Of a stretch of 64,000 bases of DNA, positions 1 through 64,000 are shown piece by piece. A program made the translations under genes and the position numbers. Positions within the stretch are counted from its first letter, which is position 1, and each line of letters opens with the position of its first letter. Source of the stretch: Psychroserpens burtonensis DSM 12212 (GTDB lineage Bacteria; Bacteroidota; Bacteroidia; Flavobacteriales; Flavobacteriaceae); NCBI RefSeq assembly GCF_000425305.1, contig NZ_AUDE01000020.1, forward strand, positions 1 to 64,000. The letters run 5' to 3'. Under the pieces are notes generated by a model that was not told the DNA's origin, did not search any database, and saw nothing but the letters and a program-made list of their open reading frames with translations.

Positions 1-2660
1 GCAATGTTAATAGCATTCCAGTCATTGGCTAGTTTTTCATTATCATCACCAGAACATTCAATAAACTCGTCTTTTAGAGAACAGTTATCTAAGTTCGGAG
101 CAATTGTATCAACCACAGATATAGTTTGCGTATCTGAAATTGAATTACCGCACTCGTCAGTAGCAGTCCAAGTTCTAGTAATTGTTTCTGTAGATCCGCA
201 AGCATCAACAGAATCATCACTGAATGTGATCGTTACACCTCCGCAGTTATCAACAGCTGTTGCACTTCCGGTATCTGTTGGGTCAGTACTTTCGTTACAT
301 TCTATGATGACATTCACTGGCATACTCAATGTAGGAACTTCATTATCTTCAATGATAATAGTTTGAATTTCTGATACTGAATTTCCACAGTCATCTGTGG
401 CAGTCCATGTTCTAGAAATAGTTTGAGTGCTACCACAATTTGTAGTAGAAGTATCTGTATAATTTAAGGTGACACTTCCACAGGTATCTAAAGCGGTTGC
501 TGTTCCCGTATTAGGGGGATTAGTGTTTTCTCCACATTCTCTAACTTTATTTGGAGGAATTGTAATCGTTGGAGGTGTTGTATCTACAACAGTAATAATC
601 TGGGTGTCTGTTGACGTGTTTCCACAATCATCTGCAGCAGTCCAAGTTCTAGTAATTGTTTCTGTAGATCCGCAAGCATCAACAAAATCATCACTGAATG
701 TTATAGTTACATTTCCGCAGGTATCAGTAGCTGTTGCATTACCTGTGTTTGTTGGACTTGTATCATCATTACACTCTATATTTGTATTTGATGGTACTAA
801 TAGGGATGGAGGTGTTGTATCTTGAATAACGATAGTTTGTACATAAGAATCTATAGTCACTCCACATTCGTCTGTAAATGACCAAGTATTTGTATAAGAA
901 CCATTACTCGGACAATTTGTCTCTGAAACAAATGGCCCAGAAGTTTTAATTAATGTAAAATTACACTTATCAGTATTGGGTTCTAGGTTTTGTGCGTCAT
1001 TGATAGCGTCAGTAGTAGAACAATCAATAATAACATCTAAAGCATTAGGTATCGTTGCCCAATTGACTTCAGGTTGAATTATATCAATAATTAAAGGTAA
1101 TAGGTCTCCTTGATTACAATCTCTTATAGATGCAGAACTAAGGGTTGTTTGAACATTTGGATTTTGAACACCTGTATAAGATGCTATAAACTGAATCTCA
1201 AAATCTAAGTCACAATCCGTTTGTAAAAAATAACAGTCGTCTTGAATTTGAAGATCGAATAGAACTTCCAATATATTATCACCTACATCTAGCATGCCAT
1301 CATCAAAAGAAAACAGGGCTTCTCTAGTATTAATATCATAGTCAAGTGTAATACCCGATGGTAAGTTATTTGCAGAGACACCTGTTATTTGTGGAGGTAG
1401 AATACCTGAAACTGTTAGGTTTTGAGCACTATCATTTCCTCTATTGAACATATCAAAACTAAAACCTAGAGATGAACCTGGTATTGCAGGACTACTCCCA
1501 GACTCTAAAACTAAATCAATTGGAGCAAGATCCGGAGCCCAAACTTCAATAGATAGACCTAAAAGGTATAAGCCATAAGTCTCTTGGTCTGATGTTAATC
1601 TAAATGTCGCTGAAGATTGATTGTTAGCAATTGCTGTATTTAGAGTGTTTGCTAAGTTAAATATGCTAGCATCAAAGCCTAAAGTGTTTAAACTTGCTGG
1701 ATTTCTATTAATAAAATTGATTCCTCTATCAGTGATTTTACTGTTAAAGAAGTTTGTTGAAAGCCGTTGAGCAGTAGAAATATCTTGGTAGACTCCTAAA
1801 ACATTTCTTATTTGCAGCATGTCTCCACCTAAATCTCTATCTCCTTCTAAAGCGCCAATTAAAATATCTGCATCTACATTGCCATTTGGTACAGTTTGAA
1901 AACCGTCAAAGACAATATCAAAGTTATTATTTGATGCCGTAACTTGAGCATAACCGTCGTATAAACTAATATTTTTTGAAGGTAATTTTGGGCTTTCATA
2001 AACAAATACAATTTGCCAACCACCAGAGGTACCAATATTTGTAAAATCATGACCTGTAAGACTACCAGTTTTGGCTTCTACATTTGCAACTTGATATTTA
2101 CCATATGCAGATCCTAAGTTTTGGACTTCGTTAGTAATATCTTTAAAACAAATATAGGGATCGTTATCGATATGAGTAGCTCTATCTCTTCCTCTATACA
2201 CAATCTCGTCAGCTGTAATAGTAGTATATGTATTTTGTCCTGGTAACATTAACTTCACATCATTGTAGTTCCAGTTAGGTTGATTTTCAGAATTAATATT
2301 ATTAGTAGGTTCTCTATCGGCAGCAGCCCAATATAAATAGACTTTGTACATTGATAAACATGCGAGATGAGGCTCAGGATTAACAAGGTTTGCACTACTA
2401 GAATTAAATGTAGTATTGTCATTATCAATATCTACAAATACATTATTGTTAAAAGAATGATTTCCAGAATTACCGTTATAGTTTTGTGTAGAAGTTCTAG
2501 AAAGCACATTGTTAGCAATCATGCAAACATCACCTTTAACAGTTTCATTGAGACGCGCTTCGAAAGAATCTAACACTTGCGCATTTGCAAAAAGACCAAA
2601 GCATATAGCAAGTATAGCAATGAGATTTTTGAAGGTATTATGATTAATAGCAGTTTTCAT
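1..2660 (-). CDS. Large secreted HYR-like repeat protein (C-terminus outside window)
   Basis: The reading frame is open from the ATG at 2658-2660 to the window edge, about 886 residues, and its C-terminal part lies beyond position 1. A signal peptide covers residues 1-27, ending FGLFANA|Q. Residues about 30-600 form a large extracellular region with WAAADRE and [11 protein letters not shown] segments, of the kind seen at the N-terminus of flavobacterial adhesin-like proteins. From about residue 615 come tandem HYR-like units of 79 residues, each with a TPP start, an IEC, a DTCGN and a TRTWTA(A/T)D(D/E)CGN motif. Such proteins usually end in a T9SS sorting or gliding-motility C-terminal domain, which is inferred here and cannot be seen. 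Likely a surface or secreted adhesin. No function beyond that can be assigned. Confidence 0.85.
118..828 (-). repeat. Tandem ~237-bp coding repeats (HYR-like domains)
   Basis: Three consecutive units of 79 codons encode the HYR-like domains of the large secreted protein. Units one and three are almost identical at the DNA level: about 65 bases starting at 162 match those starting at 636 with one visible mismatch, a 474-base offset that is exactly two units. The middle unit is more diverged. This suggests recent conversion or duplication between alternate units. Confidence 0.8.
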
Positions 2661-3143
2661 AAATACATTTTATTTTACTTAACTATCTCTAGTTAAATTT
2701 GGGACTTAGTTTTAATATTTTTGATACATCGTTCATAATTTTCACAAACGCTTATATATAAATTTGTAATTTACTTTTGACGCTTACTTGACTTCATTAC
2801 ATTTTGTAACTCTACAAGTTAGTGTTTTACCTTTGGTACTGAACATCATTAAGGTGTTAAAATACTTTGTAATGCGATTTAAAAAATAAATATAACTAAT
2901 AGAAACCTTCTCGGGCACAATTAGTGGTGTAAAATATTTTGAGGGAAGAACATTGTTAACCAATGCGTGTTAAATGGATATTAATATATTTTTGATTTGG
3001 GTTTAAAAGGCGTTAATTTAACTTCACAAATGAACTAAATACAAATTCGTTTGACAAATTTAAATGCTAAAGGGCGCAAAATACTCGTTAAAACGGAATA
3101 ATACAACATTTTATCGATAAAAAATGTATTTAATCGGATATGG
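2661..3143. other. Divergent intergenic region between secreted protein and sixA
   Basis: This AT-rich 483-bp spacer separates divergent genes. It has stops in all frames and no recognisable RNA gene. The only feature I can support is a plus-strand promoter-like pair at 2805-2835. If that promoter drives sixA, the leader would be about 300 nt long, which leaves room for an unrecognised regulatory leader or small RNA. Confidence 0.5.
2805..2835 (+). promoter_or_regulatory. Candidate sigma-A promoter TTG-N20-TACCTTTG
   Basis: A -33 TTG at 2805-2807 and an exact TAnnTTTG -7 element (TACCTTTG, 2828-2835) are separated by 20 bases. This fits the Bacteroidota consensus TTG-N17-23-TAnnTTTG. The predicted start near 2841 is about 300 bases before sixA, so the target is inferred. 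Confidence 0.4.
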
Positions 3144-3632
3144 ATGAAAACACTTATACTAGTTAGGCACGCCAAATCATCATGTAAACATAATGTTGAC
3201 GACAAAGATAGACCGCTAAATAATAGAGGAAATAATGATGCAGAATTAGTGTCAAGAGCCTTTAAATGTAAAGATCTAGAGCTAAAGCACATTTATTCAA
3301 GTCCAGCCAATAGGGCCTTGTCAACATGTAAAATATTTATCAATAATTTGAATATTGAAAATGATAAAATTATAATTGAAAATGATTTGTATGATTTTGG
3401 AGGAGATCAAGTCATTAGTTTTATTAAAAAGTTAAACCAAAATTATCAAAATGTTATGATTTTTGGCCATAACCACGCTTTCACATCTATTTGCAATATA
3501 TTTGGTGATTCTTTTATTGATAATCTTCCTACAAGCGGATTAGTCGTCATTGATTTTGATGTTAATTCATGGAGTGATATTAATAAAGGATGTACCAGAT
3601 TTACGATTTTTCCAAGAGATTTAAAACAATGA
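3144..3632 (+). CDS. SixA-like histidine phosphatase
   Basis: A 162-residue member of the histidine phosphatase (phosphoglycerate mutase-like) superfamily, close to SixA phosphohistidine phosphatases in length. The catalytic LVRHAKSS motif is at residues 6-13 with His9 as the nucleophile; Arg57 lies in SSPANRA, and the second active-site histidine is in GHNH at 108-111. The protein should be cytoplasmic, with no signal peptide. Its stop overlaps the ppk1 start in an ATGA (3629-3632), so the two are translationally coupled and the phosphatase probably belongs to polyphosphate or phosphohistidine physiology. The true substrate cannot be read from the sequence. Confidence 0.85.
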   Translation: MKTLILVRHAKSSCKHNVDDKDRPLNNRGNNDAELVSRAFKCKDLELKHIYSSPANRALSTCKIFINNLNIENDKIIIENDLYDFGGDQVISFIKKLNQNYQNVMIFGHNHAFTSICNIFGDSFIDNLPTSGLVVIDFDVNSWSDINKGCTRFTIFPRDLKQ

Positions 3633-5680
3633 CAAAAGATAAAAACAGTTATATAAATAGAGAGTTAAGCTGGCTTCAATTTAATGATAGAGTATTACAA
3701 GAAGCTGCTGATGAAAGTGTCCCTCTAATTGAACGTTTTCGTTTTTTAGGGATTTTTTCTAATAATTTAGATGAATTTTTTAAAGTACGTTATGCTACCG
3801 TAAAGCGAATTGATGAAGCAGGAAAAGGTGGTAAAAGCGAGTTAGGAATGAAAGCTTCTGAGCTTCTTGAAATTATCACTCAAGTTGTTATAAAACAACA
3901 AAGTACAAGTTTAGATATATTAGCTAATATTGGTGAAAAGCTAGAAAAGGAAAGGATTTTTATTGTTGATGAAAAAACAATTAAAAAAGACCATCATGAC
4001 TTTATAAAAGACTATTTTATTCAACAGGTTAGTCCTGCGTTAGTTACTATAATATTAAATGATTTATTAGAATTGCCGGTGCTTAAAGATATTTCTGCTT
4101 ATTTAGCAATAAAAATGGAGCTTACCAGTGGGAAAAAGCAATATGCTCTTATTGAAATTCCTAAATCAATGGACCGTTTTATTGTTTTACCCTCTGCGGG
4201 AGATAATAGCTATATAATGATTCTAGATGATTTATTGAGGTATTGTATGGATGACATTTTCAATATCTTTAATTATAATAGTATTACTGCTAATATGATT
4301 AAAATAACAAGAGATGGTGAGTTGGATTTTGATAGTGATCTGAGTAAAAGTTTTATTGAAAAGTTATCTGATAGCGTAAAAGATAGACAAATTGGTGATC
4401 CAGTTCGCTTTGTTTATGATAAAACAATTGATGAAGAGACATTAGTATATCTTATGTCTAAAATGGGCATTGAATCTAAGGATAGTGTTATTCCTGGAGG
4501 TCGTTATCACAATAGGAGAGATTATATGGGGTTTCCTAGTCTTGGAAGAACAGATTTATTATATGATAAAATAATTCCTTTACCAGTAAAAGGGTTAAGT
4601 ATTCAAAACAGCATTTTTAGTTCTATTTCAAAAAAAGATTATTTGCTCCATACACCTTATCAAACATTCTCCTATGTTGTTAAGTTTTTGCGTGAAGCCG
4701 CTCTTGATCCTCAAGTTAAATCTATTAAAATTACTATTTATAGATTGGCGCAAATCTCACATATTGCGAGTTCTTTGATTAATGCAGCAAAAAATGGAAA
4801 AAAAGTAACTGTTGTTATAGAATTAAGAGCACGTTTTGATGAGCAAGCCAACATTGATTATGCGGAGCAAATGCAGGATGAAGGTGTTAATTTACTATTT
4901 GGTGTTCCAGGATTAAAAGTTCATAGTAAAATTTGTGTTATAGAGCGAGAAGAAGACAATTCTACAAAGCGTTACGGATTCATAAGTACCGGAAACTTTA
5001 ATGAATCGACAGCCAGAATTTATACTGACTTTACTTTATTTACAGCGAATCAAAAAATATTAAAAGATGTTAACATGGTGTTTAATTTTTTTGACACTAA
5101 TTATCGCATATATAGATATAAACATATCATAACATCTCCTCATTATACGAAATCGAAACTATTTACACTTATTGATACAGAAATTGATAATGTAAAGGAT
5201 GGAAAACCAGCATTTATTAAACTGAAATTAAACAGTATTTCAAGTTATAAAATGATTGACAAGTTATACGAAGCGAGTAGAGCGGGTGTTAAAATTCAAA
5301 TGATAGTGAGAGGTATTTGTTGTTTAGTTCCTGGCGTTACAGGAATGAGTGAAAACATTGAAGTTATTAGTATCATCGATAAATTTCTAGAGCATACTAG
5401 AATGTATGTTTTTTGTAATAATAATGATACTAAAGTTTATATTTCTTCTGCAGATTGGATGACGCGTAACATAGAAAATAGAGTAGAAGTAAGTTGTCCC
5501 ATTTATCAAGATGATATTAAAAAAGAATTGTTAGATGTTTTTGATATTTGTTGGAGTGATAATGTAAAGGCTAGAGTAATTGAAAGTTCTCAAAGTAACG
5601 AATATAGAAAAGATAATAAAGTTAAAGTTAGAGCACAATTTGCGCTTTACGATTATTTTAAAGAAAAACTGAATTCATAG
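3629..5680 (+). CDS. ppk1: Polyphosphate kinase 1
   Basis: PPK1 reversibly transfers the gamma-phosphate of ATP to polyphosphate. The start chosen is the ATG at 3629, which overlaps the sixA stop and puts the family hallmark NRELSWLQFNDRV within the first 25 residues; an upstream in-frame ATG at 3590 lies inside sixA. The product is 683 residues, normal for the family. The autophosphorylated histidine is His432 in KVHSKICVIE and the second active-site histidine is His589 in FLEHTR, matching the E. coli positions 435 and 592. The phospholipase D-like segment STGNFNESTARIYTD is intact. ppx follows one base after the stop, forming a synthesis/degradation operon. Confidence 0.96.
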   Translation: MTKDKNSYINRELSWLQFNDRVLQEAADESVPLIERFRFLGIFSNNLDEFFKVRYATVKRIDEAGKGGKSELGMKASELLEIITQVVIKQQSTSLDILANIGEKLEKERIFIVDEKTIKKDHHDFIKDYFIQQVSPALVTIILNDLLELPVLKDISAYLAIKMELTSGKKQYALIEIPKSMDRFIVLPSAGDNSYIMILDDLLRYCMDDIFNIFNYNSITANMIKITRDGELDFDSDLSKSFIEKLSDSVKDRQIGDPVRFVYDKTIDEETLVYLMSKMGIESKDSVIPGGRYHNRRDYMGFPSLGRTDLLYDKIIPLPVKGLSIQNSIFSSISKKDYLLHTPYQTFSYVVKFLREAALDPQVKSIKITIYRLAQISHIASSLINAAKNGKKVTVVIELRARFDEQANIDYAEQMQDEGVNLLFGVPGLKVHSKICVIEREEDNSTKRYGFISTGNFNESTARIYTDFTLFTANQKILKDVNMVFNFFDTNYRIYRYKHIITSPHYTKSKLFTLIDTEIDNVKDGKPAFIKLKLNSISSYKMIDKLYEASRAGVKIQMIVRGICCLVPGVTGMSENIEVISIIDKFLEHTRMYVFCNNNDTKVYISSADWMTRNIENRVEVSCPIYQDDIKKELLDVFDICWSDNVKARVIESSQSNEYRKDNKVKVRAQFALYDYFKEKLNS

Positions 5681-5681
5681 T

Positions 5682-6587
5682 ATGTTAACCATTAAAAAAT
5701 ATGCAGCAATAGATATAGGGTCTAATGCCGTTAGACTTTTGATTGCCAGTATTATAGAACAAAAAGGACAACCAGTTAAGTTTAAGAAAACCTCTCTAGT
5801 TCGTGTTCCAATTAGACTTGGAGCAGACGTGTTTTTAAATGGAGAGATTTCCGAAGACAATCAAAAGCGCATGTTAGACACTATGACTGCCTTTAGGTTA
5901 TTAATGCAATCACATAAGGTTATTACCTATAAAGCTTGTGCTACTTCTGCAATGCGAGAGGCAGATAATGGAGTCGAACTTTCTAAACTAATCTCAAAAA
6001 AAGCAAAGATTCATATTGATATTATTGGAGGAGAGGAAGAGGCAGCTATTATCGCTGCTACCGATTTAAATTCATATATAAAAGAAGATAAAACGTATTT
6101 ATATGTAGATGTTGGTGGCGGTAGTACAGAGTTTACTGTGATTCATCTTGGCAAAACAGTAGCATCAAAATCATTTAAAATAGGAACCGTAAGGCTGCTT
6201 AATGATATTGTTAAAAAAGAGACTTGGCAAGAGCTTGAGAGTTGGATAAAAACAAACACAAAAGGGTATGATGTTGTCGATTTAATCGGTTCTGGTGGTA
6301 ACATTAATAAAATATTTAAAATTTCTGGTAAAGCAATGGGTAAACCGTTAACCTACTTTTATTTAACGTCGTATTATAATAAACTTCAAACGTATTCTTA
6401 CGAAGAACGTATTACTGAGCTCGAACTTAATCCTGATCGTGCAGATGTTATTATTCCTGCTACAAGAATCTATTTATCTGCTATGAAGTGGAGTGGAGCG
6501 AAGGATATGTATGTGCCTAAAATTGGGCTTTCAGATGGAATAATAAAAAGTGTTTATTTTAAAACAGTATCGAGTATTGATTTATAA
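5682..6587 (+). CDS. ppx: Exopolyphosphatase, Ppx/GppA family
   Basis: A 301-residue ASKHA-fold phosphatase that removes terminal phosphate from polyphosphate or pppGpp. The first phosphate loop IDIGSNAVRLLI is at residues 9-20, the second VDVGGGSTEF at about 142-151, and GSGGNINK at about 205-212. It lacks the C-terminal HD-like domain of long E. coli-type Ppx, so it is the short form common in this phylum. It begins one base after ppk1 and is presumably co-transcribed with sixA and ppk1. Whether it prefers polyphosphate or pppGpp is not visible in the sequence; the operon context favours polyphosphate. Confidence 0.93.
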   Translation: MLTIKKYAAIDIGSNAVRLLIASIIEQKGQPVKFKKTSLVRVPIRLGADVFLNGEISEDNQKRMLDTMTAFRLLMQSHKVITYKACATSAMREADNGVELSKLISKKAKIHIDIIGGEEEAAIIAATDLNSYIKEDKTYLYVDVGGGSTEFTVIHLGKTVASKSFKIGTVRLLNDIVKKETWQELESWIKTNTKGYDVVDLIGSGGNINKIFKISGKAMGKPLTYFYLTSYYNKLQTYSYEERITELELNPDRADVIIPATRIYLSAMKWSGAKDMYVPKIGLSDGIIKSVYFKTVSSIDL

Positions 6588-6742
6588 ATAAGTAGACCTT
6601 GAAACCATTTTAAGCTCAGAAAATCAATATTTATTTTTTAATTTTAAATTTCATCCTATATTTACAGTCTCAAATCTTTGCTAAAAGCTAGCCTGATTTT
6701 GAGGTTATTCTCCTAAAAACGAGAAGCCTAATTAAAATATTT

Positions 6743-7279
6743 ATGCAAATGAAATCATTATTACTTACTCTATTATTTGTGATAGTAACAACGTTATCTT
6801 TCTCACAAGAAGTTAGTTATGGTATAAGGGGAGGATTAAATATCTCAAATTTAGATTTTGATCCCGACCCTACATTTAGTAACCAGCATAGAAATGGATT
6901 TGCCTTTGGAGGATTCGTTGATTATGGTGTGACAGAGCAGTTTTCTATTCAATTAGAGGTTCAATATTCTGCAGAAGGAGCAAAAGCAGATGAGTTAAGA
7001 GCAGATTATATTCAAATGCCAATCATGGCACGTTTTAGTTTGGGTGAGAAATTCACTGTTGGTATAGGACCCATGGTAAGTTTAAAATCTTGGGAAGAGC
7101 AAGACGTTTTCTCAACGTTTACTTTTTCTGGTGTTGGAGGAGTAGAGTATATGATTACAGATGAGTTATTCGTCGATGCTCGTGTCCATTATGGCTTAAG
7201 CAATATTCTCGATAAAGATTTAACAAATCTAGAAGCACAAAATACAACGATACAATTTGGCTTCGGAATTAGAATCTAA
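6743..7279 (+). CDS. Outer membrane beta-barrel (porin-like) protein
   Basis: A 178-residue protein with a signal peptide ending TLSFSQ|E at about residue 21. The rest is alternating beta strands with the pattern of the Bacteroidota outer-membrane beta-barrel domain: GIRGGLNISNL near the mature start, FAFGGFVDYG, MPIMARFSLGEKF, and a C-terminal strand ending FGFGIRI in an aromatic/hydrophobic pattern typical of barrel insertion. Likely an eight-stranded outer-membrane protein of unknown cargo. ATG codons at 6743 and 6749 are both possible starts. It is transcribed alone and ends at a shared hairpin terminator before the convergent miaE. Confidence 0.8.
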   Translation: MQMKSLLLTLLFVIVTTLSFSQEVSYGIRGGLNISNLDFDPDPTFSNQHRNGFAFGGFVDYGVTEQFSIQLEVQYSAEGAKADELRADYIQMPIMARFSLGEKFTVGIGPMVSLKSWEEQDVFSTFTFSGVGGVEYMITDELFVDARVHYGLSNILDKDLTNLEAQNTTIQFGFGIRI

Positions 7280-7300
7280 TTACAATATCATATAAAAATA

Positions 7301-7331
7301 AAAAAGCTTCAATATTGTATTGAAGCTTTTT
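7301..7331. terminator. Bidirectional rho-independent terminator
   Basis: A perfect 14-bp stem (7301-7314 with 7318-7331) around a three-base loop has an A-run on one side and a T-run on the other. It lies between the convergent beta-barrel gene and miaE and can end transcripts from both sides. Confidence 0.88.
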
Positions 7332-7333
7332 TA

Positions 7334-7915
7334 TTATCCATGTATGGTCTCTGTTTTACTTAAATCTTTCATAATATCTGCTTCATAATTAAGTAGCTGT
7401 TGCCATTTTTCATCCACGTCTTTACGGTCACCATATTGTCTAGCAAAACCTAAAAACATCGTGTAATGATTAGCTTCACTTACCATTAATTTCCTGTAAA
7501 ATTCTGCGAGTTCTTTGTCTTTAAGTTCTTCAGAGAGTAATCTAAAACGCTCACAACTTCTTGCTTCAATAAGTGCCGCATATAGAAGTCTGTGTACCAA
7601 TTGCGTTGTTCTACTCCCGCCTTTTGGGAAAAACGTAATTAATTGAAGCACATAATCATCTTTACGATCACGTCCTAAGACCCAACCATTTGCTATAATT
7701 TTATCATGTACCATTTTAAAATGACTAATCTCCTCTTTTACGAGCGCAGTCATCTCAGTAACGAGATCTGAATATTCTGGGAAGCTTACAATTAATGAAA
7801 TCGCGGTACTCGTAGCCTTTTGCTCACAATACGCATGATCTGTGAGGATCTCTTCAATGTTTTTCTCGACGATATTGACCCAACGAGGATCTGTAGGTAA
7901 TTTTAATCCTAACAT
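7334..7915 (-). CDS. miaE: tRNA-(ms2io6A)-hydroxylase MiaE-like
   Basis: A 193-residue ferritin-like four-helix protein matching the MiaE family, which hydroxylates the isopentenyl group of ms2i6A37 in tRNA using a diiron centre. Diiron-type ligands are seen as a Glu in DHAYCEQKA, an ExxH in KEEISHFKMVH at about 60-70, a Glu in LIEARSCERF and an ExxH in SEANHYTMF at about 148-156. Length is as expected for short bacterial homologues. It follows the lipoprotein gene by 2 bp and ends at the shared terminator, so it is the last gene of the dnaX transcript. The exact tRNA substrate is inferred from the family. Confidence 0.87.
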   Translation of the reverse strand: MLGLKLPTDPRWVNIVEKNIEEILTDHAYCEQKATSTAISLIVSFPEYSDLVTEMTALVKEEISHFKMVHDKIIANGWVLGRDRKDDYVLQLITFFPKGGSRTTQLVHRLLYAALIEARSCERFRLLSEELKDKELAEFYRKLMVSEANHYTMFLGFARQYGDRKDVDEKWQQLLNYEADIMKDLSKTETIHG

Positions 7916-7917
7916 AA

Positions 7918-8481
7918 CTAACTGTGGTCTTTTATTAACGTTAAACGTTCGTTTCCTGATCTGTCAATCAAGATTTCATATAATTTAAAGGCATTATTCT
8001 TTGGATTCATTATAGATATACCCAAAGATAATCTTTCAGTATCAGACTGTTCTTGATTCACCCAAACATGTTCTAGTGTGGCATTATTCCAGAAATCTGT
8101 GGATTCAAAATCTCTAAATTTTTCTACGGAAATGTGCTTACTATAAATAATTTTATTTGCAACAGCAACAACGATATCAGATGCGAAAACACGATGATAT
8201 TGAGATGTTCTATTTAGGTTTTTTATAGACTTCTGGATTAATATTTCATGGTCCATCAAAGTATAATTCTTAACACTGACTTTAAATGTTTTAGAAATTA
8301 TAGAATCAGTTTTAATTTCAGTATAACTTTCTGGATAATAATATTTTAAGTCAATTAACTTCTCTTTTTTATTAAAGTTTGAAACGGCATCATTTATACA
8401 GTCAATTTTACTTTTTCTATGATCACAAGACGTTAAGATGACTAGTAAAATTACAAGAATAAAAAGAACTATTTTTTTCAT
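7918..8481 (-). CDS. Lipoprotein of unknown function
   Basis: A 187-residue protein with a lipoprotein signal: Lys-Lys, a hydrophobic stretch, then LTSC with Cys19 as the lipidated residue. The mature part is mixed alpha/beta with no motif I recognise. A conserved-looking segment RLSLGISIMNPKNNAF lies near the C-terminus. It sits 10 bp after dnaX and 2 bp before miaE, so it is co-transcribed with both, but its product must act at the envelope. No function proposed. Confidence 0.75.
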   Translation of the reverse strand: MKKIVLFILVILLVILTSCDHRKSKIDCINDAVSNFNKKEKLIDLKYYYPESYTEIKTDSIISKTFKVSVKNYTLMDHEILIQKSIKNLNRTSQYHRVFASDIVVAVANKIIYSKHISVEKFRDFESTDFWNNATLEHVWVNQEQSDTERLSLGISIMNPKNNAFKLYEILIDRSGNERLTLIKDHS

Positions 8482-8491
8482 GTTGAATGTT

Positions 8492-10231
8492 CTAGATATC
8501 TAAGCCAAAAGTTTGTCTTAGTAATTCAATATTTGGGTTTTTCTCTTTGAGTTTTTCGTATTTATCTTCGGCTGTAAAGGCATATTTTTTAGAGATCTCT
8601 TCGTTAACAGTAATGACTATTTTTAAATCGAAATTCCGCAGTGTTTTCTTCACAAATTCCATTAAAGGATATTGAGATCTCTCTAATTCTATTTTTAATG
8701 TTTCATTAGGATAAGCTAGATGTATGTCTGTGCCTTTTAGTTTTGGTGTATCCATTTCTAATATGGAAGCCATTATTTTTTCTCCTTTTTTATGAAGTGC
8801 TCCAATATAAGTATTCCAGGTTTCAATAAATTGCTCTTCTGTGAATTCTTCCGTCGGTAAATCATCTACATCAATCACAACTTCCATTTGTCGTATTTGA
8901 TGTTCTTTTTTTGCTCTAATACTTTTTAATGACAACCCAGAAGTGCGGTGTTCTTTCTTTATATCAGTTTTAGCTCGAGGTTCTCCAGCTAAAACAGGAG
9001 TATTAACAACTTTTTTATCTTCCTTTGGACTGCTTTGCTCTGCAGATTGGTCCTGAGAAACTTTTGAAACGTCAATAGACTTTTCTTTATGGATCGTAAC
9101 AGGAATAGGAGTAATCCCTTTTGCCTTGAAGTAAGATGCCGGAATTATGTAATGTTTGCTATTTTTTTTTTCTCCATCAAAAGTGATAGAGGCAAGCTGC
9201 ATGAGACAAAGTTCAACCAGAAGTCGCTGGTTTCTACTGCCTTTATATTTTAAATCGCAATCATTGGCGAGTTCAATACCTTTTAGAAGGAAATTTTGAG
9301 ATGATTTTTTAGACTGCTCTAAATATTTAGCTTTTGTGTCATCGCCAACTTCAAGGAGTTCTATCGTTTTTTCATTCTGGCAGACTAGCAAATCTCTAAA
9401 ATGAGACGCCAATCCTGCAATATAATGATGACCATCAAATCCTTTTGATAGTGTTGTATTAAACTGAATTAATAACTCAGGTATTTTATTCTCTAAAATA
9501 AAATCAGTGCTTGTAAAGTAAGTTTCATAATCAAGAACGTTTAAATTCTCAGTTACAGCTTGCCTAGTGAGCTCTTTTCCAGAGAAACTAACTACACGAT
9601 CAAAAATAGAAAGCGCATCACGCATGGCGCCATCTGCCTTTTGAGCGATAATATGTAAGGCGTCATCTTCTGCATTGATGCCTTGCTCTTTAGCAATATA
9701 TTTTAAATAGTCTTTAGCATCTTTTACAGTAATACGTTTGAAATCAAAAATTTGGCAACGTGATAAAATAGTTGGGATGATTTTATGTTTTTCGGTAGTT
9801 GCTAAGATGAAAATACAATGTTTTGGCGGCTCTTCTAAGGTTTTAAGAAATGCATTAAAAGCTGCTTGCGACAACATGTGTACCTCATCAATGATATAGA
9901 CTTTGTATTTCCCCACTTGTGGCGGAATACGAACTTGATCTGTTAGACTCCTAATATCATCAACTGAGTTGTTAGAAGCAGCATCCAATTCAAAAATGTT
10001 AAAAGCAAAATCTTCTTCTCCAGTTTCTTTACCATCACTATTAATCATTTTTGCCAAAATACGAGCACAAGTTGTTTTACCAACACCCCTTGGGCCAGTA
10101 AATAAAAGTGCTTGCGCCAAATGATTGTTTTCAATGGCATTCAATAACGTGTTCGTAATAGTTTGCTGCCCAACAACATCCTTGAATGTCTCGGGTCTAT
10201 ATTTGCGAGCTGATACTACGAAGTGTTCCAA
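8492..10231 (-). CDS. dnaX: DNA polymerase III gamma/tau subunit
   Basis: The clamp-loader ATPase of the replicative polymerase, 579 residues. Walker A is GPRGVGKTT at about 45-53, Walker B/DEAx is IIDEVHML at about 114-121, and sensor 1 lies in FILATTEKHKI; the arginine-finger region is SRCQIFDF. A charged linker at about 375-440 leads to a C-terminal tau-like domain. The four-cysteine zinc module that usually follows Walker A is absent: the sequence runs directly from ARILAKMIN through a GKETGEED loop to FELDAASNN. I recall this short form from other flavobacteria. It is the first gene of a three-gene transcript with a -7 element upstream. Confidence 0.96.
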   Translation of the reverse strand: MEHFVVSARKYRPETFKDVVGQQTITNTLLNAIENNHLAQALLFTGPRGVGKTTCARILAKMINSDGKETGEEDFAFNIFELDAASNNSVDDIRSLTDQVRIPPQVGKYKVYIIDEVHMLSQAAFNAFLKTLEEPPKHCIFILATTEKHKIIPTILSRCQIFDFKRITVKDAKDYLKYIAKEQGINAEDDALHIIAQKADGAMRDALSIFDRVVSFSGKELTRQAVTENLNVLDYETYFTSTDFILENKIPELLIQFNTTLSKGFDGHHYIAGLASHFRDLLVCQNEKTIELLEVGDDTKAKYLEQSKKSSQNFLLKGIELANDCDLKYKGSRNQRLLVELCLMQLASITFDGEKKNSKHYIIPASYFKAKGITPIPVTIHKEKSIDVSKVSQDQSAEQSSPKEDKKVVNTPVLAGEPRAKTDIKKEHRTSGLSLKSIRAKKEHQIRQMEVVIDVDDLPTEEFTEEQFIETWNTYIGALHKKGEKIMASILEMDTPKLKGTDIHLAYPNETLKIELERSQYPLMEFVKKTLRNFDLKIVITVNEEISKKYAFTAEDKYEKLKEKNPNIELLRQTFGLDI

Positions 10232-10270
10232 TGTTTATTGAGCTAATTAATATTGAATTAGTACTAAGAA

Positions 10271-10278
10271 CAAAGTTA
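10271..10278 (-). promoter_or_regulatory. Candidate -7 element TAACTTTG upstream of dnaX
   Basis: An exact TAnnTTTG element on the minus strand, about 40 bases before the dnaX ATG. The same octamer TAACTTTG occurs just before rnpB, pepD and the FUSC gene. No correctly spaced -33 TTG is visible, so this is a partial match. Confidence 0.4.
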
Positions 10279-10357
10279 GATATTCAACACCCAAAAATAA
10301 GAATTATGGGGCTTTAAATTGGAAGTAGTTATTAACAAAAAATATTAAATCTGGACT

Positions 10358-11305
10358 TTACTTAATACTTTTTACGATTTTATTAATATCACTATGTGAA
10401 GTTTGACCGTTGCCATCTCCAGACATGCCAATACTAATTCCAGGAGCTATATAGGTTAATACTTCACCGTTTAAAGAGTTTATAACATATTGCAGATACA
10501 GTTGTTTACTAACTTTCTCTGATCCACTTGTGTTTGTTATCTGAATAGCTGGAATAGGTCTTATATATGCAATATTTTCTATTTTTTCAATAATAGCTTT
10601 GTCTATTATTTCTTTACTGACAATTTTATATTCGTAGGGATAAATTGTTTTTATTTTCTTTTTAAGGTTGGATGTTATTAATTGTTCATCCAACAATAAC
10701 GTTTTGGTTTTTAATTTAATAGCCCGTGCTTTAAATTCTTTTTTTAGATCTTTTCTACTCTTATTTCCAGATTTAAGTTCAATTCTACCATTTAAAAAAT
10801 GTTGAATTTGTTGAACAATAAAAGTTGCATCTGCGTTATTAATAACCTTTTCTGTAGCATATAACATTGCATATACAGGTATTTTTTTATCAGTTAATCC
10901 AATTTCAAATGTATTTTCTGGAATACTTCCCCAGAAGGAAAAATGACTTGCCTGTCGGGTAAAGTTTTTGAAAAATGCAAATTTAATTTTTTGCGAATCA
11001 TTGTTTTTTATTGCATTAAGTTCCTCCCAAGTAATGTATTTAATTTCTTTAGAAAGTTTTCATTCTAATTTAAAGGCATCTCTTATAGATTGATTATACA
11101 GTGAAATTAAATTTTTATAATTATTTAATTCCTCTGGATTATCACTTAACTTTTTTAAGGTTTTTGGGTTTTCATTTTTAAGAACCACAAGAAGAGTTCT
11201 TTTTTTTATTTCTAAAATATCATCCAAATTATTAAAGCTAATATGGGCATGGATAGAAGACATTGAAAAAAGAGCAAGTAACAGAAATGATATAATGTTT
11301 TTCAT
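10358..11305 (-). pseudogene. Secreted protein gene interrupted by one in-frame TGA
   Basis: Two open stretches, 11305-11063 and 11059-10358, lie in the same frame and are separated only by a TGA at 11060-11062. Read through, they form one product of about 315 residues: a signal peptide ending SSIHA|H, then a helical, lysine-rich region, then a beta-rich half with YATEKVINNADATF and ISIGMSGDGNGQ near the C-terminus. The sequence around the stop reads AFKLE-stop-KLSKEIKY, and a Trp codon changed to TGA would restore it. The lower half alone would have to start at an internal ATG (10865-10867) and would lack a signal peptide. Family not recognised. It may be a true pseudogene, a strain-specific nonsense allele or a sequencing error. 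Confidence 0.75.
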
Positions 11306-11378
11306 GTTTTAAATTTTAAAATTTGGCATTGCAACTAATAATAACATTATTAATAATAAAATTTCAGACTATTAATTA

Positions 11379-11386
11379 TAACTTTG
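11379..11386 (+). promoter_or_regulatory. rnpB promoter -7 element TAACTTTG
   Basis: An exact TAnnTTTG element ends five bases before the inferred 5' end of the RNase P RNA, as expected for the -7 element of a Bacteroidota sigma-A promoter. A canonical -33 TTG is not visible at the usual distance. Confidence 0.6.
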
Positions 11387-11391
11387 CTATT

Positions 11392-11708
11392 AAGTAATTC
11401 GCCTTATCGCAGAGACCTTGCGTCTCTGAGGAAAGTCCGGACACCATAGTGCAATCATAGTGGCTAACAGCCATCCATCGCGAGGTGAGGAAAAGTGCAA
11501 CAGAAAGTATGTACAGGTCATGCTGTAGTGAAACCAGGTAAACTCTATGTGGTGCAATGTCATGTAAACTAGTGCTTGAGCGTACACGCGCGATACTAGA
11601 GGGTAGGCAGCTAAAGTTTGCTGGTAACAGTAAACGTAGATAAATGATAAGGATGCTAACATGATTTATCATCGTTAGTATACAGGATCCGGCTTATAGA
11701 TTTACTTA
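11392..11708 (+). ncRNA. rnpB: RNase P RNA (bacterial type A)
   Basis: The catalytic RNA that cleaves tRNA 5' leaders. The universal conserved elements are present: GAGGAAAGTCCGGAC near the 5' end (about 11428-11442), the ACAGAAA element at about 11500, and the AGATAAATGAT and ACAGGATCCGGCTTA elements at about 11637-11696. The 5' sequence AAGTAA pairs with TTACTT at the 3' end to close helix P1, which sets the ends to within a few bases. The length of about 317 nt is in the range of Bacteroidota rnpB. A -7 element precedes it and a strong hairpin terminator follows. Confidence 0.96.
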
Positions 11709-11714
11709 AACATA

Positions 11715-11745
11715 AAAAACCCTTTACAACTTGTAAAGGGTTTTT
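11715..11745 (+). terminator. Rho-independent terminator after rnpB
   Basis: A 15-bp inverted repeat with CCCTTTACAA in the left arm and a T5 run on the right arm follows the RNase P RNA by a few bases. The mirror A-run could also end the convergent minus-strand transcript from 12314. Confidence 0.88.
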
Positions 11746-11783
11746 GTATTCATAACGGAGTGGTTGGTTATATAAAAACAGCT

Positions 11784-12314
<531 letters not shown>

Positions 12315-12320
12315 AATGAA

Positions 12321-13082
12321 TTAATTATTAGATGGATTATAACTCAAATCAGGTCTTATTTCAGCTTCAACTTGATCATACCTCTTTGCTAATTTAATTA
12401 CGTTAAACATTGTTGCTTGGCCTTCATCACCCATAGCTTCTTTGTTAGCTAAACCACTTTGTGCAACTTCAATATCATCTTTTCCAGATATGACAACCAT
12501 ATAATAGTTTTCTTCACTGCCAAATCCGCTATGAAATACATCGTAACCTGTCTTGACATTTTTAGATTGAAATAGTGCTTTAACATTTGCCATGGCTTCT
12601 TTCATAGCTTGTCTATCTTTTGGTGCGTAATATAAAAGATGGTATTCTCTGTGATTTTTCCCATCTGTATTATATCCGTCAGGCATGAAAGATAATTCTG
12701 CTATGCGATGCACTACAGAATCGCTATGAGAATCATAGCATTGTTCCATTTCTCCTAACATTTCTTTTACAGCTTCTGCCCCCATTTTTTCAGAAAGATT
12801 ACCCATAGGGTTTTTGTCTAGATCAGCCATACTGCTAATGGGTGTTATGTAAACATAGCGGCCGTCTTCAACACTTATGGCAGTCCAGTTAGCATCAGCT
12901 ATTTTATGCTTTACACACGCCTCTTTCATTTGCTTTGCAAGGGACTCATATTGAGGCATCATTTCAAATTTGACATTGTCTGTGTGCACAGCTAACATTG
13001 TTGGCATGTCTTGTGCATTTGCCAAATTAAGAGCAAATACTAGTGTGCATAGGAGTATTAATCCGTGTTTAAAAATTCTCAT
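12321..13082 (-). CDS. Exported protein of unknown function, two similar halves
   Basis: A 253-residue protein with a signal peptide ending LNLANA|Q at residue 23. The mature part seems to hold two ferredoxin-like or dimeric alpha/beta-barrel-like halves: MLAVHTDNVKFEMMPQYE with YVYITPISSMADL in the first, and HREYHLLYYAPKDRQAMKEAM with NYYMVVISGKDDIEV in the second. This internal duplication is an inference from the pattern; no catalytic motif stands out. It is followed 6 bp later by the SnoaL-like lipoprotein gene, and both products are exported, so they may work together. Function unknown. Confidence 0.75.
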   Translation of the reverse strand: MRIFKHGLILLCTLVFALNLANAQDMPTMLAVHTDNVKFEMMPQYESLAKQMKEACVKHKIADANWTAISVEDGRYVYITPISSMADLDKNPMGNLSEKMGAEAVKEMLGEMEQCYDSHSDSVVHRIAELSFMPDGYNTDGKNHREYHLLYYAPKDRQAMKEAMANVKALFQSKNVKTGYDVFHSGFGSEENYYMVVISGKDDIEVAQSGLANKEAMGDEGQATMFNVIKLAKRYDQVEAEIRPDLSYNPSNN

Positions 13083-13315
13083 AATTAATTAATTTTAGTT
13101 AATATATTGATTGCGTAATAGCCAATAATTAACCATATCAGAGTAGAGTGCTGTAAATTGGAGGACAATTTATAGGTATTAAAATGAGTTAAAACTCAGA
13201 TTTTAAGCATTATAAAGATATGAAAAAAAATTAAATCATTATTTAAACTACAAATAAACTTATAATTTGACATTTAAAATAAAGAAGAGATACTGATAAT
13301 GAAAATAAGGTATAT

Positions 13316-13849
13316 TTACTTGAAAAAACTAAACATGTTACCACCATAGCCCTTAGAATGAGAATAGTGATCTAGATGAGATAAATCTGTGTATTTAGAA
13401 TGTTCAACGATTAATAACCCATCTGTTTCTAACAATGAATTTTGAAAGACTAACTGGGGGATTTTAGCAAATTCTTCAGTAGGGAAATCATAAGGAGGAT
13501 CTGCAAAGATTATAGTATGCTGTTGTTTAGTTTTTTCCAAGAATTTAAAAACATCACTTTTAATAGTTGAAATTGACATTTCAAAACTCTCTGCCGTTTC
13601 GTTAATAAATTTAATACAGCCAAAATTCATGTCAACTGCAGTAATCTGTTCTGTACCTCTAGAGGCAAACTCATAACTGATGTTACCCGAACCAGAAAAT
13701 AAATCTAAAACAGAAATATCTTCAAAATAATATTGATTGTTAAGGATATTAAACAGAGACTCTTTAGCCATGTCTGTAGTTGGTCTTATTGGTAATTTTT
13801 TTGGTGCAGTAATTCGACGTCCTTTATATTTTCCTGATACTATACGCAT
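13316..13849 (-). CDS. rsmD: 16S rRNA (guanine966-N2)-methyltransferase
   Basis: A 177-residue Rossmann-fold methyltransferase of the RsmD family, which methylates G966 of 16S rRNA using S-adenosylmethionine. The N-terminal MRIVSGKYKGRRI and PTTDMAKESLFNIL are family signatures. Motif I is LDLFSGSGNISYE at about 49-61 and the catalytic DPPY is at about 117-120. Length is typical. Its ATG overlaps the stop of the DUF3822 gene by one base, a pairing commonly seen in Flavobacteriaceae. Confidence 0.95.
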   Translation of the reverse strand: MRIVSGKYKGRRITAPKKLPIRPTTDMAKESLFNILNNQYYFEDISVLDLFSGSGNISYEFASRGTEQITAVDMNFGCIKFINETAESFEMSISTIKSDVFKFLEKTKQQHTIIFADPPYDFPTEEFAKIPQLVFQNSLLETDGLLIVEHSKYTDLSHLDHYSHSKGYGGNMFSFFK

Positions 13850-14652
13850 TAGCTAAAGCTGTTTAATAAAGTAAAATCACTATGATTATAATTTAAATTA
13901 TTTTCAATAATGTAAGTGTAGTTAGGTTTGGAAAACGCTACAAACCTTATGTATTTATAAATAATTTTAAAAAGTTCATCATCCTTATTAATAGTACCAA
14001 TTAGAACTGTTTTGATAGTTTCGGGATTTAGTTTTAATTGTTCTAAAGTGAACAAAATATAATAGATAAAGTCTTCTTTAGTACTATATTCGAACGTATT
14101 GTAAAATATAAGGTCTTGGTTTTTAATAGCTATAATCTCAAAAGAAGAGCTATTCACATTAATATGTAATGTAGTCGCTGTATCGTTTGGTATTATTTGC
14201 AATAATGTGTCAATCAATACCGTGGAGGAATGTTTGTAATCAAAGCTACCAAAGGTTTCAAATATGTAGTTATTAATATTCATCAAAGGCACATAAACAT
14301 TTACACTGTCGTTAGCAGTTAAACAATCATAACTTATATAGTCTGTTTTCAAAATCTTCGCATTGAATTTTAAGTAGTCTGCCATATGATTTTCATCAAA
14401 TAATTCTTTAGGCACAAGACAAGATAATTCATTTTGATAAATACAAATAACAGAGTCAAATGGTTGTTGAAGTTCTCTATTAGATTCAATAGAACTTTTC
14501 AGATCATTTAATAATTCATAAGGTGTTGCCTTTTTTTCTAAATGAACATGTTTAATAAGCTCAATAGTTTTATTAGAGCGATTTAAAATACAAAAAGAAA
14601 GTCCACTCAAACGAATTTGAATGGACAATGCTTTTATACTGTTTAGTTTCAA
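13849..14652 (-). CDS. DUF3822 family protein
   Basis: A 267-residue protein matching the Bacteroidota family DUF3822, which is almost always encoded next to rsmD. It resembles an ASKHA-like ATPase fold: an N-terminal LSIQIRLSGLSFCILNRSNK segment, a central LVPKELFDE and an LHINVNSSSFEIIAIKN strand pair. No clear phosphate loop is visible, so ATPase activity should not be assumed. It is 4 bp after the membrane protein gene and overlaps rsmD by one base, suggesting a shared transcript. Function unknown. Confidence 0.85.
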   Translation of the reverse strand: MKLNSIKALSIQIRLSGLSFCILNRSNKTIELIKHVHLEKKATPYELLNDLKSSIESNRELQQPFDSVICIYQNELSCLVPKELFDENHMADYLKFNAKILKTDYISYDCLTANDSVNVYVPLMNINNYIFETFGSFDYKHSSTVLIDTLLQIIPNDTATTLHINVNSSSFEIIAIKNQDLIFYNTFEYSTKEDFIYYILFTLEQLKLNPETIKTVLIGTINKDDELFKIIYKYIRFVAFSKPNYTYIIENNLNYNHSDFTLLNSFS

Positions 14653-14656
14653 ATCT

Positions 14657-15397
14657 TTAGTCCTTGTTACTTAAGTTTTTAGGCCAGTTACCTTTGGTGT
14701 CTGCTTCTTGCATAGAACCAACTTGTAATTTAGGACCTCTTACACCGTCTACTGACATGACTTCCTTTTCTTTTGCTACCAAGTTTTTATCTTGATCAAA
14801 TAAAATAACATCCTTATCTACAGACGCTTCAAAAATAGGAATATTAGTTGCTGGCAAAATCCCGGCTTTTAAGTTGATTTTGGTTCCAGATTTTCCAATG
14901 CCTTCAGGAAGATTCATCATCGTTTTGTAGCGCGTATCTGCACCAAACAGAGAATCTTTCACAGAAACATAACCTAATGTATCAATCAAAATTAATGATT
15001 TAGTCATTTCTACACCACCAAATCGTTTTGTTAATTCTTCATCAATAACAGTTGTGTCTCTACGTTGAGTAATTGTGAATTTCCCTATTTCTATGAAATT
15101 AACAAGTTTACCATAATCATCAGTAAACTTTCCAGTCACGGTTTTGTGAGCTAATTCAGCGTCTCTAATATCTTTTAATTTCGCAATAACCACTTTATAA
15201 CGATCATCTTTAAGCTTATTAAATTTAATCTCGCCATATACAGACATGAACGTTAAATACCCTAAAAAGACAATTAATACCCAAAGTGCTATATTGAGTA
15301 CTGGTTTTAGTTTTTTAGGTACAAATTTATCGATGAGCCAAACGATACCAATTGTTAGTGCAATTAGGCCAACAACTACAAGAATTACTTTTAACAT
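14657..15397 (-). CDS. Membrane protein of unknown function
   Basis: A 246-residue protein with two transmembrane segments at the N-terminus, residues about 2-23 and 33-55, separated by a short positively charged loop (DKFVPKKLK). A soluble domain follows, beginning with a coiled-coil-like stretch (KFNKLKDDRYKVVIAKLKDI) and containing ELAHKTVTGKFTDDYGKL, which resembles the periplasmic part of some flavobacterial hypothetical proteins. It precedes DUF3822 by 4 bp and is probably co-transcribed with DUF3822 and rsmD. Function not recognised. Confidence 0.75.
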   Translation of the reverse strand: MLKVILVVVGLIALTIGIVWLIDKFVPKKLKPVLNIALWVLIVFLGYLTFMSVYGEIKFNKLKDDRYKVVIAKLKDIRDAELAHKTVTGKFTDDYGKLVNFIEIGKFTITQRRDTTVIDEELTKRFGGVEMTKSLILIDTLGYVSVKDSLFGADTRYKTMMNLPEGIGKSGTKINLKAGILPATNIPIFEASVDKDVILFDQDKNLVAKEKEVMSVDGVRGPKLQVGSMQEADTKGNWPKNLSNKD

Positions 15398-15601
15398 AGT
15401 TAGTGTTTTTTTATTTTGTTAAGGAGTGTTACAAATCTACAATTTTTTTTTTATGGTTAAAACATTGTAGAAAAAATTCAATTAAGGTTGAAAGATATAA
15501 AATAACTTTCATAATATATAACAAAATTTGTATTGTGAAGTTATTAAAACAGTTCAGCATTAAACCTTATCTTGCAATTTAATTGCATATCAATTCTTTA
15601 G

Positions 15602-17029
15602 ATGATCGCATCAGATTTTTATAAACTACTTATTCATAAGTTTCCATTTAAGCCAACATTAAAACAAACTATTGCTTTAGAGCAGTTATCAAATTTTATA
15701 TTTGATGATTCTCCCAATGCATTATATCTTTTAAAAGGGTTCGCAGGAACGGGAAAAACGAGTATCACAGGTACTTTAGTTTCTAATTTATGGGAAACGA
15801 AAAAAAGTGCTGTTCTTTTAGCTCCAACTGGTCGCGCTGCTAAAGTGATCTCAAATTATTCTAAAAAAGAAGCCTTTACAATTCATAAAAAGATTTATTT
15901 TCCGAAGAAAGATCAAGGCGGAGGTGTAAAATTCGTTTTGCAACCTAATAAACATCGCAACACTATATTTATTGTCGATGAAGCTTCAATGATTCCAGAT
16001 GTACCATCAGATTTTAAAAACCTTGAAAGCTCATCTTTATTAGATGACTTGATGAGTTATGTGTATTCTGGTCATAATTGTAAGGTGTTACTTATTGGTG
16101 ACAAAGCGCAGTTGCCTCCTGTGAAATCAGATTTATCTCCAGCACTAGACCAACGATTACTAGAGTTAAACTATGATAAAAACGTAACTAGTATTGAGCT
16201 TGACGAAGTGGTGAGGCAAAATCAAGATTCTGGTATTTTAAGTAATGCCACTAGAATTCGTGAGGCTATTGAGCATGATTTTTACGAGTCCTTTACATTT
16301 AACTTAAATGGTTTTGATGATATTGTAAGACTTATAGATGGTCACGAAGTCATGGACGCTATTAATGATTCATATGGTCAAAATGGTCATGAGGATACAG
16401 CAATTATTGTACGAAGTAATAAACGAGCTAATTTGTATAACCAGCAAATAAGAAACCGTATCCTGTTTAACGAAAACGAACTTACGGTAGGTGATTTTTT
16501 GATGGTTGTGAAAAATAATTATTTCTGGGTGAAACCAAACTCTGAGGCTGGTTTTATTGCTAATGGAGATATCATTCAGGTATTAGAGATTTTTTCAATT
16601 TCAACATTATATGATTTTCGGTTCGCAGAAGTAAAAGTGCAAATGGTTGATTATCCTAATATGAAACCCTTTGAAACCGTACTTCTATTAGATACTATTG
16701 AAGCAGAAACACCATCATTACCTTACGAAGAGAGTAATAGGTTGTATCAAGAAGTTCAAAAAGATTATGAAGATGAAACGTCTAAATATAAAAAATTTTT
16801 AAAAATTAAAGGCAATAAATATTTTAACGCCTTGCAAGTCAAGTTTTCTTATGCGATCACATGTCATAAATCACAAGGTGGACAATGGAATACCATTTTT
16901 GTTGAGCAGCCCTATTTGCCAAATGGAATAGATAGAGATTATATGAGATGGCTCTACACTGCAATTACCAGAGCTCAGGATAAATTGTATCTTATTGGCT
17001 TTAAAGATGAATTTTTTGAAGAGGATTGA
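15602..17029 (+). CDS. RecD-like superfamily 1B DNA helicase
   Basis: A 475-residue P-loop helicase of the RecD/Dda type. Walker A is LLKGFAGTGKTSI at about 42-54, motif Ia is LLAPTGRAAKV, motif II is FIVDEASMI at about 122-130, motif III is LLIGDKAQLPPV, and the C-terminal UvrD_C_2-like motif is YAITCHKSQGGQW followed by YTAITRAQDKLYLI. It is shorter than RecBCD RecD and has no obvious N-terminal interaction domain, so it is a stand-alone helicase, perhaps in repair or fork processing. It is transcribed alone. Confidence 0.88.
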   Translation: MIASDFYKLLIHKFPFKPTLKQTIALEQLSNFIFDDSPNALYLLKGFAGTGKTSITGTLVSNLWETKKSAVLLAPTGRAAKVISNYSKKEAFTIHKKIYFPKKDQGGGVKFVLQPNKHRNTIFIVDEASMIPDVPSDFKNLESSSLLDDLMSYVYSGHNCKVLLIGDKAQLPPVKSDLSPALDQRLLELNYDKNVTSIELDEVVRQNQDSGILSNATRIREAIEHDFYESFTFNLNGFDDIVRLIDGHEVMDAINDSYGQNGHEDTAIIVRSNKRANLYNQQIRNRILFNENELTVGDFLMVVKNNYFWVKPNSEAGFIANGDIIQVLEIFSISTLYDFRFAEVKVQMVDYPNMKPFETVLLLDTIEAETPSLPYEESNRLYQEVQKDYEDETSKYKKFLKIKGNKYFNALQVKFSYAITCHKSQGGQWNTIFVEQPYLPNGIDRDYMRWLYTAITRAQDKLYLIGFKDEFFEED

Positions 17030-17509
17030 TCACTAGGCGTAGTTCGATTGTCATCAATGAATTGCTTCTAATATGTTCTTCGGAAATTGGAAGATTTCAA
17101 AATTTTAACTTTAAAGTCCTGAAGGGTTAAGACCTAATGCTTCACAACAGACACAACTATAAGTATATATCTATGCATTGTTTTATCGAAATAAGTTAAT
17201 TTGCGAGTATTCGCATACGTGTTTGCGCTTACTCTCCCTTTTTATTTTAATCGATGTGAATTACAAAGCGTCTTAGATTAGGGTTCATACTATCTAGCTC
17301 CAGAGTAAGCCATAAAAAAAACGCCCTTTTTTTTATTTTTATTTCAACATAAAAAGAAACCGTAACTAATGAAGATTACATGACTGCCAGCAGTCAGGTA
17401 CTTATTTTTATTTTATATAAAGGAAAAAAGCATCAATTTATTTTATAATGATTTCAGCAGTTAAATGGTATTAAAGTTTTATTTTTGATACTCCACTAAT
17501 TTTGTTCAA
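17030..17509. other. Intergenic spacer upstream of kdsB operon
   Basis: This 480-bp gap has no open frame of note. It contains one copy of the dispersed word CTTCGGAA (17078-17085), two short imperfect inverted repeats (17202-17215 and 17381-17396) and a TAATTTTG octamer at 17497-17504 directly before the kdsB ATG. I see no RNA gene or transposon remnant in it. Confidence 0.5.
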
Positions 17510-18238
17510 ATGAAGATAATTTCTATGATTCCTGCACGATACAGTGCGTCACGTTTTCCAGCTAAACTTATGCAAGATTTAGAGGGGAAAACTGTCATTT
17601 TGAGGACTTATGAGGCTACTGTAGCAACCAAACTTTTTGATGAAGTTTATGTCGTGACAGATAGTAATATTATTTTTGATGAGATTACTTCAAATGGAGG
17701 AAAAGCCATTATGAGTGTAAAAGAACATCAATCTGGTAGTGATCGTATAGCAGAAGCTGTTGCAGGTTTAGATGTTGATATCGTTGTAAATGTTCAAGGT
17801 GATGAGCCTTTTACAGAGCGAGAGAGTTTAGAAAAAGTTTTAAAGGCATTCACAGATGATCATAACAAAGAGATTGATTTAGCGTCTTTAATGGTAGAAA
17901 TTCATGATTGGGATGAAATCAATAACCCAAATACGGTCAAGGTTATTGTTGATCAAAATAATTTTGCTTTGTATTTTTCTCGTAGTCCTATTCCATATCC
18001 AAGAGATAAAGAAGCTGGAGCTCGGTATTTTAAACACAAAGGTATTTATGCATTTAGAAAAGAAGCTTTGCTAGATTTTTATAAACTCCCAATGCAGTTT
18101 ATTGAAGCTACCGAGAAAATTGAGTGTATTAGATATTTGGAATATGGTAAGCGAATCAAAATGGTAGAAACTACGGTTGAAGGTGTTGAAATTGATACGC
18201 CTGAAGATTTAGAACGTGCAAAAAAACTTTGGAAATAA
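17510..18238 (+). CDS. kdsB: CMP-Kdo (or CMP-Kdo8N) synthetase
   Basis: A 242-residue 3-deoxy-manno-octulosonate cytidylyltransferase, which activates Kdo with CTP for lipid A core assembly. The N-terminal nucleotide-binding motif is [14 protein letters not shown] at residues 7-20; VNVQGDEPF at about 93-101 carries the metal-binding Asp, and the C-terminal [13 protein letters not shown] matches the family. The product is cytoplasmic. The downstream KdnB-like oxidoreductase suggests the real substrate could be 8-amino-Kdo, as in Shewanella; this is inference. It heads a five-gene operon with very short spacing. Confidence 0.94.
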
Positions 18239-18943
18239 TTGAATAAAAATTACAAACATATAAAAGTCATCGGTTTTGATGCAGACGACACACTTTGGGT
18301 GAATGAGACCTATTTTCGTGATGCCGAATTAGAGTTTGCTAAATTAATGGCGCCTTATGAAACGGCTAACAAAGTTGACCAAGAGCTGTTTAAAAAGGAA
18401 ATGGAAAACCTTCCTTTATATGGCTACGGAATAAAAGGTTTTGTGCTCTCAATGGTTGAAATGGCAGTAGTGATTTCAAATAATTCAGTGTCAAATGAGA
18501 CGATTACCAAAATATTGAATATCGGTAAAGATATGCTAGATGCACCTGTAGAATTGTTAGATGGTGTTGAGGATACTTTAAAACATGTATCCAAAGAATA
18601 TAAATTGATAGTGCTAACCAAAGGCGATCTGTTGGATCAAGAACGAAAGTTAGAAAAGTCTAATTTAACCTCATATTTTCACCATATAGAAGTCATGAGT
18701 GATAAGCAAGAGGTCAATTATTCAAAAGTATTAGCACATCTGGATATAAAACCGTCAGAGTTTTTAATGATTGGAAATTCTTTAAAATCAGACATTTTAC
18801 CATTAGTGAATATTGGAGCAGAAGCCATCCATATACCTTTTCATACCACATGGTTACACGAGCAGGTTAATGAACAAGAGATTAAAAATAGAGCATATAA
18901 AACGATAACGCATTTATTAGAATTAAAAAGGATATTAAATTAG
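18239..18943 (+). CDS. HAD-family hydrolase
   Basis: A 234-residue haloacid dehalogenase-like phosphatase. The catalytic motif I is FDADDTLW at about 13-20, motif II Thr/Lys is VLTKGD at about 124-129 and motif IV is IGNSLKSDI at about 176-184. It starts with TTG immediately after the kdsB stop (TAATTG) and no better start exists nearby. Its stop overlaps the next gene's GTG. In kdo pathways a HAD enzyme (KdsC) dephosphorylates Kdo-8-phosphate, but this protein is larger than KdsC and has a cap domain, so another phosphorylated sugar or metabolite is equally possible. Confidence 0.85.
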   Translation: MNKNYKHIKVIGFDADDTLWVNETYFRDAELEFAKLMAPYETANKVDQELFKKEMENLPLYGYGIKGFVLSMVEMAVVISNNSVSNETITKILNIGKDMLDAPVELLDGVEDTLKHVSKEYKLIVLTKGDLLDQERKLEKSNLTSYFHHIEVMSDKQEVNYSKVLAHLDIKPSEFLMIGNSLKSDILPLVNIGAEAIHIPFHTTWLHEQVNEQEIKNRAYKTITHLLELKRILN

Positions 18944-19563
18944 TGGAAGTTATCGATATAAACACTTGGAAACGTAAGCAACATTACGATCATTTTAGAA
19001 CACTTAAAGATCCTTATTTTGGAATTAGTTTTCCAGTTGATGTTAGTAAGGCATACGATTTCGCAAAGACTCATGATGTTTCTTTCTTTGGAAAGTATAT
19101 GCACGATTGCATGAAAGCGATTAATGATGTAGATGAATTAAAACTAAGAATAAAAGACAATCAGGTTGTTAAATATGAAACTATTAATGTATCAGCAACA
19201 TTAATGCGATCAGATTTAACGTTCGGGTTTTCATATATAGAATTTGATAAAGAATTAGATAAGTTTTTGGAACATATAATTTCAGAAAAAAATAGAATTG
19301 AAACCACAGGAGCTTTGTTTCCTTTGCGTAATGATTTAGAATGTATTCATTGCTCAGCAATGCCCTGGGTTAATTTTTCGGGTCACAAAGAACCAATTTC
19401 TGGACATGAAGATTCCATACCAAAATTAGCTTTTAGTAAAGCGGTAAAGGATTTTGAAGGTCGATTAATGATGAACGTGTCTATAAATGTAAACCATGCG
19501 TTAGTAGATGGTTATCATGTTGGATTATTTGCTGAAAAATTCCAACATTATTTAAATAAATAA
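18943..19563 (+). CDS. Chloramphenicol acetyltransferase-like acyltransferase
   Basis: A 206-residue protein of the CAT (type A) fold. It shows DPYFGISFPVDVS near the start, CIHCSAMPWVNFSG in the middle, and the catalytic segment VNHALVDGYHVG near residues 183-194, holding the active-site His. The first His of the usual HHxxxDG motif is Asn here, so the catalytic His is retained but true drug resistance should not be assumed. It begins with a GTG overlapping the HAD gene stop (TAGTG). Its place in a Kdo operon suggests acetylation of a cellular sugar or amino sugar, which is inference. Confidence 0.8.
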   Translation: MEVIDINTWKRKQHYDHFRTLKDPYFGISFPVDVSKAYDFAKTHDVSFFGKYMHDCMKAINDVDELKLRIKDNQVVKYETINVSATLMRSDLTFGFSYIEFDKELDKFLEHIISEKNRIETTGALFPLRNDLECIHCSAMPWVNFSGHKEPISGHEDSIPKLAFSKAVKDFEGRLMMNVSINVNHALVDGYHVGLFAEKFQHYLNK

Positions 19564-19609
19564 AGATAAATCCAACTATGTTTTTATTTTTGTTAAAGAA
19601 GAAGAATAG

Positions 19610-20692
19610 ATGAGTTATAAAAATTATCCTATGGTGTCCAGAGTAGTTTTTGGACGAGGCAGTTTTAATCAATTGGGTGATATTATTGAACCTAAACGAG
19701 TAAACACTACTGCTCCATTTATATTTCTGGTAGATGATGTATTTAAAGGAAATCCTTTAATCACATCGAGATTACCTTTGGCTTATAATGATCAATTGGT
19801 ATTTGTGTCGACCAAAGAAGAACCTAAAACTTCTCAGGTGGACGAGATGGTTGAACAAATTATATTAAATCATAAAGATAGACCTTCTGGTATTATAGGT
19901 ATCGGTGGAGGCACTATTATGGATTTGGCTAAGGCAGTAGCTATAATGCTTACCAATGAAGGTGAAGCTAAAGATTATCAAGGTTGGGATATCGTAAAGA
20001 ATGCTGCCATTTACCATGTAGGAGTGCCGACTATATCTGGTACAGGTGCCGAAGTATCTAGAACAACCATATTAACTGGACCACAACGAAAGTTAGGCAT
20101 CAACAGTGATTTCACACCTTTTGATCAAGTAATATTAGACCCAGAATTGACAGTAGGCGTTCCAAAAGAGCAATGGTTTTATACAGGTATGGACTGTTTT
20201 GTCCACTGTATTGAATCTCTAAAGGGAACCTATTTAAATGCATTTAGTCAAAGTTATGGCGAGAAAGCACTGGAGCTTTGCCAAGAAATATTTTTAGAAG
20301 ATACCTTGTCAGATGAAGATTCTCAAGATCAATTAATGATGGCTTCTTGGCATGGTGGTATGAGTATTGCGTACTCACAAGTCGGAGTAGCGCATGCTAT
20401 GAGTTATGGGCTAGGGTACTTATTAGGTATCAAGCATGGGATTGGTAATTGTATTGTATTTGAACATTTAGAGGAGTATTACCCAGAAGGCGTTGCGATG
20501 TACAAAGCCATGAGGAAAAAGCATAATATTTTCATACCTCAAGGGATTTGTTCAAATTTAGGAGATGATGAATTTGATATAATGATTGATGTCGCATTAA
20601 GTTTAGAGCCTTTATGGGAAAATGCTATTGGTAAAAACTGGAAACAGATTATTACAAGAGATAAATTGAAAGCTTTATATCAAAAAATGTAA
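19610..20692 (+). CDS. kdnB: Iron-dependent oxidoreductase, KdnB-like (Kdo 8-oxidase)
   Basis: A 360-residue group III iron-containing alcohol dehydrogenase. The nucleotide loop GIGGGTIMDLAKA is at about 102-114, and metal ligands lie in the GMDCFVHCIESL and AHAMSYGLGYLLGIKHG segments. Segments such as YQGWDIVKN, VPTISGTGAEVSRT, WFYTGMDCFVHC and HHGIG-like KHGIG match my memory of Shewanella KdnB, which oxidises C8 of Kdo before transamination to 8-amino-3,8-dideoxy-Kdo by KdnA. It lies in the same operon as kdsB, which supports this role. A KdnA aminotransferase is not visible in the window. The alternative is a general alcohol dehydrogenase. Confidence 0.8.
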   Translation: MSYKNYPMVSRVVFGRGSFNQLGDIIEPKRVNTTAPFIFLVDDVFKGNPLITSRLPLAYNDQLVFVSTKEEPKTSQVDEMVEQIILNHKDRPSGIIGIGGGTIMDLAKAVAIMLTNEGEAKDYQGWDIVKNAAIYHVGVPTISGTGAEVSRTTILTGPQRKLGINSDFTPFDQVILDPELTVGVPKEQWFYTGMDCFVHCIESLKGTYLNAFSQSYGEKALELCQEIFLEDTLSDEDSQDQLMMASWHGGMSIAYSQVGVAHAMSYGLGYLLGIKHGIGNCIVFEHLEEYYPEGVAMYKAMRKKHNIFIPQGICSNLGDDEFDIMIDVALSLEPLWENAIGKNWKQIITRDKLKALYQKM

Positions 20693-20693
20693 T

Positions 20694-21242
20694 ATGAGAT
20701 GGATAGCTCAGTTTATATATTTTAAGATATTAGGTTGGAAAATCATTGGCAATTTTAACTTCTCAAAGGATACAGTTAAGAAAGCGGTTATCATCGCTTT
20801 TCCTCATACGAGTTGGCATGATTTCTTTATCGGACTTTTTCTTCGGAAAATAACAGGTATCAAGACAAACTTTGTTGGTAAGAAAGAATTATTCACTTGG
20901 CCTTTTGGTTATTATTTTAGAGCCATCGGAGGTGCTGCCTTAGATAGAACCTCTGGTCAAAATAAGGTTGAAGCCATTTCAAAATTATTTGATGAAAAAG
21001 ATGAGTTTAGGCTAACGCTCGCTCCCGAAGGTACTCGTAAAAAAGTCGAACAGTGGAAAACTGGCTTTTATTACATCGCCAAAACTGCAAATGTGCCCAT
21101 AATCATGTTTACTTTGGATTTTAAAAATAAACAAAACAATATTTCAGAGCCTTTTTATCCTACAGATGATATCGAGGCCGATTTTGCTTTTATGAAAGCA
21201 TTTTTTAAAGATGTTATTGGTAAAATACCTGAGTATTCTTAA
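20694..21242 (+). CDS. Lysophospholipid acyltransferase family protein
   Basis: A 182-residue membrane-associated acyltransferase of the PlsC-like family. The catalytic H(X)4D motif is FPHTSWHDFF at about residues 37-46, and the substrate motif is LAPEGTRKK at about 105-113. The N-terminus WIAQFIYFKILGWKIIGNF is an amphipathic membrane-associated segment. It is shorter than typical PlsC (about 240 residues), so it belongs to the short flavobacterial type. It starts 1 bp after kdnB and closes the operon, consistent with lipid A or phospholipid assembly. The acyl acceptor is unknown. Confidence 0.88.
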   Translation: MRWIAQFIYFKILGWKIIGNFNFSKDTVKKAVIIAFPHTSWHDFFIGLFLRKITGIKTNFVGKKELFTWPFGYYFRAIGGAALDRTSGQNKVEAISKLFDEKDEFRLTLAPEGTRKKVEQWKTGFYYIAKTANVPIIMFTLDFKNKQNNISEPFYPTDDIEADFAFMKAFFKDVIGKIPEYS

Positions 21243-21362
21243 TCAGATTATAGACTAAAATCATCACTTTGGCATACCTTTTGATTTATGTTAGGTGTAA
21301 TTAATACTGAAACATAAAGTAAACATAAGGTCCCTAAAAAGAAACAGAATTAATTATTACAG

Positions 21363-21393
21363 AAGCTACTTAGTTTAATTGAGTGGCTTTTTT
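21363..21393 (+). terminator. Rho-independent terminator after the kdsB operon
   Basis: An eight-base stem AAGCTACT (21363-21370) pairs with AGTGGCTT (21382-21389) including one G-U pair, around an 11-base loop, followed by a run of T. It ends the five-gene operon about 120 bases after the last stop. Confidence 0.7.
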
Positions 21394-21537
21394 GTATGTA
21401 GCACCTCAAGTACAAAAAAACTACAACAGTTTATTCTCAAATTTTGTGAGTAATTGATTGGTTTGTTGATTGAGTTTTTTCTTAAAAAACAGGATGCCTC
21501 CAAACAAAAAATATTTTATACTAAAGGCATGTTTTGA

Positions 21538-21886
21538 CTAACTATACAAATTAAAGTAATCTGTATGCCTTATCATTTCATCATCTTTAAACTCAAAATG
21601 TGCCACTATTTTATTATGAATAGGTCTTCCCGTTTTGCTTAAATTATAACATGCATACCATTTGGCGTTCCCCATATATCCCTGAGTAGTGATCTCAAAG
21701 TATTCAATTTTTGAATTTTTTCCTTTTGAGAAGCAATTAACATGCGCCACATATTTTTACATGTTCTCCTTTCAAAATTCCAAATGCAGCATCTTCAAAA
21801 ATAATATCATCGTGGTAATATGCTACCATAGACACAGCGTCTTTATTTTTAAATGCACTGTAAAAGTTTTCTATAGTTAAATTCAT
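21538..21886 (-). pseudogene. NTF2/SnoaL-like gene with two frameshifts
   Basis: Starting at the ATG at 21884-21886, one frame gives MNLTIENFYSAFKNKD and AYYHDDIIFEDAAFGILKGEHVK, the N-terminus of a small NTF2-like protein of a kind common in this phylum. The expected next segment MWRMLIASQ is in the second frame, and NSKIEYFEITTQG through HFEFKDDEMIRHTDYFNLYS is in the third. Two one-base deletions explain this: one in the A5 tract (T5 at 21754-21758 on the plus strand) and one near the GGAAAAAA tract at about 21713-21722. The intact product would be about 116 residues. Two separate shifts make a simple sequencing error less likely, though both lie at homopolymers. Confidence 0.75.
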
Positions 21887-21979
21887 GAAATAAAGTTAGT
21901 AATTATTCATCTGCTAAAGCCATATCCTTACTATTTACATAAATAGAGTCGTAGTGATCAATTACTTATTATTGCTATA

Positions 21980-22009
21980 AAAAAGACCATCAGCGATGAT
22001 GGTCTTTTT
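21980..22009. terminator. Rho-independent terminator downstream of DUF349 gene
   Basis: A 13-bp perfect stem (21980-21992 with 21997-22009) around a GCGA loop is flanked by A and T runs. It lies 22 bases beyond the stop of the minus-strand DUF349 gene. Confidence 0.85.
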
Positions 22010-22030
22010 GTGTTTTAAGTAAAAAAAAAA

Positions 22031-24298
22031 TTAATACATACTCTTAATCTTTCTCAATTTATCTTCCCATGTAGAAAGACTCTTTTTCTGATTATCAACG
22101 TTTTTAAAGACTTCTTTAACTAAAGGATTGCTTTCATCAACATTTGAGAAAAATTGCATGTTATTTTCTAATTGAATGATTTCACCTTTAATATCACTTA
22201 TCTTCTTTCTGATGAAGTTTTGCTCGTTGTCTAGTAATCTATTGTCACCTGGTTGTGCTAAACTCTCAAGCTTATTTTCAAACTTGATCATGTCAAGTTT
22301 TGCTCTATCCATATCTAATTTGCCAAATAGACCGTCAAGCGCTTTATTAAACTTTCCATCAATATAGCGTTTGTTAGAAGGTACGTGCCCTATGGCTTTC
22401 CATGCTGCAATCTTTTCTTTAATGGTCACGATGTCCTTTGTGGAATCACCAGACAATTCTAAAGCGTTAACCTCTGCAAGCATTGTGTTTTTTTGTTCAT
22501 AAGCGACCATGAGCTCTTTATTAGCCTCATCTCGTTGTGAATTTAATCTATCAAAATAAGCATTACAAGCACCTCTAAACTGCTTCCAAATTTTGTCACT
22601 ATCTTTTCTTGGAACATGACCAATTTTTTTCCAATCACCTTGAATTTTCTTCATCAAAGGCGTTGTAGTTGCCAAATCCTCACTGTCCTTATTGTCTAAA
22701 GCAATTTGAATTAAAGCTTTCTTCTTCTCTAAATTATCATATTGGTCCTTCTTGAGACTCTTATAGAAATTGTTTTTCTGACGATTAAAAGTTCTAACGG
22801 CATCTTTAAATTTAGACCAAGTGGCTTCATTTGATTTTTGGGGCACTTTACCAGCATTAAAAAACTCTTCCCTTAATGCTTCAACAGATTTTATTTTCTT
22901 TTGCCAAGCACTGTGTGCGTTAGAAGTGTCTCCCGATACCTCCTTAATCCTAGTGATAATCTCTTCTTTTAATTCTAAGTTTTTCTCACGAATTTTATCT
23001 AAGCTTGCGTAATAACCTTGACGTTTGTCATGTATGATTTTAGTTGCGTTACTAAAACGCTCCCAAACTTCATCACGATATTCTCTGGAAACAGGTCCCA
23101 ATTCTTCTTTCCAAAGTTTGTGTAGTACCTGTAACTCTCTAAATGAACGATTGATATTATCATCTGCAGCCAATTCTTCGGCACGTTCTATAATTTTAGT
23201 TTTTTGATCTAGATTATGTTTGAAGTCTAAATCTCTTAAATCGCGATTTAAATGCAAAACATCATAGAAAATCTCAACATGGTGATGGTAAGAATTCCAA
23301 GCATTATTGTAGCGATCTCTTGGTATTGGCCCAGCACTGCGCCACTGTTCTTGTAAGTCTTTAAAAGTTTTATAGGTGGTATTTATATTTTCCTCATCAT
23401 TAACCAATCCTTTTATTTGCTCAATAATATGCAATCTATTTTCTAGATTAGCCTTTAAATTATTTTCACGTTGCTTATGATAAGCCCCTAAATTATTTCT
23501 ATAGGTTTTAAAAACGTTGTTAAACTGTTTCTTAATAGGAGAAGCGTAGTAGAAGTCAATTTCGTTGCCGCCTTCACTCAAAAACTCTTCCTTTTTTTCG
23601 TCTAATAACGTATCAAATTTAGCGTTGAATTCAGATTTGATATCTTCAACTTGAGTTTTAATATTTTGTACTTTTTGGTTTTTTACGAGCTGTTCAAATT
23701 CAATTGATAGTTGCTCCATAGACATCGTATGGTAGTCTTTAGATTCTAACGTATGACGCTCAGCGTTTTCTTCATCTTCTGCGTCTTCTGCATTGGACTC
23801 TTCAATTTCTTCAACATGTGCATCTGTTTTTTTAGCAACCTCAGATGGTTTTAAAACTTCTTTTACATCTTCAGTGGTTGTATCTAAAGTATCTGCCGCT
23901 TCTTTAACCGGTTTTTCAGCAACCTCTTTTACCTCTTCAGTAATTGTTTCTAAAGCGTCAGCTACTTTTTTAATGGGTTCTTCAGTAACCTCTTTTACAT
24001 CCTTAGTAATCGTTTCTAAAGTGTCTGTTACGATGTCAATAGGTTCTTCAGTAACTTCCTTTACATCTTCAGTCACTGTTTTTAAAGTTTCAGCTACTTC
24101 TTCAACAACCTCTTGGACATCTTCGGTAATCTCTTCAACAGTTTCTGTCACGCTCTCAGCAGTGTCTTCTGTGGTTGTTTTGATGTCTTCGGAAATAGTC
24201 TCACTCGCATCAGATGAACTTTCTGGAGTTTGAGGCGTTTCAGTAGATTTTAATTCTTTGTTTCCATCTGCTTCTTGCAGGTTATCATTCTCAGACAT
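22031..24298 (-). CDS. DUF349 domain protein with acidic repeat N-terminus
   Basis: A 755-residue protein. Residues 1-155 are acidic and rich in Thr, Glu and Val, including four 22-residue repeats (68-155) with the core EDVKEV. From about residue 195 to the end it is almost fully helical, with repeated DUF349 units marked by W..AG.VPR, WKKIGHVPRKDSDKIWKQFR and WKAIGHVPSNKRY-like segments. DUF349 proteins occur throughout Bacteroidota and their role is unsettled. No signal peptide or membrane segment is visible, so it should be cytoplasmic. It is transcribed alone. Function unknown. Confidence 0.85.
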   Translation of the reverse strand: MSENDNLQEADGNKELKSTETPQTPESSSDASETISEDIKTTTEDTAESVTETVEEITEDVQEVVEEVAETLKTVTEDVKEVTEEPIDIVTDTLETITKDVKEVTEEPIKKVADALETITEEVKEVAEKPVKEAADTLDTTTEDVKEVLKPSEVAKKTDAHVEEIEESNAEDAEDEENAERHTLESKDYHTMSMEQLSIEFEQLVKNQKVQNIKTQVEDIKSEFNAKFDTLLDEKKEEFLSEGGNEIDFYYASPIKKQFNNVFKTYRNNLGAYHKQRENNLKANLENRLHIIEQIKGLVNDEENINTTYKTFKDLQEQWRSAGPIPRDRYNNAWNSYHHHVEIFYDVLHLNRDLRDLDFKHNLDQKTKIIERAEELAADDNINRSFRELQVLHKLWKEELGPVSREYRDEVWERFSNATKIIHDKRQGYYASLDKIREKNLELKEEIITRIKEVSGDTSNAHSAWQKKIKSVEALREEFFNAGKVPQKSNEATWSKFKDAVRTFNRQKNNFYKSLKKDQYDNLEKKKALIQIALDNKDSEDLATTTPLMKKIQGDWKKIGHVPRKDSDKIWKQFRGACNAYFDRLNSQRDEANKELMVAYEQKNTMLAEVNALELSGDSTKDIVTIKEKIAAWKAIGHVPSNKRYIDGKFNKALDGLFGKLDMDRAKLDMIKFENKLESLAQPGDNRLLDNEQNFIRKKISDIKGEIIQLENNMQFFSNVDESNPLVKEVFKNVDNQKKSLSTWEDKLRKIKSMY
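23834..24097 (-). repeat. Four 66-bp coding repeats (22-residue units)
   Basis: Residues 68-89, 90-111, 112-133 and 134-155 of the DUF349 protein align as four units of 22 residues. Each has an ETIT/DVKEV core followed by EEP or EKP. Two heptad triplets plus one residue could form a coiled coil or an extended acidic stalk. The repeats can change copy number in frame. Confidence 0.75.
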
Positions 24299-24377
24299 TT
24301 TTCAATGTTTTTATATTAGATGGCTAATATACTAACATGAGGTTAATTTACAAAAAAGAACTTGTTGTTTAGACCTG

Positions 24378-25118
24378 TTAAAAGGTTGAATTCCATATTT
24401 TCCAAGCCTTTTCTGCTTGATATTCTAACATTTTGATTCCATTGCAAATCTCAGCACCATGTTCCTTGCCTAATTTTAAAAATTTTGTTTCAGTGGGATT
24501 GTAGATTAAATCAAATAATAAGTGCTTCTTGGTAATCCCTTCATAAGGAATATCTGGACAGTTATCAATTTTAGGATGTGTGCCAATTGGTGTACAGTTT
24601 ATAACAATAGTATAATTACTTAACATTTCAGAAGTTAGCGTCTCATAAGTAAACATGACCCCTGGTTTTTTTGTTCTAGAGACATAATCAAACGTGATAT
24701 CTAAACGCTTAAGAGTATAAGCAATAGCTTTTGAAGCACCTCCAGTACCTAGTATTAAGGCTTTTTTATGATGTGGTTTTAAGAAGGGTTGTATGGATTT
24801 CTTAAACCCAAAGCAATCTGTATTATATCCTTTTAATAGTCCCTTTTTATCGACTGTTATGGTATTCACAGCACCTATTTCTTTAGCTTTTTTATTTAAG
24901 CTATCTAAATATGGAATAATGTCTTCTTTATAGGGTATAGTAACACTAAGTCCTACAATGTTATGCTCTTTAGTAAAGAGTTGTTTAAATTCTGAAATAT
25001 GATTCAAATCAAAATTCTCATAAGTAAACGGTAGTTTTTGCGCTTCAAACTTTTTGGTGAAGTAGCTTCTAGAGAAAGAATATGAAATGTTTTTACCTAT
25101 TAAACCTAATCTATTCAT
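24378..25118 (-). CDS. aroE: Shikimate dehydrogenase
   Basis: A 246-residue NADP-dependent enzyme reducing 3-dehydroshikimate in aromatic amino acid synthesis. The N-terminal GLIGKNISYSFSRSYF is the shikimate-binding motif, with Ser pair at about 12-14. Catalytic Lys is in LSVTIPYKEDI at about 65 and catalytic Asp in YNTDCFGF at about 100. The nucleotide loop is LGTGGASKA at about 123-131. Length is normal for the short flavobacterial form. Its start overlaps the stop of the upstream DUF368 gene by four bases, so it is co-transcribed with both DUF368 genes. Confidence 0.94.
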   Translation of the reverse strand: MNRLGLIGKNISYSFSRSYFTKKFEAQKLPFTYENFDLNHISEFKQLFTKEHNIVGLSVTIPYKEDIIPYLDSLNKKAKEIGAVNTITVDKKGLLKGYNTDCFGFKKSIQPFLKPHHKKALILGTGGASKAIAYTLKRLDITFDYVSRTKKPGVMFTYETLTSEMLSNYTIVINCTPIGTHPKIDNCPDIPYEGITKKHLLFDLIYNPTETKFLKLGKEHGAEICNGIKMLEYQAEKAWKIWNSTF

Positions 25119-26131
25119 ATGTTTTTTATTGTGCGTTGACCATAGCGTTCTAAGGCAAGTACAACGATGATACCTAAGATAATATAACCAATAGCAATGT
25201 AAGTTTGTGACTCATTTTGAGGTAATAAACGCTCATAATTTAATATGATTTTTTCACCTCTAGAGTCTAAAATAAAGTTACCATTATCCTGAACTTTAAA
25301 AATTGTTTTTTTCCAAGGCCAAACAACACCTAATGAACCAACGATAAAACCAATAATTGATGCCGTCGTTATGCTTTTGTAATGTTTTAAAACATAACTT
25401 AATACATGAGAAAACGAAACTAAGCCAACGACAGAACCTAGGGTAAAGATACTAAGTACCTTTAAAAGCCTTAGTCGCACTTCATTTTGCACGAAACTAA
25501 AATCTCCAGTAATGAGCTCTGAAAATGTATCGTACAGTGCATTTACAGAATCTACAAGTAGTAAAATATAGTTACCTAAAAGTATGAGAATAAATGATCC
25601 TGAAAAACCAGGAAGTGTCATACCAGCAACACTTATTATTCCGCAGAAAAAAACAAAGAAGAGATTGTCATTTTCTACTGCAGGATTAAGAAAACTTATG
25701 GCAATACCTAAGCTAATTCCAATACCTAGTGACATAATACTCTTAAAATTCCAGTCTTTAAAATCTTTATTAATGTAATAGATAGACCCTATAATCATTC
25801 CGAAGAATAAACTCCAAACATAAAGCTCATGGTTTTTAAGAAAATAGTCTAAAACTTTGGAGACGCTAAAGTAACTCACAATCATTCCAAGGAATAATAA
25901 ACTCAAAAACCTACCATTAATGTATCTGTAAAAACTTTTAAATCTACCATTTACTAGCAGTTTTAGCGCAGTCTTGTTAACACGTTGAAGCGAATAGATA
26001 AACTCTTCATAGAAACCAGCTACAAAGGCAACAACACCTCCAGAAACACCGGGCACCTTATTGGCAGCACCCATACCAAGTCCCTTGATGACTAAGAAAA
26101 CGCGGTCTTTAAGAGTTCTTGTGCTTTGCAT
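25115..26131 (-). CDS. DUF368 (PopT-type) polyprenyl-phosphate transporter, copy 2
   Basis: A 338-residue multi-spanning membrane protein. The family motif AANKVPGVSGGVVAF is at about 21-35, and a second, inverted copy GMTLPGFSGSFILILLG follows at about 168-184. There are eight or more hydrophobic helices. DUF368 proteins were shown in other bacteria to move undecaprenyl phosphate back across the membrane (PopT). Tandem with a paralogue directly upstream: its ATG shares one base with that gene's stop. In the motif this copy has N instead of D (AANK versus AADV), a change at a position that may matter. Function by family knowledge. Confidence 0.85.
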   Translation of the reverse strand: MQSTRTLKDRVFLVIKGLGMGAANKVPGVSGGVVAFVAGFYEEFIYSLQRVNKTALKLLVNGRFKSFYRYINGRFLSLLFLGMIVSYFSVSKVLDYFLKNHELYVWSLFFGMIIGSIYYINKDFKDWNFKSIMSLGIGISLGIAISFLNPAVENDNLFFVFFCGIISVAGMTLPGFSGSFILILLGNYILLLVDSVNALYDTFSELITGDFSFVQNEVRLRLLKVLSIFTLGSVVGLVSFSHVLSYVLKHYKSITTASIIGFIVGSLGVVWPWKKTIFKVQDNGNFILDSRGEKIILNYERLLPQNESQTYIAIGYIILGIIVVLALERYGQRTIKNI

Positions 26132-27099
26132 TACACGGTTTCTTTTTTCTTTCCTAAACTTTCTAGAATGAGAATTAGAGCAAAACCAACAACGATAAAT
26201 ACAACAGCTAAAAGTATTTGATTATCTCCAACGTAGTGATTAGGGAGTATACTTTCATCTAAAAGGGTAACTTCTAATCCTTCAGAATTTATTCTATTTT
26301 TCGTAACTAATTTCCACGGCCATATTTTGTTTAACGATCCAATCATAAACCCAGTTAGAATGGCTAAAGTTAAGTTTTTATGATTTTTAAACATCCAATT
26401 TAAAATTTTGGAGAATACTTTGAGACCAACTATGGCGCCAAGGCCTAGTAAAAAGAACTTTAATAAGGCATCCTTTAATAAATCTAAGTTCATGGTGGTC
26501 ACTCCTTCAATTAAATTATTTACAGTATTTATTGCGGTTTCATAAGCGCCAAGAATAAGTAATATAAAAGCTCCGGAAACACCTGGTAGAATCATAGCGA
26601 TAATAGCAATAAAGCCACAAAACAATAAATAAAAAGGACTGTCTGGCGACGCAAAAGGTTCTGCAAGCGTTATAAAGTAAGAGACGATAGATGTAAAGAT
26701 GATAGCCAAGATAATTTTAGGAGACCAAGAATTAATTTGCTTTCCAATATATAAAATACTGGCTAATACAAGACCGAAAAAGAAAGACCACAATAATATG
26801 GGTTCGTTGAGCAACAAATGCTTAATAAGTTTGGCTAAGGATAAAATGCTAATAGCGATACCAGAGAATAGTGCAAGGAGGAAAGAGCCGTTAATAGAAT
26901 TCCATGCTGCTTTAAATCCGTAACGTTTCCATAATTTCAAAAATCCAAAATTAACGTTATCGATACTCTCAATTAATTCTTCGTAAATACCAGATATAAA
27001 AGCGATTGTACCACCTGAGACTCCAGGTACTACGTCTGCAGCACCCATTGCGATTCCTTTAAGAGTGACGAAAAAGTAATCTTTAAATTGTCTTTGCAT
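26131..27099 (-). CDS. DUF368 (PopT-type) polyprenyl-phosphate transporter, copy 1
   Basis: A 322-residue membrane protein paralogous to the next gene. The signature GAADVVPGVSGGTIAFISG is at about 19-37, and the second half repeats it as MILPGVSGAFILLILG at about 163-178. Both halves carry several transmembrane helices. Family knowledge: undecaprenyl phosphate recycling for peptidoglycan and O-antigen synthesis. It is the first of the run of overlapping genes DUF368, DUF368, aroE. Both copies retain the PG(V/F)SG motifs, so both look functional, possibly with different lipid carriers or conditions. That split is inference. Confidence 0.87.
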   Translation of the reverse strand: MQRQFKDYFFVTLKGIAMGAADVVPGVSGGTIAFISGIYEELIESIDNVNFGFLKLWKRYGFKAAWNSINGSFLLALFSGIAISILSLAKLIKHLLLNEPILLWSFFFGLVLASILYIGKQINSWSPKIILAIIFTSIVSYFITLAEPFASPDSPFYLLFCGFIAIIAMILPGVSGAFILLILGAYETAINTVNNLIEGVTTMNLDLLKDALLKFFLLGLGAIVGLKVFSKILNWMFKNHKNLTLAILTGFMIGSLNKIWPWKLVTKNRINSEGLEVTLLDESILPNHYVGDNQILLAVVFIVVGFALILILESLGKKKETV

Positions 27100-27182
27100 A
27101 ATTGAATTAGAATAACAGCAGTAAAGGTATGAAGTACTAAATATTTTTTTAAATTAAGAAAAAAATAAACGAGTTAAATAAA

Positions 27183-28595
27183 CTACTTTTTAGCTTGTAG
27201 AATAATTTGTTTCACTGTAGGTTTTTGCATTACTTTTGGGAATAATTCTTCCATGATGTACCCAAATTCGTGATTTAAGAGTACTGCGTTTTTAAGGTGA
27301 TAATGACCCTTACTATGCTCATGAAGTGTGAAATTTAAACCAGCCAAGCGAAATTCAATTTCTGCTGTTTCCGGATGAAACTCTGCTGCTTGAATTAAAT
27401 TTAAAATAGCAGCTTCAAATTCACCCAAAGCAATAAGAATATCTGCTCTAGATAACCATGTTTGGAGTTCATAATTACCTAAATCTAAAGTTTTTTTATA
27501 ACCACGTTCTGCTTCTTCAAGAAAGTTAAGACGCCAGTTAATTTGGGCATAGAGTTTCCAATAGATGGCATTCTCACTATCAATATTTATTGCTTTATTA
27601 ATATAAAATAAAGCTTTTTGATAGTTCTTTTGTTTGTTATAGAATTTGGTAATTGCAATCCAACCTTTATCCAATAAAGGATCTTCATGTACAGTTTTGT
27701 AATAGGACTGGACAGCTAAATCATATTTCTCTAATTTGTCGTAGCAGTAACCAATTCTAAGTAAGGCAAATGAGGTTGGCTCATCTAAAGCCAAGGTGAT
27801 TTTATAATTTTCTATTGCTTCGAGATATTGTTTTTTCTTTTCTAGAACCTTACCCTTTTCAAGATAAGCACCAACAAAACTATCATCTGAGATAATAGCA
27901 AATTCAAAAGCTGCTAGCGCTTTGTCTAATTCTTTTACAGTTACATATTGGCGTCCTAATTGATGCCAAGCGACTTCGCAATAGGGGTTTTTGTCCAAGT
28001 ATGCATTTATAAATGTAATAGCATCCTCGTTCTCATCCAAAAAATCATAACAATAGATAACGTTATATAACGCCGAATAATCTTCTAAGTCAATATCTAA
28101 ACACTTTTTGAAATATATTTTAGCATTTTCAAATTGATCTAAAAACAAATACTCCATGCCTATTAAAGCGTATAAATCGCCAATACCCTCATCATCATCT
28201 GGAGCTAGATCTAAAGCAATCAATAAGGTATTTACCGCTTTTTCGTGCTCATCCTGTTTCGATAGCACATTAGCTTTCTGAATATAAACTTCTTCGTTAG
28301 TCGGCTCTAAGATATGAAGTGCCTCAAGTGTCTTATTAGCCTCCTCAAATTTATTTTCTAAGACAAAAATTTCAGTCTGAAATAACTTTAAGTTTATAGA
28401 TGTGGGATGCTGGTCAAGACCTAATTTAATAGCTTTTTTTGCCAACGCTATTTTCCCTATTTCTAAATAGTGATGAATAATGTTTTCAAATTCATCTGAA
28501 TCAAAGAACAAAACAGTATTCGTTTTGAGCATCGATTCAAACTTTTTAAGCGATATATTATAATTGTCTTCCGGTAGACCAAACTCCATAAGCAA
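27183..28595 (-). CDS. Tetratricopeptide repeat protein
   Basis: A 470-residue all-helical protein made of about ten to eleven TPR-like units; examples are ALAAFEFAIISDDSFVGAYL, LEAIENYKITLALDEPTSFA and KALFYINKAINIDSENAIYW. There is no signal peptide and no other domain, so it is a cytoplasmic scaffold or co-chaperone-type protein. The start could be at 28595 or the ATG two codons downstream. It lies 83 bp upstream of the DUF368 pair on the same strand. The partner is unknown. Confidence 0.85.
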   Translation of the reverse strand: MLMEFGLPEDNYNISLKKFESMLKTNTVLFFDSDEFENIIHHYLEIGKIALAKKAIKLGLDQHPTSINLKLFQTEIFVLENKFEEANKTLEALHILEPTNEEVYIQKANVLSKQDEHEKAVNTLLIALDLAPDDDEGIGDLYALIGMEYLFLDQFENAKIYFKKCLDIDLEDYSALYNVIYCYDFLDENEDAITFINAYLDKNPYCEVAWHQLGRQYVTVKELDKALAAFEFAIISDDSFVGAYLEKGKVLEKKKQYLEAIENYKITLALDEPTSFALLRIGYCYDKLEKYDLAVQSYYKTVHEDPLLDKGWIAITKFYNKQKNYQKALFYINKAINIDSENAIYWKLYAQINWRLNFLEEAERGYKKTLDLGNYELQTWLSRADILIALGEFEAAILNLIQAAEFHPETAEIEFRLAGLNFTLHEHSKGHYHLKNAVLLNHEFGYIMEELFPKVMQKPTVKQIILQAKK

Positions 28596-28758
28596 GTAGA
28601 ATTGTTTGTTTAAATAAATGTACAGTTATCACGGTTGGGTTTTGTTTTTTTAGTTTAATGTTTTTAACAAAATAGTTAACAGTTATACTAATTATTAAAG
28701 TATTGTTGTTTAAGTTACTAAAAATTAGGTTATTAACCTACCTAATCTGAATGGTATT

Positions 28759-29940
28759 TTATACCAAAATAGAATCCAAAACACGAGTTATTATCATACA
28801 TCCTTTGATGATTTCATCGTTTGAGATTGTTAAAGGAGGCGATATCCTAATGGCTTTAGGTTCAAAAAGCAACCAAAACAGAATTAAACCTTCATCTTTA
28901 CATTTTAAAACGACTTCATTTGTAATGTCTGCAGACTGAGTAATTGCAGCTAACATTAAACCGCGTCCACGAATTTCTGTAATCAAAGGATGTTTTAAAT
29001 GTTGACGAATCAAGGCTTCTTTTTCCAAAGTTTGAGACATTAGATTACTCTCTGTAATTTCTTTTAATGTTGCTAAAGCAGCAGCCGCAATAACAGGATG
29101 ACCACCAAACGTTGTTATGTGACCAAGTTTCGGGTTATCCTGAAGTAAATCCATATATTTTGAAGACGATGTAAATGCTCCAATTGGCATTCCGCCGCCT
29201 AGGCCTTTACCAGTAACCAAAATATCTGGAACACAGTTGTAGTGTTCAAAACCAAATAATTTTCCTGTACGTCCAATACCAGGTTGAATCTCATCTAATA
29301 TTAACAAAGCACCAACAGCATCACATTGTTTTCTAACTTTTTCTAGATAACCATCTTTGGGTTCTATAAAACCAGCACCACCTTGAATAGTTTCTAAAAT
29401 AACCGCAGCTGTTTTAGTGGTAATTTGTGATAACTCTTCTTGTGCATTAAACGTTATAAACTTCACATCTGGAATTAATGGTCTAAATACTTGTTTGCGT
29501 TCTTCAAATCCCATAACACTCAAAGCTCCCATTGTATTGCCATGGTAAGCGTGATGTGCAGCAATAATTTCACTTCTACCAGTAACTCGTCTAGCGAGCT
29601 TTAATGCACCATCAATAGCTTCTGTCCCAGAATTTGTTAAATATGTTTTTTCTAATGGCTTAGGAAGATGACTCGCCATTAATTTGGTTAATTCTACTGC
29701 AGGTTCTTGGATATATTCCCCATAAACCATCACATGTAAATACTTGTCCAATTGATTTTTAATAGCCTCAATAACTTTTGGATGTCTGTGCCCTAAGCTG
29801 CAAGCAGATACGCCTGCAACAAAATCTAAATATGCTTTTTGGTTGGTATCATAAATATAAGAACCTTCCGCATGAGAAATCGTCATAGCCAGAGGGTGAG
29901 GAGTAGTTTGTGCTTGGTATTTGAAAAAGTCTGATGTCAT
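28759..29940 (-). CDS. Class III pyridoxal-phosphate aminotransferase
   Basis: A 393-residue acetylornithine/GABA-type aminotransferase. It has LDFVAGVSACSLGHRHP near 39-55, TNSGTEAIDGALKLAR at about 101-116, the cofactor Asp in LLILDEIQPGIGRTG at about 208-222 and the Schiff-base Lys in VTGKGLGGGMPIG at about 243-255. Length is normal. The start overlaps the OstA gene stop by one base, a stable flavobacterial pairing by my recollection. The amino donor and acceptor cannot be deduced. It is not the DegT-type KdnA expected to partner kdnB. Confidence 0.9.
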   Translation of the reverse strand: MTSDFFKYQAQTTPHPLAMTISHAEGSYIYDTNQKAYLDFVAGVSACSLGHRHPKVIEAIKNQLDKYLHVMVYGEYIQEPAVELTKLMASHLPKPLEKTYLTNSGTEAIDGALKLARRVTGRSEIIAAHHAYHGNTMGALSVMGFEERKQVFRPLIPDVKFITFNAQEELSQITTKTAAVILETIQGGAGFIEPKDGYLEKVRKQCDAVGALLILDEIQPGIGRTGKLFGFEHYNCVPDILVTGKGLGGGMPIGAFTSSSKYMDLLQDNPKLGHITTFGGHPVIAAAALATLKEITESNLMSQTLEKEALIRQHLKHPLITEIRGRGLMLAAITQSADITNEVVLKCKDEGLILFWLLFEPKAIRISPPLTISNDEIIKGCMIITRVLDSILV

Positions 29941-31745
29941 TAATTGCCTTTTTTAATCAAAGGTTTGTTAAATGTTCTATTTATCTTTTGAAGGGATTTC
30001 GTTTTTGTTTTAGATGTATTGAGTGGTGTAGGGAGTTGTCTACCAGCTTTATTGACTTCGTCTTTATCTTTTTTACCCGCTTCTTCAATACGCTTTAATA
30101 GTGCTTCATCAATAAACTCTTCATCTTCAATATAAGGTTCTAATCCCTTTATTATTGGGAGAATCAGTGGTGGATCATCACTAAATAGGTCTTCAACACT
30201 TTTGGGTTGCTCGTCGCCTCGCCAATCAAATCCTCTAAATAGTCTAGCATTCTTCGGAAATTGGGGTTCCGGATAAATCTCGCCATCTACCTGATTAACA
30301 AGTGTTACTAGTTTATATGGTCCATCAAATTGTAGATTGATGCTTCCAGATTTAGATTTATTAATTCCAACTAAGGTGTCGTTGTCATCTCTACTGTAGA
30401 ATATGATTTCTGCATTTTTGATAATATCAACATTATAGAGTTCATTGTTTTCAAATAAACCAATTAACCGCTGACCTTTAATTTGATTAAAACCACTACC
30501 TAAAGAGTCTTTGCTAATTAGAAACGCATTATTGAATACTTTTAAAGAGTCTAATTCTTCTTTTTCTACATTAGAAATTAGATGTATAGAATCTCCAGAC
30601 ATTTGATTACCTAAATTCCAAATCAAAGGTTTTCTTTTGATTGAAAAGGCATCACCAGTATTAAATCGCTTGATATTAATAAGCTGTGTCAAACCAGATT
30701 CACGATTTGCATGGATAGAATCTGCTTTACCACTCATATCACTTTTAAACATCTTTGCATTGTAATAAGCTCTTGTAATTCTGTGTTCAGGCTCGCCTGT
30801 AACCATTAATTTATCTGCATGAATGTATAACGAATCGTTTTCTTGAATGGTTATTGCCAAAGCTCGTTTTGTTATAAACAGAGAATCTTTATCTCTAAAG
30901 ACTTCACCGTGGTGGCCTTTGATAATAGTTTTATTAACAGTATCAGTAATTGTAATATTATTATCCGCAGAGGCAAAGCTTCGCTTTCTATCAAAATATA
31001 AACTATCACCTTCTATTTGTAGGTTATCGTAGTCAATTTTAGAGTTTTTTATAAAATGTCCAATATCGTTGTTAGTGTCGTAGAATCCACGTTCTGAATA
31101 GACTTTACTAGCCTCACCAATAATGGTTGAAGGACCATACATATAAGCGTGGCCATTTTCAGAATAAAAATCGAGCTGATTTGTTTCTAGAGTGTATTTA
31201 GGATTTACCAACACCACATCTTTAAGAAAACGATATTTACTTTGGTTCATATCATATCGACCAATTTGACTTGTAATCGTACCCGATGAATCTCTAACCA
31301 CTTTCCCTCTACTATTATAAAACGCTTGCTGTGTGAAGCGATTAAAGTATAGTGTATCTGTGGTTAGCGTAGATTGTGGTTCTGTTAAGACCACCTTTCC
31401 AGCTGCAATTGCCAATTGTGTAATACCACTATATTCTACATAATCTGAAGTCATATTGATCGTATCACCTTGCTTCATTCTCACATTACTATACGCTTCA
31501 ATGAAGTCTTCATTTTGATAATACAAGGCTTTGTCACACCACATGTCTATCCCTTCGTGAACGATATGAATTTGACCTTGATTACTACGAACAAAAGTGG
31601 TAACGTTTTCTCCTTTTAAAGAGTCTCTAACCGTAAAACCAGAATATTCTATAAAAATTTTCTTTGGTGGCTGCGCATTGGAGAGTGCTGTTGAAAAACA
31701 ACATATAATGAGTAGTATAAATCTAAGCGTAAGATGCAAGGTCAT
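29940..31745 (-). CDS. OstA/LptA-like LPS transport protein
   Basis: A 601-residue periplasmic protein with a signal peptide ending ALSNA|Q at about residue 24. The mature part is a long run of beta strands of the OstA/LptA type: MWCDKALYYQNEDFIEAYSNVRMKQG-like and LTTDTLYFNRFTQQAFYNSRGKVV-like segments repeat several times. The C-terminal 100 residues are charged and partly disordered, with a basic tail. By family it bridges lipopolysaccharide from the inner to the outer membrane, and it is longer than E. coli LptA, as is usual in this phylum. It is the first gene of the transcript with the class III aminotransferase. Confidence 0.85.
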   Translation of the reverse strand: MTLHLTLRFILLIICCFSTALSNAQPPKKIFIEYSGFTVRDSLKGENVTTFVRSNQGQIHIVHEGIDMWCDKALYYQNEDFIEAYSNVRMKQGDTINMTSDYVEYSGITQLAIAAGKVVLTEPQSTLTTDTLYFNRFTQQAFYNSRGKVVRDSSGTITSQIGRYDMNQSKYRFLKDVVLVNPKYTLETNQLDFYSENGHAYMYGPSTIIGEASKVYSERGFYDTNNDIGHFIKNSKIDYDNLQIEGDSLYFDRKRSFASADNNITITDTVNKTIIKGHHGEVFRDKDSLFITKRALAITIQENDSLYIHADKLMVTGEPEHRITRAYYNAKMFKSDMSGKADSIHANRESGLTQLINIKRFNTGDAFSIKRKPLIWNLGNQMSGDSIHLISNVEKEELDSLKVFNNAFLISKDSLGSGFNQIKGQRLIGLFENNELYNVDIIKNAEIIFYSRDDNDTLVGINKSKSGSINLQFDGPYKLVTLVNQVDGEIYPEPQFPKNARLFRGFDWRGDEQPKSVEDLFSDDPPLILPIIKGLEPYIEDEEFIDEALLKRIEEAGKKDKDEVNKAGRQLPTPLNTSKTKTKSLQKINRTFNKPLIKKGN

Positions 31746-32055
31746 ATAATTTGCTCAAAAATAGCTATTATCTCTTCGGAAATATCTGAGTTAACAGATT
31801 TTTAGTAGATTATTTTGATGTTGGCTGGTTGTCGCGTTTAGAAACACCGAGCTTTAACAGACATTTATAGATAAATTTTAATTAAATAGTTTAGCGCTGA
31901 ACTTTTCTAGAGAGAGGTAGGCGTTACTATTGGAGACTCATAATTTATCTAGAATTTATAAGCGCATAAACCTGTACTAATTCGTGAAATCCTTTTAAAA
32001 AAAAAGAGATATTATTTTACTAATATCTCGTGCTTATTATGTTTAATTCTAAATA
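31746..32055. other. Intergenic spacer between purA and OstA genes
   Basis: This 310-bp gap holds the purA terminator hairpin at its right end (31997-32029) and one copy of the dispersed word CTTCGGAA at 31774-31781, just upstream of the OstA gene. I see no other gene or RNA in it. Confidence 0.5.
31997..32029 (-). terminator. Rho-independent terminator of the relA-fur-purA transcript
   Basis: On the minus strand a nine-base stem GAGATATTA / TAATATCTC (32006-32029) with a six-base loop is followed by nine consecutive T. It lies 26 bases past the purA stop. Confidence 0.85.
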
Positions 32056-33327
32056 CTATCGATTAATAGTCTGAGTCCTATCTGGTCCTACAGAAACAAT
32101 AGTAATAGGAATCTCTAATTCTTTTTCTAAAAATGCTATATATGCATTCAATTCCGAAGGAAATTGAGACACCTCACGCATTTTTGTCAAATCTTCTTTC
32201 CAGCCTTTAAAATCTGTATAAATAGGAGTGACGTTTTCTTCTTCTATATTGAATGGCAAATGCGTAATAGTCTGCCCTTTGTATTTGTAAGTAGTACACA
32301 CTTTTAAGGTTTTAAATCCAGAAAGGACATCCCCTTTCATCATACTTAACTGTGTGACGCCATTAATTTGACAAGCATATTTAAGTGCAACTAAATCTAA
32401 CCAACCGCAACGTCTTGGTCTTCCAGTAACGGCACCAAACTCACGACCAATACGAGCCATTTCTGCACCAACCTCGTCAAATAATTCAGTAGGAAACGGG
32501 CCAGAACCTACACGAGTTGTGTATGCTTTGAAGATCCCAAATACTTCACCAATTTTGTTTGGTGCTACACCTAAACCTGTACATGCTCCAGAAGCAGTTG
32601 TGTTTGATGATGTAACAAAAGGATATGTTCCAAAGTCAATATCTAATAATGAACCTTGGGCACCTTCTGCTAGTATTGGCTTTCCAGCTTTTAAGGCTTG
32701 GTTTAAATACTCTTCGCTATCTATGAATTGTAATTCTTTTAAACGCTCTACAGCTGTAAAGAATTCATCTTCCATTTCTTTTAAATCATATTGAATATCT
32801 ACATTATAGAATCCAATCATGGCTTCATGCTTATTTGCTAAAGCTCTATATTTTTCTTTCCAATTTGGTAATTCTAGATCGCCAATTCTAATTCCGTTAC
32901 GACCAGTTTTATCCATATATGTTGGACCAATACCTTTTAGAGTAGAGCCAATTTTAGCTTTACCTTTAGAGGTTTCTGATGCAGCATCTAATAACCGATG
33001 CGTAGGAAGAATTACATGTGCTTTTCTAGAAATAATTAGATTTGACTTGTAGTCTAACTTAAACTGGTCTAATCCGTCTAATTCTTGCACAAACACAACA
33101 GGATCAATGACGACACCGTTACCAATAACATTCATAGACTCTTTATGAAAAATCCCAGAAGGAATCGTTCTTAATACATGTTTAATTCCGTCAAATTCTA
33201 AAGTGTGACCTGCATTTGGTCCTCCTTGAAAACGAGCAATAATATTGTATTTTGAGGTGAGTACATCAACAATTTTTCCTTTGCCTTCGTCGCCCCATTG
33301 TAATCCTAGTAGTAAATCTACTGCCAT
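32056..33327 (-). CDS. purA: Adenylosuccinate synthetase
   Basis: The enzyme joins IMP and aspartate with GTP in AMP synthesis. The ATG at 33327 is chosen because it starts MAVDLLLGLQWGDEGKGKIV, the family N-terminus with the GDEGKGK phosphate loop at 12-18, and gives 423 residues, the usual length; a longer frame would run into fur. GGPNAGHT at about 36-43, GIGPTYMDK, and TRVGSGPFPTEL are further signatures. The C-terminus TIVSVGPDRTQTI is conserved. fur ends 7 bp upstream, and the order relA/spoT, fur, purA is common in Flavobacteriaceae. Confidence 0.97.
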   Translation of the reverse strand: MAVDLLLGLQWGDEGKGKIVDVLTSKYNIIARFQGGPNAGHTLEFDGIKHVLRTIPSGIFHKESMNVIGNGVVIDPVVFVQELDGLDQFKLDYKSNLIISRKAHVILPTHRLLDAASETSKGKAKIGSTLKGIGPTYMDKTGRNGIRIGDLELPNWKEKYRALANKHEAMIGFYNVDIQYDLKEMEDEFFTAVERLKELQFIDSEEYLNQALKAGKPILAEGAQGSLLDIDFGTYPFVTSSNTTASGACTGLGVAPNKIGEVFGIFKAYTTRVGSGPFPTELFDEVGAEMARIGREFGAVTGRPRRCGWLDLVALKYACQINGVTQLSMMKGDVLSGFKTLKVCTTYKYKGQTITHLPFNIEEENVTPIYTDFKGWKEDLTKMREVSQFPSELNAYIAFLEKELEIPITIVSVGPDRTQTINR

Positions 33328-33334
33328 TGTGTAA

Positions 33335-33829
33335 TTAGTTTGTTGGTTTGTTTTTTGTTCCGTAGAAATAAAGAGAATGGTTAGAGATAGAAATATCAAA
33401 AACTTCCTCTATGGTTTTTTTGATAGATTGAATGCGAGGATCACAAAACTCTATGACTTCACCAGTATCTGTCATTATAACATGATCATGTTGTTTGTCA
33501 AAATAAGATTTCTCGTAATGCGCTTGGTTTTGGCCAAACTGATGCTTTCTAACCAAAGCACACTCCATTAAAATTTCAATGGTGTTGTAAAGGGTCGCTC
33601 GACTTACACGATAGTTTTTATTTTTCATTTTGATATATAAAGATTCTATATCAAAGTGTTCTTCACTATCATAAATTTCCTGAAGAATTGCATAGCGTTC
33701 AGGAGTTTTTCTATGGCCTTTATCTTCTAGGAATTTTGTAAAAACGTTTTTTACAATCTCTTGGTTAGTCTGTGCTGTTTTTTCACTCATTTTTAACTCG
33801 TGTTGAGTTTTCAATTCATCAGGCTTCAA
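33335..33829 (-). CDS. fur: Fur-family transcriptional regulator
   Basis: A 164-residue Fur family metalloregulator with a winged helix at about 30-100 ([32 protein letters not shown]) and a metal-sensing domain. The [10 protein letters not shown] and [15 protein letters not shown] segments match Fur. The CxxC zinc site usual after HDH is replaced by TDTG, so structural zinc is likely absent. A second ATG at 33790 is an alternative start. It lies between relA/spoT and purA, in the same direction. Target metal is inferred to be iron by family, but other metals or peroxide sensing are possible. Confidence 0.88.
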
Positions 33830-33898
33830 ATTTACACATTTTTACACCAAATAAATTATAAATTTTTGCCAAAAAAAGCACATTGGTTTTTTTGATTT

Positions 33899-36103
33899 TT
33901 AAATTCTATTTACTTTATCAATTCCGTTAATTTTTTTCAAATTATCAATGAGTTTTTTTAGTATCGTAATATTAGGAACAACAACGTTTATCTTCCCTGT
34001 GAAAATACCATCATTAGACTCAAAGCTAATACTTTTCATATCGACATGCATATTAGAAGAGATGACTTGTGTTATGTTGTTTACTAATCCTAAGTCATCA
34101 ATTCCCGATAGTTTTATTTGAGTTGCAAACACTTCTTGAGAAGAATCTATCCATTTGGCTATCATGACGCGATATTCATAATTAGATTGCATGCTTAGGG
34201 CATTTGGACAATTTTTTTTATGAACTTTAATTCCATCATTTATCGTTAGAAACCCAAATACTGGATCTCCAGGAATAGGATTACAACAGGTCGATAACTT
34301 ATAATCTAATTTTTCTTCTTCTTTACCAAAAACCAGCTGGTCATATTTTGATGTAATCTCGTCTTTGTCAAGATCTGGTGCAACTGAAGGTTTACGAATT
34401 TTATTCTTAATATAATTCATAAACATATTGCTCTTAGACGACGCGTAGTCTTTTAGCATTGGGTTGTCTATAGTGCCAATTCCAACGCGATAAAAGAGAT
34501 CTAAACTTGTTTTTAATTTAAAATGAGTAACCATTTCGTTAACTGATTTCTCATCCAATGCAATTTTGAGTTGTTTGAGTTTTCGTCTAAGGATTTCTTT
34601 GCCTTCTTCTGCAGCGTCTTTTTTATCTGCTTTAAGCGCTGATTTTATCTTACTCAGTGCTCTAGCGGTTGTTGCATAATCCAGCCAGTTCCGGTTTGGT
34701 TTTATCGTTTCCGAAGTTAAAATTTCAACTTGATCTCCACTATTGAGCACGTGACTTAATGGTACGAGTCTGCCATTTACTTTTGCGCCTTTAGTTTTCA
34801 TACCAACTTGAGTATGTACACTAAATGCAAAATCAAGAGGTGTAGCTCCTTTAGGTAAAGATTTTATATCTCCTTTGGGTGAGAATACAAATATTTCTTT
34901 TGAATAGAGATTGAGCTTAAACTGCTCCACAAAATCGACAGCATTCGTTTCGTTGCTTTCTAAGGCTTCTTGTAATTTATTAATCCAGGTGTCCAGAGCA
35001 TCTTCTGTATTTCCTTCTTTATATTTATAATGTGCAGCGTAGCCTTTCTCTGCAATTTCATTCATTCGTTCGCTTCTAACTTGTACTTCTACCCATCTGT
35101 TTTTTGGACCCATTACCGTAATATGAAGTGCCTCATAACCGGTTGATTTAGGTGATGAAATCCAATCGCGAAGACGAGTTGGGTTAGGTGTAAAATGATC
35201 TGTTACAATAGAATAAATTTTCCAAGCAAGGAACTTTTCGTTTTTAATATCTGATTTATAAATAATTCTAACCGCAAACTTGTCGTAGACCTCATCAAAA
35301 TCTACACCCTGTTTCACAATTTTTTTTCTAATGGAATAAATAGATTTTGGTCGGCCTTTAATGTCATAGTTTAAACCTTCTTTATCCAAAGAATCTACAA
35401 TAACTTTAGAAAAGGCTTTGATATATTCATCTTGTTCCTTTTTGCTTTCCTGCATCTTTTCTAAGATGTCATTATAGACTTCAGGCTCAGTGTATTTCAT
35501 ACCGAGATCTTCAAGTTCGGTTTTGATATTATACAACCCTATTCTGTGGGCTAAAGGCGCGTAGATGTATAAGGTTTCTGAAGCAATTTTCTCTTGCTTG
35601 TCAAGTCTCATCGAGTCCATGGTTTGCATATTATGGAGACGGTCTGCAATTTTAATAATGATAACACGTACATCATCATTAAGGGTCAATAACATTTTAC
35701 GAAAATTCTCTGCTTGGGTAGACACATCTGTCTCTTTGCTCAATGATGAAATCTTTGTTAAGCCATCAACAATGCGAGCAACAGTTTCTCCAAAGAGACG
35801 TGCAATATCATTTTTTGTATAATCTGCACTGTCCTCAACAACGTCATGGAGTAGGGCAGCAGCAATACTTGTGGCATCTAATCCAATCTCACTCGCCACA
35901 ATTCTTGCCACAGCAATAGGATGAAAAATATAAGCTTCTCCAGACTTACGTCGCTGGTCTTTATGCGCATCTAAGGCCACTTCAAACGCTTGGCGAATGA
36001 GTTTTTTATCCTCTTTTGTAAGTGTTTGATAACTTACTTTAAGGAGGTTTTTGTAGGCTTTTGCAATCTCTGCATTTTCTTTTTCTATAGCTTCCTCTGT
36101 CAT
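33899..36103 (-). CDS. Bifunctional (p)ppGpp synthetase/hydrolase
   Basis: A 734-residue RelA/SpoT homologue that makes and degrades the alarmone (p)ppGpp. The HD hydrolase has KSGEAYIFHPIAVA at about 57-70, LLHDVVEDS at about 84-92 and KIADRLHNM at about 150-158. The synthetase region has KGRPKSIYSIRKK and FDEVYDKFAVRIIY at about 254-294. A TGS domain (IFVFSPKGDIKSLPKGAT) is at about 400-417 and an ACT domain at about 655-734, with a CCNPIPGD zinc-type motif at about 615. All parts look intact, so both activities are expected. It is upstream of fur and purA on the same strand. Confidence 0.95.
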   Translation of the reverse strand: MTEEAIEKENAEIAKAYKNLLKVSYQTLTKEDKKLIRQAFEVALDAHKDQRRKSGEAYIFHPIAVARIVASEIGLDATSIAAALLHDVVEDSADYTKNDIARLFGETVARIVDGLTKISSLSKETDVSTQAENFRKMLLTLNDDVRVIIIKIADRLHNMQTMDSMRLDKQEKIASETLYIYAPLAHRIGLYNIKTELEDLGMKYTEPEVYNDILEKMQESKKEQDEYIKAFSKVIVDSLDKEGLNYDIKGRPKSIYSIRKKIVKQGVDFDEVYDKFAVRIIYKSDIKNEKFLAWKIYSIVTDHFTPNPTRLRDWISSPKSTGYEALHITVMGPKNRWVEVQVRSERMNEIAEKGYAAHYKYKEGNTEDALDTWINKLQEALESNETNAVDFVEQFKLNLYSKEIFVFSPKGDIKSLPKGATPLDFAFSVHTQVGMKTKGAKVNGRLVPLSHVLNSGDQVEILTSETIKPNRNWLDYATTARALSKIKSALKADKKDAAEEGKEILRRKLKQLKIALDEKSVNEMVTHFKLKTSLDLFYRVGIGTIDNPMLKDYASSKSNMFMNYIKNKIRKPSVAPDLDKDEITSKYDQLVFGKEEEKLDYKLSTCCNPIPGDPVFGFLTINDGIKVHKKNCPNALSMQSNYEYRVMIAKWIDSSQEVFATQIKLSGIDDLGLVNNITQVISSNMHVDMKSISFESNDGIFTGKINVVVPNITILKKLIDNLKKINGIDKVNRI

Positions 36104-36192
36104 AGAACTAAAGTAAGAATAACATATGTAATGTGCAATGAGTTTTAGGGGTTTTGTTTTAAGAAGTTTACAAAACCCATTGAATTATTATT

Positions 36193-38469
36193 TTATTGCT
36201 GACTACAATTACTATCAGCGATATCTTGTGGTGAAGGGTTGTAGGCATTGTTATCAATTTGGATGGTTTCTTGGATTGACAAACCGTTTCCATTTGCAAA
36301 CAAACCTTCTAGTGCACAAAAATCTGTTAAGTTGGGGTTTGGACCTGGGTCAACAGTATCACTAAAAATCCCAAAACCTATCAATATGGACGGAAAAACA
36401 GGATTGGCGGTCACTGTTGTCAAATTTTCTAGACCATACAGCTCTATTAAAGCCTCATTATTTGCAACCCAAAGTGTTGATAGTTCTGTGATTTGTTCTA
36501 ATCCAATAAGTGTAATTAAAGCATCGTTATTATAAACTGCGAGTCCATTTAAACTTGACAAATTACTTAAAGCGTTTATTAGCGCCAATTGGTCGTTATC
36601 TTTTAATAATATGCTTGTTAACGATGTAATGGATTCCAATCCATTTAATGAGGTAAGCATATCATTGTTTTCTAGAATAAAACGACCAGTAATATTAGAG
36701 ATATTACTAAAACCTTCTAATAATATTAATATCGGATTATCAATAACTGATAAATCAGTTACACTTTCTAAGCTATCTAAACCAGATAATGTCGTTAGCG
36801 AAGTATTGCTCCCAATAAATAATCTGCCTCCTATAGTTTCAAGATTTTGAAGCCCATTAAGAGATTCTAGGTTTTCATTACTAAAAACACTTATAAGACT
36901 AGTAATAGTTGTTAAAGTTTCTAATGGAGTTAAATCAACAATATCTCCAGCATCATCCGCAATACGAAGATCACCATTTACACTTATAAAACTGAACTGA
37001 CCAAATTCATTAACCTCTGTTTGACTTGTTAATGTAACATCTCCATTGAATATTCCTCCAACATCTTCACATGTACTTAATAATCCAAGATTTATGGTTT
37101 CTCCATTTAATGTGATCTCGTTTGAAATAGTCCATTGACTAGTCTCAAAATCAAAAATTTGAATCTGTGTTGTCGTTATCATGCAATGTTGTAATCCTAT
37201 ATTAATAATGCCATCAGTAATACTAATTGTATTGTATTGATCAACGAAAACATAACCCTTAGTTAGAGGTGTGCCATTACAATTTGTAACTGCTCCAGTA
37301 ATTGTTGTCGTTTGAAATTCTTCAGAAAATGAAATATTCACATTAGAGTCAGAACTATAACCACCTAATACTTATTCATGTACCAATTGATTATTACATT
37401 TACCTCCAGTGCTATAAATTGATAATGTGATTTCTTCATTTTGAGGTATTAATCTACATTGTGCTCCATCAATTGATTGCACATTTCCAAAATAAATAAT
37501 TTGATCGGTACTATTGCGTTTCATCAATACTAAGTATGGAGTAGAGGCTTCAGAAGTACCTGAAGTAATTGAAAAGCATAGATTTACATAGTCTAAAGGT
37601 AAATCACAGTTCCACCATGTAAAATGATTAACCTCTGCAAAATATTTATTACCTACTTTAAAAGCTTCACCTTGTTCTTTCCAATAGCCCACAGCTTCAT
37701 CTAAATACTAAAGCGGTATTGTTTCTGGAGCGATATCCGTTTAGCTAAAATCTACAGGAAATTCTATAATTGCAGAACTATTTTCATCTATATTTAATTC
37801 TTCGCCAGATGGTAAAAATAAATTCACTGAAACCATCCCGTAAGTTTCTAAAATTACAGCATTATTTTCAGTCGTTTGTGCAAATAGACCTCCTGGCATT
37901 CTAGTAAAAGTGGCAGTATTATTTGGTCTAATATAATCTAAAACAACGTCTACTTGTCCTGAGTATGGATTACCATCTTGATTTATAAAATCTCCTAGAA
38001 ACCGTACTTTAATACCATTAGGTTCAGTTACTATAGAACTCTCACCAGAGTTAATCACAGCAGTAACTTCTTTTTTTAACAATACAATGTCTAATCTGTT
38101 TACACCATCTGTTTTTGGAATCACAACCCTAGACCCATTGATATAACCTTATTTATAGGATTTTATGTAAGCGAAATTTTCAAAAACCTCTACATCGTTT
38201 AGAATAAATAGCCCATTACGATCTGTAGAAGTAATGACATTACCAACGGTAATTTGAACGTTTGATAATTTCTTACCAGATTCGTTTGTGACGAGTCCAA
38301 TAAAGTTTCCTGTGGTTGTGTTTCCAAAGTTTTCAGATTGAAATATAAGATCGTTAGCTTCTAAATTTGGATCATTATTATCATTTTGAGACCCATCATC
38401 TTCTTTTTCACAATTTTGAAGTGTCAATGTCAATGAGAAAAGGAAGAATAGTTTAGTAGTTATTTTCAT
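36193..38469 (-). pseudogene. LRR/receptor-L-like lipoprotein gene with four in-frame stops
   Basis: Four open segments lie in one frame with no shift over 2.3 kb. A lipoprotein signal MKITTKLFFLF..LQNC (38469) is followed by a carboxypeptidase-regulatory-like beta domain (GFIGLVTNESGKKLSNVQITVG-like), then NHFTWWNCD, then leucine-rich receptor-L-like repeats and a C-terminal tail (ANGNGLSIQET). Stops are TAA at 38149-38151, TAA at 37741-37743, TAG at 37708-37710 and TAA at 37372-37374. The text reads FAYIKSYK-stop-GYINGSR, FPVDFS-stop-TDIAPETIPL-stop-YLDE and NQLVHE-stop-VLGGY. Restoring Gln, Trp and similar codons gives a normal protein of about 755 residues. The flanking sequence is otherwise undisturbed. 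Confidence 0.85.
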
Positions 38470-38575
38470 AGCGGTTGGTATTTGCTCCATTAAAAGATGC
38501 AAAAATTATAAAAAGGTTGCGTAAGACATTACTTTTTTTAAAAAATTAAGAAATAATGCTAATAAAAACCGATTG

Positions 38576-39808
38576 CTATTTCCTTAAATTTTTAACCCGC
38601 TCCAACAACGTAGGATGGGAGTAATGCATCGCCACATAGGCAGGATGAGGCGTCAAATTACTCAAACTATTTTTGGATAATTTTTTAAGAGAAGAGACTA
38701 AAGGTTCTGCACTGTATGTGTTTTTTGCATAATCATCTGCTTGGTATTCAAATTTACATGAGAGTTGATTCATTACTAAACTTGTGAGTTCAGAAATAGG
38801 CGAGTAGAGCAACCCAAAAGCAATTAATCCCACATGAAAACTTGGGATCTCAACACCAAGTGCGTTTGATAATAACGGATTTGAAATAAATACAGACAAT
38901 ACATAAAGTGTTACCCCTGTCAAAGCAATAGATGCCAATAAATTAAAAACAATATGTTTCTTTTTATAATGTCCAACCTCATGGGCTAAAACGGCCACAA
39001 TCTCTTCTTCGTCTAAATCTTTAACTAAGGTATCATAAAGTGTCACTCTTTTTTCACTTCCAAAACCAGAAAAGTAAGCATTGGCTTTTGTACTGCGTTT
39101 AGAACCATCAATGATAAATATCTTATCAAGATTAAAACCAACCGATGATGCATAAGTTGAAATTTTATCACGCAAAGTGCCGTCCTCTAAAGGTGTTTGT
39201 TTATTAAAAAGTGGAACAATTAATTTAGAATAAAACAGATTCATGAGTACTGTGAAAAGTGTCACAATTCCCCAAGTATAAAGCCAAAACAACTCTTGTG
39301 TTTGCTGGTAAAACCAAATGATGAGTGCTAGAATCAAACCACCTAAAACAGCCATCATAATCAAGCCTTTAATCTTATCAAGGACAAATGTTTTTTTAGT
39401 GGTTTTATTAAATCCGAAGCGTTCCTCAATAACGAAGGTTTTATAATAACTAAAGGGTGTAGACATCAAATCACTGGCAAGCATAATTATCCCGAAGAAA
39501 ATTAAAGCAACGATAACTGGGTTTTCGCTATAACTTCTAGCGAAGTTATCTACGTATTCAAATCCGTCTAAAAAGAGAAACCCTAAAGTGAGCACTAAAG
39601 AAAACAAAGAACTCCAAAGCCCAAATTTATAATTGGTCTTTTTATAGGCTTGTGATTTTTTATATTCGGTATCGTCATAGACATCTTCTAATTCAATAGG
39701 AACTGGATTATCGTAATTTTTTGCATTGAGGTAATCTAAAACCTTGTCAATAACGAAATTGATACTAATTATAAAAATGATGATGTAGAAAAGAGTTATG
39801 TAAGTCAT
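38576..39808 (-). CDS. M48 family CAAX-type metalloprotease
   Basis: A 410-residue Ste24-type membrane protease. Transmembrane helices are at about 2-22, 62-82, 95-115, 150-172, 182-202, and two more at about 290-345. The zinc motif HEVGH (LAHEVGHYKKKH) is at about 275, and a third zinc ligand lies in the EYQADDYA segment. Family role: CAAX processing in eukaryotes, quality control of membrane proteins in bacteria. It is oriented toward the broken LRR gene and shares no operon with it. Substrate unknown. Confidence 0.92.
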   Translation of the reverse strand: MTYITLFYIIIFIISINFVIDKVLDYLNAKNYDNPVPIELEDVYDDTEYKKSQAYKKTNYKFGLWSSLFSLVLTLGFLFLDGFEYVDNFARSYSENPVIVALIFFGIIMLASDLMSTPFSYYKTFVIEERFGFNKTTKKTFVLDKIKGLIMMAVLGGLILALIIWFYQQTQELFWLYTWGIVTLFTVLMNLFYSKLIVPLFNKQTPLEDGTLRDKISTYASSVGFNLDKIFIIDGSKRSTKANAYFSGFGSEKRVTLYDTLVKDLDEEEIVAVLAHEVGHYKKKHIVFNLLASIALTGVTLYVLSVFISNPLLSNALGVEIPSFHVGLIAFGLLYSPISELTSLVMNQLSCKFEYQADDYAKNTYSAEPLVSSLKKLSKNSLSNLTPHPAYVAMHYSHPTLLERVKNLRK

Positions 39809-39992
39809 ATCGTTGTTTTACAATTGTAAAGATAATCGCTATTTGTCTTCAATAGAGACTAAGTTATATTTAATTTCTATTGTCACATTATGCAGTGCTG
39901 AATTGAAAATATATTGTCGTTTAAAGTACAATGCGAAGCTATCCAAGTGCTGTACAATTTTCATGTCCATTAAAACTCTCAATAAAATGGAC

Positions 39993-40793
39993 TTAATTAA
40001 AACGACGTTGCCTTTTAACTTCAAAAATCAAAATTCCTGCTGCGACAGAGACATTCATACTGTCAATTTCGCCTTGCATTGGGATTTTAATGTTCTGAGT
40101 AGAGGCTTTTCGCCATGAGTCACTCAATCCATCGGCTTCTGTGCCGACCACAATTGCAGTTGATTGTGTGTAATCCTGTTCGTGATAATTGACTGCTTCC
40201 TGTAAAATAGCGCTGTAAATAGAAATTTTATGGTCTTTTAAAAATATAATTATCTCATCAGTGTCACCAACAGCAACTTGATTGGTAAACAGGCAACCAA
40301 CACTAGATCTTATAATATTTGGGTTATACAAATCACCTTTTGGGTTAGCAATAATCACAGCATCTACATGAGCAGCATCTGCAGTGCGAAGAATGGCTCC
40401 AATATTCCCAGGTTTCTCTGGAGCTTCGGCAACGAGTATTAAGGGGTTTGTCTTCGGAAATTTTAAATCTTGTAGTTTATGCTGTTTCATTTCAGCAATA
40501 GCGATTATGCCTTCTGTAGAACTGCGATATGCCAATTTTTCAAATACATCTTTAGAAATTTTGATGCGTTCAATTTCCGAAGAAATGAGAACCTCTAAAT
40601 CCTCTGGAGATATTAATTCTGGATAAAACAAAACAGACGTAATCTTATAATTAGCCTTTACTGCTAATACTAATTCACGCTGACCTTCAATAATAAAAAG
40701 ACCCGTTTTTTTGCGTTCTCGAGATTTGTCTTTTAAAACAAGAATTTGTTTTATCAGTTGGTTTTGTGTGCTCGAAATTTCTTTATAGTGCAT
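39993..40793 (-). CDS. TrmH/SpoU-family RNA methyltransferase
   Basis: A SPOUT-class 2'-O-methyltransferase of about 266 residues. The N-terminal substrate domain has LKDKSRERKKTGLFIIEGQREL. The knotted SAM-binding domain has EAPEKPGNIGAILRTADAA, NPNIIRSSVG, VVGTEADGLS and IPMQGEIDSMNVSVAAGILIFE. The start at 40793 is preferred because a -7 element at 40825-40832 would give a 26-base leader; an in-frame ATG at 40808 would leave about 11 bases. It is transcribed alone. Whether it modifies 23S rRNA or tRNA cannot be told from the sequence. Confidence 0.92.
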   Translation of the reverse strand: MHYKEISSTQNQLIKQILVLKDKSRERKKTGLFIIEGQRELVLAVKANYKITSVLFYPELISPEDLEVLISSEIERIKISKDVFEKLAYRSSTEGIIAIAEMKQHKLQDLKFPKTNPLILVAEAPEKPGNIGAILRTADAAHVDAVIIANPKGDLYNPNIIRSSVGCLFTNQVAVGDTDEIIIFLKDHKISIYSAILQEAVNYHEQDYTQSTAIVVGTEADGLSDSWRKASTQNIKIPMQGEIDSMNVSVAAGILIFEVKRQRRFN

Positions 40794-40824
40794 TGTGTTA
40801 AAATTCAAGATATTTAAGAGTTAA

Positions 40825-40832
40825 CAAATTTA
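40825..40832 (-). promoter_or_regulatory. Candidate -7 element TAAATTTG upstream of TrmH-family gene
   Basis: An exact TAnnTTTG element on the minus strand, 26-32 bases before the two possible ATGs. No clear -33 TTG at the right distance. Confidence 0.4.
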
Positions 40833-40993
40833 CATTTTATCAAACATATTCTGCATTAATCTTGGTATAGAATTTAATACATATTTTATTAAAGGGTAGG
40901 AAAATTAAAAACATACATGTTATACTAGTATACGAATCTATTGTCTTTTTGATATGTATTTGTAACTTATAACAACCAATCAAACACTTATTT

Positions 40994-43900
40994 ATGAAAT
41001 CAAAATTACTCTTTCCGCTAATTGTTCTCTTCTTTTCTTTTCTTACAAATGCCCAAAATCTTGTTATGCAAGATGGTGCTTGGACAGAATGTGATTTTGT
41101 CTTAACAGATACAGGAGATGTTACTTCTAATTATGGTAACAACGAAAATTTGACATTAACATTATGTCCACCAACTGATGGAGAGTTAGTGACGATAAAC
41201 TTTAGTGAATTCTCAACACAAGCAAATCTTGATGTATTGAGTATTTATGATGGTGCATCTGCCGATAGTCCATTAATTGGGACGTATTCAGGAACAAATA
41301 ATCCTGGGTTTATCTCAGCAGATAACGCTTCTGGATGTTTAACTATTAATTTTACCAGTGACGCTAGTGGTACAACTATGGGTTGGACTGCTGAAGTATT
41401 TTGCGAAACGCAAGATTTTGAAATCAATCAACCTACTGATTATTTTGTGTGTGATGAAAACTCTGATGGTTTTTATGATTTTGACTTAACACAAAAAGAT
41501 CAAGAAATTTTATCTGGTTTATCCCCAAGTGATTATATAGTAACGTATTACGTAACACAGCAGGATGCAGATAACATGACTAATGCGCTTGTTAGCCCTT
41601 ATGCCAATACAGTCAACCCACAATTGATTTATGTTAGTGTCATTAATCTTTCAACTGGTAATGTGCAACAAACCTCGTTTACTCTTTTCGTTAATGTGGC
41701 TCCCCAACCAGAATTACTAGATCTTTATGAAATTTGTGAAGGTGGAAGTATTATTTTAGATTCTTTATTGAATAATCCAGATTTTCAATACCAATGGTAT
41801 GTAGATGGTTTTATTCTAGTAGGAGAAACGTTTTCTATATTAGAAGTTGTTGAACAAGGCTATTATCAATTACAAGTTTTTACAGCAGATGGATGCGAGT
41901 CTTTTGATGAAGCAGAAGTTATTTTAACAACATTTCAAGTAGATACTCCAGATTCGTTTATAGTTTGTGATGATGATGACGATGGTTTTGCATCGTTCGA
42001 TTTAGAGAGTCAAATGTTAGAAATTATAGGTGCTGTTGATAATCCTACGTTAGTTGTTACGTTTCATGAATCAGAAGCTGATGCGCTTAATGACTTAAAC
42101 TCACTTATCTCGCCATATAACAATATTGTTCAACTTAGTCAAGTGATTTATATTAGAGTAAGTTCTATCGTTGGAGACTGTGCTACTGTATCACCATTAG
42201 AACTTATTGTTGATATCAATTGTGTATCATCTTCATCTTCCATTCTAAATATATGTGCTGATGATCCTAATATTCCTGTGGATGTAGATTTAACAGTAGA
42301 AGAAACGACTTTGGTTAACGGTGAAGATACTTCAAATTTCATATTTGAATATTACTTAACTGAGGCAGAAGCAGATTCCCAAACAAACCCGATTACTAAT
42401 CCTAGTAGTTTTGCCATTAGTGGTAATTCGGCAACAATTTTTGTTAGAGTAGAAGAGGTTGGAACTGGAGATAATACGATTGAAAATATTTTTGTGAATT
42501 TTAATTTAAATCCGCAAGTAGACTTTAATGGTCCTTACACAGTTTGTTCTGGTAACGAAATTGTATTGACGCCATTTGTAAATGGAGGATCTGGAGCAGG
42601 ATTTAACTATTTATGGAACGATGGTCAAATAGACCCAGAAATTGTAGTTTTTGAAGCTGGATTATATTCAGTGACTGTTACAGATACGTTAACAGGTTGT
42701 ACCGGTTTTGCAGAAGTTCAAGTAGATTTAGGTGAAGCTGCAAATATCACTGCACCACAAACTTTAGTGTCATGTGGTACTAATGGTGTTTTTGATTTAA
42801 CGAGTATCATTCCAGATGTATTAAACGGATTAGATCCAAATAATTACAATATTGCGTTTTATGATAATTTCAGTAACGTATTTAGTCAAACTAATGCACT
42901 TGCTGATCCAGATCTATATACGGCTACATCAAACCCTCAAACAGTGTATATAAGAGTAGGTAACCTTACTGATGAATGTTTCGCTTTTGGGGCTTTTGAT
43001 CTTATTTCAGAGAATTGCCCAACAACTATTGATTGTGCAGAAGGTCCTGTAAATACCACGTATTGTTATGAACTTAATTCAGCAGAACAATACACATATG
43101 CAAGTGCAGATGGTTTTCCAGTACAAGTGGTTTTTAATGCTGGTCAAGTAGAAAATACTTGGGATGAATTAACGGTATTAGATACAGATGGTTCTTTGTT
43201 ATATTCTGGATATGGTCATGATGGAGATCTTACAGGATTAACATTTATGTCTTCAGGAGATACACTTACTATTTATGTAGACTCTGATGAAGTTTTCGCT
43301 TGCTCAACTGAAAATTACACACCTATAGATTATGATGTGAGCTGTGTTGATTTGACTGCTGTACCAAACTGTACGTCAGTTTTAACAACTCCCGTCAATG
43401 GAGATATTGATATCAATGAAAATACAGATTTGACTTGGACTGCCGCTTCTGGTTTAGTGGCTGGTTATAAATTAACGGTTGGTATTACTTCAAACGGTAC
43501 AGAAGTTATCGATAATCAAGATGTAGGTAATGTGTTAGCTTATGATGTTGGAACGTTAGATTATGAAACAACATATTATGTAACCATTACAGCATACAAT
43601 GCTAATGGTGATGCCTTAGATTGTAACGAAGAAAGTTTTACAACTAGAGCTAATCCAAATCAAACTGTGGTTTGTGATGAGGGAGGCGTAAATACGATGT
43701 ATTGCTACGATGATGATGATACTTCAGAATTTAGTTTTCAAAGCGATAGTGGAGAACCATTAACTATTTTCTTTAATGCAGGAACTACCGAAGTTAATTT
43801 TGATGAAATCACCATATTAGATTCAGATGGCACTATAATGAATCCAACCTTGCCTTATGGAAATAATGGAGATTTTTCTGGATTGACTTATACATCCACA

Positions 43901-45397
43901 GGAGTAACGATTACTGTAGCTTTTGATTCAGATAATACGGTGAGTTGTGCAGGAGGAAATGATTGCTGTACAATTCAGTTTGATTTTGATGTCTATTGCT
44001 CAACTTCAGTAGGAATAATTGAAGTAAACGCTTTTGTAGATGCTAATGCAAATACCATTTTTGATGGATTAGAGCTTAGTTTCTCTAACGGCTACTTTAC
44101 TTACGAAAAGAATAACGACGGAAATATCAATACCGTAAATTCTTCAACTGGCTCATTTCAAATATTGAGTACTAGTGAGACAGATCTATACGATATTACA
44201 TTTAATTTATATGAAGAGTCTTTACCATGTTATGATATTGCAACAAGTGTATTTGATAATATTAGTGTCGCTAATGGCACTACCGAAGTTTTAGATTTTG
44301 CGGTTGTAGAAGAACAAAGTTGTGAAGACTTAGCGGTTTATCTTATTAACTTTGGAGCACCACCAAGACCAGGATTTAATCATATTAATTATTTAGTATT
44401 TGAAAATTTAGGCTTTACAACAATAGTTTCTGGTAGTATAGAATTTACTGCAGATCCGCAACTTATTTATAATGGTGTAGCATTTGTTAATCCTAACTAT
44501 GTTATTAACACTACAACCACAGGTTTTACAGTAGATTTTGTAAACCTTCTACCTGGAGAGGCAGAGTTTATTCAGATTTCATTTACTAGCCCTGCAGAAG
44601 TAGAACTAGGTGAGATTGTAACTAATACTGCAAACTATGTTACAGATACAAATGATTTAGTGGCTAGCAATAACTACTCAACATTATCTGAGTTGGTTGT
44701 TGGTTCTTGGGATCCAAACGATAAAAGAGAATCTCATGGTCCTCGAGTAAACTATGATGATTTTGCAGCATCAGATGAGTGGTTGTATTATACTATTCGT
44801 TTCCAGAATTTAGGAACATTTGAAGCAGATTTTGTTAGAATAGATGATGCTTTAAATAGTCAATTAGATGCAGCAACATTCCAGATGTTGAGATCAAGTC
44901 ATGATTATGTGGTCACAAGAACAGATACTGATTTAGAGTGGTTCTTTGAAGATATCAACTTACCGGCAGAGCAAGATGATGTAGAAGGTAGTCAAGGTTT
45001 TGTTTACTTTAGAATTAAGCCAAATCCAGGGTATAGTATTGGAGATATCATCCCAAATACAGCAGCCATTTTCTTTGACTTTAATGCACCTGTAATTACC
45101 AATCAATTTGATACCGTATTCGTAGAAGATAATTTATCTGTTGGAGATGCAAATTTCATGGCATTTGATATGTTCCCAAATCCTGCAAAAGATAAAGTGA
45201 CGATACGCTTAAATGCTAACCACTTCGGAAATGTAACAGTCCATATTATTGATCTCCAAGGAAAGCGAATCTTAGAACAGTACATTTCCGAAGGAAATAA
45301 TCTCGAATTAGATATTACAGATTTACAAAGCGGACTCTATTTCGTGAAACTAAATACAAATAATAAAAGCCGAGTTAAAAAATTGATTATAGAATAA
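40994..45397 (+). CDS. T9SS-secreted multidomain protein with CUB domain
   Basis: A 1467-residue exported protein. The signal peptide ends LTNA|Q at about residue 20. A CUB-like domain covers about 25-138 (CLTINFTSDASGTTMGWTAEVFCE-like). Repeats of about 110 residues follow, with FxVCDDDDDGFASFDL and VYIRVGN-like strand motifs. Two related domains with VCDEGGVNTMYCYDDD and fibronectin-like strands are at about 680-1000. A DUF7619-type region (SWDPNDKRESHGP, IGDIIPNTAAIFFDFNAPV) is at about 1235-1385. The C-terminus is a type A T9SS sorting domain: FPNPAKDKVTIRL, IIDLQGKRIL, LQSGLYFVKL. Likely a surface adhesin or secreted binding protein. Confidence 0.9.
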   Translation: MKSKLLFPLIVLFFSFLTNAQNLVMQDGAWTECDFVLTDTGDVTSNYGNNENLTLTLCPPTDGELVTINFSEFSTQANLDVLSIYDGASADSPLIGTYSGTNNPGFISADNASGCLTINFTSDASGTTMGWTAEVFCETQDFEINQPTDYFVCDENSDGFYDFDLTQKDQEILSGLSPSDYIVTYYVTQQDADNMTNALVSPYANTVNPQLIYVSVINLSTGNVQQTSFTLFVNVAPQPELLDLYEICEGGSIILDSLLNNPDFQYQWYVDGFILVGETFSILEVVEQGYYQLQVFTADGCESFDEAEVILTTFQVDTPDSFIVCDDDDDGFASFDLESQMLEIIGAVDNPTLVVTFHESEADALNDLNSLISPYNNIVQLSQVIYIRVSSIVGDCATVSPLELIVDINCVSSSSSILNICADDPNIPVDVDLTVEETTLVNGEDTSNFIFEYYLTEAEADSQTNPITNPSSFAISGNSATIFVRVEEVGTGDNTIENIFVNFNLNPQVDFNGPYTVCSGNEIVLTPFVNGGSGAGFNYLWNDGQIDPEIVVFEAGLYSVTVTDTLTGCTGFAEVQVDLGEAANITAPQTLVSCGTNGVFDLTSIIPDVLNGLDPNNYNIAFYDNFSNVFSQTNALADPDLYTATSNPQTVYIRVGNLTDECFAFGAFDLISENCPTTIDCAEGPVNTTYCYELNSAEQYTYASADGFPVQVVFNAGQVENTWDELTVLDTDGSLLYSGYGHDGDLTGLTFMSSGDTLTIYVDSDEVFACSTENYTPIDYDVSCVDLTAVPNCTSVLTTPVNGDIDINENTDLTWTAASGLVAGYKLTVGITSNGTEVIDNQDVGNVLAYDVGTLDYETTYYVTITAYNANGDALDCNEESFTTRANPNQTVVCDEGGVNTMYCYDDDDTSEFSFQSDSGEPLTIFFNAGTTEVNFDEITILDSDGTIMNPTLPYGNNGDFSGLTYTSTGVTITVAFDSDNTVSCAGGNDCCTIQFDFDVYCSTSVGIIEVNAFVDANANTIFDGLELSFSNGYFTYEKNNDGNINTVNSSTGSFQILSTSETDLYDITFNLYEESLPCYDIATSVFDNISVANGTTEVLDFAVVEEQSCEDLAVYLINFGAPPRPGFNHINYLVFENLGFTTIVSGSIEFTADPQLIYNGVAFVNPNYVINTTTTGFTVDFVNLLPGEAEFIQISFTSPAEVELGEIVTNTANYVTDTNDLVASNNYSTLSELVVGSWDPNDKRESHGPRVNYDDFAASDEWLYYTIRFQNLGTFEADFVRIDDALNSQLDAATFQMLRSSHDYVVTRTDTDLEWFFEDINLPAEQDDVEGSQGFVYFRIKPNPGYSIGDIIPNTAAIFFDFNAPVITNQFDTVFVEDNLSVGDANFMAFDMFPNPAKDKVTIRLNANHFGNVTVHIIDLQGKRILEQYISEGNNLELDITDLQSGLYFVKLNTNNKSRVKKLIIE

Positions 45398-45417
45398 GCT
45401 AGTGCAATTAATTCAGG

Positions 45418-45448
45418 AAAGTCTCAGGAAATTATTGAGGCTTTTTTT
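45418..45448 (+). terminator. Rho-independent terminator after T9SS protein gene
   Basis: A short stem (AGTCTCA paired with TGAGGCT, with one G-U) around a loop is followed by seven T. It lies about 20 bases after the stop. Confidence 0.7.
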
Positions 45449-45513
45449 GTAAGCATTTCTTGTTATCTTCGTCTTCTGTTAGGGAATAACAAACAACTAA
45501 AAACACACGATTA

Positions 45514-46317
45514 ATGACATTTAAAAGTTTAGTAATAGTAGCATTCATAGTTTTTACGTCTTGCAAAGACAATAAAACTCCAGAAACCGTTGAATTCATA
45601 GATTATTCTAAAGAGAATTTAGATGTCACTACAAGTGCTTATCCAGAAAATATTACCAATGTAATGAATGCACATGGTGGAATTGACCCTTGGAGAAAAA
45701 TGAATACCTTAAAATTCACAATGTCTAAAGAAACAGGTGATGAAATCACGACTACAGATTTACATAATAGATATTCTATAATTGAAATGCCAAAGCATAC
45801 TATTGGGTATGATGGAGAAGTTGTATGGTTACAGAATAAGGATAAAACGGCTTATGATGGGAACCCTAAGTTTTATTATAATTTGATGTTTTATTTCTAT
45901 GCAATGCCTTTTATTTTAGCAGACGATGGTATTATCTATGAGGATGTTGATCCCTTAAGGTTTGAAGGTAAAGCATATCCTGGAATTAAAATTTCTTATG
46001 AAGGTGGAGTAGGAGAATCACCAGAAGATGAATATATTCTATATTACAATCCAACTACTGGAGAAATGGCTTGGTTGGGATATACAGTGACTTTCTTTAC
46101 TAGTGAAAAAAGTAAGGAATGGCATTTCATAAAATATAGTGATTGGCAAACAGTCAACGGATTAAAATTACCAAAACGTTTGACTTGGTATAATGTTGAA
46201 AATAATTTACCAACGACAAAACGTAACCATTTAGATTTTACAAACGTTGTATTAACGCAATCTTCAAAAGGTGCGTCATCCTTTGCTATGCCTGCAAATG
46301 CAGAACGAATAAAATAG
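45514..46317 (+). CDS. DUF6503 family lipoprotein
   Basis: A 267-residue protein with a lipoprotein signal: a short hydrophobic stretch then FTSC at residues 13-16. The mature part has NVMNAHGGIDPWRKMNTLKF, IGYDGEVVWLQ, YYNLMFYFYAMPFILAD and ISYEGGVGESPEDEYILYY, the pattern of DUF6503, a Bacteroidota family with a lipoprotein-carrier (LolA)-like beta fold. Likely periplasm-facing at the outer membrane. It stands alone and ends at a strong shared terminator. Function unknown. Confidence 0.82.
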   Translation: MTFKSLVIVAFIVFTSCKDNKTPETVEFIDYSKENLDVTTSAYPENITNVMNAHGGIDPWRKMNTLKFTMSKETGDEITTTDLHNRYSIIEMPKHTIGYDGEVVWLQNKDKTAYDGNPKFYYNLMFYFYAMPFILADDGIIYEDVDPLRFEGKAYPGIKISYEGGVGESPEDEYILYYNPTTGEMAWLGYTVTFFTSEKSKEWHFIKYSDWQTVNGLKLPKRLTWYNVENNLPTTKRNHLDFTNVVLTQSSKGASSFAMPANAERIK

Positions 46318-46350
46318 AGTTCGTTTTAGAGATATTGTAACTCATAAAAG

Positions 46351-46384
46351 AAAACCTGTCAAGTTTAAACTTGACAGGTTTTTT
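46351..46384. terminator. Bidirectional terminator, perfect 32-bp palindrome
   Basis: A perfect inverted repeat (arms AAAACCTGTCAAGTTT and its complement) with T-runs on both strands lies between the convergent DUF6503 and amidohydrolase genes. Confidence 0.88.
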
Positions 46385-46400
46385 AATAAATAATTTAATT

Positions 46401-47711
46401 TTAATTCTCTGTTTCTAGTTTTTTAGAATAACGTTTCCATAATTCGGTTTGATGTGTCTCTAGACTCAGTAGTCTCCCATCAATAAACGCGTGGGTTAAG
46501 ATATTGGTTCTCATATCTAATGCATCTCCTTCACTAATAAATAGGGTAGCGCTTTTTCCAACCTCCAAAGTTCCATAGGTGTCATCAATCCCTAAAATTT
46601 TAGCTGGGTTTTGGGTAATGAGCTGCAGTGCTTGTTCTTTAGTTAAGCCATAAGCAACAGTCGTTCCTGCATAAAAAGGAAGGTTACGGGAATTCATACG
46701 TTCCATTTGTCCGCTAGTTTCTAAAGCAATAGTCACACCTTTATCTGTTAATAATTTTGCCAATTTAAAAGGCATATCATAATCATCATCGGTTAGACTT
46801 GGTCTGCTGTGCACACGTTGCAATAAAACAGCGATATTATTACGTGTAAGCATATCAGCAACTTTGTGGGCCTCATAACCACCTACGATAACCATTTTAG
46901 ACACCTTATTAGCATTAGAAAAGTTAATGGCATCTGTTATTCCTTTTTCGTCATCTACATGGATGTATAAGGTTTTAGAACCGTTAAATAATCCGTTAGT
47001 AGCCTCATAAGGTAAATGTGTTGCCGATTTATCACCAACCATATACGTTTTTGTAGCGTTAAAATAATCTTTAATTTCAGTGACTTGTTCGTCATATTTG
47101 TCATTCACTTTCATCGCTGGATCTTCTCCTAACCACCATCGACCTCTAGAAAAACTGTTTGGCCAATTCATATGAATACCGTCATCTTCTTTTACAACCG
47201 CATCTTCCCAGTTCCAAGCATCAAATTGAACGATAGAAGAGGTTCCAGAAATACGTCCACCACGAGGTGTTATTTGCCCTAATAAAACGCCATTAGGTCT
47301 CATAGATTCAACGATTTTAGATTCTGTATTATAGGCAATTAAACTTCTTATATGTGGATTCCATGATCCAATTTCAGAAACGTCATCTGTAGCTCTCACG
47401 GCACTTATTTCTACTAATCCTAATGTGGAATTTGGTACAATAAATCCAGGATAGACATGTTTACCATTGGCAGCCATGACTTCCATACCAGTAAGGTCCA
47501 TTTTAACTAGTGTCATATCAGTAACAGTTTTAAGGGTGCCATCTTCAAAAATGATAATACTGTTTTCAATGACAGTGCCGTTTCCAATATGAGCTGTAGC
47601 GCCTGTTATTGCAATAGTTTTGCTTTGTTTAGGAGCTGGTGTTTGTTGTGCAATACTTACAGAAAAACTAAGTAAAGTAAAGTATAATAATTTTATATTG
47701 AGTGTTTTCAT
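46401..47711 (-). CDS. Amidohydrolase-fold protein lacking HxH motif
   Basis: About 436 residues with a signal peptide ending VSIAQ|Q. The chosen start at 47711 begins MKTLNIKLLYFTLL; a frame-extending ATG at 47735 overlaps the upstream gene. The fold is amidohydrolase-like: the N-terminal small beta domain (IENSIIIFEDGTLKTV), YPGFIVPNSTLG where the metal-binding HxH usually sits, and the C-terminal LITQNPAKILGIDDTYGTLEVGKSATLFI. Loss of HxH (here NSTLG) suggests reduced or altered metal use. The gene follows the 1020-residue amidohydrolase on the same strand, so the two are probably co-transcribed and both are exported. Substrate unknown. Confidence 0.85.
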   Translation of the reverse strand: MKTLNIKLLYFTLLSFSVSIAQQTPAPKQSKTIAITGATAHIGNGTVIENSIIIFEDGTLKTVTDMTLVKMDLTGMEVMAANGKHVYPGFIVPNSTLGLVEISAVRATDDVSEIGSWNPHIRSLIAYNTESKIVESMRPNGVLLGQITPRGGRISGTSSIVQFDAWNWEDAVVKEDDGIHMNWPNSFSRGRWWLGEDPAMKVNDKYDEQVTEIKDYFNATKTYMVGDKSATHLPYEATNGLFNGSKTLYIHVDDEKGITDAINFSNANKVSKMVIVGGYEAHKVADMLTRNNIAVLLQRVHSRPSLTDDDYDMPFKLAKLLTDKGVTIALETSGQMERMNSRNLPFYAGTTVAYGLTKEQALQLITQNPAKILGIDDTYGTLEVGKSATLFISEGDALDMRTNILTHAFIDGRLLSLETHQTELWKRYSKKLETEN

Positions 47712-47721
47712 AGGTCTTGAT

Positions 47722-50700
47722 TTAGTGTTGTGCATGGTCTAAGTAATCACAATGCATTTGATCCTTTTCTTTCTTTTTAATCGGTTGTGTCTTTAAGCCT
47801 TTGTTTTTAGCTTTCATCATACCATTGATGAGTTCACTTTTCTCTTTCTTAATTTGAGAACGCATCATTTCGTCACGTTTTAAATCAAAATAAGTCACAC
47901 CTTCAATAATGGTTTTTTCAGCTTTTGCATAAATTGACATTGGATGATCTGTCCATAAAACAACATCGGCATCTTTACCAACTTTAATACTTCCAACACG
48001 ATCGTCTATGTGTAATAATTTAGCAGGGTTTAAGGTCACAAATTTCCATGCATCTTCTTCACTAACACCTCCATATTTAACAGATTTTGCAGCTTCTTGA
48101 TTTAAACGTCTAGACATTTCACCATCATCACTATTAATAGCAACAACAACACCAGCATTATGCATAATAGCAGCATTATATGGAATGGCGTCATTAACTT
48201 CATATTTGTAAGCCCACCAATCACTAAAGGTTGATCCACCTACACCATGTTTAGCCATTTTATCTGCTACTTTATAACCTTCCAGGATATGTGTAAAGGT
48301 GTTAATCTTGAAATCAAATTTATCGGCAACTGTCATTAACATGTTGATTTCACTTTGTACATAAGAATGACAAGAGATAAAACGTTGGCTGTTTAGAATT
48401 TCAGAAATAACGTCCATTTCAATATCTTTACGATATGGTTTTCCGCTTTTCTTTAAAGCATCATAAGCTTTTGCTCTTGTGAAATAATCGATATATAACT
48501 GTTCAACTCCCATTCTTGTTTGTGGAAATCTATTTCTCGCGTTGTCTCCCCAATTGGATTGCTTCACGTTTTCACCTAAAGCAAATTTTATAAATTTTGG
48601 ACTGTTATTATAAATTAAATTCTCAGCAGATTCTCCCCATTTCAATTTAATAATAGCAGAACGTCCACCAATAGGATTTGCGGATCCATGCAGTATTTGA
48701 ATAGAAGTTACACCACCTGCAAGGTTTCTGTAAATATCAACATCTTCATCGTCGATTACATCTTCTATAGAGACCTCGGCAGATGAGTTGTGTCCGCCTT
48801 CATTAATTGAAGAGGCAGCAATATGCGAATGTTCATCAATAATACCAGACGTTAAATGTTTACCTGTAGCATCAATAACTATAGCGTTTCCATCTGAAAG
48901 ATCTTTACCAATTTTTGAAATCTTTCCATTTTTAATAAGCACATCTGTATTTTCTAAAACACCATCTTTTTCATTGGTCCATACGGTAGCATTTTTGAAA
49001 AGTAAAGTTTCTGCTTTTGGAAGTTCTGCAAAACCGTATGCCATATTTGGATAGGTGATAGGCATGATTTCTTTTGCAGTCGTTGATTCTTCACCGTCAA
49101 CTTCTTTTTCATCATCAGCAGCATCAGCAGCATCAGCATCATCAGCAGTATTGACAGCACTATTAGTTTTTTCTTCTTTTTCTTTGGAAGACTTTTCTGG
49201 TTTATCTATTTTCTTAGCGTAGAATGTCATTTCATTACCATCTGGATAGACTGCTTTTCCGTTGAGTGTGTTTCCGTTGGAAGCATTTGCTATTAATCGA
49301 ATGAATTTTTGTTCAGTAGAATCTTTTGTCGTCATTGAAATATTGATCCAATCATCGGCATAAGACACTTTAGATCCTCTTTTTTGTCCGTCGCTAGTAA
49401 TTTCAGATTTCAATTTGCTAGGTGTTCCTTTTAAGGTCATTTTATAGGTTTCACCTGCTATATTAAATTCATAGTCACCTGTGAGATCCTGAGTATTCAT
49501 ATCTTCAAGAACTGTTTTTTGTCCTTGAACCCAGTTTTCATAAAGCTTGGTTTTCTTTTCGAAAATATCACCCGATGTAATTAAGAAATTTGCATAAGAC
49601 CCTTTTTGGAGTGAACCAATTTCTGAAGATTTCCCTAATAGTTGTGCAGGAACAGTCGTTAACGCTTCTAATGCTTTTTCTTTTGAAAGACCGTATTCAA
49701 CAGCTTTAATAAGGTTAGGCATGAATGTCTTAGGGGACTTTAAATCATGAGATGTAAACGTGAATTTTATTCCGTTCTCTGCTAATATCTTTGCATTTGC
49801 AGGCCCTTGATTCCAGGCTTTCATATCACTTATTGATAAAGATCTGCTTAAAAAAGCATTTTCTACATCGTAAGCCTTTTGAAAATTTATAGGAATGATA
49901 TAAGATGCGTTTGTTGCTTTTACATCTGCGATACGTTCATATTCGTCGCCACCACCAAGGATAACATATTGAATCCCGAATGCATCTCCAACCTTATCGG
50001 CTCTCATAGCATTCAAGCGACTCCCAGCTCCAAAAATCTGAACCAAACTTTTGTTAGAGTTCAAGGCTTCTAAAGATAAGTCTTTGGTTTTACTGTTTCC
50101 TTTAGCATACCAATCTGCATCATTATACATTTGGCGTAGCAAAGCCATACTTCCCATAATAGAACCAGGGTATGATTGCCTGGAAGCAACACTTTTGCTG
50201 AATGAAAAGTATTGAGCCGACTTTGGATCTATAATTCGAAATCCGTTTCCATCGTCAGGATTAAGAGCAACTAAAGTTCCTGTTCCTCGAACGATACCGT
50301 CTTCAATGTGAGTATTCACGACACCAAAACCAGCTTTCATTAATTCTTTTGCTATTTTCCCATCAAATTCAAATTTATCAATAGCGCTGTTCTCTGGCAT
50401 GACGTGATCACTCCAATAAAATCCAGATCTACTTGGGCCATATTGTGGGCTTCTACCTTGGTCAGATGCACGTTCTGGCTTTTTGACACCAAATGTAGAG
50501 TACATATCAATAAATGAAGGGTAAATACTTTTACCTTTTAAATCTACTACAATTGTATTTTTAGGGATACTCACTTCATTACCAGAAGCTACGACTTTAC
50601 CATCTTTAATTAATAGTGTTCCATTCTCAATAATTTGAGTTGGAGTCACGTAAATTTTGGCATTTGTGAAGGCTTGATAGCTTGTGTTTTTGGTTTTTAC

Positions 50701-50784
50701 ACCATCGTTCTTGGGGAAATAGTCTTGTGCAAATAATGCAAAACTGCAAAAGCATAACGCTATTGCGTACTTGATTTTATTCAT
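47722..50784 (-). CDS. Two-module exported amidohydrolase
   Basis: A 1020-residue protein with a signal peptide ending ALFAQ|D. It holds two amidohydrolase modules. The N-terminal one (about 25-410) ends LTTVPAQLLGKSSEIGSLQKG, but its HxH site is YPSFIDMYSTFG, so metal ligands are missing. A lipocalin-like domain follows (about 430-520), then an acidic Ala/Asp linker (about 530-565). The C-terminal module (about 590-985) keeps GIIDEHSHI, FISCHSY, INTFTHILEGY and VAINSDDGEM, that is, the normal two-metal set, and ends FVTLNPAKLLHIDDRVG. The catalytic part is therefore the C-terminal half. It likely hydrolyses periplasmic amides or peptides; substrate unknown. Confidence 0.88.
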   Translation of the reverse strand: MNKIKYAIALCFCSFALFAQDYFPKNDGVKTKNTSYQAFTNAKIYVTPTQIIENGTLLIKDGKVVASGNEVSIPKNTIVVDLKGKSIYPSFIDMYSTFGVKKPERASDQGRSPQYGPSRSGFYWSDHVMPENSAIDKFEFDGKIAKELMKAGFGVVNTHIEDGIVRGTGTLVALNPDDGNGFRIIDPKSAQYFSFSKSVASRQSYPGSIMGSMALLRQMYNDADWYAKGNSKTKDLSLEALNSNKSLVQIFGAGSRLNAMRADKVGDAFGIQYVILGGGDEYERIADVKATNASYIIPINFQKAYDVENAFLSRSLSISDMKAWNQGPANAKILAENGIKFTFTSHDLKSPKTFMPNLIKAVEYGLSKEKALEALTTVPAQLLGKSSEIGSLQKGSYANFLITSGDIFEKKTKLYENWVQGQKTVLEDMNTQDLTGDYEFNIAGETYKMTLKGTPSKLKSEITSDGQKRGSKVSYADDWINISMTTKDSTEQKFIRLIANASNGNTLNGKAVYPDGNEMTFYAKKIDKPEKSSKEKEEKTNSAVNTADDADAADAADDEKEVDGEESTTAKEIMPITYPNMAYGFAELPKAETLLFKNATVWTNEKDGVLENTDVLIKNGKISKIGKDLSDGNAIVIDATGKHLTSGIIDEHSHIAASSINEGGHNSSAEVSIEDVIDDEDVDIYRNLAGGVTSIQILHGSANPIGGRSAIIKLKWGESAENLIYNNSPKFIKFALGENVKQSNWGDNARNRFPQTRMGVEQLYIDYFTRAKAYDALKKSGKPYRKDIEMDVISEILNSQRFISCHSYVQSEINMLMTVADKFDFKINTFTHILEGYKVADKMAKHGVGGSTFSDWWAYKYEVNDAIPYNAAIMHNAGVVVAINSDDGEMSRRLNQEAAKSVKYGGVSEEDAWKFVTLNPAKLLHIDDRVGSIKVGKDADVVLWTDHPMSIYAKAEKTIIEGVTYFDLKRDEMMRSQIKKEKSELINGMMKAKNKGLKTQPIKKKEKDQMHCDYLDHAQH

Positions 50785-50916
50785 ATAAAGGTGGTTGATT
50801 AATAATTCTTTCTAAAGATAAAAATTAACAACATATCAATAGACAAAATATAAAGTTTTAACATTTCCGAAGTCATAGACCACCTCCACTTTAAAACAAT
50901 CGCAGTAGATAGGGTA

Positions 50917-51987
50917 TTACTTCATAGGATGCTCTTTATGGTAGTTCACTAAAAGGGCAACAACATAACTGTAACTTTCCGTACCGCCTGCTTGATTGTT
51001 GGTTTTTAAAAAGCTGTCATAAGTCGTTTTAAAAAGGGGTTCTAAGGGGTTTTCGTAGCCATCCCAAAAGTCTCTTACTTCTTGGTAGTTTTTTAAAATC
51101 CCTTTATGAAGTTGGGGCAATAATTCTTCATATAAAGTGAGGTCTCGTTTGTATAATTCTCCTAAACAATGACGCAAAGCAAAAGCATATCCAGAATAAT
51201 TAAAATAAGCATCTGGATGATGCATTGCAGCCATACTACCAATAAAATTTGCTTCATTTTCGGCTGCATAACCTAATTGATGTGCGACTTCATGGCTTCC
51301 AGTTGTTGGGAATTTATAGGCAGGAATCAACCCATCAACTTGAGCTTCGTTGGTAAACGGATTTAAGTATCCAGAAAAACCCATGAATGTTAGCGGTATA
51401 CTATATAACGATCGTTTAATACTTCTCGGTTGATATTCTAGATATGGAAATTCTTTTGAAAGTAGATCATAACCATCAGGCACCATTTTTAAAATCTTAG
51501 TTTTAGAATAGGGCATAACCACTTTAGTAGAATCTGTTTTAGCGAGTTGTAATTGTAGGGTATTGGTTTTATTTATGAGTTGCTTCGTTAAATTTACCAA
51601 TTCGATGGTGCTATATTCTTGATCTATTCCCAAAGATTTATGGAGTGGTAAACGGTAGTAGTTAAAAGCCCAAAGAATATGAAAAGCGAAATAACCAATC
51701 GAAATTACAGATAGTATATCCAACATCCAACGCTTGGTATCCTTGATAATTCGTTTTCGATTTAAATACAACCATCTCAAAATATACAAACCCAATAGCG
51801 TATATAACACATCGCCAACCGAAAAAGGTAACCAACCAAAGGCATAGCGCATCGCTTTAGAAATCCAAACATAAATTCCATGACTATAGACAGACTCCAC
51901 AAAATTAGGGTAGTGTGCTAAAATTTTCAGAAGGAAAATCTGAGGAATAATAGAAAAGGCGATAATGAGCTTTTTGTATTTGAGCAT
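50917..51987 (-). CDS. DUF3810 family membrane metalloprotease-like protein
   Basis: A 356-residue protein with three hydrophobic N-terminal helices (about 8-25, 52-72, 90-110). The soluble part holds SHEVAHQLGYAAENEANF at about 229-246, an HExxH zinc site with a downstream Glu pair, which matches DUF3810. Family members are annotated as possible zinc proteases of the periplasm in Bacteroidota; activity here is inferred from the motif. It lies 132 bp from the amidohydrolase start on the same strand and may or may not be co-transcribed. Confidence 0.85.
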   Translation of the reverse strand: MLKYKKLIIAFSIIPQIFLLKILAHYPNFVESVYSHGIYVWISKAMRYAFGWLPFSVGDVLYTLLGLYILRWLYLNRKRIIKDTKRWMLDILSVISIGYFAFHILWAFNYYRLPLHKSLGIDQEYSTIELVNLTKQLINKTNTLQLQLAKTDSTKVVMPYSKTKILKMVPDGYDLLSKEFPYLEYQPRSIKRSLYSIPLTFMGFSGYLNPFTNEAQVDGLIPAYKFPTTGSHEVAHQLGYAAENEANFIGSMAAMHHPDAYFNYSGYAFALRHCLGELYKRDLTLYEELLPQLHKGILKNYQEVRDFWDGYENPLEPLFKTTYDSFLKTNNQAGGTESYSYVVALLVNYHKEHPMK

Positions 51988-52523
51988 GATTCAAAAATAG
52001 GTATTTTTTAGAACCTTATCCCTGTAGTTTTTAACGATTTTTTTTTCCTGCTTTTCGCTTAATCTTTTGTACCAAAAGGATATCACTGCAATCAGGAGTA
52101 GCTAGAGTGATTGTTTTGTTTAGTGATCTAATTTCTTGCATTCATTTTTTCTTGATAAAAAAACGAACCAAAAAAATTAAAACGGAACCGCATATTCCTA
52201 AAAACTTCTTTCACTTTGGCACGAAAATAAGAAGTAAGGGTAATTAGATTGATCTTGTCAACACCGTGTGTTTTTTAATTTCGAAATCATTTAATCTTGT
52301 TACGATTTTTGTTTAACCCTTCGCTTCAATTCATTTTTTACGGAACATATGCTCATATTAGCTGACTTGTAAACTAATCTCCCACAATAAGATTCTAAAA
52401 CCAGCTAACTCAAACTAGTCTAGTTGAACTACAATTCGTAACTTTGCAAAATAGATGTTTGAGTTGATGTTTCCGAAGTGAAAAAACTTAAAATCTTACT
52501 TAATTTTAAACTATATATTTTAT
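51988..52523. other. Intergenic region upstream of pepD
   Basis: This 536-bp AT-rich gap has no open frame of note. It carries the pepD -7 element at 52439-52446 and a copy of CTTCGGAA (minus strand, 52471-52478) in the pepD leader. The stretch at about 52040-52200 has T- and A-rich segments similar in style to flavobacterial intergenic DNA. I see no RNA gene. Confidence 0.5.
52439..52446 (+). promoter_or_regulatory. Candidate -7 element TAACTTTG upstream of pepD
   Basis: An exact TAnnTTTG element 78 bases before the pepD ATG. The nearest TTG is only 12 bases upstream, which is closer than the usual spacing, so the assignment rests on the -7 match. Confidence 0.4.
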
Positions 52524-53987
52524 ATGAGCGAAGACATAAGACAACTAGAACCAAAAGCCCTTTGGAATAAATTTGCAGATTTAAATGCAGTTCCTAGACC
52601 TTCTAAAAAGGAGGAGCGCGTGATTAAATTCATGAAAGACTTTGGAGAAAGCTTAGGTTTAGAAACGATGGAGGATGACGTAAGAAACGTCATTATTAGA
52701 AAGCCAGCGACAGCAGGTATGGAAGATAGAAAAGTAATCGTGATGCAATCGCATTTAGATATGGTGCATCAAAAAAATAATGATACTGTTTTCGATTTTG
52801 ATACTCAAGGTATTGATATGCATGTTGAAGGTGATTGGGTAAAGGCAAAAGGGACTACACTGGGAGCAGATAACGGATTAGGTGTTGCAACCATAATGGC
52901 TATTTTAGAAAGTACAGACATTGCTCATCCAGCTATCGAGGCGTTGTTTACTATTGATGAAGAAACAGGAATGACTGGTGCCATGGGATTAAAAGGAGGT
53001 TTACTTAACGGTGAAATTCTTTTAAATCTAGATACAGAAGAAGATGATGAAATTGGTGTAGGTTGTGCTGGAGGTGTCGATGTTACTGCGACTAGAACGT
53101 ATGAGCAAGAAGAAACGCCTGAGTTTAAAATTGGTTTTAAAGTCACTGTAAAAGGTTTACAAGGTGGCCATAGTGGAATGCAAATTCACGAAGGTTTAGC
53201 AAATGCTAATAAAATCATGAACAGAGTTTTGTTTGATGGTTTTGAGAATTTTGGTTTACGTATTTCTGAAATTGATGGTGGTAGTCTTCGCAATGCGATT
53301 CCTAGAGAAAGTAATGCGATAGTTGCTGTTGATTCTATTCATAAAGACTCTTTTGTTGCTGAAATAAATGATCTAGCTAACGAAATTAAAAAAGAATACA
53401 AAACCATGGAACCTGATATGGTTATTGAAGTGTCACAAATTGAGACTCCAGAGCAAATCATGGATTTAGGAGTTCAAGAAGGATTGACTAGAGCATTGTA
53501 TGCAGCTTTAAATGGTGTGCACCGCATGAGTGCTGATATCAAAGATTTGGTAGAAACGTCAAATAATGTGGCGCGTGTGATTGTAAAAGATGGAGCTATT
53601 AAGGTTGGATGTTTAACCAGAAGTTCTGTTGAGAGTTCTAAATGGGATTTAGCAAATATGTTGCGTGCTACATTTGAATTAACAGGGTGTGAAGTAGAAT
53701 TATCTGGTGATTATCCCGGATGGACACCAAATATGGATTCTGATATCTTAAAAGTATTAGTGCCAATTTACAAAGACTTGAATGGAGGAGAAGAGCCGCA
53801 TGTTGCTGCGTGTCATGCAGGATTAGAATGTGGTATTCTAGGGACTAATTATCCTGATATGGATATGATTAGTTTTGGACCAAATATCAAAGGAGCACAT
53901 TCACCAGATGAGCGTGCACAGATCTCTTCGGCTCAAAAGTATTGGACATTTGTTCTTGAGATATTGAAGAACATTCCAAAGAAATAA
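52524..53987 (+). CDS. pepD: Aminoacyl-histidine dipeptidase (PepD-like, M20 family)
   Basis: A 487-residue cytosolic metallopeptidase of the M20 family that cleaves Xaa-His dipeptides such as carnosine. Zinc site residues are seen as His in MQSHLDMVHQ (about 77-84), Asp in LGADNGLG (about 115), the catalytic Glu pair in TIDEETGMTGA (about 146), and NLDTEEDDE. The C-terminal domain includes VKGLQGGHSGMQIHEG and HAGLECGIL. Length and order match bacterial PepD. No signal peptide. It is transcribed alone and closed by a hairpin terminator. Confidence 0.93.
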   Translation: MSEDIRQLEPKALWNKFADLNAVPRPSKKEERVIKFMKDFGESLGLETMEDDVRNVIIRKPATAGMEDRKVIVMQSHLDMVHQKNNDTVFDFDTQGIDMHVEGDWVKAKGTTLGADNGLGVATIMAILESTDIAHPAIEALFTIDEETGMTGAMGLKGGLLNGEILLNLDTEEDDEIGVGCAGGVDVTATRTYEQEETPEFKIGFKVTVKGLQGGHSGMQIHEGLANANKIMNRVLFDGFENFGLRISEIDGGSLRNAIPRESNAIVAVDSIHKDSFVAEINDLANEIKKEYKTMEPDMVIEVSQIETPEQIMDLGVQEGLTRALYAALNGVHRMSADIKDLVETSNNVARVIVKDGAIKVGCLTRSSVESSKWDLANMLRATFELTGCEVELSGDYPGWTPNMDSDILKVLVPIYKDLNGGEEPHVAACHAGLECGILGTNYPDMDMISFGPNIKGAHSPDERAQISSAQKYWTFVLEILKNIPKK

Positions 53988-54006
53988 TAAGTATATCTAT
54001 TATATT

Positions 54007-54042
54007 AAAAAAGGCGATTTCAATATTGAAACCGCCTTTTTT
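54007..54042 (+). terminator. Rho-independent terminator after pepD
   Basis: An inverted repeat with an AAAAAAGGCG arm and a TTTCAATATTGAAA core (one internal mismatch) ends in a T-run. It lies between the convergent pepD and dual PPIase genes and could serve both. Confidence 0.85.
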
Positions 54043-54069
54043 AATATAATGTATGGGTGATTTATACTA

Positions 54070-55302
54070 TTATTTTTTCTCTATCACATCAACCATTTCA
54101 ACGATAAAGGTTAAATCTGTATTTGGAGGAATACCTCTGTTTCCCCGCTCTCCATAAGCCAAATGTGATGGTAAGTAAAAGAATGCTTTTTCACCAATAT
54201 TTAAAGTTGCTAAAGCTTCTTTAAAACCAGGTATCATTTGAGCATTAGGACTCACCCACATTGCTGTTGGACCATATTGATTAGCATCTGCACGTCTTTG
54301 GTTAAACATACCATACTTTTCTGAGATTTCAACTCTGTCACTATCAAATAAACGACCATCTGTGAAGTACCCTTCGTAATATACTCTTACAGAATCTCCA
54401 GGTTTTGGTTTTGCGTTAGTACCTTCTGTTAATATATGTTTTTTAAGACCAGAAGCCAATGCAATAGTTTTTGTAGTGTATTCATTTAAAGTTGATTTTG
54501 TCTCCGCAGAAGCAGTTGCCATTTTCTCATCACGCTCTTTTTTCTCCTGCTCAAGTTTTCCTTTCTTATCGTCCTGTATTTGCTTGATTTCTGCTTCTAC
54601 ATTTGGTAATTCTGATTCAAATACCTTTGGAGCATTAAATGATTTTGCAGCAGAACCTTTTCTAATAATATTCACTTTTAAGATGTAAACATTTTCAAGA
54701 GGTTTTTTAGATCTAGGATCAACCGCTACATTTGAAATGGCATCCTGAACTTCAATTCCTTTAACAAGTTCTCCAAATATAGAGTGACAGCTTACTCTTG
54801 GTTGATCACAAGGTTTCAATTCTCCATCGTCATCAAAAGCATCTAAGCTTTGGTAAGGTACTTCTGTTATAAAAAACTGACTTCCGTTGGTGTTAAACCC
54901 ACCACTATTTGCCATAGATAAAAGTCCGCCTCTATCATGTTTTAATGAAGCGTCAAAATCTGCTGTAAATTTATATCCCGGGTTTCCACCACCTGTAGCA
55001 GTATGATCACCGCCTTGAATCATAAACTTATCCATAACACGGTGAAATGTTAGGCTGTCATAATATGGTTTTCCTTTAAATTCGTCACCCATCATTGGAT
55101 GGTTACCTTCTGCTAATGCTACAAAGTTTGCAACAGTTACAGGCACTTTGTCGTAAAATAATTTAGCGATCATCGTGTCTTTACTGGTAACTATTTCCGC
55201 GTAGAGTCCGTCTTCTAGATCAGGATACTCTTCCTTACATGAGACCAAAGTTACTACTAAACATAGCATAAAAATTTGGAGTGTTTTGCTAATCAATTTC
55301 AT
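54070..55302 (-). CDS. Lipoprotein peptidylprolyl isomerase, cyclophilin-FKBP fusion
   Basis: A 410-residue lipoprotein (lipobox LVSC at about 19-22) with two unrelated prolyl isomerase domains. The cyclophilin part is at about 33-215 ([46 protein letters not shown]). A charged coiled-coil linker of about 55 residues ([21 protein letters not shown]-like) follows. The FKBP part is at about 285-410 ([32 protein letters not shown]). Both active sites look intact. Such cyclophilin-FKBP fusions are known from Flavobacterium. It starts 1 bp after the GldI gene, itself a lipoprotein PPIase, so all three act on envelope protein folding. Confidence 0.92.
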
Positions 55303-55303
55303 T

Positions 55304-55846
55304 CTAATTACTGGTTTTTTGTGTTATATTATTTACGGTTACTTTTACTATTAAAGGGATGTTTGTTCCAATTCTATTCTTGTCACCATAATAGCCATAT
55401 GCTTTTTGTGATGGGAATAGAAAAGTTACAGTCTCTGTTGGTTTCATTAGTTTCAAACCTTCGCGTAAACCTGTGAAGATTTCTTGTTTATCCATGACGT
55501 ATTGTTGTGCGCCTAACTCTTCTTCAGAATAAATGGTATTACCGTCGAGGTCTTTCACATTGTAATTAAAATCAATTACATCTCCAAAACTAGCAGTAGT
55601 GGTGTCTATTTCTACTTTAGTATGATATCTGTACCAAAACCCGCTATTTGAAGCCACATAATCATATTCAGGATTTTGAGACATTATAGCTTCGATTTTG
55701 CCACTTTCTTTTGCGTTCAACTTTTTACTTCGAGCAGCAGACTCTTTATAGAAAGAACCAGATTGAACCGATTCTGGTTTGCGAGCTTCTGGAGTTTTAC
55801 AACTACTAAATGTAATACTGATTATGAGAAGAATTATATACTTCAT
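55304..55846 (-). CDS. gldI: Gliding motility-associated lipoprotein PPIase GldI
   Basis: A 180-residue lipoprotein (lipobox FSSC at about 13-16) with one FKBP-type isomerase domain ([35 protein letters not shown]). GldI is required for gliding in F. johnsoniae and is thought to help fold other motility or T9SS lipoproteins. It overlaps nrnA by one base and precedes the cyclophilin-FKBP gene by 1 bp. The arrangement is consistent with a shared transcript. Presence suggests that the organism has, or had, gliding or T9SS functions. Confidence 0.9.
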
Positions 55847-56862
55847 TAGGCTTTGAGGTCTTTTTTATATTGAGGCAAGATACTAATAAATTTGTCAATG
55901 GTGTCTCTCATATTTAAATCACTTTTTCCGCCTGCAGCATTGGTGTGTCCTCCACCTTCAAAGTGTGATCTAGACAATTCATTAACCGAAAAATCACCTT
56001 TACTACGTAGCGAGATTTTGATGATATCATCTTGGTGACTTTCAATAAAAATAGCTGCAAAAATAATACCCTTTAGAGACAAACCATAGTTTACAAAACC
56101 TTCGGTGTCTCCTTTTTTGAAGTTGAAGGTATTAAGTTCTTCTTGAGTTAATGTAATATACGCCGTTTTGTATTCTGGAATGACTTTTAAATTACTTAGT
56201 GCTTTGCCCAATAATTGCAAACGTTCATAACTATTAGTATCCATAATATTATTATGAATTTGAGCGTTATTTGCACCTTTTTCAATAAGAATTCCAATGA
56301 TTTTGTGAGTTGCGCTTGTCGTTGATGAAAATCTAAATGAACCGGTATCTGTCATGATTCCTGCATATAAACAGGTTGCAATATCAGTATTCACTGTATC
56401 AGTGTCATCCAACATAGCAATAAAATTATATACCATTTCACAAGTTGAAGACATGGCAACATCAGAATAGGTGTAGGTTGCATAATCATCTGGTTGTTGA
56501 TGATGATCAATCATAATCTTTAAACCTTTAGAAGCAGTAACGGCGTCTTGCATACTACCAATTCTTCCTAGAGAATTAAAATCTAAAGTAAAAATTATTT
56601 CTGCGGAAATGAGCAGTGCATCACAGGCCTCCTTTTGATGATCATATTTTAGAATAGAAGATTCTCCTGGCATCCATTTTAGAAAATCAGGGTAATCATT
56701 AGGGGCAATTATTAGGGCGTTATGATTGTATTGTTTTAAATAATGTAAAAGACCAAGTGTAGAGCCAATAGCATCTCCATCTGGGTTTTTATGAGGAATT
56801 ATTACAATTTGTTTTGGTGAACTTAAGAGTTCTTTTATACTGTTGATGTCTTCTTTATTCAT
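55846..56862 (-). CDS. nrnA: Bifunctional oligoribonuclease/PAP phosphatase NrnA
   Basis: A 338-residue DHH/DHHA1 phosphoesterase that degrades nanoRNAs and pAp. Motifs: PHKNPDGDAIGSTLG at about 22-36, FTLDFNSLGRIG at about 92-103, the DHHQQPDDY signature at about 120-128, CLYAGIMTDTGSFRFS, and the RNA-binding GGGHTNAAGGKSD near the C-terminus. The start at 56862 (MNKEDINS) is preferred over an in-frame ATG three codons upstream. gldI begins at its last base, so nrnA is the first gene of the three-gene transcript. Confidence 0.92.
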   Translation of the reverse strand: MNKEDINSIKELLSSPKQIVIIPHKNPDGDAIGSTLGLLHYLKQYNHNALIIAPNDYPDFLKWMPGESSILKYDHQKEACDALLISAEIIFTLDFNSLGRIGSMQDAVTASKGLKIMIDHHQQPDDYATYTYSDVAMSSTCEMVYNFIAMLDDTDTVNTDIATCLYAGIMTDTGSFRFSSTTSATHKIIGILIEKGANNAQIHNNIMDTNSYERLQLLGKALSNLKVIPEYKTAYITLTQEELNTFNFKKGDTEGFVNYGLSLKGIIFAAIFIESHQDDIIKISLRSKGDFSVNELSRSHFEGGGHTNAAGGKSDLNMRDTIDKFISILPQYKKDLKA

Positions 56863-57084
56863 AGAATACAAAAATAGGTTTTTTCAGTTTAGGTTTCTTA
56901 ACCTATGTCCGTTTTCCGTGAAAAATGAATAGTTATCCTGCTAGGTTTCAAAAATATCACAGGTGTCTTTAAGACAATCTGGATTTTTTAAGACGAATTA
57001 TGCATTTATTTTTTAAAGAAAATAGACTTTAGTACGAAGTGAGGTCGTCATTTAATTAAATTATGAATGAGTTCTAACTTTGAT

Positions 57085-57114
57085 TTGTGTATATAAACAA
57101 ATACCTTATTTTTG
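57085..57114 (+). promoter_or_regulatory. ndk promoter TTG-N19-TATTTTTG
   Basis: The -33 TTG at 57085-57087 and an exact TAnnTTTG element at 57107-57114 are 19 bases apart, a full match to the Bacteroidota promoter. The expected start near 57120 gives a leader of about 16 bases with an A-rich ribosome-binding region. Confidence 0.7.
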
Positions 57115-57135
57115 CACAAAATTTAAAATATTAAA

Positions 57136-57555
57136 ATGGCTACAAATAGAACATTTACAATGCTTAAACCAGATTCTGTTGAAAAGGGGAATATTGGTGC
57201 AATTTTAGAAAAAATCACTGCTTCTGGTTTCAGAATCGTAGCAATGAAATTAACGCATTTGACAACCCAAGATGCTCAAGCATTTTATGAGGTTCACAAC
57301 GAAAGACCTTTTTATGGTGAATTAGTTGAGTACATGACAAGAGGACCAGTTGTTGCCGCTATCTTAGAAAAAGATAATGCAGTAGAAGATTTTAGAACGC
57401 TTATTGGTGCAACTAATCCTGCAGATGCAGCAGAAGGTACAATCAGAAAATTATACGCAGCTTCTATGGGAGAAAATGCAGTTCACGGAAGTGATAGTGA
57501 TGACAATGCAGCTATTGAAGGCGCATTCCATTTTGCTGGTAGAGAGATGTTTTAA
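57136..57555 (+). CDS. ndk: Nucleoside diphosphate kinase
   Basis: A 139-residue enzyme that balances NTP pools by phosphate exchange. [13 protein letters not shown] near the start, and the active-site [15 protein letters not shown] segment with the phosphorylated histidine at His117, match the family. Length is normal for this phylum. It has its own promoter and terminator and is therefore monocistronic. Confidence 0.97.
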
Positions 57556-57580
57556 TTAGAAGTTTTCTATACTATATTGA

Positions 57581-57608
57581 AAGTGCAACCCTTGGTTGCG
57601 CTTTTTTT
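57581..57608 (+). terminator. Rho-independent terminator after ndk
   Basis: A ten-base stem AAGTGCAACC paired with GGTTGCGCTT (one G-U pair) around a three-base loop is followed by a T7 run. Confidence 0.85.
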
Positions 57609-57778
57609 GTTCAAGGCTTAGCGGTTCTCAAAAACAATGTAGTTTCAGTATAAAAAACTACTTGATTCTTTAGTCTAAAGCTTTCAGTATGGGAAATAAG
57701 AATATCTAAACAACTTACAAACACATGTTGAACTACTTATTAGGCCAAATCAATTTATTGAAATCAAAGCTAAAATTG

Positions 57779-60034
57779 CTACTGTCCATCAACCAAAGAG
57801 ATGCGGTACCGTTCCGTCGTTTTCTTTAGGTTTTTTGAGAGGGACTGTAACCAATTCATATGGTTGGCAATTAAAAAGGCTTCCTGAAGACCATGAAGTG
57901 TTTCAGTATCCAATTCAATGTTACCTTGTCTGATACTTTCATCTCGTAAATTTGATAATTGCTGGTATTTACTTAACAACTTCTCTTGTGCATTTTCAGC
58001 AATTTGTTCAGCGTCTTTTGTCTTTATGTGAGATGGGTCAACACTATCGAACGACATTTGGAGCGTATTAGAAATTTTTTCGATAAGGACATGAAATTCT
58101 TTTGAAGCAGGAGTAGTCTTATGATTGATTATAAAATTACCTATAGACGCGATTGCCGAAATCATAGTTTGATTAAGCGTTACAATTTCATAAATGAGCT
58201 GAAACTCTTTCTGTTTTGATTTTGGGTCTTGAGTTAAACGTTGGAAGGCAGCATTCAAATTACCAATAGCAAGAAAAGCATCTTTCCGAGCCACATTATA
58301 AGAGAGTTTATGTTTAGATGTATCTTGATATAACTCTCGGGTTGCCAAAAGATATTTTCTGTTCATTTTTAATGCATTGAGAAGCACCTGAGTTAGATTA
58401 TCAGCTTCCCAACTTGGGAAAAGTACATAGTTCGCAACGACAGCGATAGTAGAGCCAATGATCGTATCGATGACGCGATATTGAATGACTTCAAAGGCAT
58501 TGGGATTGATAAAGGAATATACAAAGACGATACTAATGGTGATTAATGCAGCGGCAGATTTATAATTTTGCTGTATCAGTGAAAAAGCCAATACCAATGA
58601 ACCTATCGCTAATATGGAGTAAACCACTACATTTTGAGTAATCAGCACAATACCAACTGCAACAGCGGCACCAATGAATGTTCCGATAATACGATCTTTA
58701 GAGCGCACTTTCGTTAAACCATAGCTTGGTCGCATAATTACAACAATGGTTAGCAGAATCCAATAGGTATTTTGTATATCAAAAAAGAAGCCTAGAAGGT
58801 ATGCAAAGATAATAGCAATGGTAAAGCGCAATGAATGTCTAAATAGTTTAGAATCCAAGCTTAAATTTTGAATAAACACATTTAATCTGTATTCTTGGAG
58901 CGTTAAAAACTGACTCGAATCTTGTCTTCTTAAAGATATTTTGGAGGCTTCTTTGACATTCTCCATAGCACGTCTAATAGCTCTTATTTCTAGAAGTAAT
59001 TGTTCTTGATAATCGTATAGGTTTTTTAATAATAAGGCACCTTCACGAGCTTTAGGTAATTTGACAGTATTGATATAGTTTGTGATAGATTCGTTGGCTC
59101 TTGATAATGCTTTTATTAAAGTATCATTGTTTGGTATTTTATCATTTTGAATCAATAATTCAGATAAACGTATAAGATGGTTACCCATAAGTTTATTTAG
59201 CGTCTTAGAAGCTTTTAGGAATTCTTTTCGATGGCCAAAAATCTCATCGATCATTTTATAATCCAAATGTGTTGCTTCTATCAATTCGAAGATATTGATA
59301 GAAGAGAGAAAAATTAATAGTTGCTTTTCTTCGTAACGAGAACGTCCTGAGCGTTTGCGTTCGGTAAATAGAGTTTCTCGAAGTGTCTCGTGTTTCTCAT
59401 TGATTTGGTGTTGAAGTACGAAAATTTGTTTGAGAAGTTTATCACGCTTGGTTTTCTTTGTTAATAATTTGGCACGTAATTTTAAATATTCACCAATAAG
59501 TAGGAGCGTATCAGACAATAATTGATTCTGATCTTTTTTAGGCGCTAATTTTTGAAAAACAAAGGAAACGACTAAATACCAAAGACCACCAACGCCCATT
59601 AGTGCCACCTGAATTAAAATCTCTTGTGGTGTTTCTTTTTGAATAGCAAATGCCAATACCATGGCCAACAAGCCAGAAAAGGAAACTAAAGACGCTCTAA
59701 AACCATAAACAGAAATTAGGGATACGATAAAGGAAATGACTATAAGAGCGATTAGCAGAAGAAGTAGGAAAGGTTTTGAGAATAGTATTATCGCTGTAAT
59801 AACCATCGTTAAACCAATACTGATTAATATAGCATTGACCTTACGTTTGATACTTCCAGGAATATCGCCTGGTGCATTTAAAAAAGTACCGACAACAACA
59901 GCAGGAGCATATTCGAAATAGCCTAAAAAATATAAGACACCAAAGGGTACAACAATACCAACACCAAGTCGAATACCTCGATCAAAGTTGGAACTTTTTA
60001 AAAATAATTCTAACTGTTTTAATTTTTCTCTCAA
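57779..60034 (-). CDS. FUSC-family membrane protein
   Basis: A 751-residue inner-membrane protein of the fusaric-acid-resistance/YccS-like (FUSC) family. Hydrophobic clusters are at about 20-150 and 395-530, each with about five helices, and cytoplasmic helical domains lie between and after them. The second cluster shows the family pattern MRPSYGLTKVRSKDRIIGTFIGAAVAV. Family members export aromatic acids or lipids; the cargo here is unknown. It is transcribed alone with a -7 element close upstream. There is no membrane-fusion partner beside it. Confidence 0.88.
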   Translation of the reverse strand: MREKLKQLELFLKSSNFDRGIRLGVGIVVPFGVLYFLGYFEYAPAVVVGTFLNAPGDIPGSIKRKVNAILISIGLTMVITAIILFSKPFLLLLLIALIVISFIVSLISVYGFRASLVSFSGLLAMVLAFAIQKETPQEILIQVALMGVGGLWYLVVSFVFQKLAPKKDQNQLLSDTLLLIGEYLKLRAKLLTKKTKRDKLLKQIFVLQHQINEKHETLRETLFTERKRSGRSRYEEKQLLIFLSSINIFELIEATHLDYKMIDEIFGHRKEFLKASKTLNKLMGNHLIRLSELLIQNDKIPNNDTLIKALSRANESITNYINTVKLPKAREGALLLKNLYDYQEQLLLEIRAIRRAMENVKEASKISLRRQDSSQFLTLQEYRLNVFIQNLSLDSKLFRHSLRFTIAIIFAYLLGFFFDIQNTYWILLTIVVIMRPSYGLTKVRSKDRIIGTFIGAAVAVGIVLITQNVVVYSILAIGSLVLAFSLIQQNYKSAAALITISIVFVYSFINPNAFEVIQYRVIDTIIGSTIAVVANYVLFPSWEADNLTQVLLNALKMNRKYLLATRELYQDTSKHKLSYNVARKDAFLAIGNLNAAFQRLTQDPKSKQKEFQLIYEIVTLNQTMISAIASIGNFIINHKTTPASKEFHVLIEKISNTLQMSFDSVDPSHIKTKDAEQIAENAQEKLLSKYQQLSNLRDESIRQGNIELDTETLHGLQEAFLIANHMNWLQSLSKNLKKTTERYRISLVDGQ

Positions 60035-60054
60035 TTGGATTTACAATTTGATTG

Positions 60055-60062
60055 CAAAGTTA
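60055..60062 (-). promoter_or_regulatory. Candidate -7 element TAACTTTG upstream of FUSC gene
   Basis: The octamer TAACTTTG on the minus strand ends 21 bases before the FUSC ATG, the same octamer as at rnpB, dnaX and pepD. No -33 TTG is visible. Confidence 0.4.
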
Positions 60063-60276
60063 GAGTAATTGAGCTAAAGTACGGTCTACTAAAATTGTTT
60101 TAGTTGTGGTTTGAGTTGTATATTTAAGAAAATGTCTAGTGTGAAATTATGTTGTAGAAGCTTTCTTAAGTTTTGTCTTTTTGATCCGGAAAGCTATTAG
60201 GAGAATGAATCACTTTTTTAGTAAGGAATTTTAAGGTTTATTAATTGTGTATCTTTAAAATTATAATTAATTATTT

Positions 60277-61254
60277 ATGATCAAAGTTTTTAGACGTATT
60301 TGGCAGGAACTATTCTCTCAACATAATTATGGTTTTAATGGTAAAATTATAATAGTTTTAACCCTATTGATAGCTAGTTCTATGTTTTCCCAACCACCAC
60401 CAACATGCGAAGCAAACGGAAATTCAGGATTTGGAGGAGCTGTGGGCGAAGGCCATTTTTTATTCACTGGCGAATTCAGTAATCCAATAATATTTGCCAT
60501 GACTACTAGCGGTAATGAAATAAACGATATTTTCGTTTTATATATAGATACAGGTGCCCCTGGGCGCAATGAAATTGATCTTACAGTTGATGATGACACC
60601 AACGACCAAACTATTGCAATATCAAATAGTAATGCTTTTGGTAATGGAAGTATTGTCAATTTTCCAGCTGGTTTTGAAGCTTCTTATGCTGTGGCTTTAG
60701 ATATGAATTCTGGCGGTTTGTGGTCCATACCAAGTACAGGCGCTGTAGGAGAAGGAGAATTAGAGTTTGTGACGTCTGTTAACTCTACTTTAGAATCGAA
60801 TACACAATCTTTTTACGAGTTCAGTTTTAATTGGGAAGATCTTGGACTAACTAGTCCAAATGAGTTCAATTTTGTAGGACTTTATGTTAGTAATACAGCG
60901 TATTCCTCAGACGAAGGTTATGGTGAAGGAATTGCTATTGGAACAGAAGGTTCTGATGCTATAACATTTACGGGCTACCTCACTTTACCTGGTTGTGACG
61001 CTGTACTAAGTACATTAGCTAAGTCATTTAGTATGATTACTAGTTATTATGTAAATGGTCAGTTGTTTATAAAAGGCATCAATGAGTTAGCTATAATTAG
61101 TGTTTATGATTTACAAGGTCGAGAACTATTTAGAAATCAGTATGAAATCCAAGACGCCTTACCAATACCATTAGAGCTTAATGATAATAAATTACAATTT
61201 ATTATTATCGAAAGCTCTAATAAAAGAAAAGTGCTAAAAGTAATTTCTAATTAA
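60277..61254 (+). CDS. Secreted protein with probable T9SS-type C-terminus
   Basis: A 325-residue exported protein with an unusually long N-terminal region before its signal core: MIKVFRRIWQELF, then hydrophobic IIIVLTLLIASSMFS, cleavage near residue 43. The mature domain is beta-rich with HFLFTGEFSNPIIFAM and DIFVLYIDTGAPGRNEID, and a central FSFNWEDLGLTSPNEFNFVG. The last 70 residues resemble a sorting domain: NELAIISVYDLQGRELF and ends KRKVLKVISN, close to the form VYDLxGR seen in T9SS signals. Function unknown. Confidence 0.78.
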   Translation: MIKVFRRIWQELFSQHNYGFNGKIIIVLTLLIASSMFSQPPPTCEANGNSGFGGAVGEGHFLFTGEFSNPIIFAMTTSGNEINDIFVLYIDTGAPGRNEIDLTVDDDTNDQTIAISNSNAFGNGSIVNFPAGFEASYAVALDMNSGGLWSIPSTGAVGEGELEFVTSVNSTLESNTQSFYEFSFNWEDLGLTSPNEFNFVGLYVSNTAYSSDEGYGEGIAIGTEGSDAITFTGYLTLPGCDAVLSTLAKSFSMITSYYVNGQLFIKGINELAIISVYDLQGRELFRNQYEIQDALPIPLELNDNKLQFIIIESSNKRKVLKVISN

Positions 61255-61318
61255 TAATGTATCAAGCCTAAAAGAATTAGCAGCACTATTATGATCTAAC
61301 GCAAATTAGTTATGGTTT

Positions 61319-62107
61319 TTAGTCAATCCAAAAAGTGCCTATTGAATACGTTTTCGCTTGACCACTAATGATGACTCTATCGTTTTTATCTTGACAGTTT
61401 AATGTTCCAACTCTATCAGAGATTTGCATAGCAGAAAGTTCTTTTTTGTTAAGTCTCTTTGACCAAAATGGAATTAAAGAGCAATGAGCTGAACCAGTCA
61501 CTGGATCTTCTAAAATTAAGGCTTGAGGTGTAAAAAACCGTGATACAAAATCACAATCATTACCTTTAGACGTGACAATAACACCACCTGGATTTAGGTT
61601 TATTTGGTCAAATGTTTGTCTGTCAATTTTGATGTTTTTTATATCTTCTTGAGAATCATAAATTAAGACGTAATCTCTTGATTTAAATACCTCCTTTGGT
61701 AATATGTTTAGTGATTTTTCTATTATTTCAGGTAGTTTAGAAATCAAGGGCATTCTTGATGGAAAATCTAAAAAATAGAAATCATTTTGCATGAAAACAG
61801 TGAGGTCTCCACTCAAGGTTTCAAATATAATTTTGTCTTTAGGATAATTTAAAATTGATTTTAAACAATGGGCAGTTGCAAGAGTTGCGTGACCGCATAA
61901 ATCCATTTCAATTTCTGGAGTAAACCATCGTAAATGTATTTTATCTCCTTTGTCAACATAAAATGCAGTTTCTGCAACCGCATTTTCTCTCGTTATTTTT
62001 AAAAGTAAGTCGTCTGATAACCATTCGTCTAAAGGCACTACACAAGCTGGATTTCCACCAAAAACAGTATTAGTAAATGCGTCTATTTGATAAAGGTCTA
62101 ATTTCAT
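61319..62107 (-). CDS. PhzF-family isomerase
   Basis: A 262-residue enzyme of the diaminopimelate epimerase-like PhzF family. QIDAFTNTVFGGNPACVV lies at 7-24, the catalytic Glu46 is in ENAVAETAFYV, and LRWFTPEIEMDLCGHATLA is at about 58-76. GSAHCSLIPFW at the C-terminal half is conserved. PhzF itself isomerises DHHA in phenazine synthesis, but no other phenazine gene is present, so the substrate is unknown. Transcribed alone. Confidence 0.9.
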   Translation of the reverse strand: MKLDLYQIDAFTNTVFGGNPACVVPLDEWLSDDLLLKITRENAVAETAFYVDKGDKIHLRWFTPEIEMDLCGHATLATAHCLKSILNYPKDKIIFETLSGDLTVFMQNDFYFLDFPSRMPLISKLPEIIEKSLNILPKEVFKSRDYVLIYDSQEDIKNIKIDRQTFDQINLNPGGVIVTSKGNDCDFVSRFFTPQALILEDPVTGSAHCSLIPFWSKRLNKKELSAMQISDRVGTLNCQDKNDRVIISGQAKTYSIGTFWID

Positions 62108-62232
62108 GTCTCGTGAAGGTCGTAATTGTAGTTCGCGTTTGGTAGTTGTTTAAACAACTAATTTAGCTAAAATGGAATTAACCAAAGAGAATTCCAAAGA
62201 AGTTTTCCAAGCAGGCTAAAACTAGTAATAAA

Positions 62233-62352
62233 TTATAAACTTATATGAATATGTACCCCGTCAATAGTTGCATCCTTAATGATTTTCGATAGTTGCTTAT
62301 CTTTTTTCTTCTTTTCTCCCAACATCTAGATCATTTCTTCATCACTTAATTG
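62233..62352 (-). pseudogene. Short remnant of an unknown gene
   Basis: In one frame the minus strand reads QLSDEEMI, a TAG stop, MLGEKKKKDKQLSKI and IDGVHIHISL, then TAA. The helical, charged, HIHI-ended text looks like the end of a real protein, and the TAG splits it. An intact 30-residue peptide from the ATG at 62323-62325 is an alternative. Family not recognised. Confidence 0.4.
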
Positions 62353-62470
62353 TTAATTTACAAAAGTAAAGTTGTTAACTTATATGATGTATAAACTTAA
62401 CTTTATAATTCCGTAGAGGGGAGCTATTTTTATTTCTAATTTTATTTAAGGCGTTAATAATTAAAATATA

Positions 62471-62875
62471 TTGTTCTTGTTTCTGGTCATTATGGTTGCC
62501 GACTGTACTTCGAAAAACGGTGGTGAAAAACAAGTAATTGATGCTGATAAATAGCTCGAAAGAGATTTAAAAATGCATCACAAGGAAGGGGCCTCCTATT
62601 TAGGTGGAGATACATCTGTAATGAATTAACAAAACTTTACTAAGGATATTGTTATAGTAACAGTTGAAGTTAATCTGGCTGGAATTGATGAGTGCAAAGC
62701 TTACCACTTAAACTATTTGACTGGCTTTACTGAAATTAAATAGACCATTATTGACGCTTTTGGGCGAGGAGGTAAACTGGTCAAACACTGAAACTTTAGA
62801 GGGAAGCACATTGGAATGTTCTTCGGAATTGCTCCAATAGCAATTTTTTTAGATTTAGCCAGAAGGACTCTTTAA
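62471..62875 (+). pseudogene. Lipoprotein gene remnant with four in-frame stops
   Basis: One frame, from a TTG at 62471, gives a hydrophobic stretch ILFLFLVIMVADC (lipobox-like VADC), then TSKNGGEKQVIDADK, and stops TAG (62552), TAA (62627), TAG (62741) and TGA (62789) break an otherwise protein-like sequence ending FLDLARRTL at 62873-62875. The segment VKH-stop-NFRGKHIGM is consistent with Trp changed to TGA. No ATG start remains ahead of the signal, so the start was probably lost too. Product unknown. Confidence 0.6.
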
Positions 62876-63123
62876 TACTAAGAATAATTACTGCAAATTC
62901 GAGAAGGTATTTAATTAATTTTTTTTCGTCATCGATGCTAATTAATAGGAGTACCTAAAACAGGATAAATTATTCATCTCTTAATTTCGAATCAATTTAT
63001 GGCTACAAGAAACACTAATATTAGTTATTAGTTTTCAAGTAGTAAGTCGGGATTATAATTATTGGTGAATGGTTTGTTGCGTTTTTAAGCCATTAACTTA
63101 ATATTATTTCAGATGATAATGCT

Positions 63124-63576
63124 TTACTTTAAACCTAGCGTCACAAATAGGTGAGATTTTATTTTCCATACATTAGACGTTTTAATCCACATGGCTGAAT
63201 ACTTCCCATTGACTAAAGATTCATCACTTTTTTCTGGTTGGTATCCATTCCAAATTCCAGTTTCCCAAGCCAATCCTATTTTTTCATTAACTATAAGTTC
63301 TTTTGTTTCGCGAACCAGATATATTTTACTTTTTCCGCCATCTAAAATATATTTTTCTAATGCTTTTTTTCCAGACAATAAATTTCCATTTCCCGTTGTT
63401 GTCAAAACGTCATCTGTTAGATATGAAAGCACTACTTCTTCGTTGTGTGACTTAAGAGCTAGATTTGAAGCCTCTCTAATTGCTAATATTTGCTCTTCAT
63501 TAGTTTGCGATAATAGTTCTGATGTGCACATAAAAAGGTAAAGAACTATAAAAAGGAGGTGTTTCGTGTTTTTCAT
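63124..63576 (-). CDS. DUF4440/SnoaL-like exported protein
   Basis: A 150-residue protein with a signal peptide ending SELLSQ|T at about residue 24. The mature domain is NTF2-like: ILAIREASNLALKSHNEEVVLSYLTDDVL, LLSGKKALEKYI, GLAWETGIWNGY and SAMWIKTSNVWKIKSHLFVTL. This is the DUF4440 pattern, often a small-molecule binding or isomerase-like fold in the periplasm. Transcribed alone, function unknown. Confidence 0.85.
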   Translation of the reverse strand: MKNTKHLLFIVLYLFMCTSELLSQTNEEQILAIREASNLALKSHNEEVVLSYLTDDVLTTTGNGNLLSGKKALEKYILDGGKSKIYLVRETKELIVNEKIGLAWETGIWNGYQPEKSDESLVNGKYSAMWIKTSNVWKIKSHLFVTLGLK

Positions 63577-63634
63577 TTATTCTATACTTTGTTGGTGCTC
63601 GTTTTTATTTATTTTAGCCATGTTTTAGAGTCAA

Positions 63635-64000
63635 TTATGGGCAAGAGCTGATAACAGACAATGCGAAATCAACAAGAAATTGATATTTATCTGTATTGTT
63701 ACTATCACCTATACTGTGCACTAGCGCCGTTCTGTCTCCGATGCCTAAGGCTTGATACTTGTTTATAATTATTATACCGTTTTCTGGGTCATGTGCATCT
63801 GGGTTTATTGGGTTCTCGGATGATCCTGGTTCTCTACCATAAACAAAGTAAATTGGTGCTGATGATATATTTACTTCGTCTGTTGGAGACCACCAATTAG
63901 GATCTGTCCAAGTACCATCAGGAAGTGCATTATAAAAATAAAACCCTTTAATATTTGGGCTCTCTTGGTGTCCATATTTCCAGCTGATAATGCTTCCACG
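63635..64000 (-). CDS. C-terminal part of a protein of unknown function
   Basis: The frame is open from the window edge to a TAA at 63635-63637, 121 codons, with the start beyond the window. The sequence is WxW/aromatic-rich: YGHQESPNIKGFYFYNALPDG, PNWWSPTDEVNISSAPIYFV and EPGSSENPINPDAHDPENG, ending FALSVISSCP. It looks like part of a beta-rich extracellular protein. Family not recognised. Confidence 0.65.
   Translation of the reverse strand, partial: RGSIISWKYGHQESPNIKGFYFYNALPDGTWTDPNWWSPTDEVNISSAPIYFVYGREPGSSENPINPDAHDPENGIIIINKYQALGIGDRTALVHSIGDSNNTDKYQFLVDFALSVISSCP

Follow-up and report, generated by a model that had tools for sequence, protein, structure and literature searches.

The window, the whole 64-kb stretch of Psychroserpens burtonensis DNA analyzed here, raises the question of why a single eight-base word should recur so often on both strands. 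CTTCGGAA occurs 18 times between positions 5849 and 62828, nine times on each strand (Table 1), and this recount agrees with the copies and positions given in an earlier note on the same DNA. Dinucleotide shuffles of the window yield a mean of 1.17 copies and a maximum of six (100 shuffles). Under an order-2 Markov model, no 8-mer in this DNA is more over-represented than CTTCGGAA (18 observed, 0.8 expected), confirming the excess over chance that the note had described. Ten of the 18 copies take the form CTTCGGAAAT.

Table 1. Copies of the word in the window, with position, strand, and basis of the assignment.
Feature	Position	Strand	Basis
CTTCGGAA copy, then AT	5849..5856	-	exact match
CTTCGGAA copy	7261..7268	+	exact match
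CTTCGGAA copy	15900..15907	-	exact match
CTTCGGAA copy, intergenic	17078..17085	+	exact match, simple gene caller
CTTCGGAA copy	20841..20848	+	exact match
CTTCGGAA copy	24187..24194	+	exact match
CTTCGGAA copy	25798..25805	-	exact match
CTTCGGAA copy	30252..30259	+	exact match
CTTCGGAA copy, intergenic	31774..31781	+	exact match, simple gene caller
CTTCGGAA copy	32152..32159	-	exact match
CTTCGGAA copy	34709..34716	-	exact match
CTTCGGAA copy, inverted copy 123 bases away	40452..40459	+	exact match
CTTCGGAA copy, inverted partner of 40452..40459	40575..40582	-	exact match
CTTCGGAA copy, inverted copy 63 bases away	45223..45230	+	exact match
CTTCGGAA copy, inverted partner of 45223..45230	45286..45293	-	exact match
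CTTCGGAA copy, intergenic	50865..50872	-	exact match, simple gene caller
CTTCGGAA copy, intergenic	52471..52478	-	exact match, simple gene caller
CTTCGGAA copy, intergenic	62821..62828	+	exact match, simple gene caller

Abundance in the Genome

The genome to which the window belongs (G000; 3.98 Mb in 68 contigs, with the window in contig 15) contains 1060 copies of CTTCGGAA, 551 forward and 509 reverse, compared with 173 copies (94 and 79) of the reversed word used as a control. The whole-genome count therefore does not approach expectation, and the strand balance of the window extends to the genome. Density is 267 copies per Mb in the genome and 281 per Mb in the window. Finer statistics were obtained from about one fifth of the genome, comprising the window, contig 1, and 200 kb each of contigs 2 and 3, and sites were assigned to genes or noncoding DNA with a purpose-written simple gene caller. 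The leading C, which the earlier note had found at every TTCGGAA 7-mer, is present at 18 of 18 in the window, but this does not hold throughout the genome sample, where 38 of 279 have another base (C 241, T 20, A 14, and G 4 in 813 kb).

Coding Context and Strand Symmetry

In the codon-shuffle null model, synonymous codons are exchanged between all sites that encode a given amino acid, leaving the protein unchanged. The coding sequences of contig 1 and the window contain 120 copies (55 on the coding strand and 65 on the opposite strand), compared with 6.8 after codon shuffling. Those of contigs 2 and 3 contain 85 copies (47 and 38), compared with 7.7. The CTTCGGAA excess is not a coding artifact, and the copies are not confined to homologous codons. 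Genic copies in the window and contig 1 make good use of five of the six classes of reading phase and strand and use the sixth once; in a larger site set all six are used, two of them rarely. Genic sites favor amino acid contexts such as SEE, FGK, and FPK.

Intergenic enrichment and even spacing had been suggested as properties to look for, and copies do occur in noncoding DNA, including five of the 18 in the window, in line with the estimate of the earlier note (Table 1). However, 36 of 241 copies fall in the 14.1% of the sequence that is noncoding, with 205 being genic, so there is no intergenic concentration, and the spacing between copies is close to random.

With both own-genome sets summed, genic CTTCGGAA lies 102 times on the coding strand and 103 times on the opposite strand. 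Local GC skew is clear at 161 of the 241 sites, where 77 copies fall on the strand richer in G and 84 on its complement. This lack of strand polarity disfavors Chi, KOPS, and other replication-oriented words, as the earlier note had argued for polar motifs. Its description of a genome-wide, strand-symmetric signal that does not arise from coding is likewise confirmed by the genome counts, the codon shuffle, and the genic balance. An apparent run of plus-only copies beyond 214 kb on contig 1 was rejected as an effect of listing; the contig sequence holds 57 plus and 68 minus copies.

Extended Consensus

Across 241 sites, the six bases 5′ of the core are 56-77% T against a background of 33%, and the base 3′ of the core is A in 66%, whereas control words of the same composition have flat flanks (12,010 sites). 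The T-tract is also present at the 36 intergenic sites and across phase classes, with some positions weaker in one class. The extended signal, at the DNA level, is a T-tract of about six bases followed by CTTCGGAA and A(T). Farther out than about -15 and +25, no base of the flanks departs from background by more than 0.05 bits, and thus the copies do not form a dispersed repeat family. No clear hairpin covariation was found around the core among eight pairs; the values at -3/+8 and -4/+9 are 0.647 (0.657 expected) and 0.444 (0.411 expected). Within the core, the 813 kb contain little or no excess of single changes at positions 0, 1, and 7. The changes that do exceed expectation there are A or G at position 2, A or C at position 4, and T, C, or G at position 6, with the excess of C at position 4 arising in part because CTTCGGAAG overlaps its own reverse complement.

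Conservation and Distribution Among Relatives

Contig 1 is syntenic with a contig of a congener (G267). The two align over 113 kb at 76% identity, and 13 of 43 own sites are kept exactly in the congener, compared with 231 of 2446 same-composition controls (9.4%). In the opposite direction, 13 of 24 congener sites are kept exactly in the own genome, compared with 231 of 2161 controls (10.7%). The CTTCGGAA sites are therefore maintained and also turning over. Genes without a congener orthologue contain 0.22 copies per kb, compared with 0.38, which is the direction expected for an uptake signal and is not significant (p = 0.15).

By hand tally, 28 of 299 Flavobacteriaceae genomes (236 genera) contain at least three times as many copies of CTTCGGAA as of the reversed word. 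All three genomes of the window's genus have the word (word/reversed word 1060/173, 707/220, and 858/182), and the highest count is found in G279 (2678/245). The named-genome sample, with names taken from relatives of the outer-membrane barrel, comprised 48 genomes searched, from 50 of 80 named loci with L166 and L202 left out. Named carriers with a ratio of at least 2 include Psychroserpens sp. SPM9 (958/301), Altibacter sp. HG106 (2187/322), Cochleicola gelatinilyticus (1495/187), Patiriisocius marinus (499/95), Marixanthomonas spongiae (881/251), and Mesonia mobilis (376/164), in contrast to its congener M. phycicola (117/109). The searched genomes of Winogradskyella, Olleya, Dokdonia, Nonlabens, Psychroflexus, and Aquimarina have no excess, their ratios running from 0.1 to 1.1. 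Among 146 genomes drawn across the order, none from another family with at least 50 copies reaches three times the reversed word, such ratios being meaningless in genomes with few copies. Family f4 peaks at a ratio of 2.9 in this draw (G430, 333/116), but the excess in G430, the one f4 genome so tested, lies on one coding strand only (8 + 2 copies against 1.5 + 2.0 after codon shuffling, 100 kb), unlike the symmetric signal of the carriers.

When words are ranked by the weaker strand against codon shuffling, CTTCGGAA comes first in each of eight carrier sets, two of which are from the own genome. In all five non-carrier sets, it is at or below expectation, with 0-1 copies. The signal is genome-wide, lineage-specific, and maintained. 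Five other sampled carrier genera have a weaker T-tract, with a mean T of 0.35-0.50 over positions -6 to -1 compared with 0.63 in the own genome. A second word, CTTCAGAA, is enriched in some carriers (51 copies against 10.8 in G279, 43 against 8.2 in Cochleicola, and 21 against 4.8 in G101) and lacks the T-tract in most sets. Among six non-carriers searched for other strong dialects (G010, G059, G053, W. haliclonae, W. aurantia, and W. vidalii, the last assessed without codon shuffling), only G010 has one. The strong word of G010 is a palindrome, a different kind of word from CTTCGGAA.

Candidate Uptake Genes

The genome encodes a TonB-receptor-like outer-membrane barrel adjoining a DUF5689 lipoprotein, which resemble the Riemerella transformation pair in their domains, and relatives of ComEC and DprA are also present. 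The competence genes that the earlier note had thought worth seeking are thus represented by candidates. This transformation gene pair, the T-tract flank, and the patchy family distribution go beyond that note. None of four carriers has a match to the pilus secretin PF00263 at E 0.001, the same model matching 6 of 14 control genomes; with no secretin found in these carriers, the reader is unlikely to be of the pilus type.

The nearest named barrels are from an Algicola MAG and Psychroserpens (83, 83, and 79% identity), which on this single protein places the genus of the window at or near Psychroserpens. In a sequence search of solved structures the N-terminal domain of the barrel matches two scaffoldin fragments. 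The same kind of search gave no match at E 1 for the DUF5689 lipoprotein. Its predicted structure resembles two OB folds, with weak Foldseek matches (TM-score 0.20-0.36 of the query, among 50 matches listed). The shared OB fold shows no function, and DNA binding by the modeled protein is putative. That the DUF5689 lipoprotein may read the word is a lead.

DUF5689 is found in 27 of 28 strong carriers, which says little because it is nearly universal (271 of 299 Flavobacteriaceae genomes), and its presence was rejected as the factor deciding the word, having no power. Receptor type is not supported in this role either, as barrels of 69-75% identity occur in five Winogradskyella whose ratios are 0.31-0.57, whereas G241, at 50%, has a ratio of 4.4. 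Carrier state (ratio of at least 2) requires six changes on the barrel tree and 11 on the tree of the DUF5689 part; both trees exclude L161 and L164, whose barrel is split over two frames, as well as the duplicates L147, L148, and L152, and four intermediate genomes (ratio 1.3-2) were assigned to neither group. Among 257 columns of DUF5689 in 12 carriers and 27 non-carriers, none has a convincing link to carrier state (best p = 1.7e-4). Since the word does not follow the receptor pair, the reader may be another protein, a few residues may set specificity, or the machine may be kept in many lineages without accumulation of the word.

Interpretation of the Signal

Among the candidate explanations, the best fit is that CTTCGGAA is a DNA-uptake-type signal of this flavobacterium and several other Flavobacteriaceae lineages, which we hold to be probable with modest confidence, and we infer a role of the word in DNA uptake. 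The earlier note's preference for an uptake-type interpretation is upheld to this extent, although the similarity of the receptor candidates is no guide to the genomes that have the word. The word could instead be the site of a nucleoid, segregation, or other chromosome-organizing protein, or of a DNA methyltransferase, kept by selection. Its dispersed and strand-symmetric occurrence, its conservation between congeners, and a near-palindromic core (TTC-G-GAA) that could suit a dimer are consistent with such a site, but it lacks polarity, is confined to a minority of genomes, and differs between the two Mesonia species, making this explanation unlikely. Restriction sites are usually avoided and not enriched. 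More improbable still is a Chi-like recombination signal, read by RecBCD or AddAB in repair. Chi sites are usually polar, and CTTCGGAA has no bias to transcription or GC skew; the long degenerate T-tract and the patchy occurrence within the Flavobacteriaceae also argue against a recombination signal that the octamer length, the roughly one thousand copies per genome, and the dispersal over genes would otherwise suit.

Two further explanations are contradicted. An RNA-level element, such as a UUCG tetraloop hairpin or terminator, is suggested by CTTCGG, the DNA of the cUUCGg tetraloop, and by the T- and A-rich flanks. However, the pairs beyond the core lack clear covariation and most sites are genic and on both strands, and we regard this explanation as highly improbable. 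The word has almost no chance of being a by-product of codon or amino acid usage or a dispersed repeat family, since it exceeds the synonymous shuffle more than tenfold, is as dense between genes as within them, and has far flanks near background, notwithstanding the favored SEE, FGK, and FPK contexts.

Returning to DNA uptake, the DUF5689 surface lipoprotein, with its two predicted OB folds and a MAM/jelly-roll domain, would bind word-bearing double-stranded DNA, and the neighboring TonB-receptor-like outer-membrane barrel would move the DNA inward. ComEC and DprA would then carry and protect it for recombination. As word-bearing fragments would be taken up and recombined more often, copies would build up on both strands where the protein code tolerates them. 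We tentatively propose, as a possibility that may well prove wrong, a type-IV-pilus-independent self-DNA recognition in several Flavobacteriaceae lineages, in which the two-OB-fold surface lipoprotein, paired with the TonB-receptor-like barrel, reads T6-CTTCGGAA-A in double-stranded DNA and admits the DNA, forming a new reader class. If true, the word would point to flavobacteria that are naturally competent, and comparing DNA that contains the eight bases with DNA that lacks them would provide a simple test of the poorly understood flavobacterial transformation machine.

Comparison With Known Uptake Systems

To our knowledge, no earlier uptake word is known in Bacteroidota. A literature search found none for the phylum and no uptake experiment for any carrier; preprints and most subscription journals were outside its scope. 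The letters CTTCGGAA stand in 852 papers, and an overlooked mention among them is possible. The USS of the Pasteurellaceae have a degenerate AT-rich flank next to the core, and the DUS of the Neisseriaceae are genome-wide, strand-symmetric, and common to a set of related genera. CTTCGGAA resembles the USS in its short non-palindromic core, its occurrence on both strands and in genic and intergenic DNA, and its AT-rich flank, and the DUS as a genome-wide, strand-symmetric word common to related genera. In contrast to the USS, it is another word, with its T-tract upstream of the core as written, and occurs in the phylum Bacteroidota; it is also unrelated to the DUS. Uptake here is putative, and with no type IV pilus secretin found in the four carriers searched, the signal is DUS/USS-like yet not classed with pilus-read systems. 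Its density of 267 per Mb is comparable to that of the Pasteurellaceae USS, given as 31-913 per Mb in PMC12616744. The DUS are read by the pilin ComP. Pasteurellaceae and Neisseriaceae are the groups for which a 2025 paper on the USS receptor names uptake words, and a 2025 review singles out Neisseria as exceptional, with other bacteria taking up DNA whatever its origin.

In Riemerella anatipestifer (RA0C_RS04915/RS04920, ComEC, and DprA), a CarboxypepD_reg barrel likewise stands beside a lipoprotein with DUF5689 and a DUF5017-like part, with ComEC and DprA in addition, a likeness of domain make-up and not of alignment. Riemerella differs in that no uptake word has been reported, and its top three k-mers per length are A/T-rich (PMC7965970). 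The own-DNA preference of Riemerella columbina would gain an explanation if a word exists there too. If the uptake-type reading is true, CTTCGGAA would be a third unrelated uptake word, in a different phylum from the USS and DUS, and strong evidence for convergent self-DNA recognition.

Enrichment of a variant word and occurrence outside Flavobacteriaceae

In some carriers, the genomes in which CTTCGGAA is at least twice as frequent as its reversed-word control, CTTCAGAA is likewise enriched on both coding strands, as observed in G279 (L049-L053), Cochleicola (L058-L062), and G101 (L063-L067). The putative reader, the protein proposed to recognize the word, might thus also accept an A in position five. 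A moderate excess of CTTCGGAA also occurs in one family outside Flavobacteriaceae, f4, where it is confined to the coding strand in the 100 kb examined of the genome G430 (L265-L269).

The DUF5689 lipoprotein and its neighboring barrel

Several genomes encode a longer DUF5689 lipoprotein of 669-891 aa with internal repeats (L153, L148, L152, L155). The repeated part is DUF5689 in G256, G284, and G076, and the C-terminal part in the Cochleicola lipoprotein. The gene for the neighboring barrel, a TonB-receptor-like outer-membrane protein, reads as two open frames rather than one in G021 and G108, which are genomes with few word copies. Among Winogradskyella, two barrel types are found, with 69-75% vs. 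54-56% identity to the barrel of Psychroserpens burtonensis; these types hint at exchange or a long separate history.

RNAs in the window and a second iterated word

At the gathering score, Rfam yielded no match in the window beyond the two RNAs listed in the table.

Positions of RNAs and of barrel genes reading as two frames, with the Winogradskyella loci compared
Feature	Location	Basis
RNase P RNA class A	window 11391-11712	Rfam, gathering score
Flavo-1 RNA	window 52040-52103	Rfam, gathering score
Barrel gene reading as two frames	L161:4600-7373	
Barrel gene reading as two frames	L164:8711-11462	
Winogradskyella loci, barrels of 69-75% identity	L168, L169, L172, L174, L190	
Winogradskyella loci, barrels of 54-56% identity	L234, L236, L238, L244	

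CTTCGGAA is absent from 100 kb of G010, a different Flavobacteriaceae genome (L068-L072). The same 100 kb carries the palindrome-like CGCTTTCGCGAAAG at about 31-34 copies per 100 kb, and this word is a second highly iterated motif.
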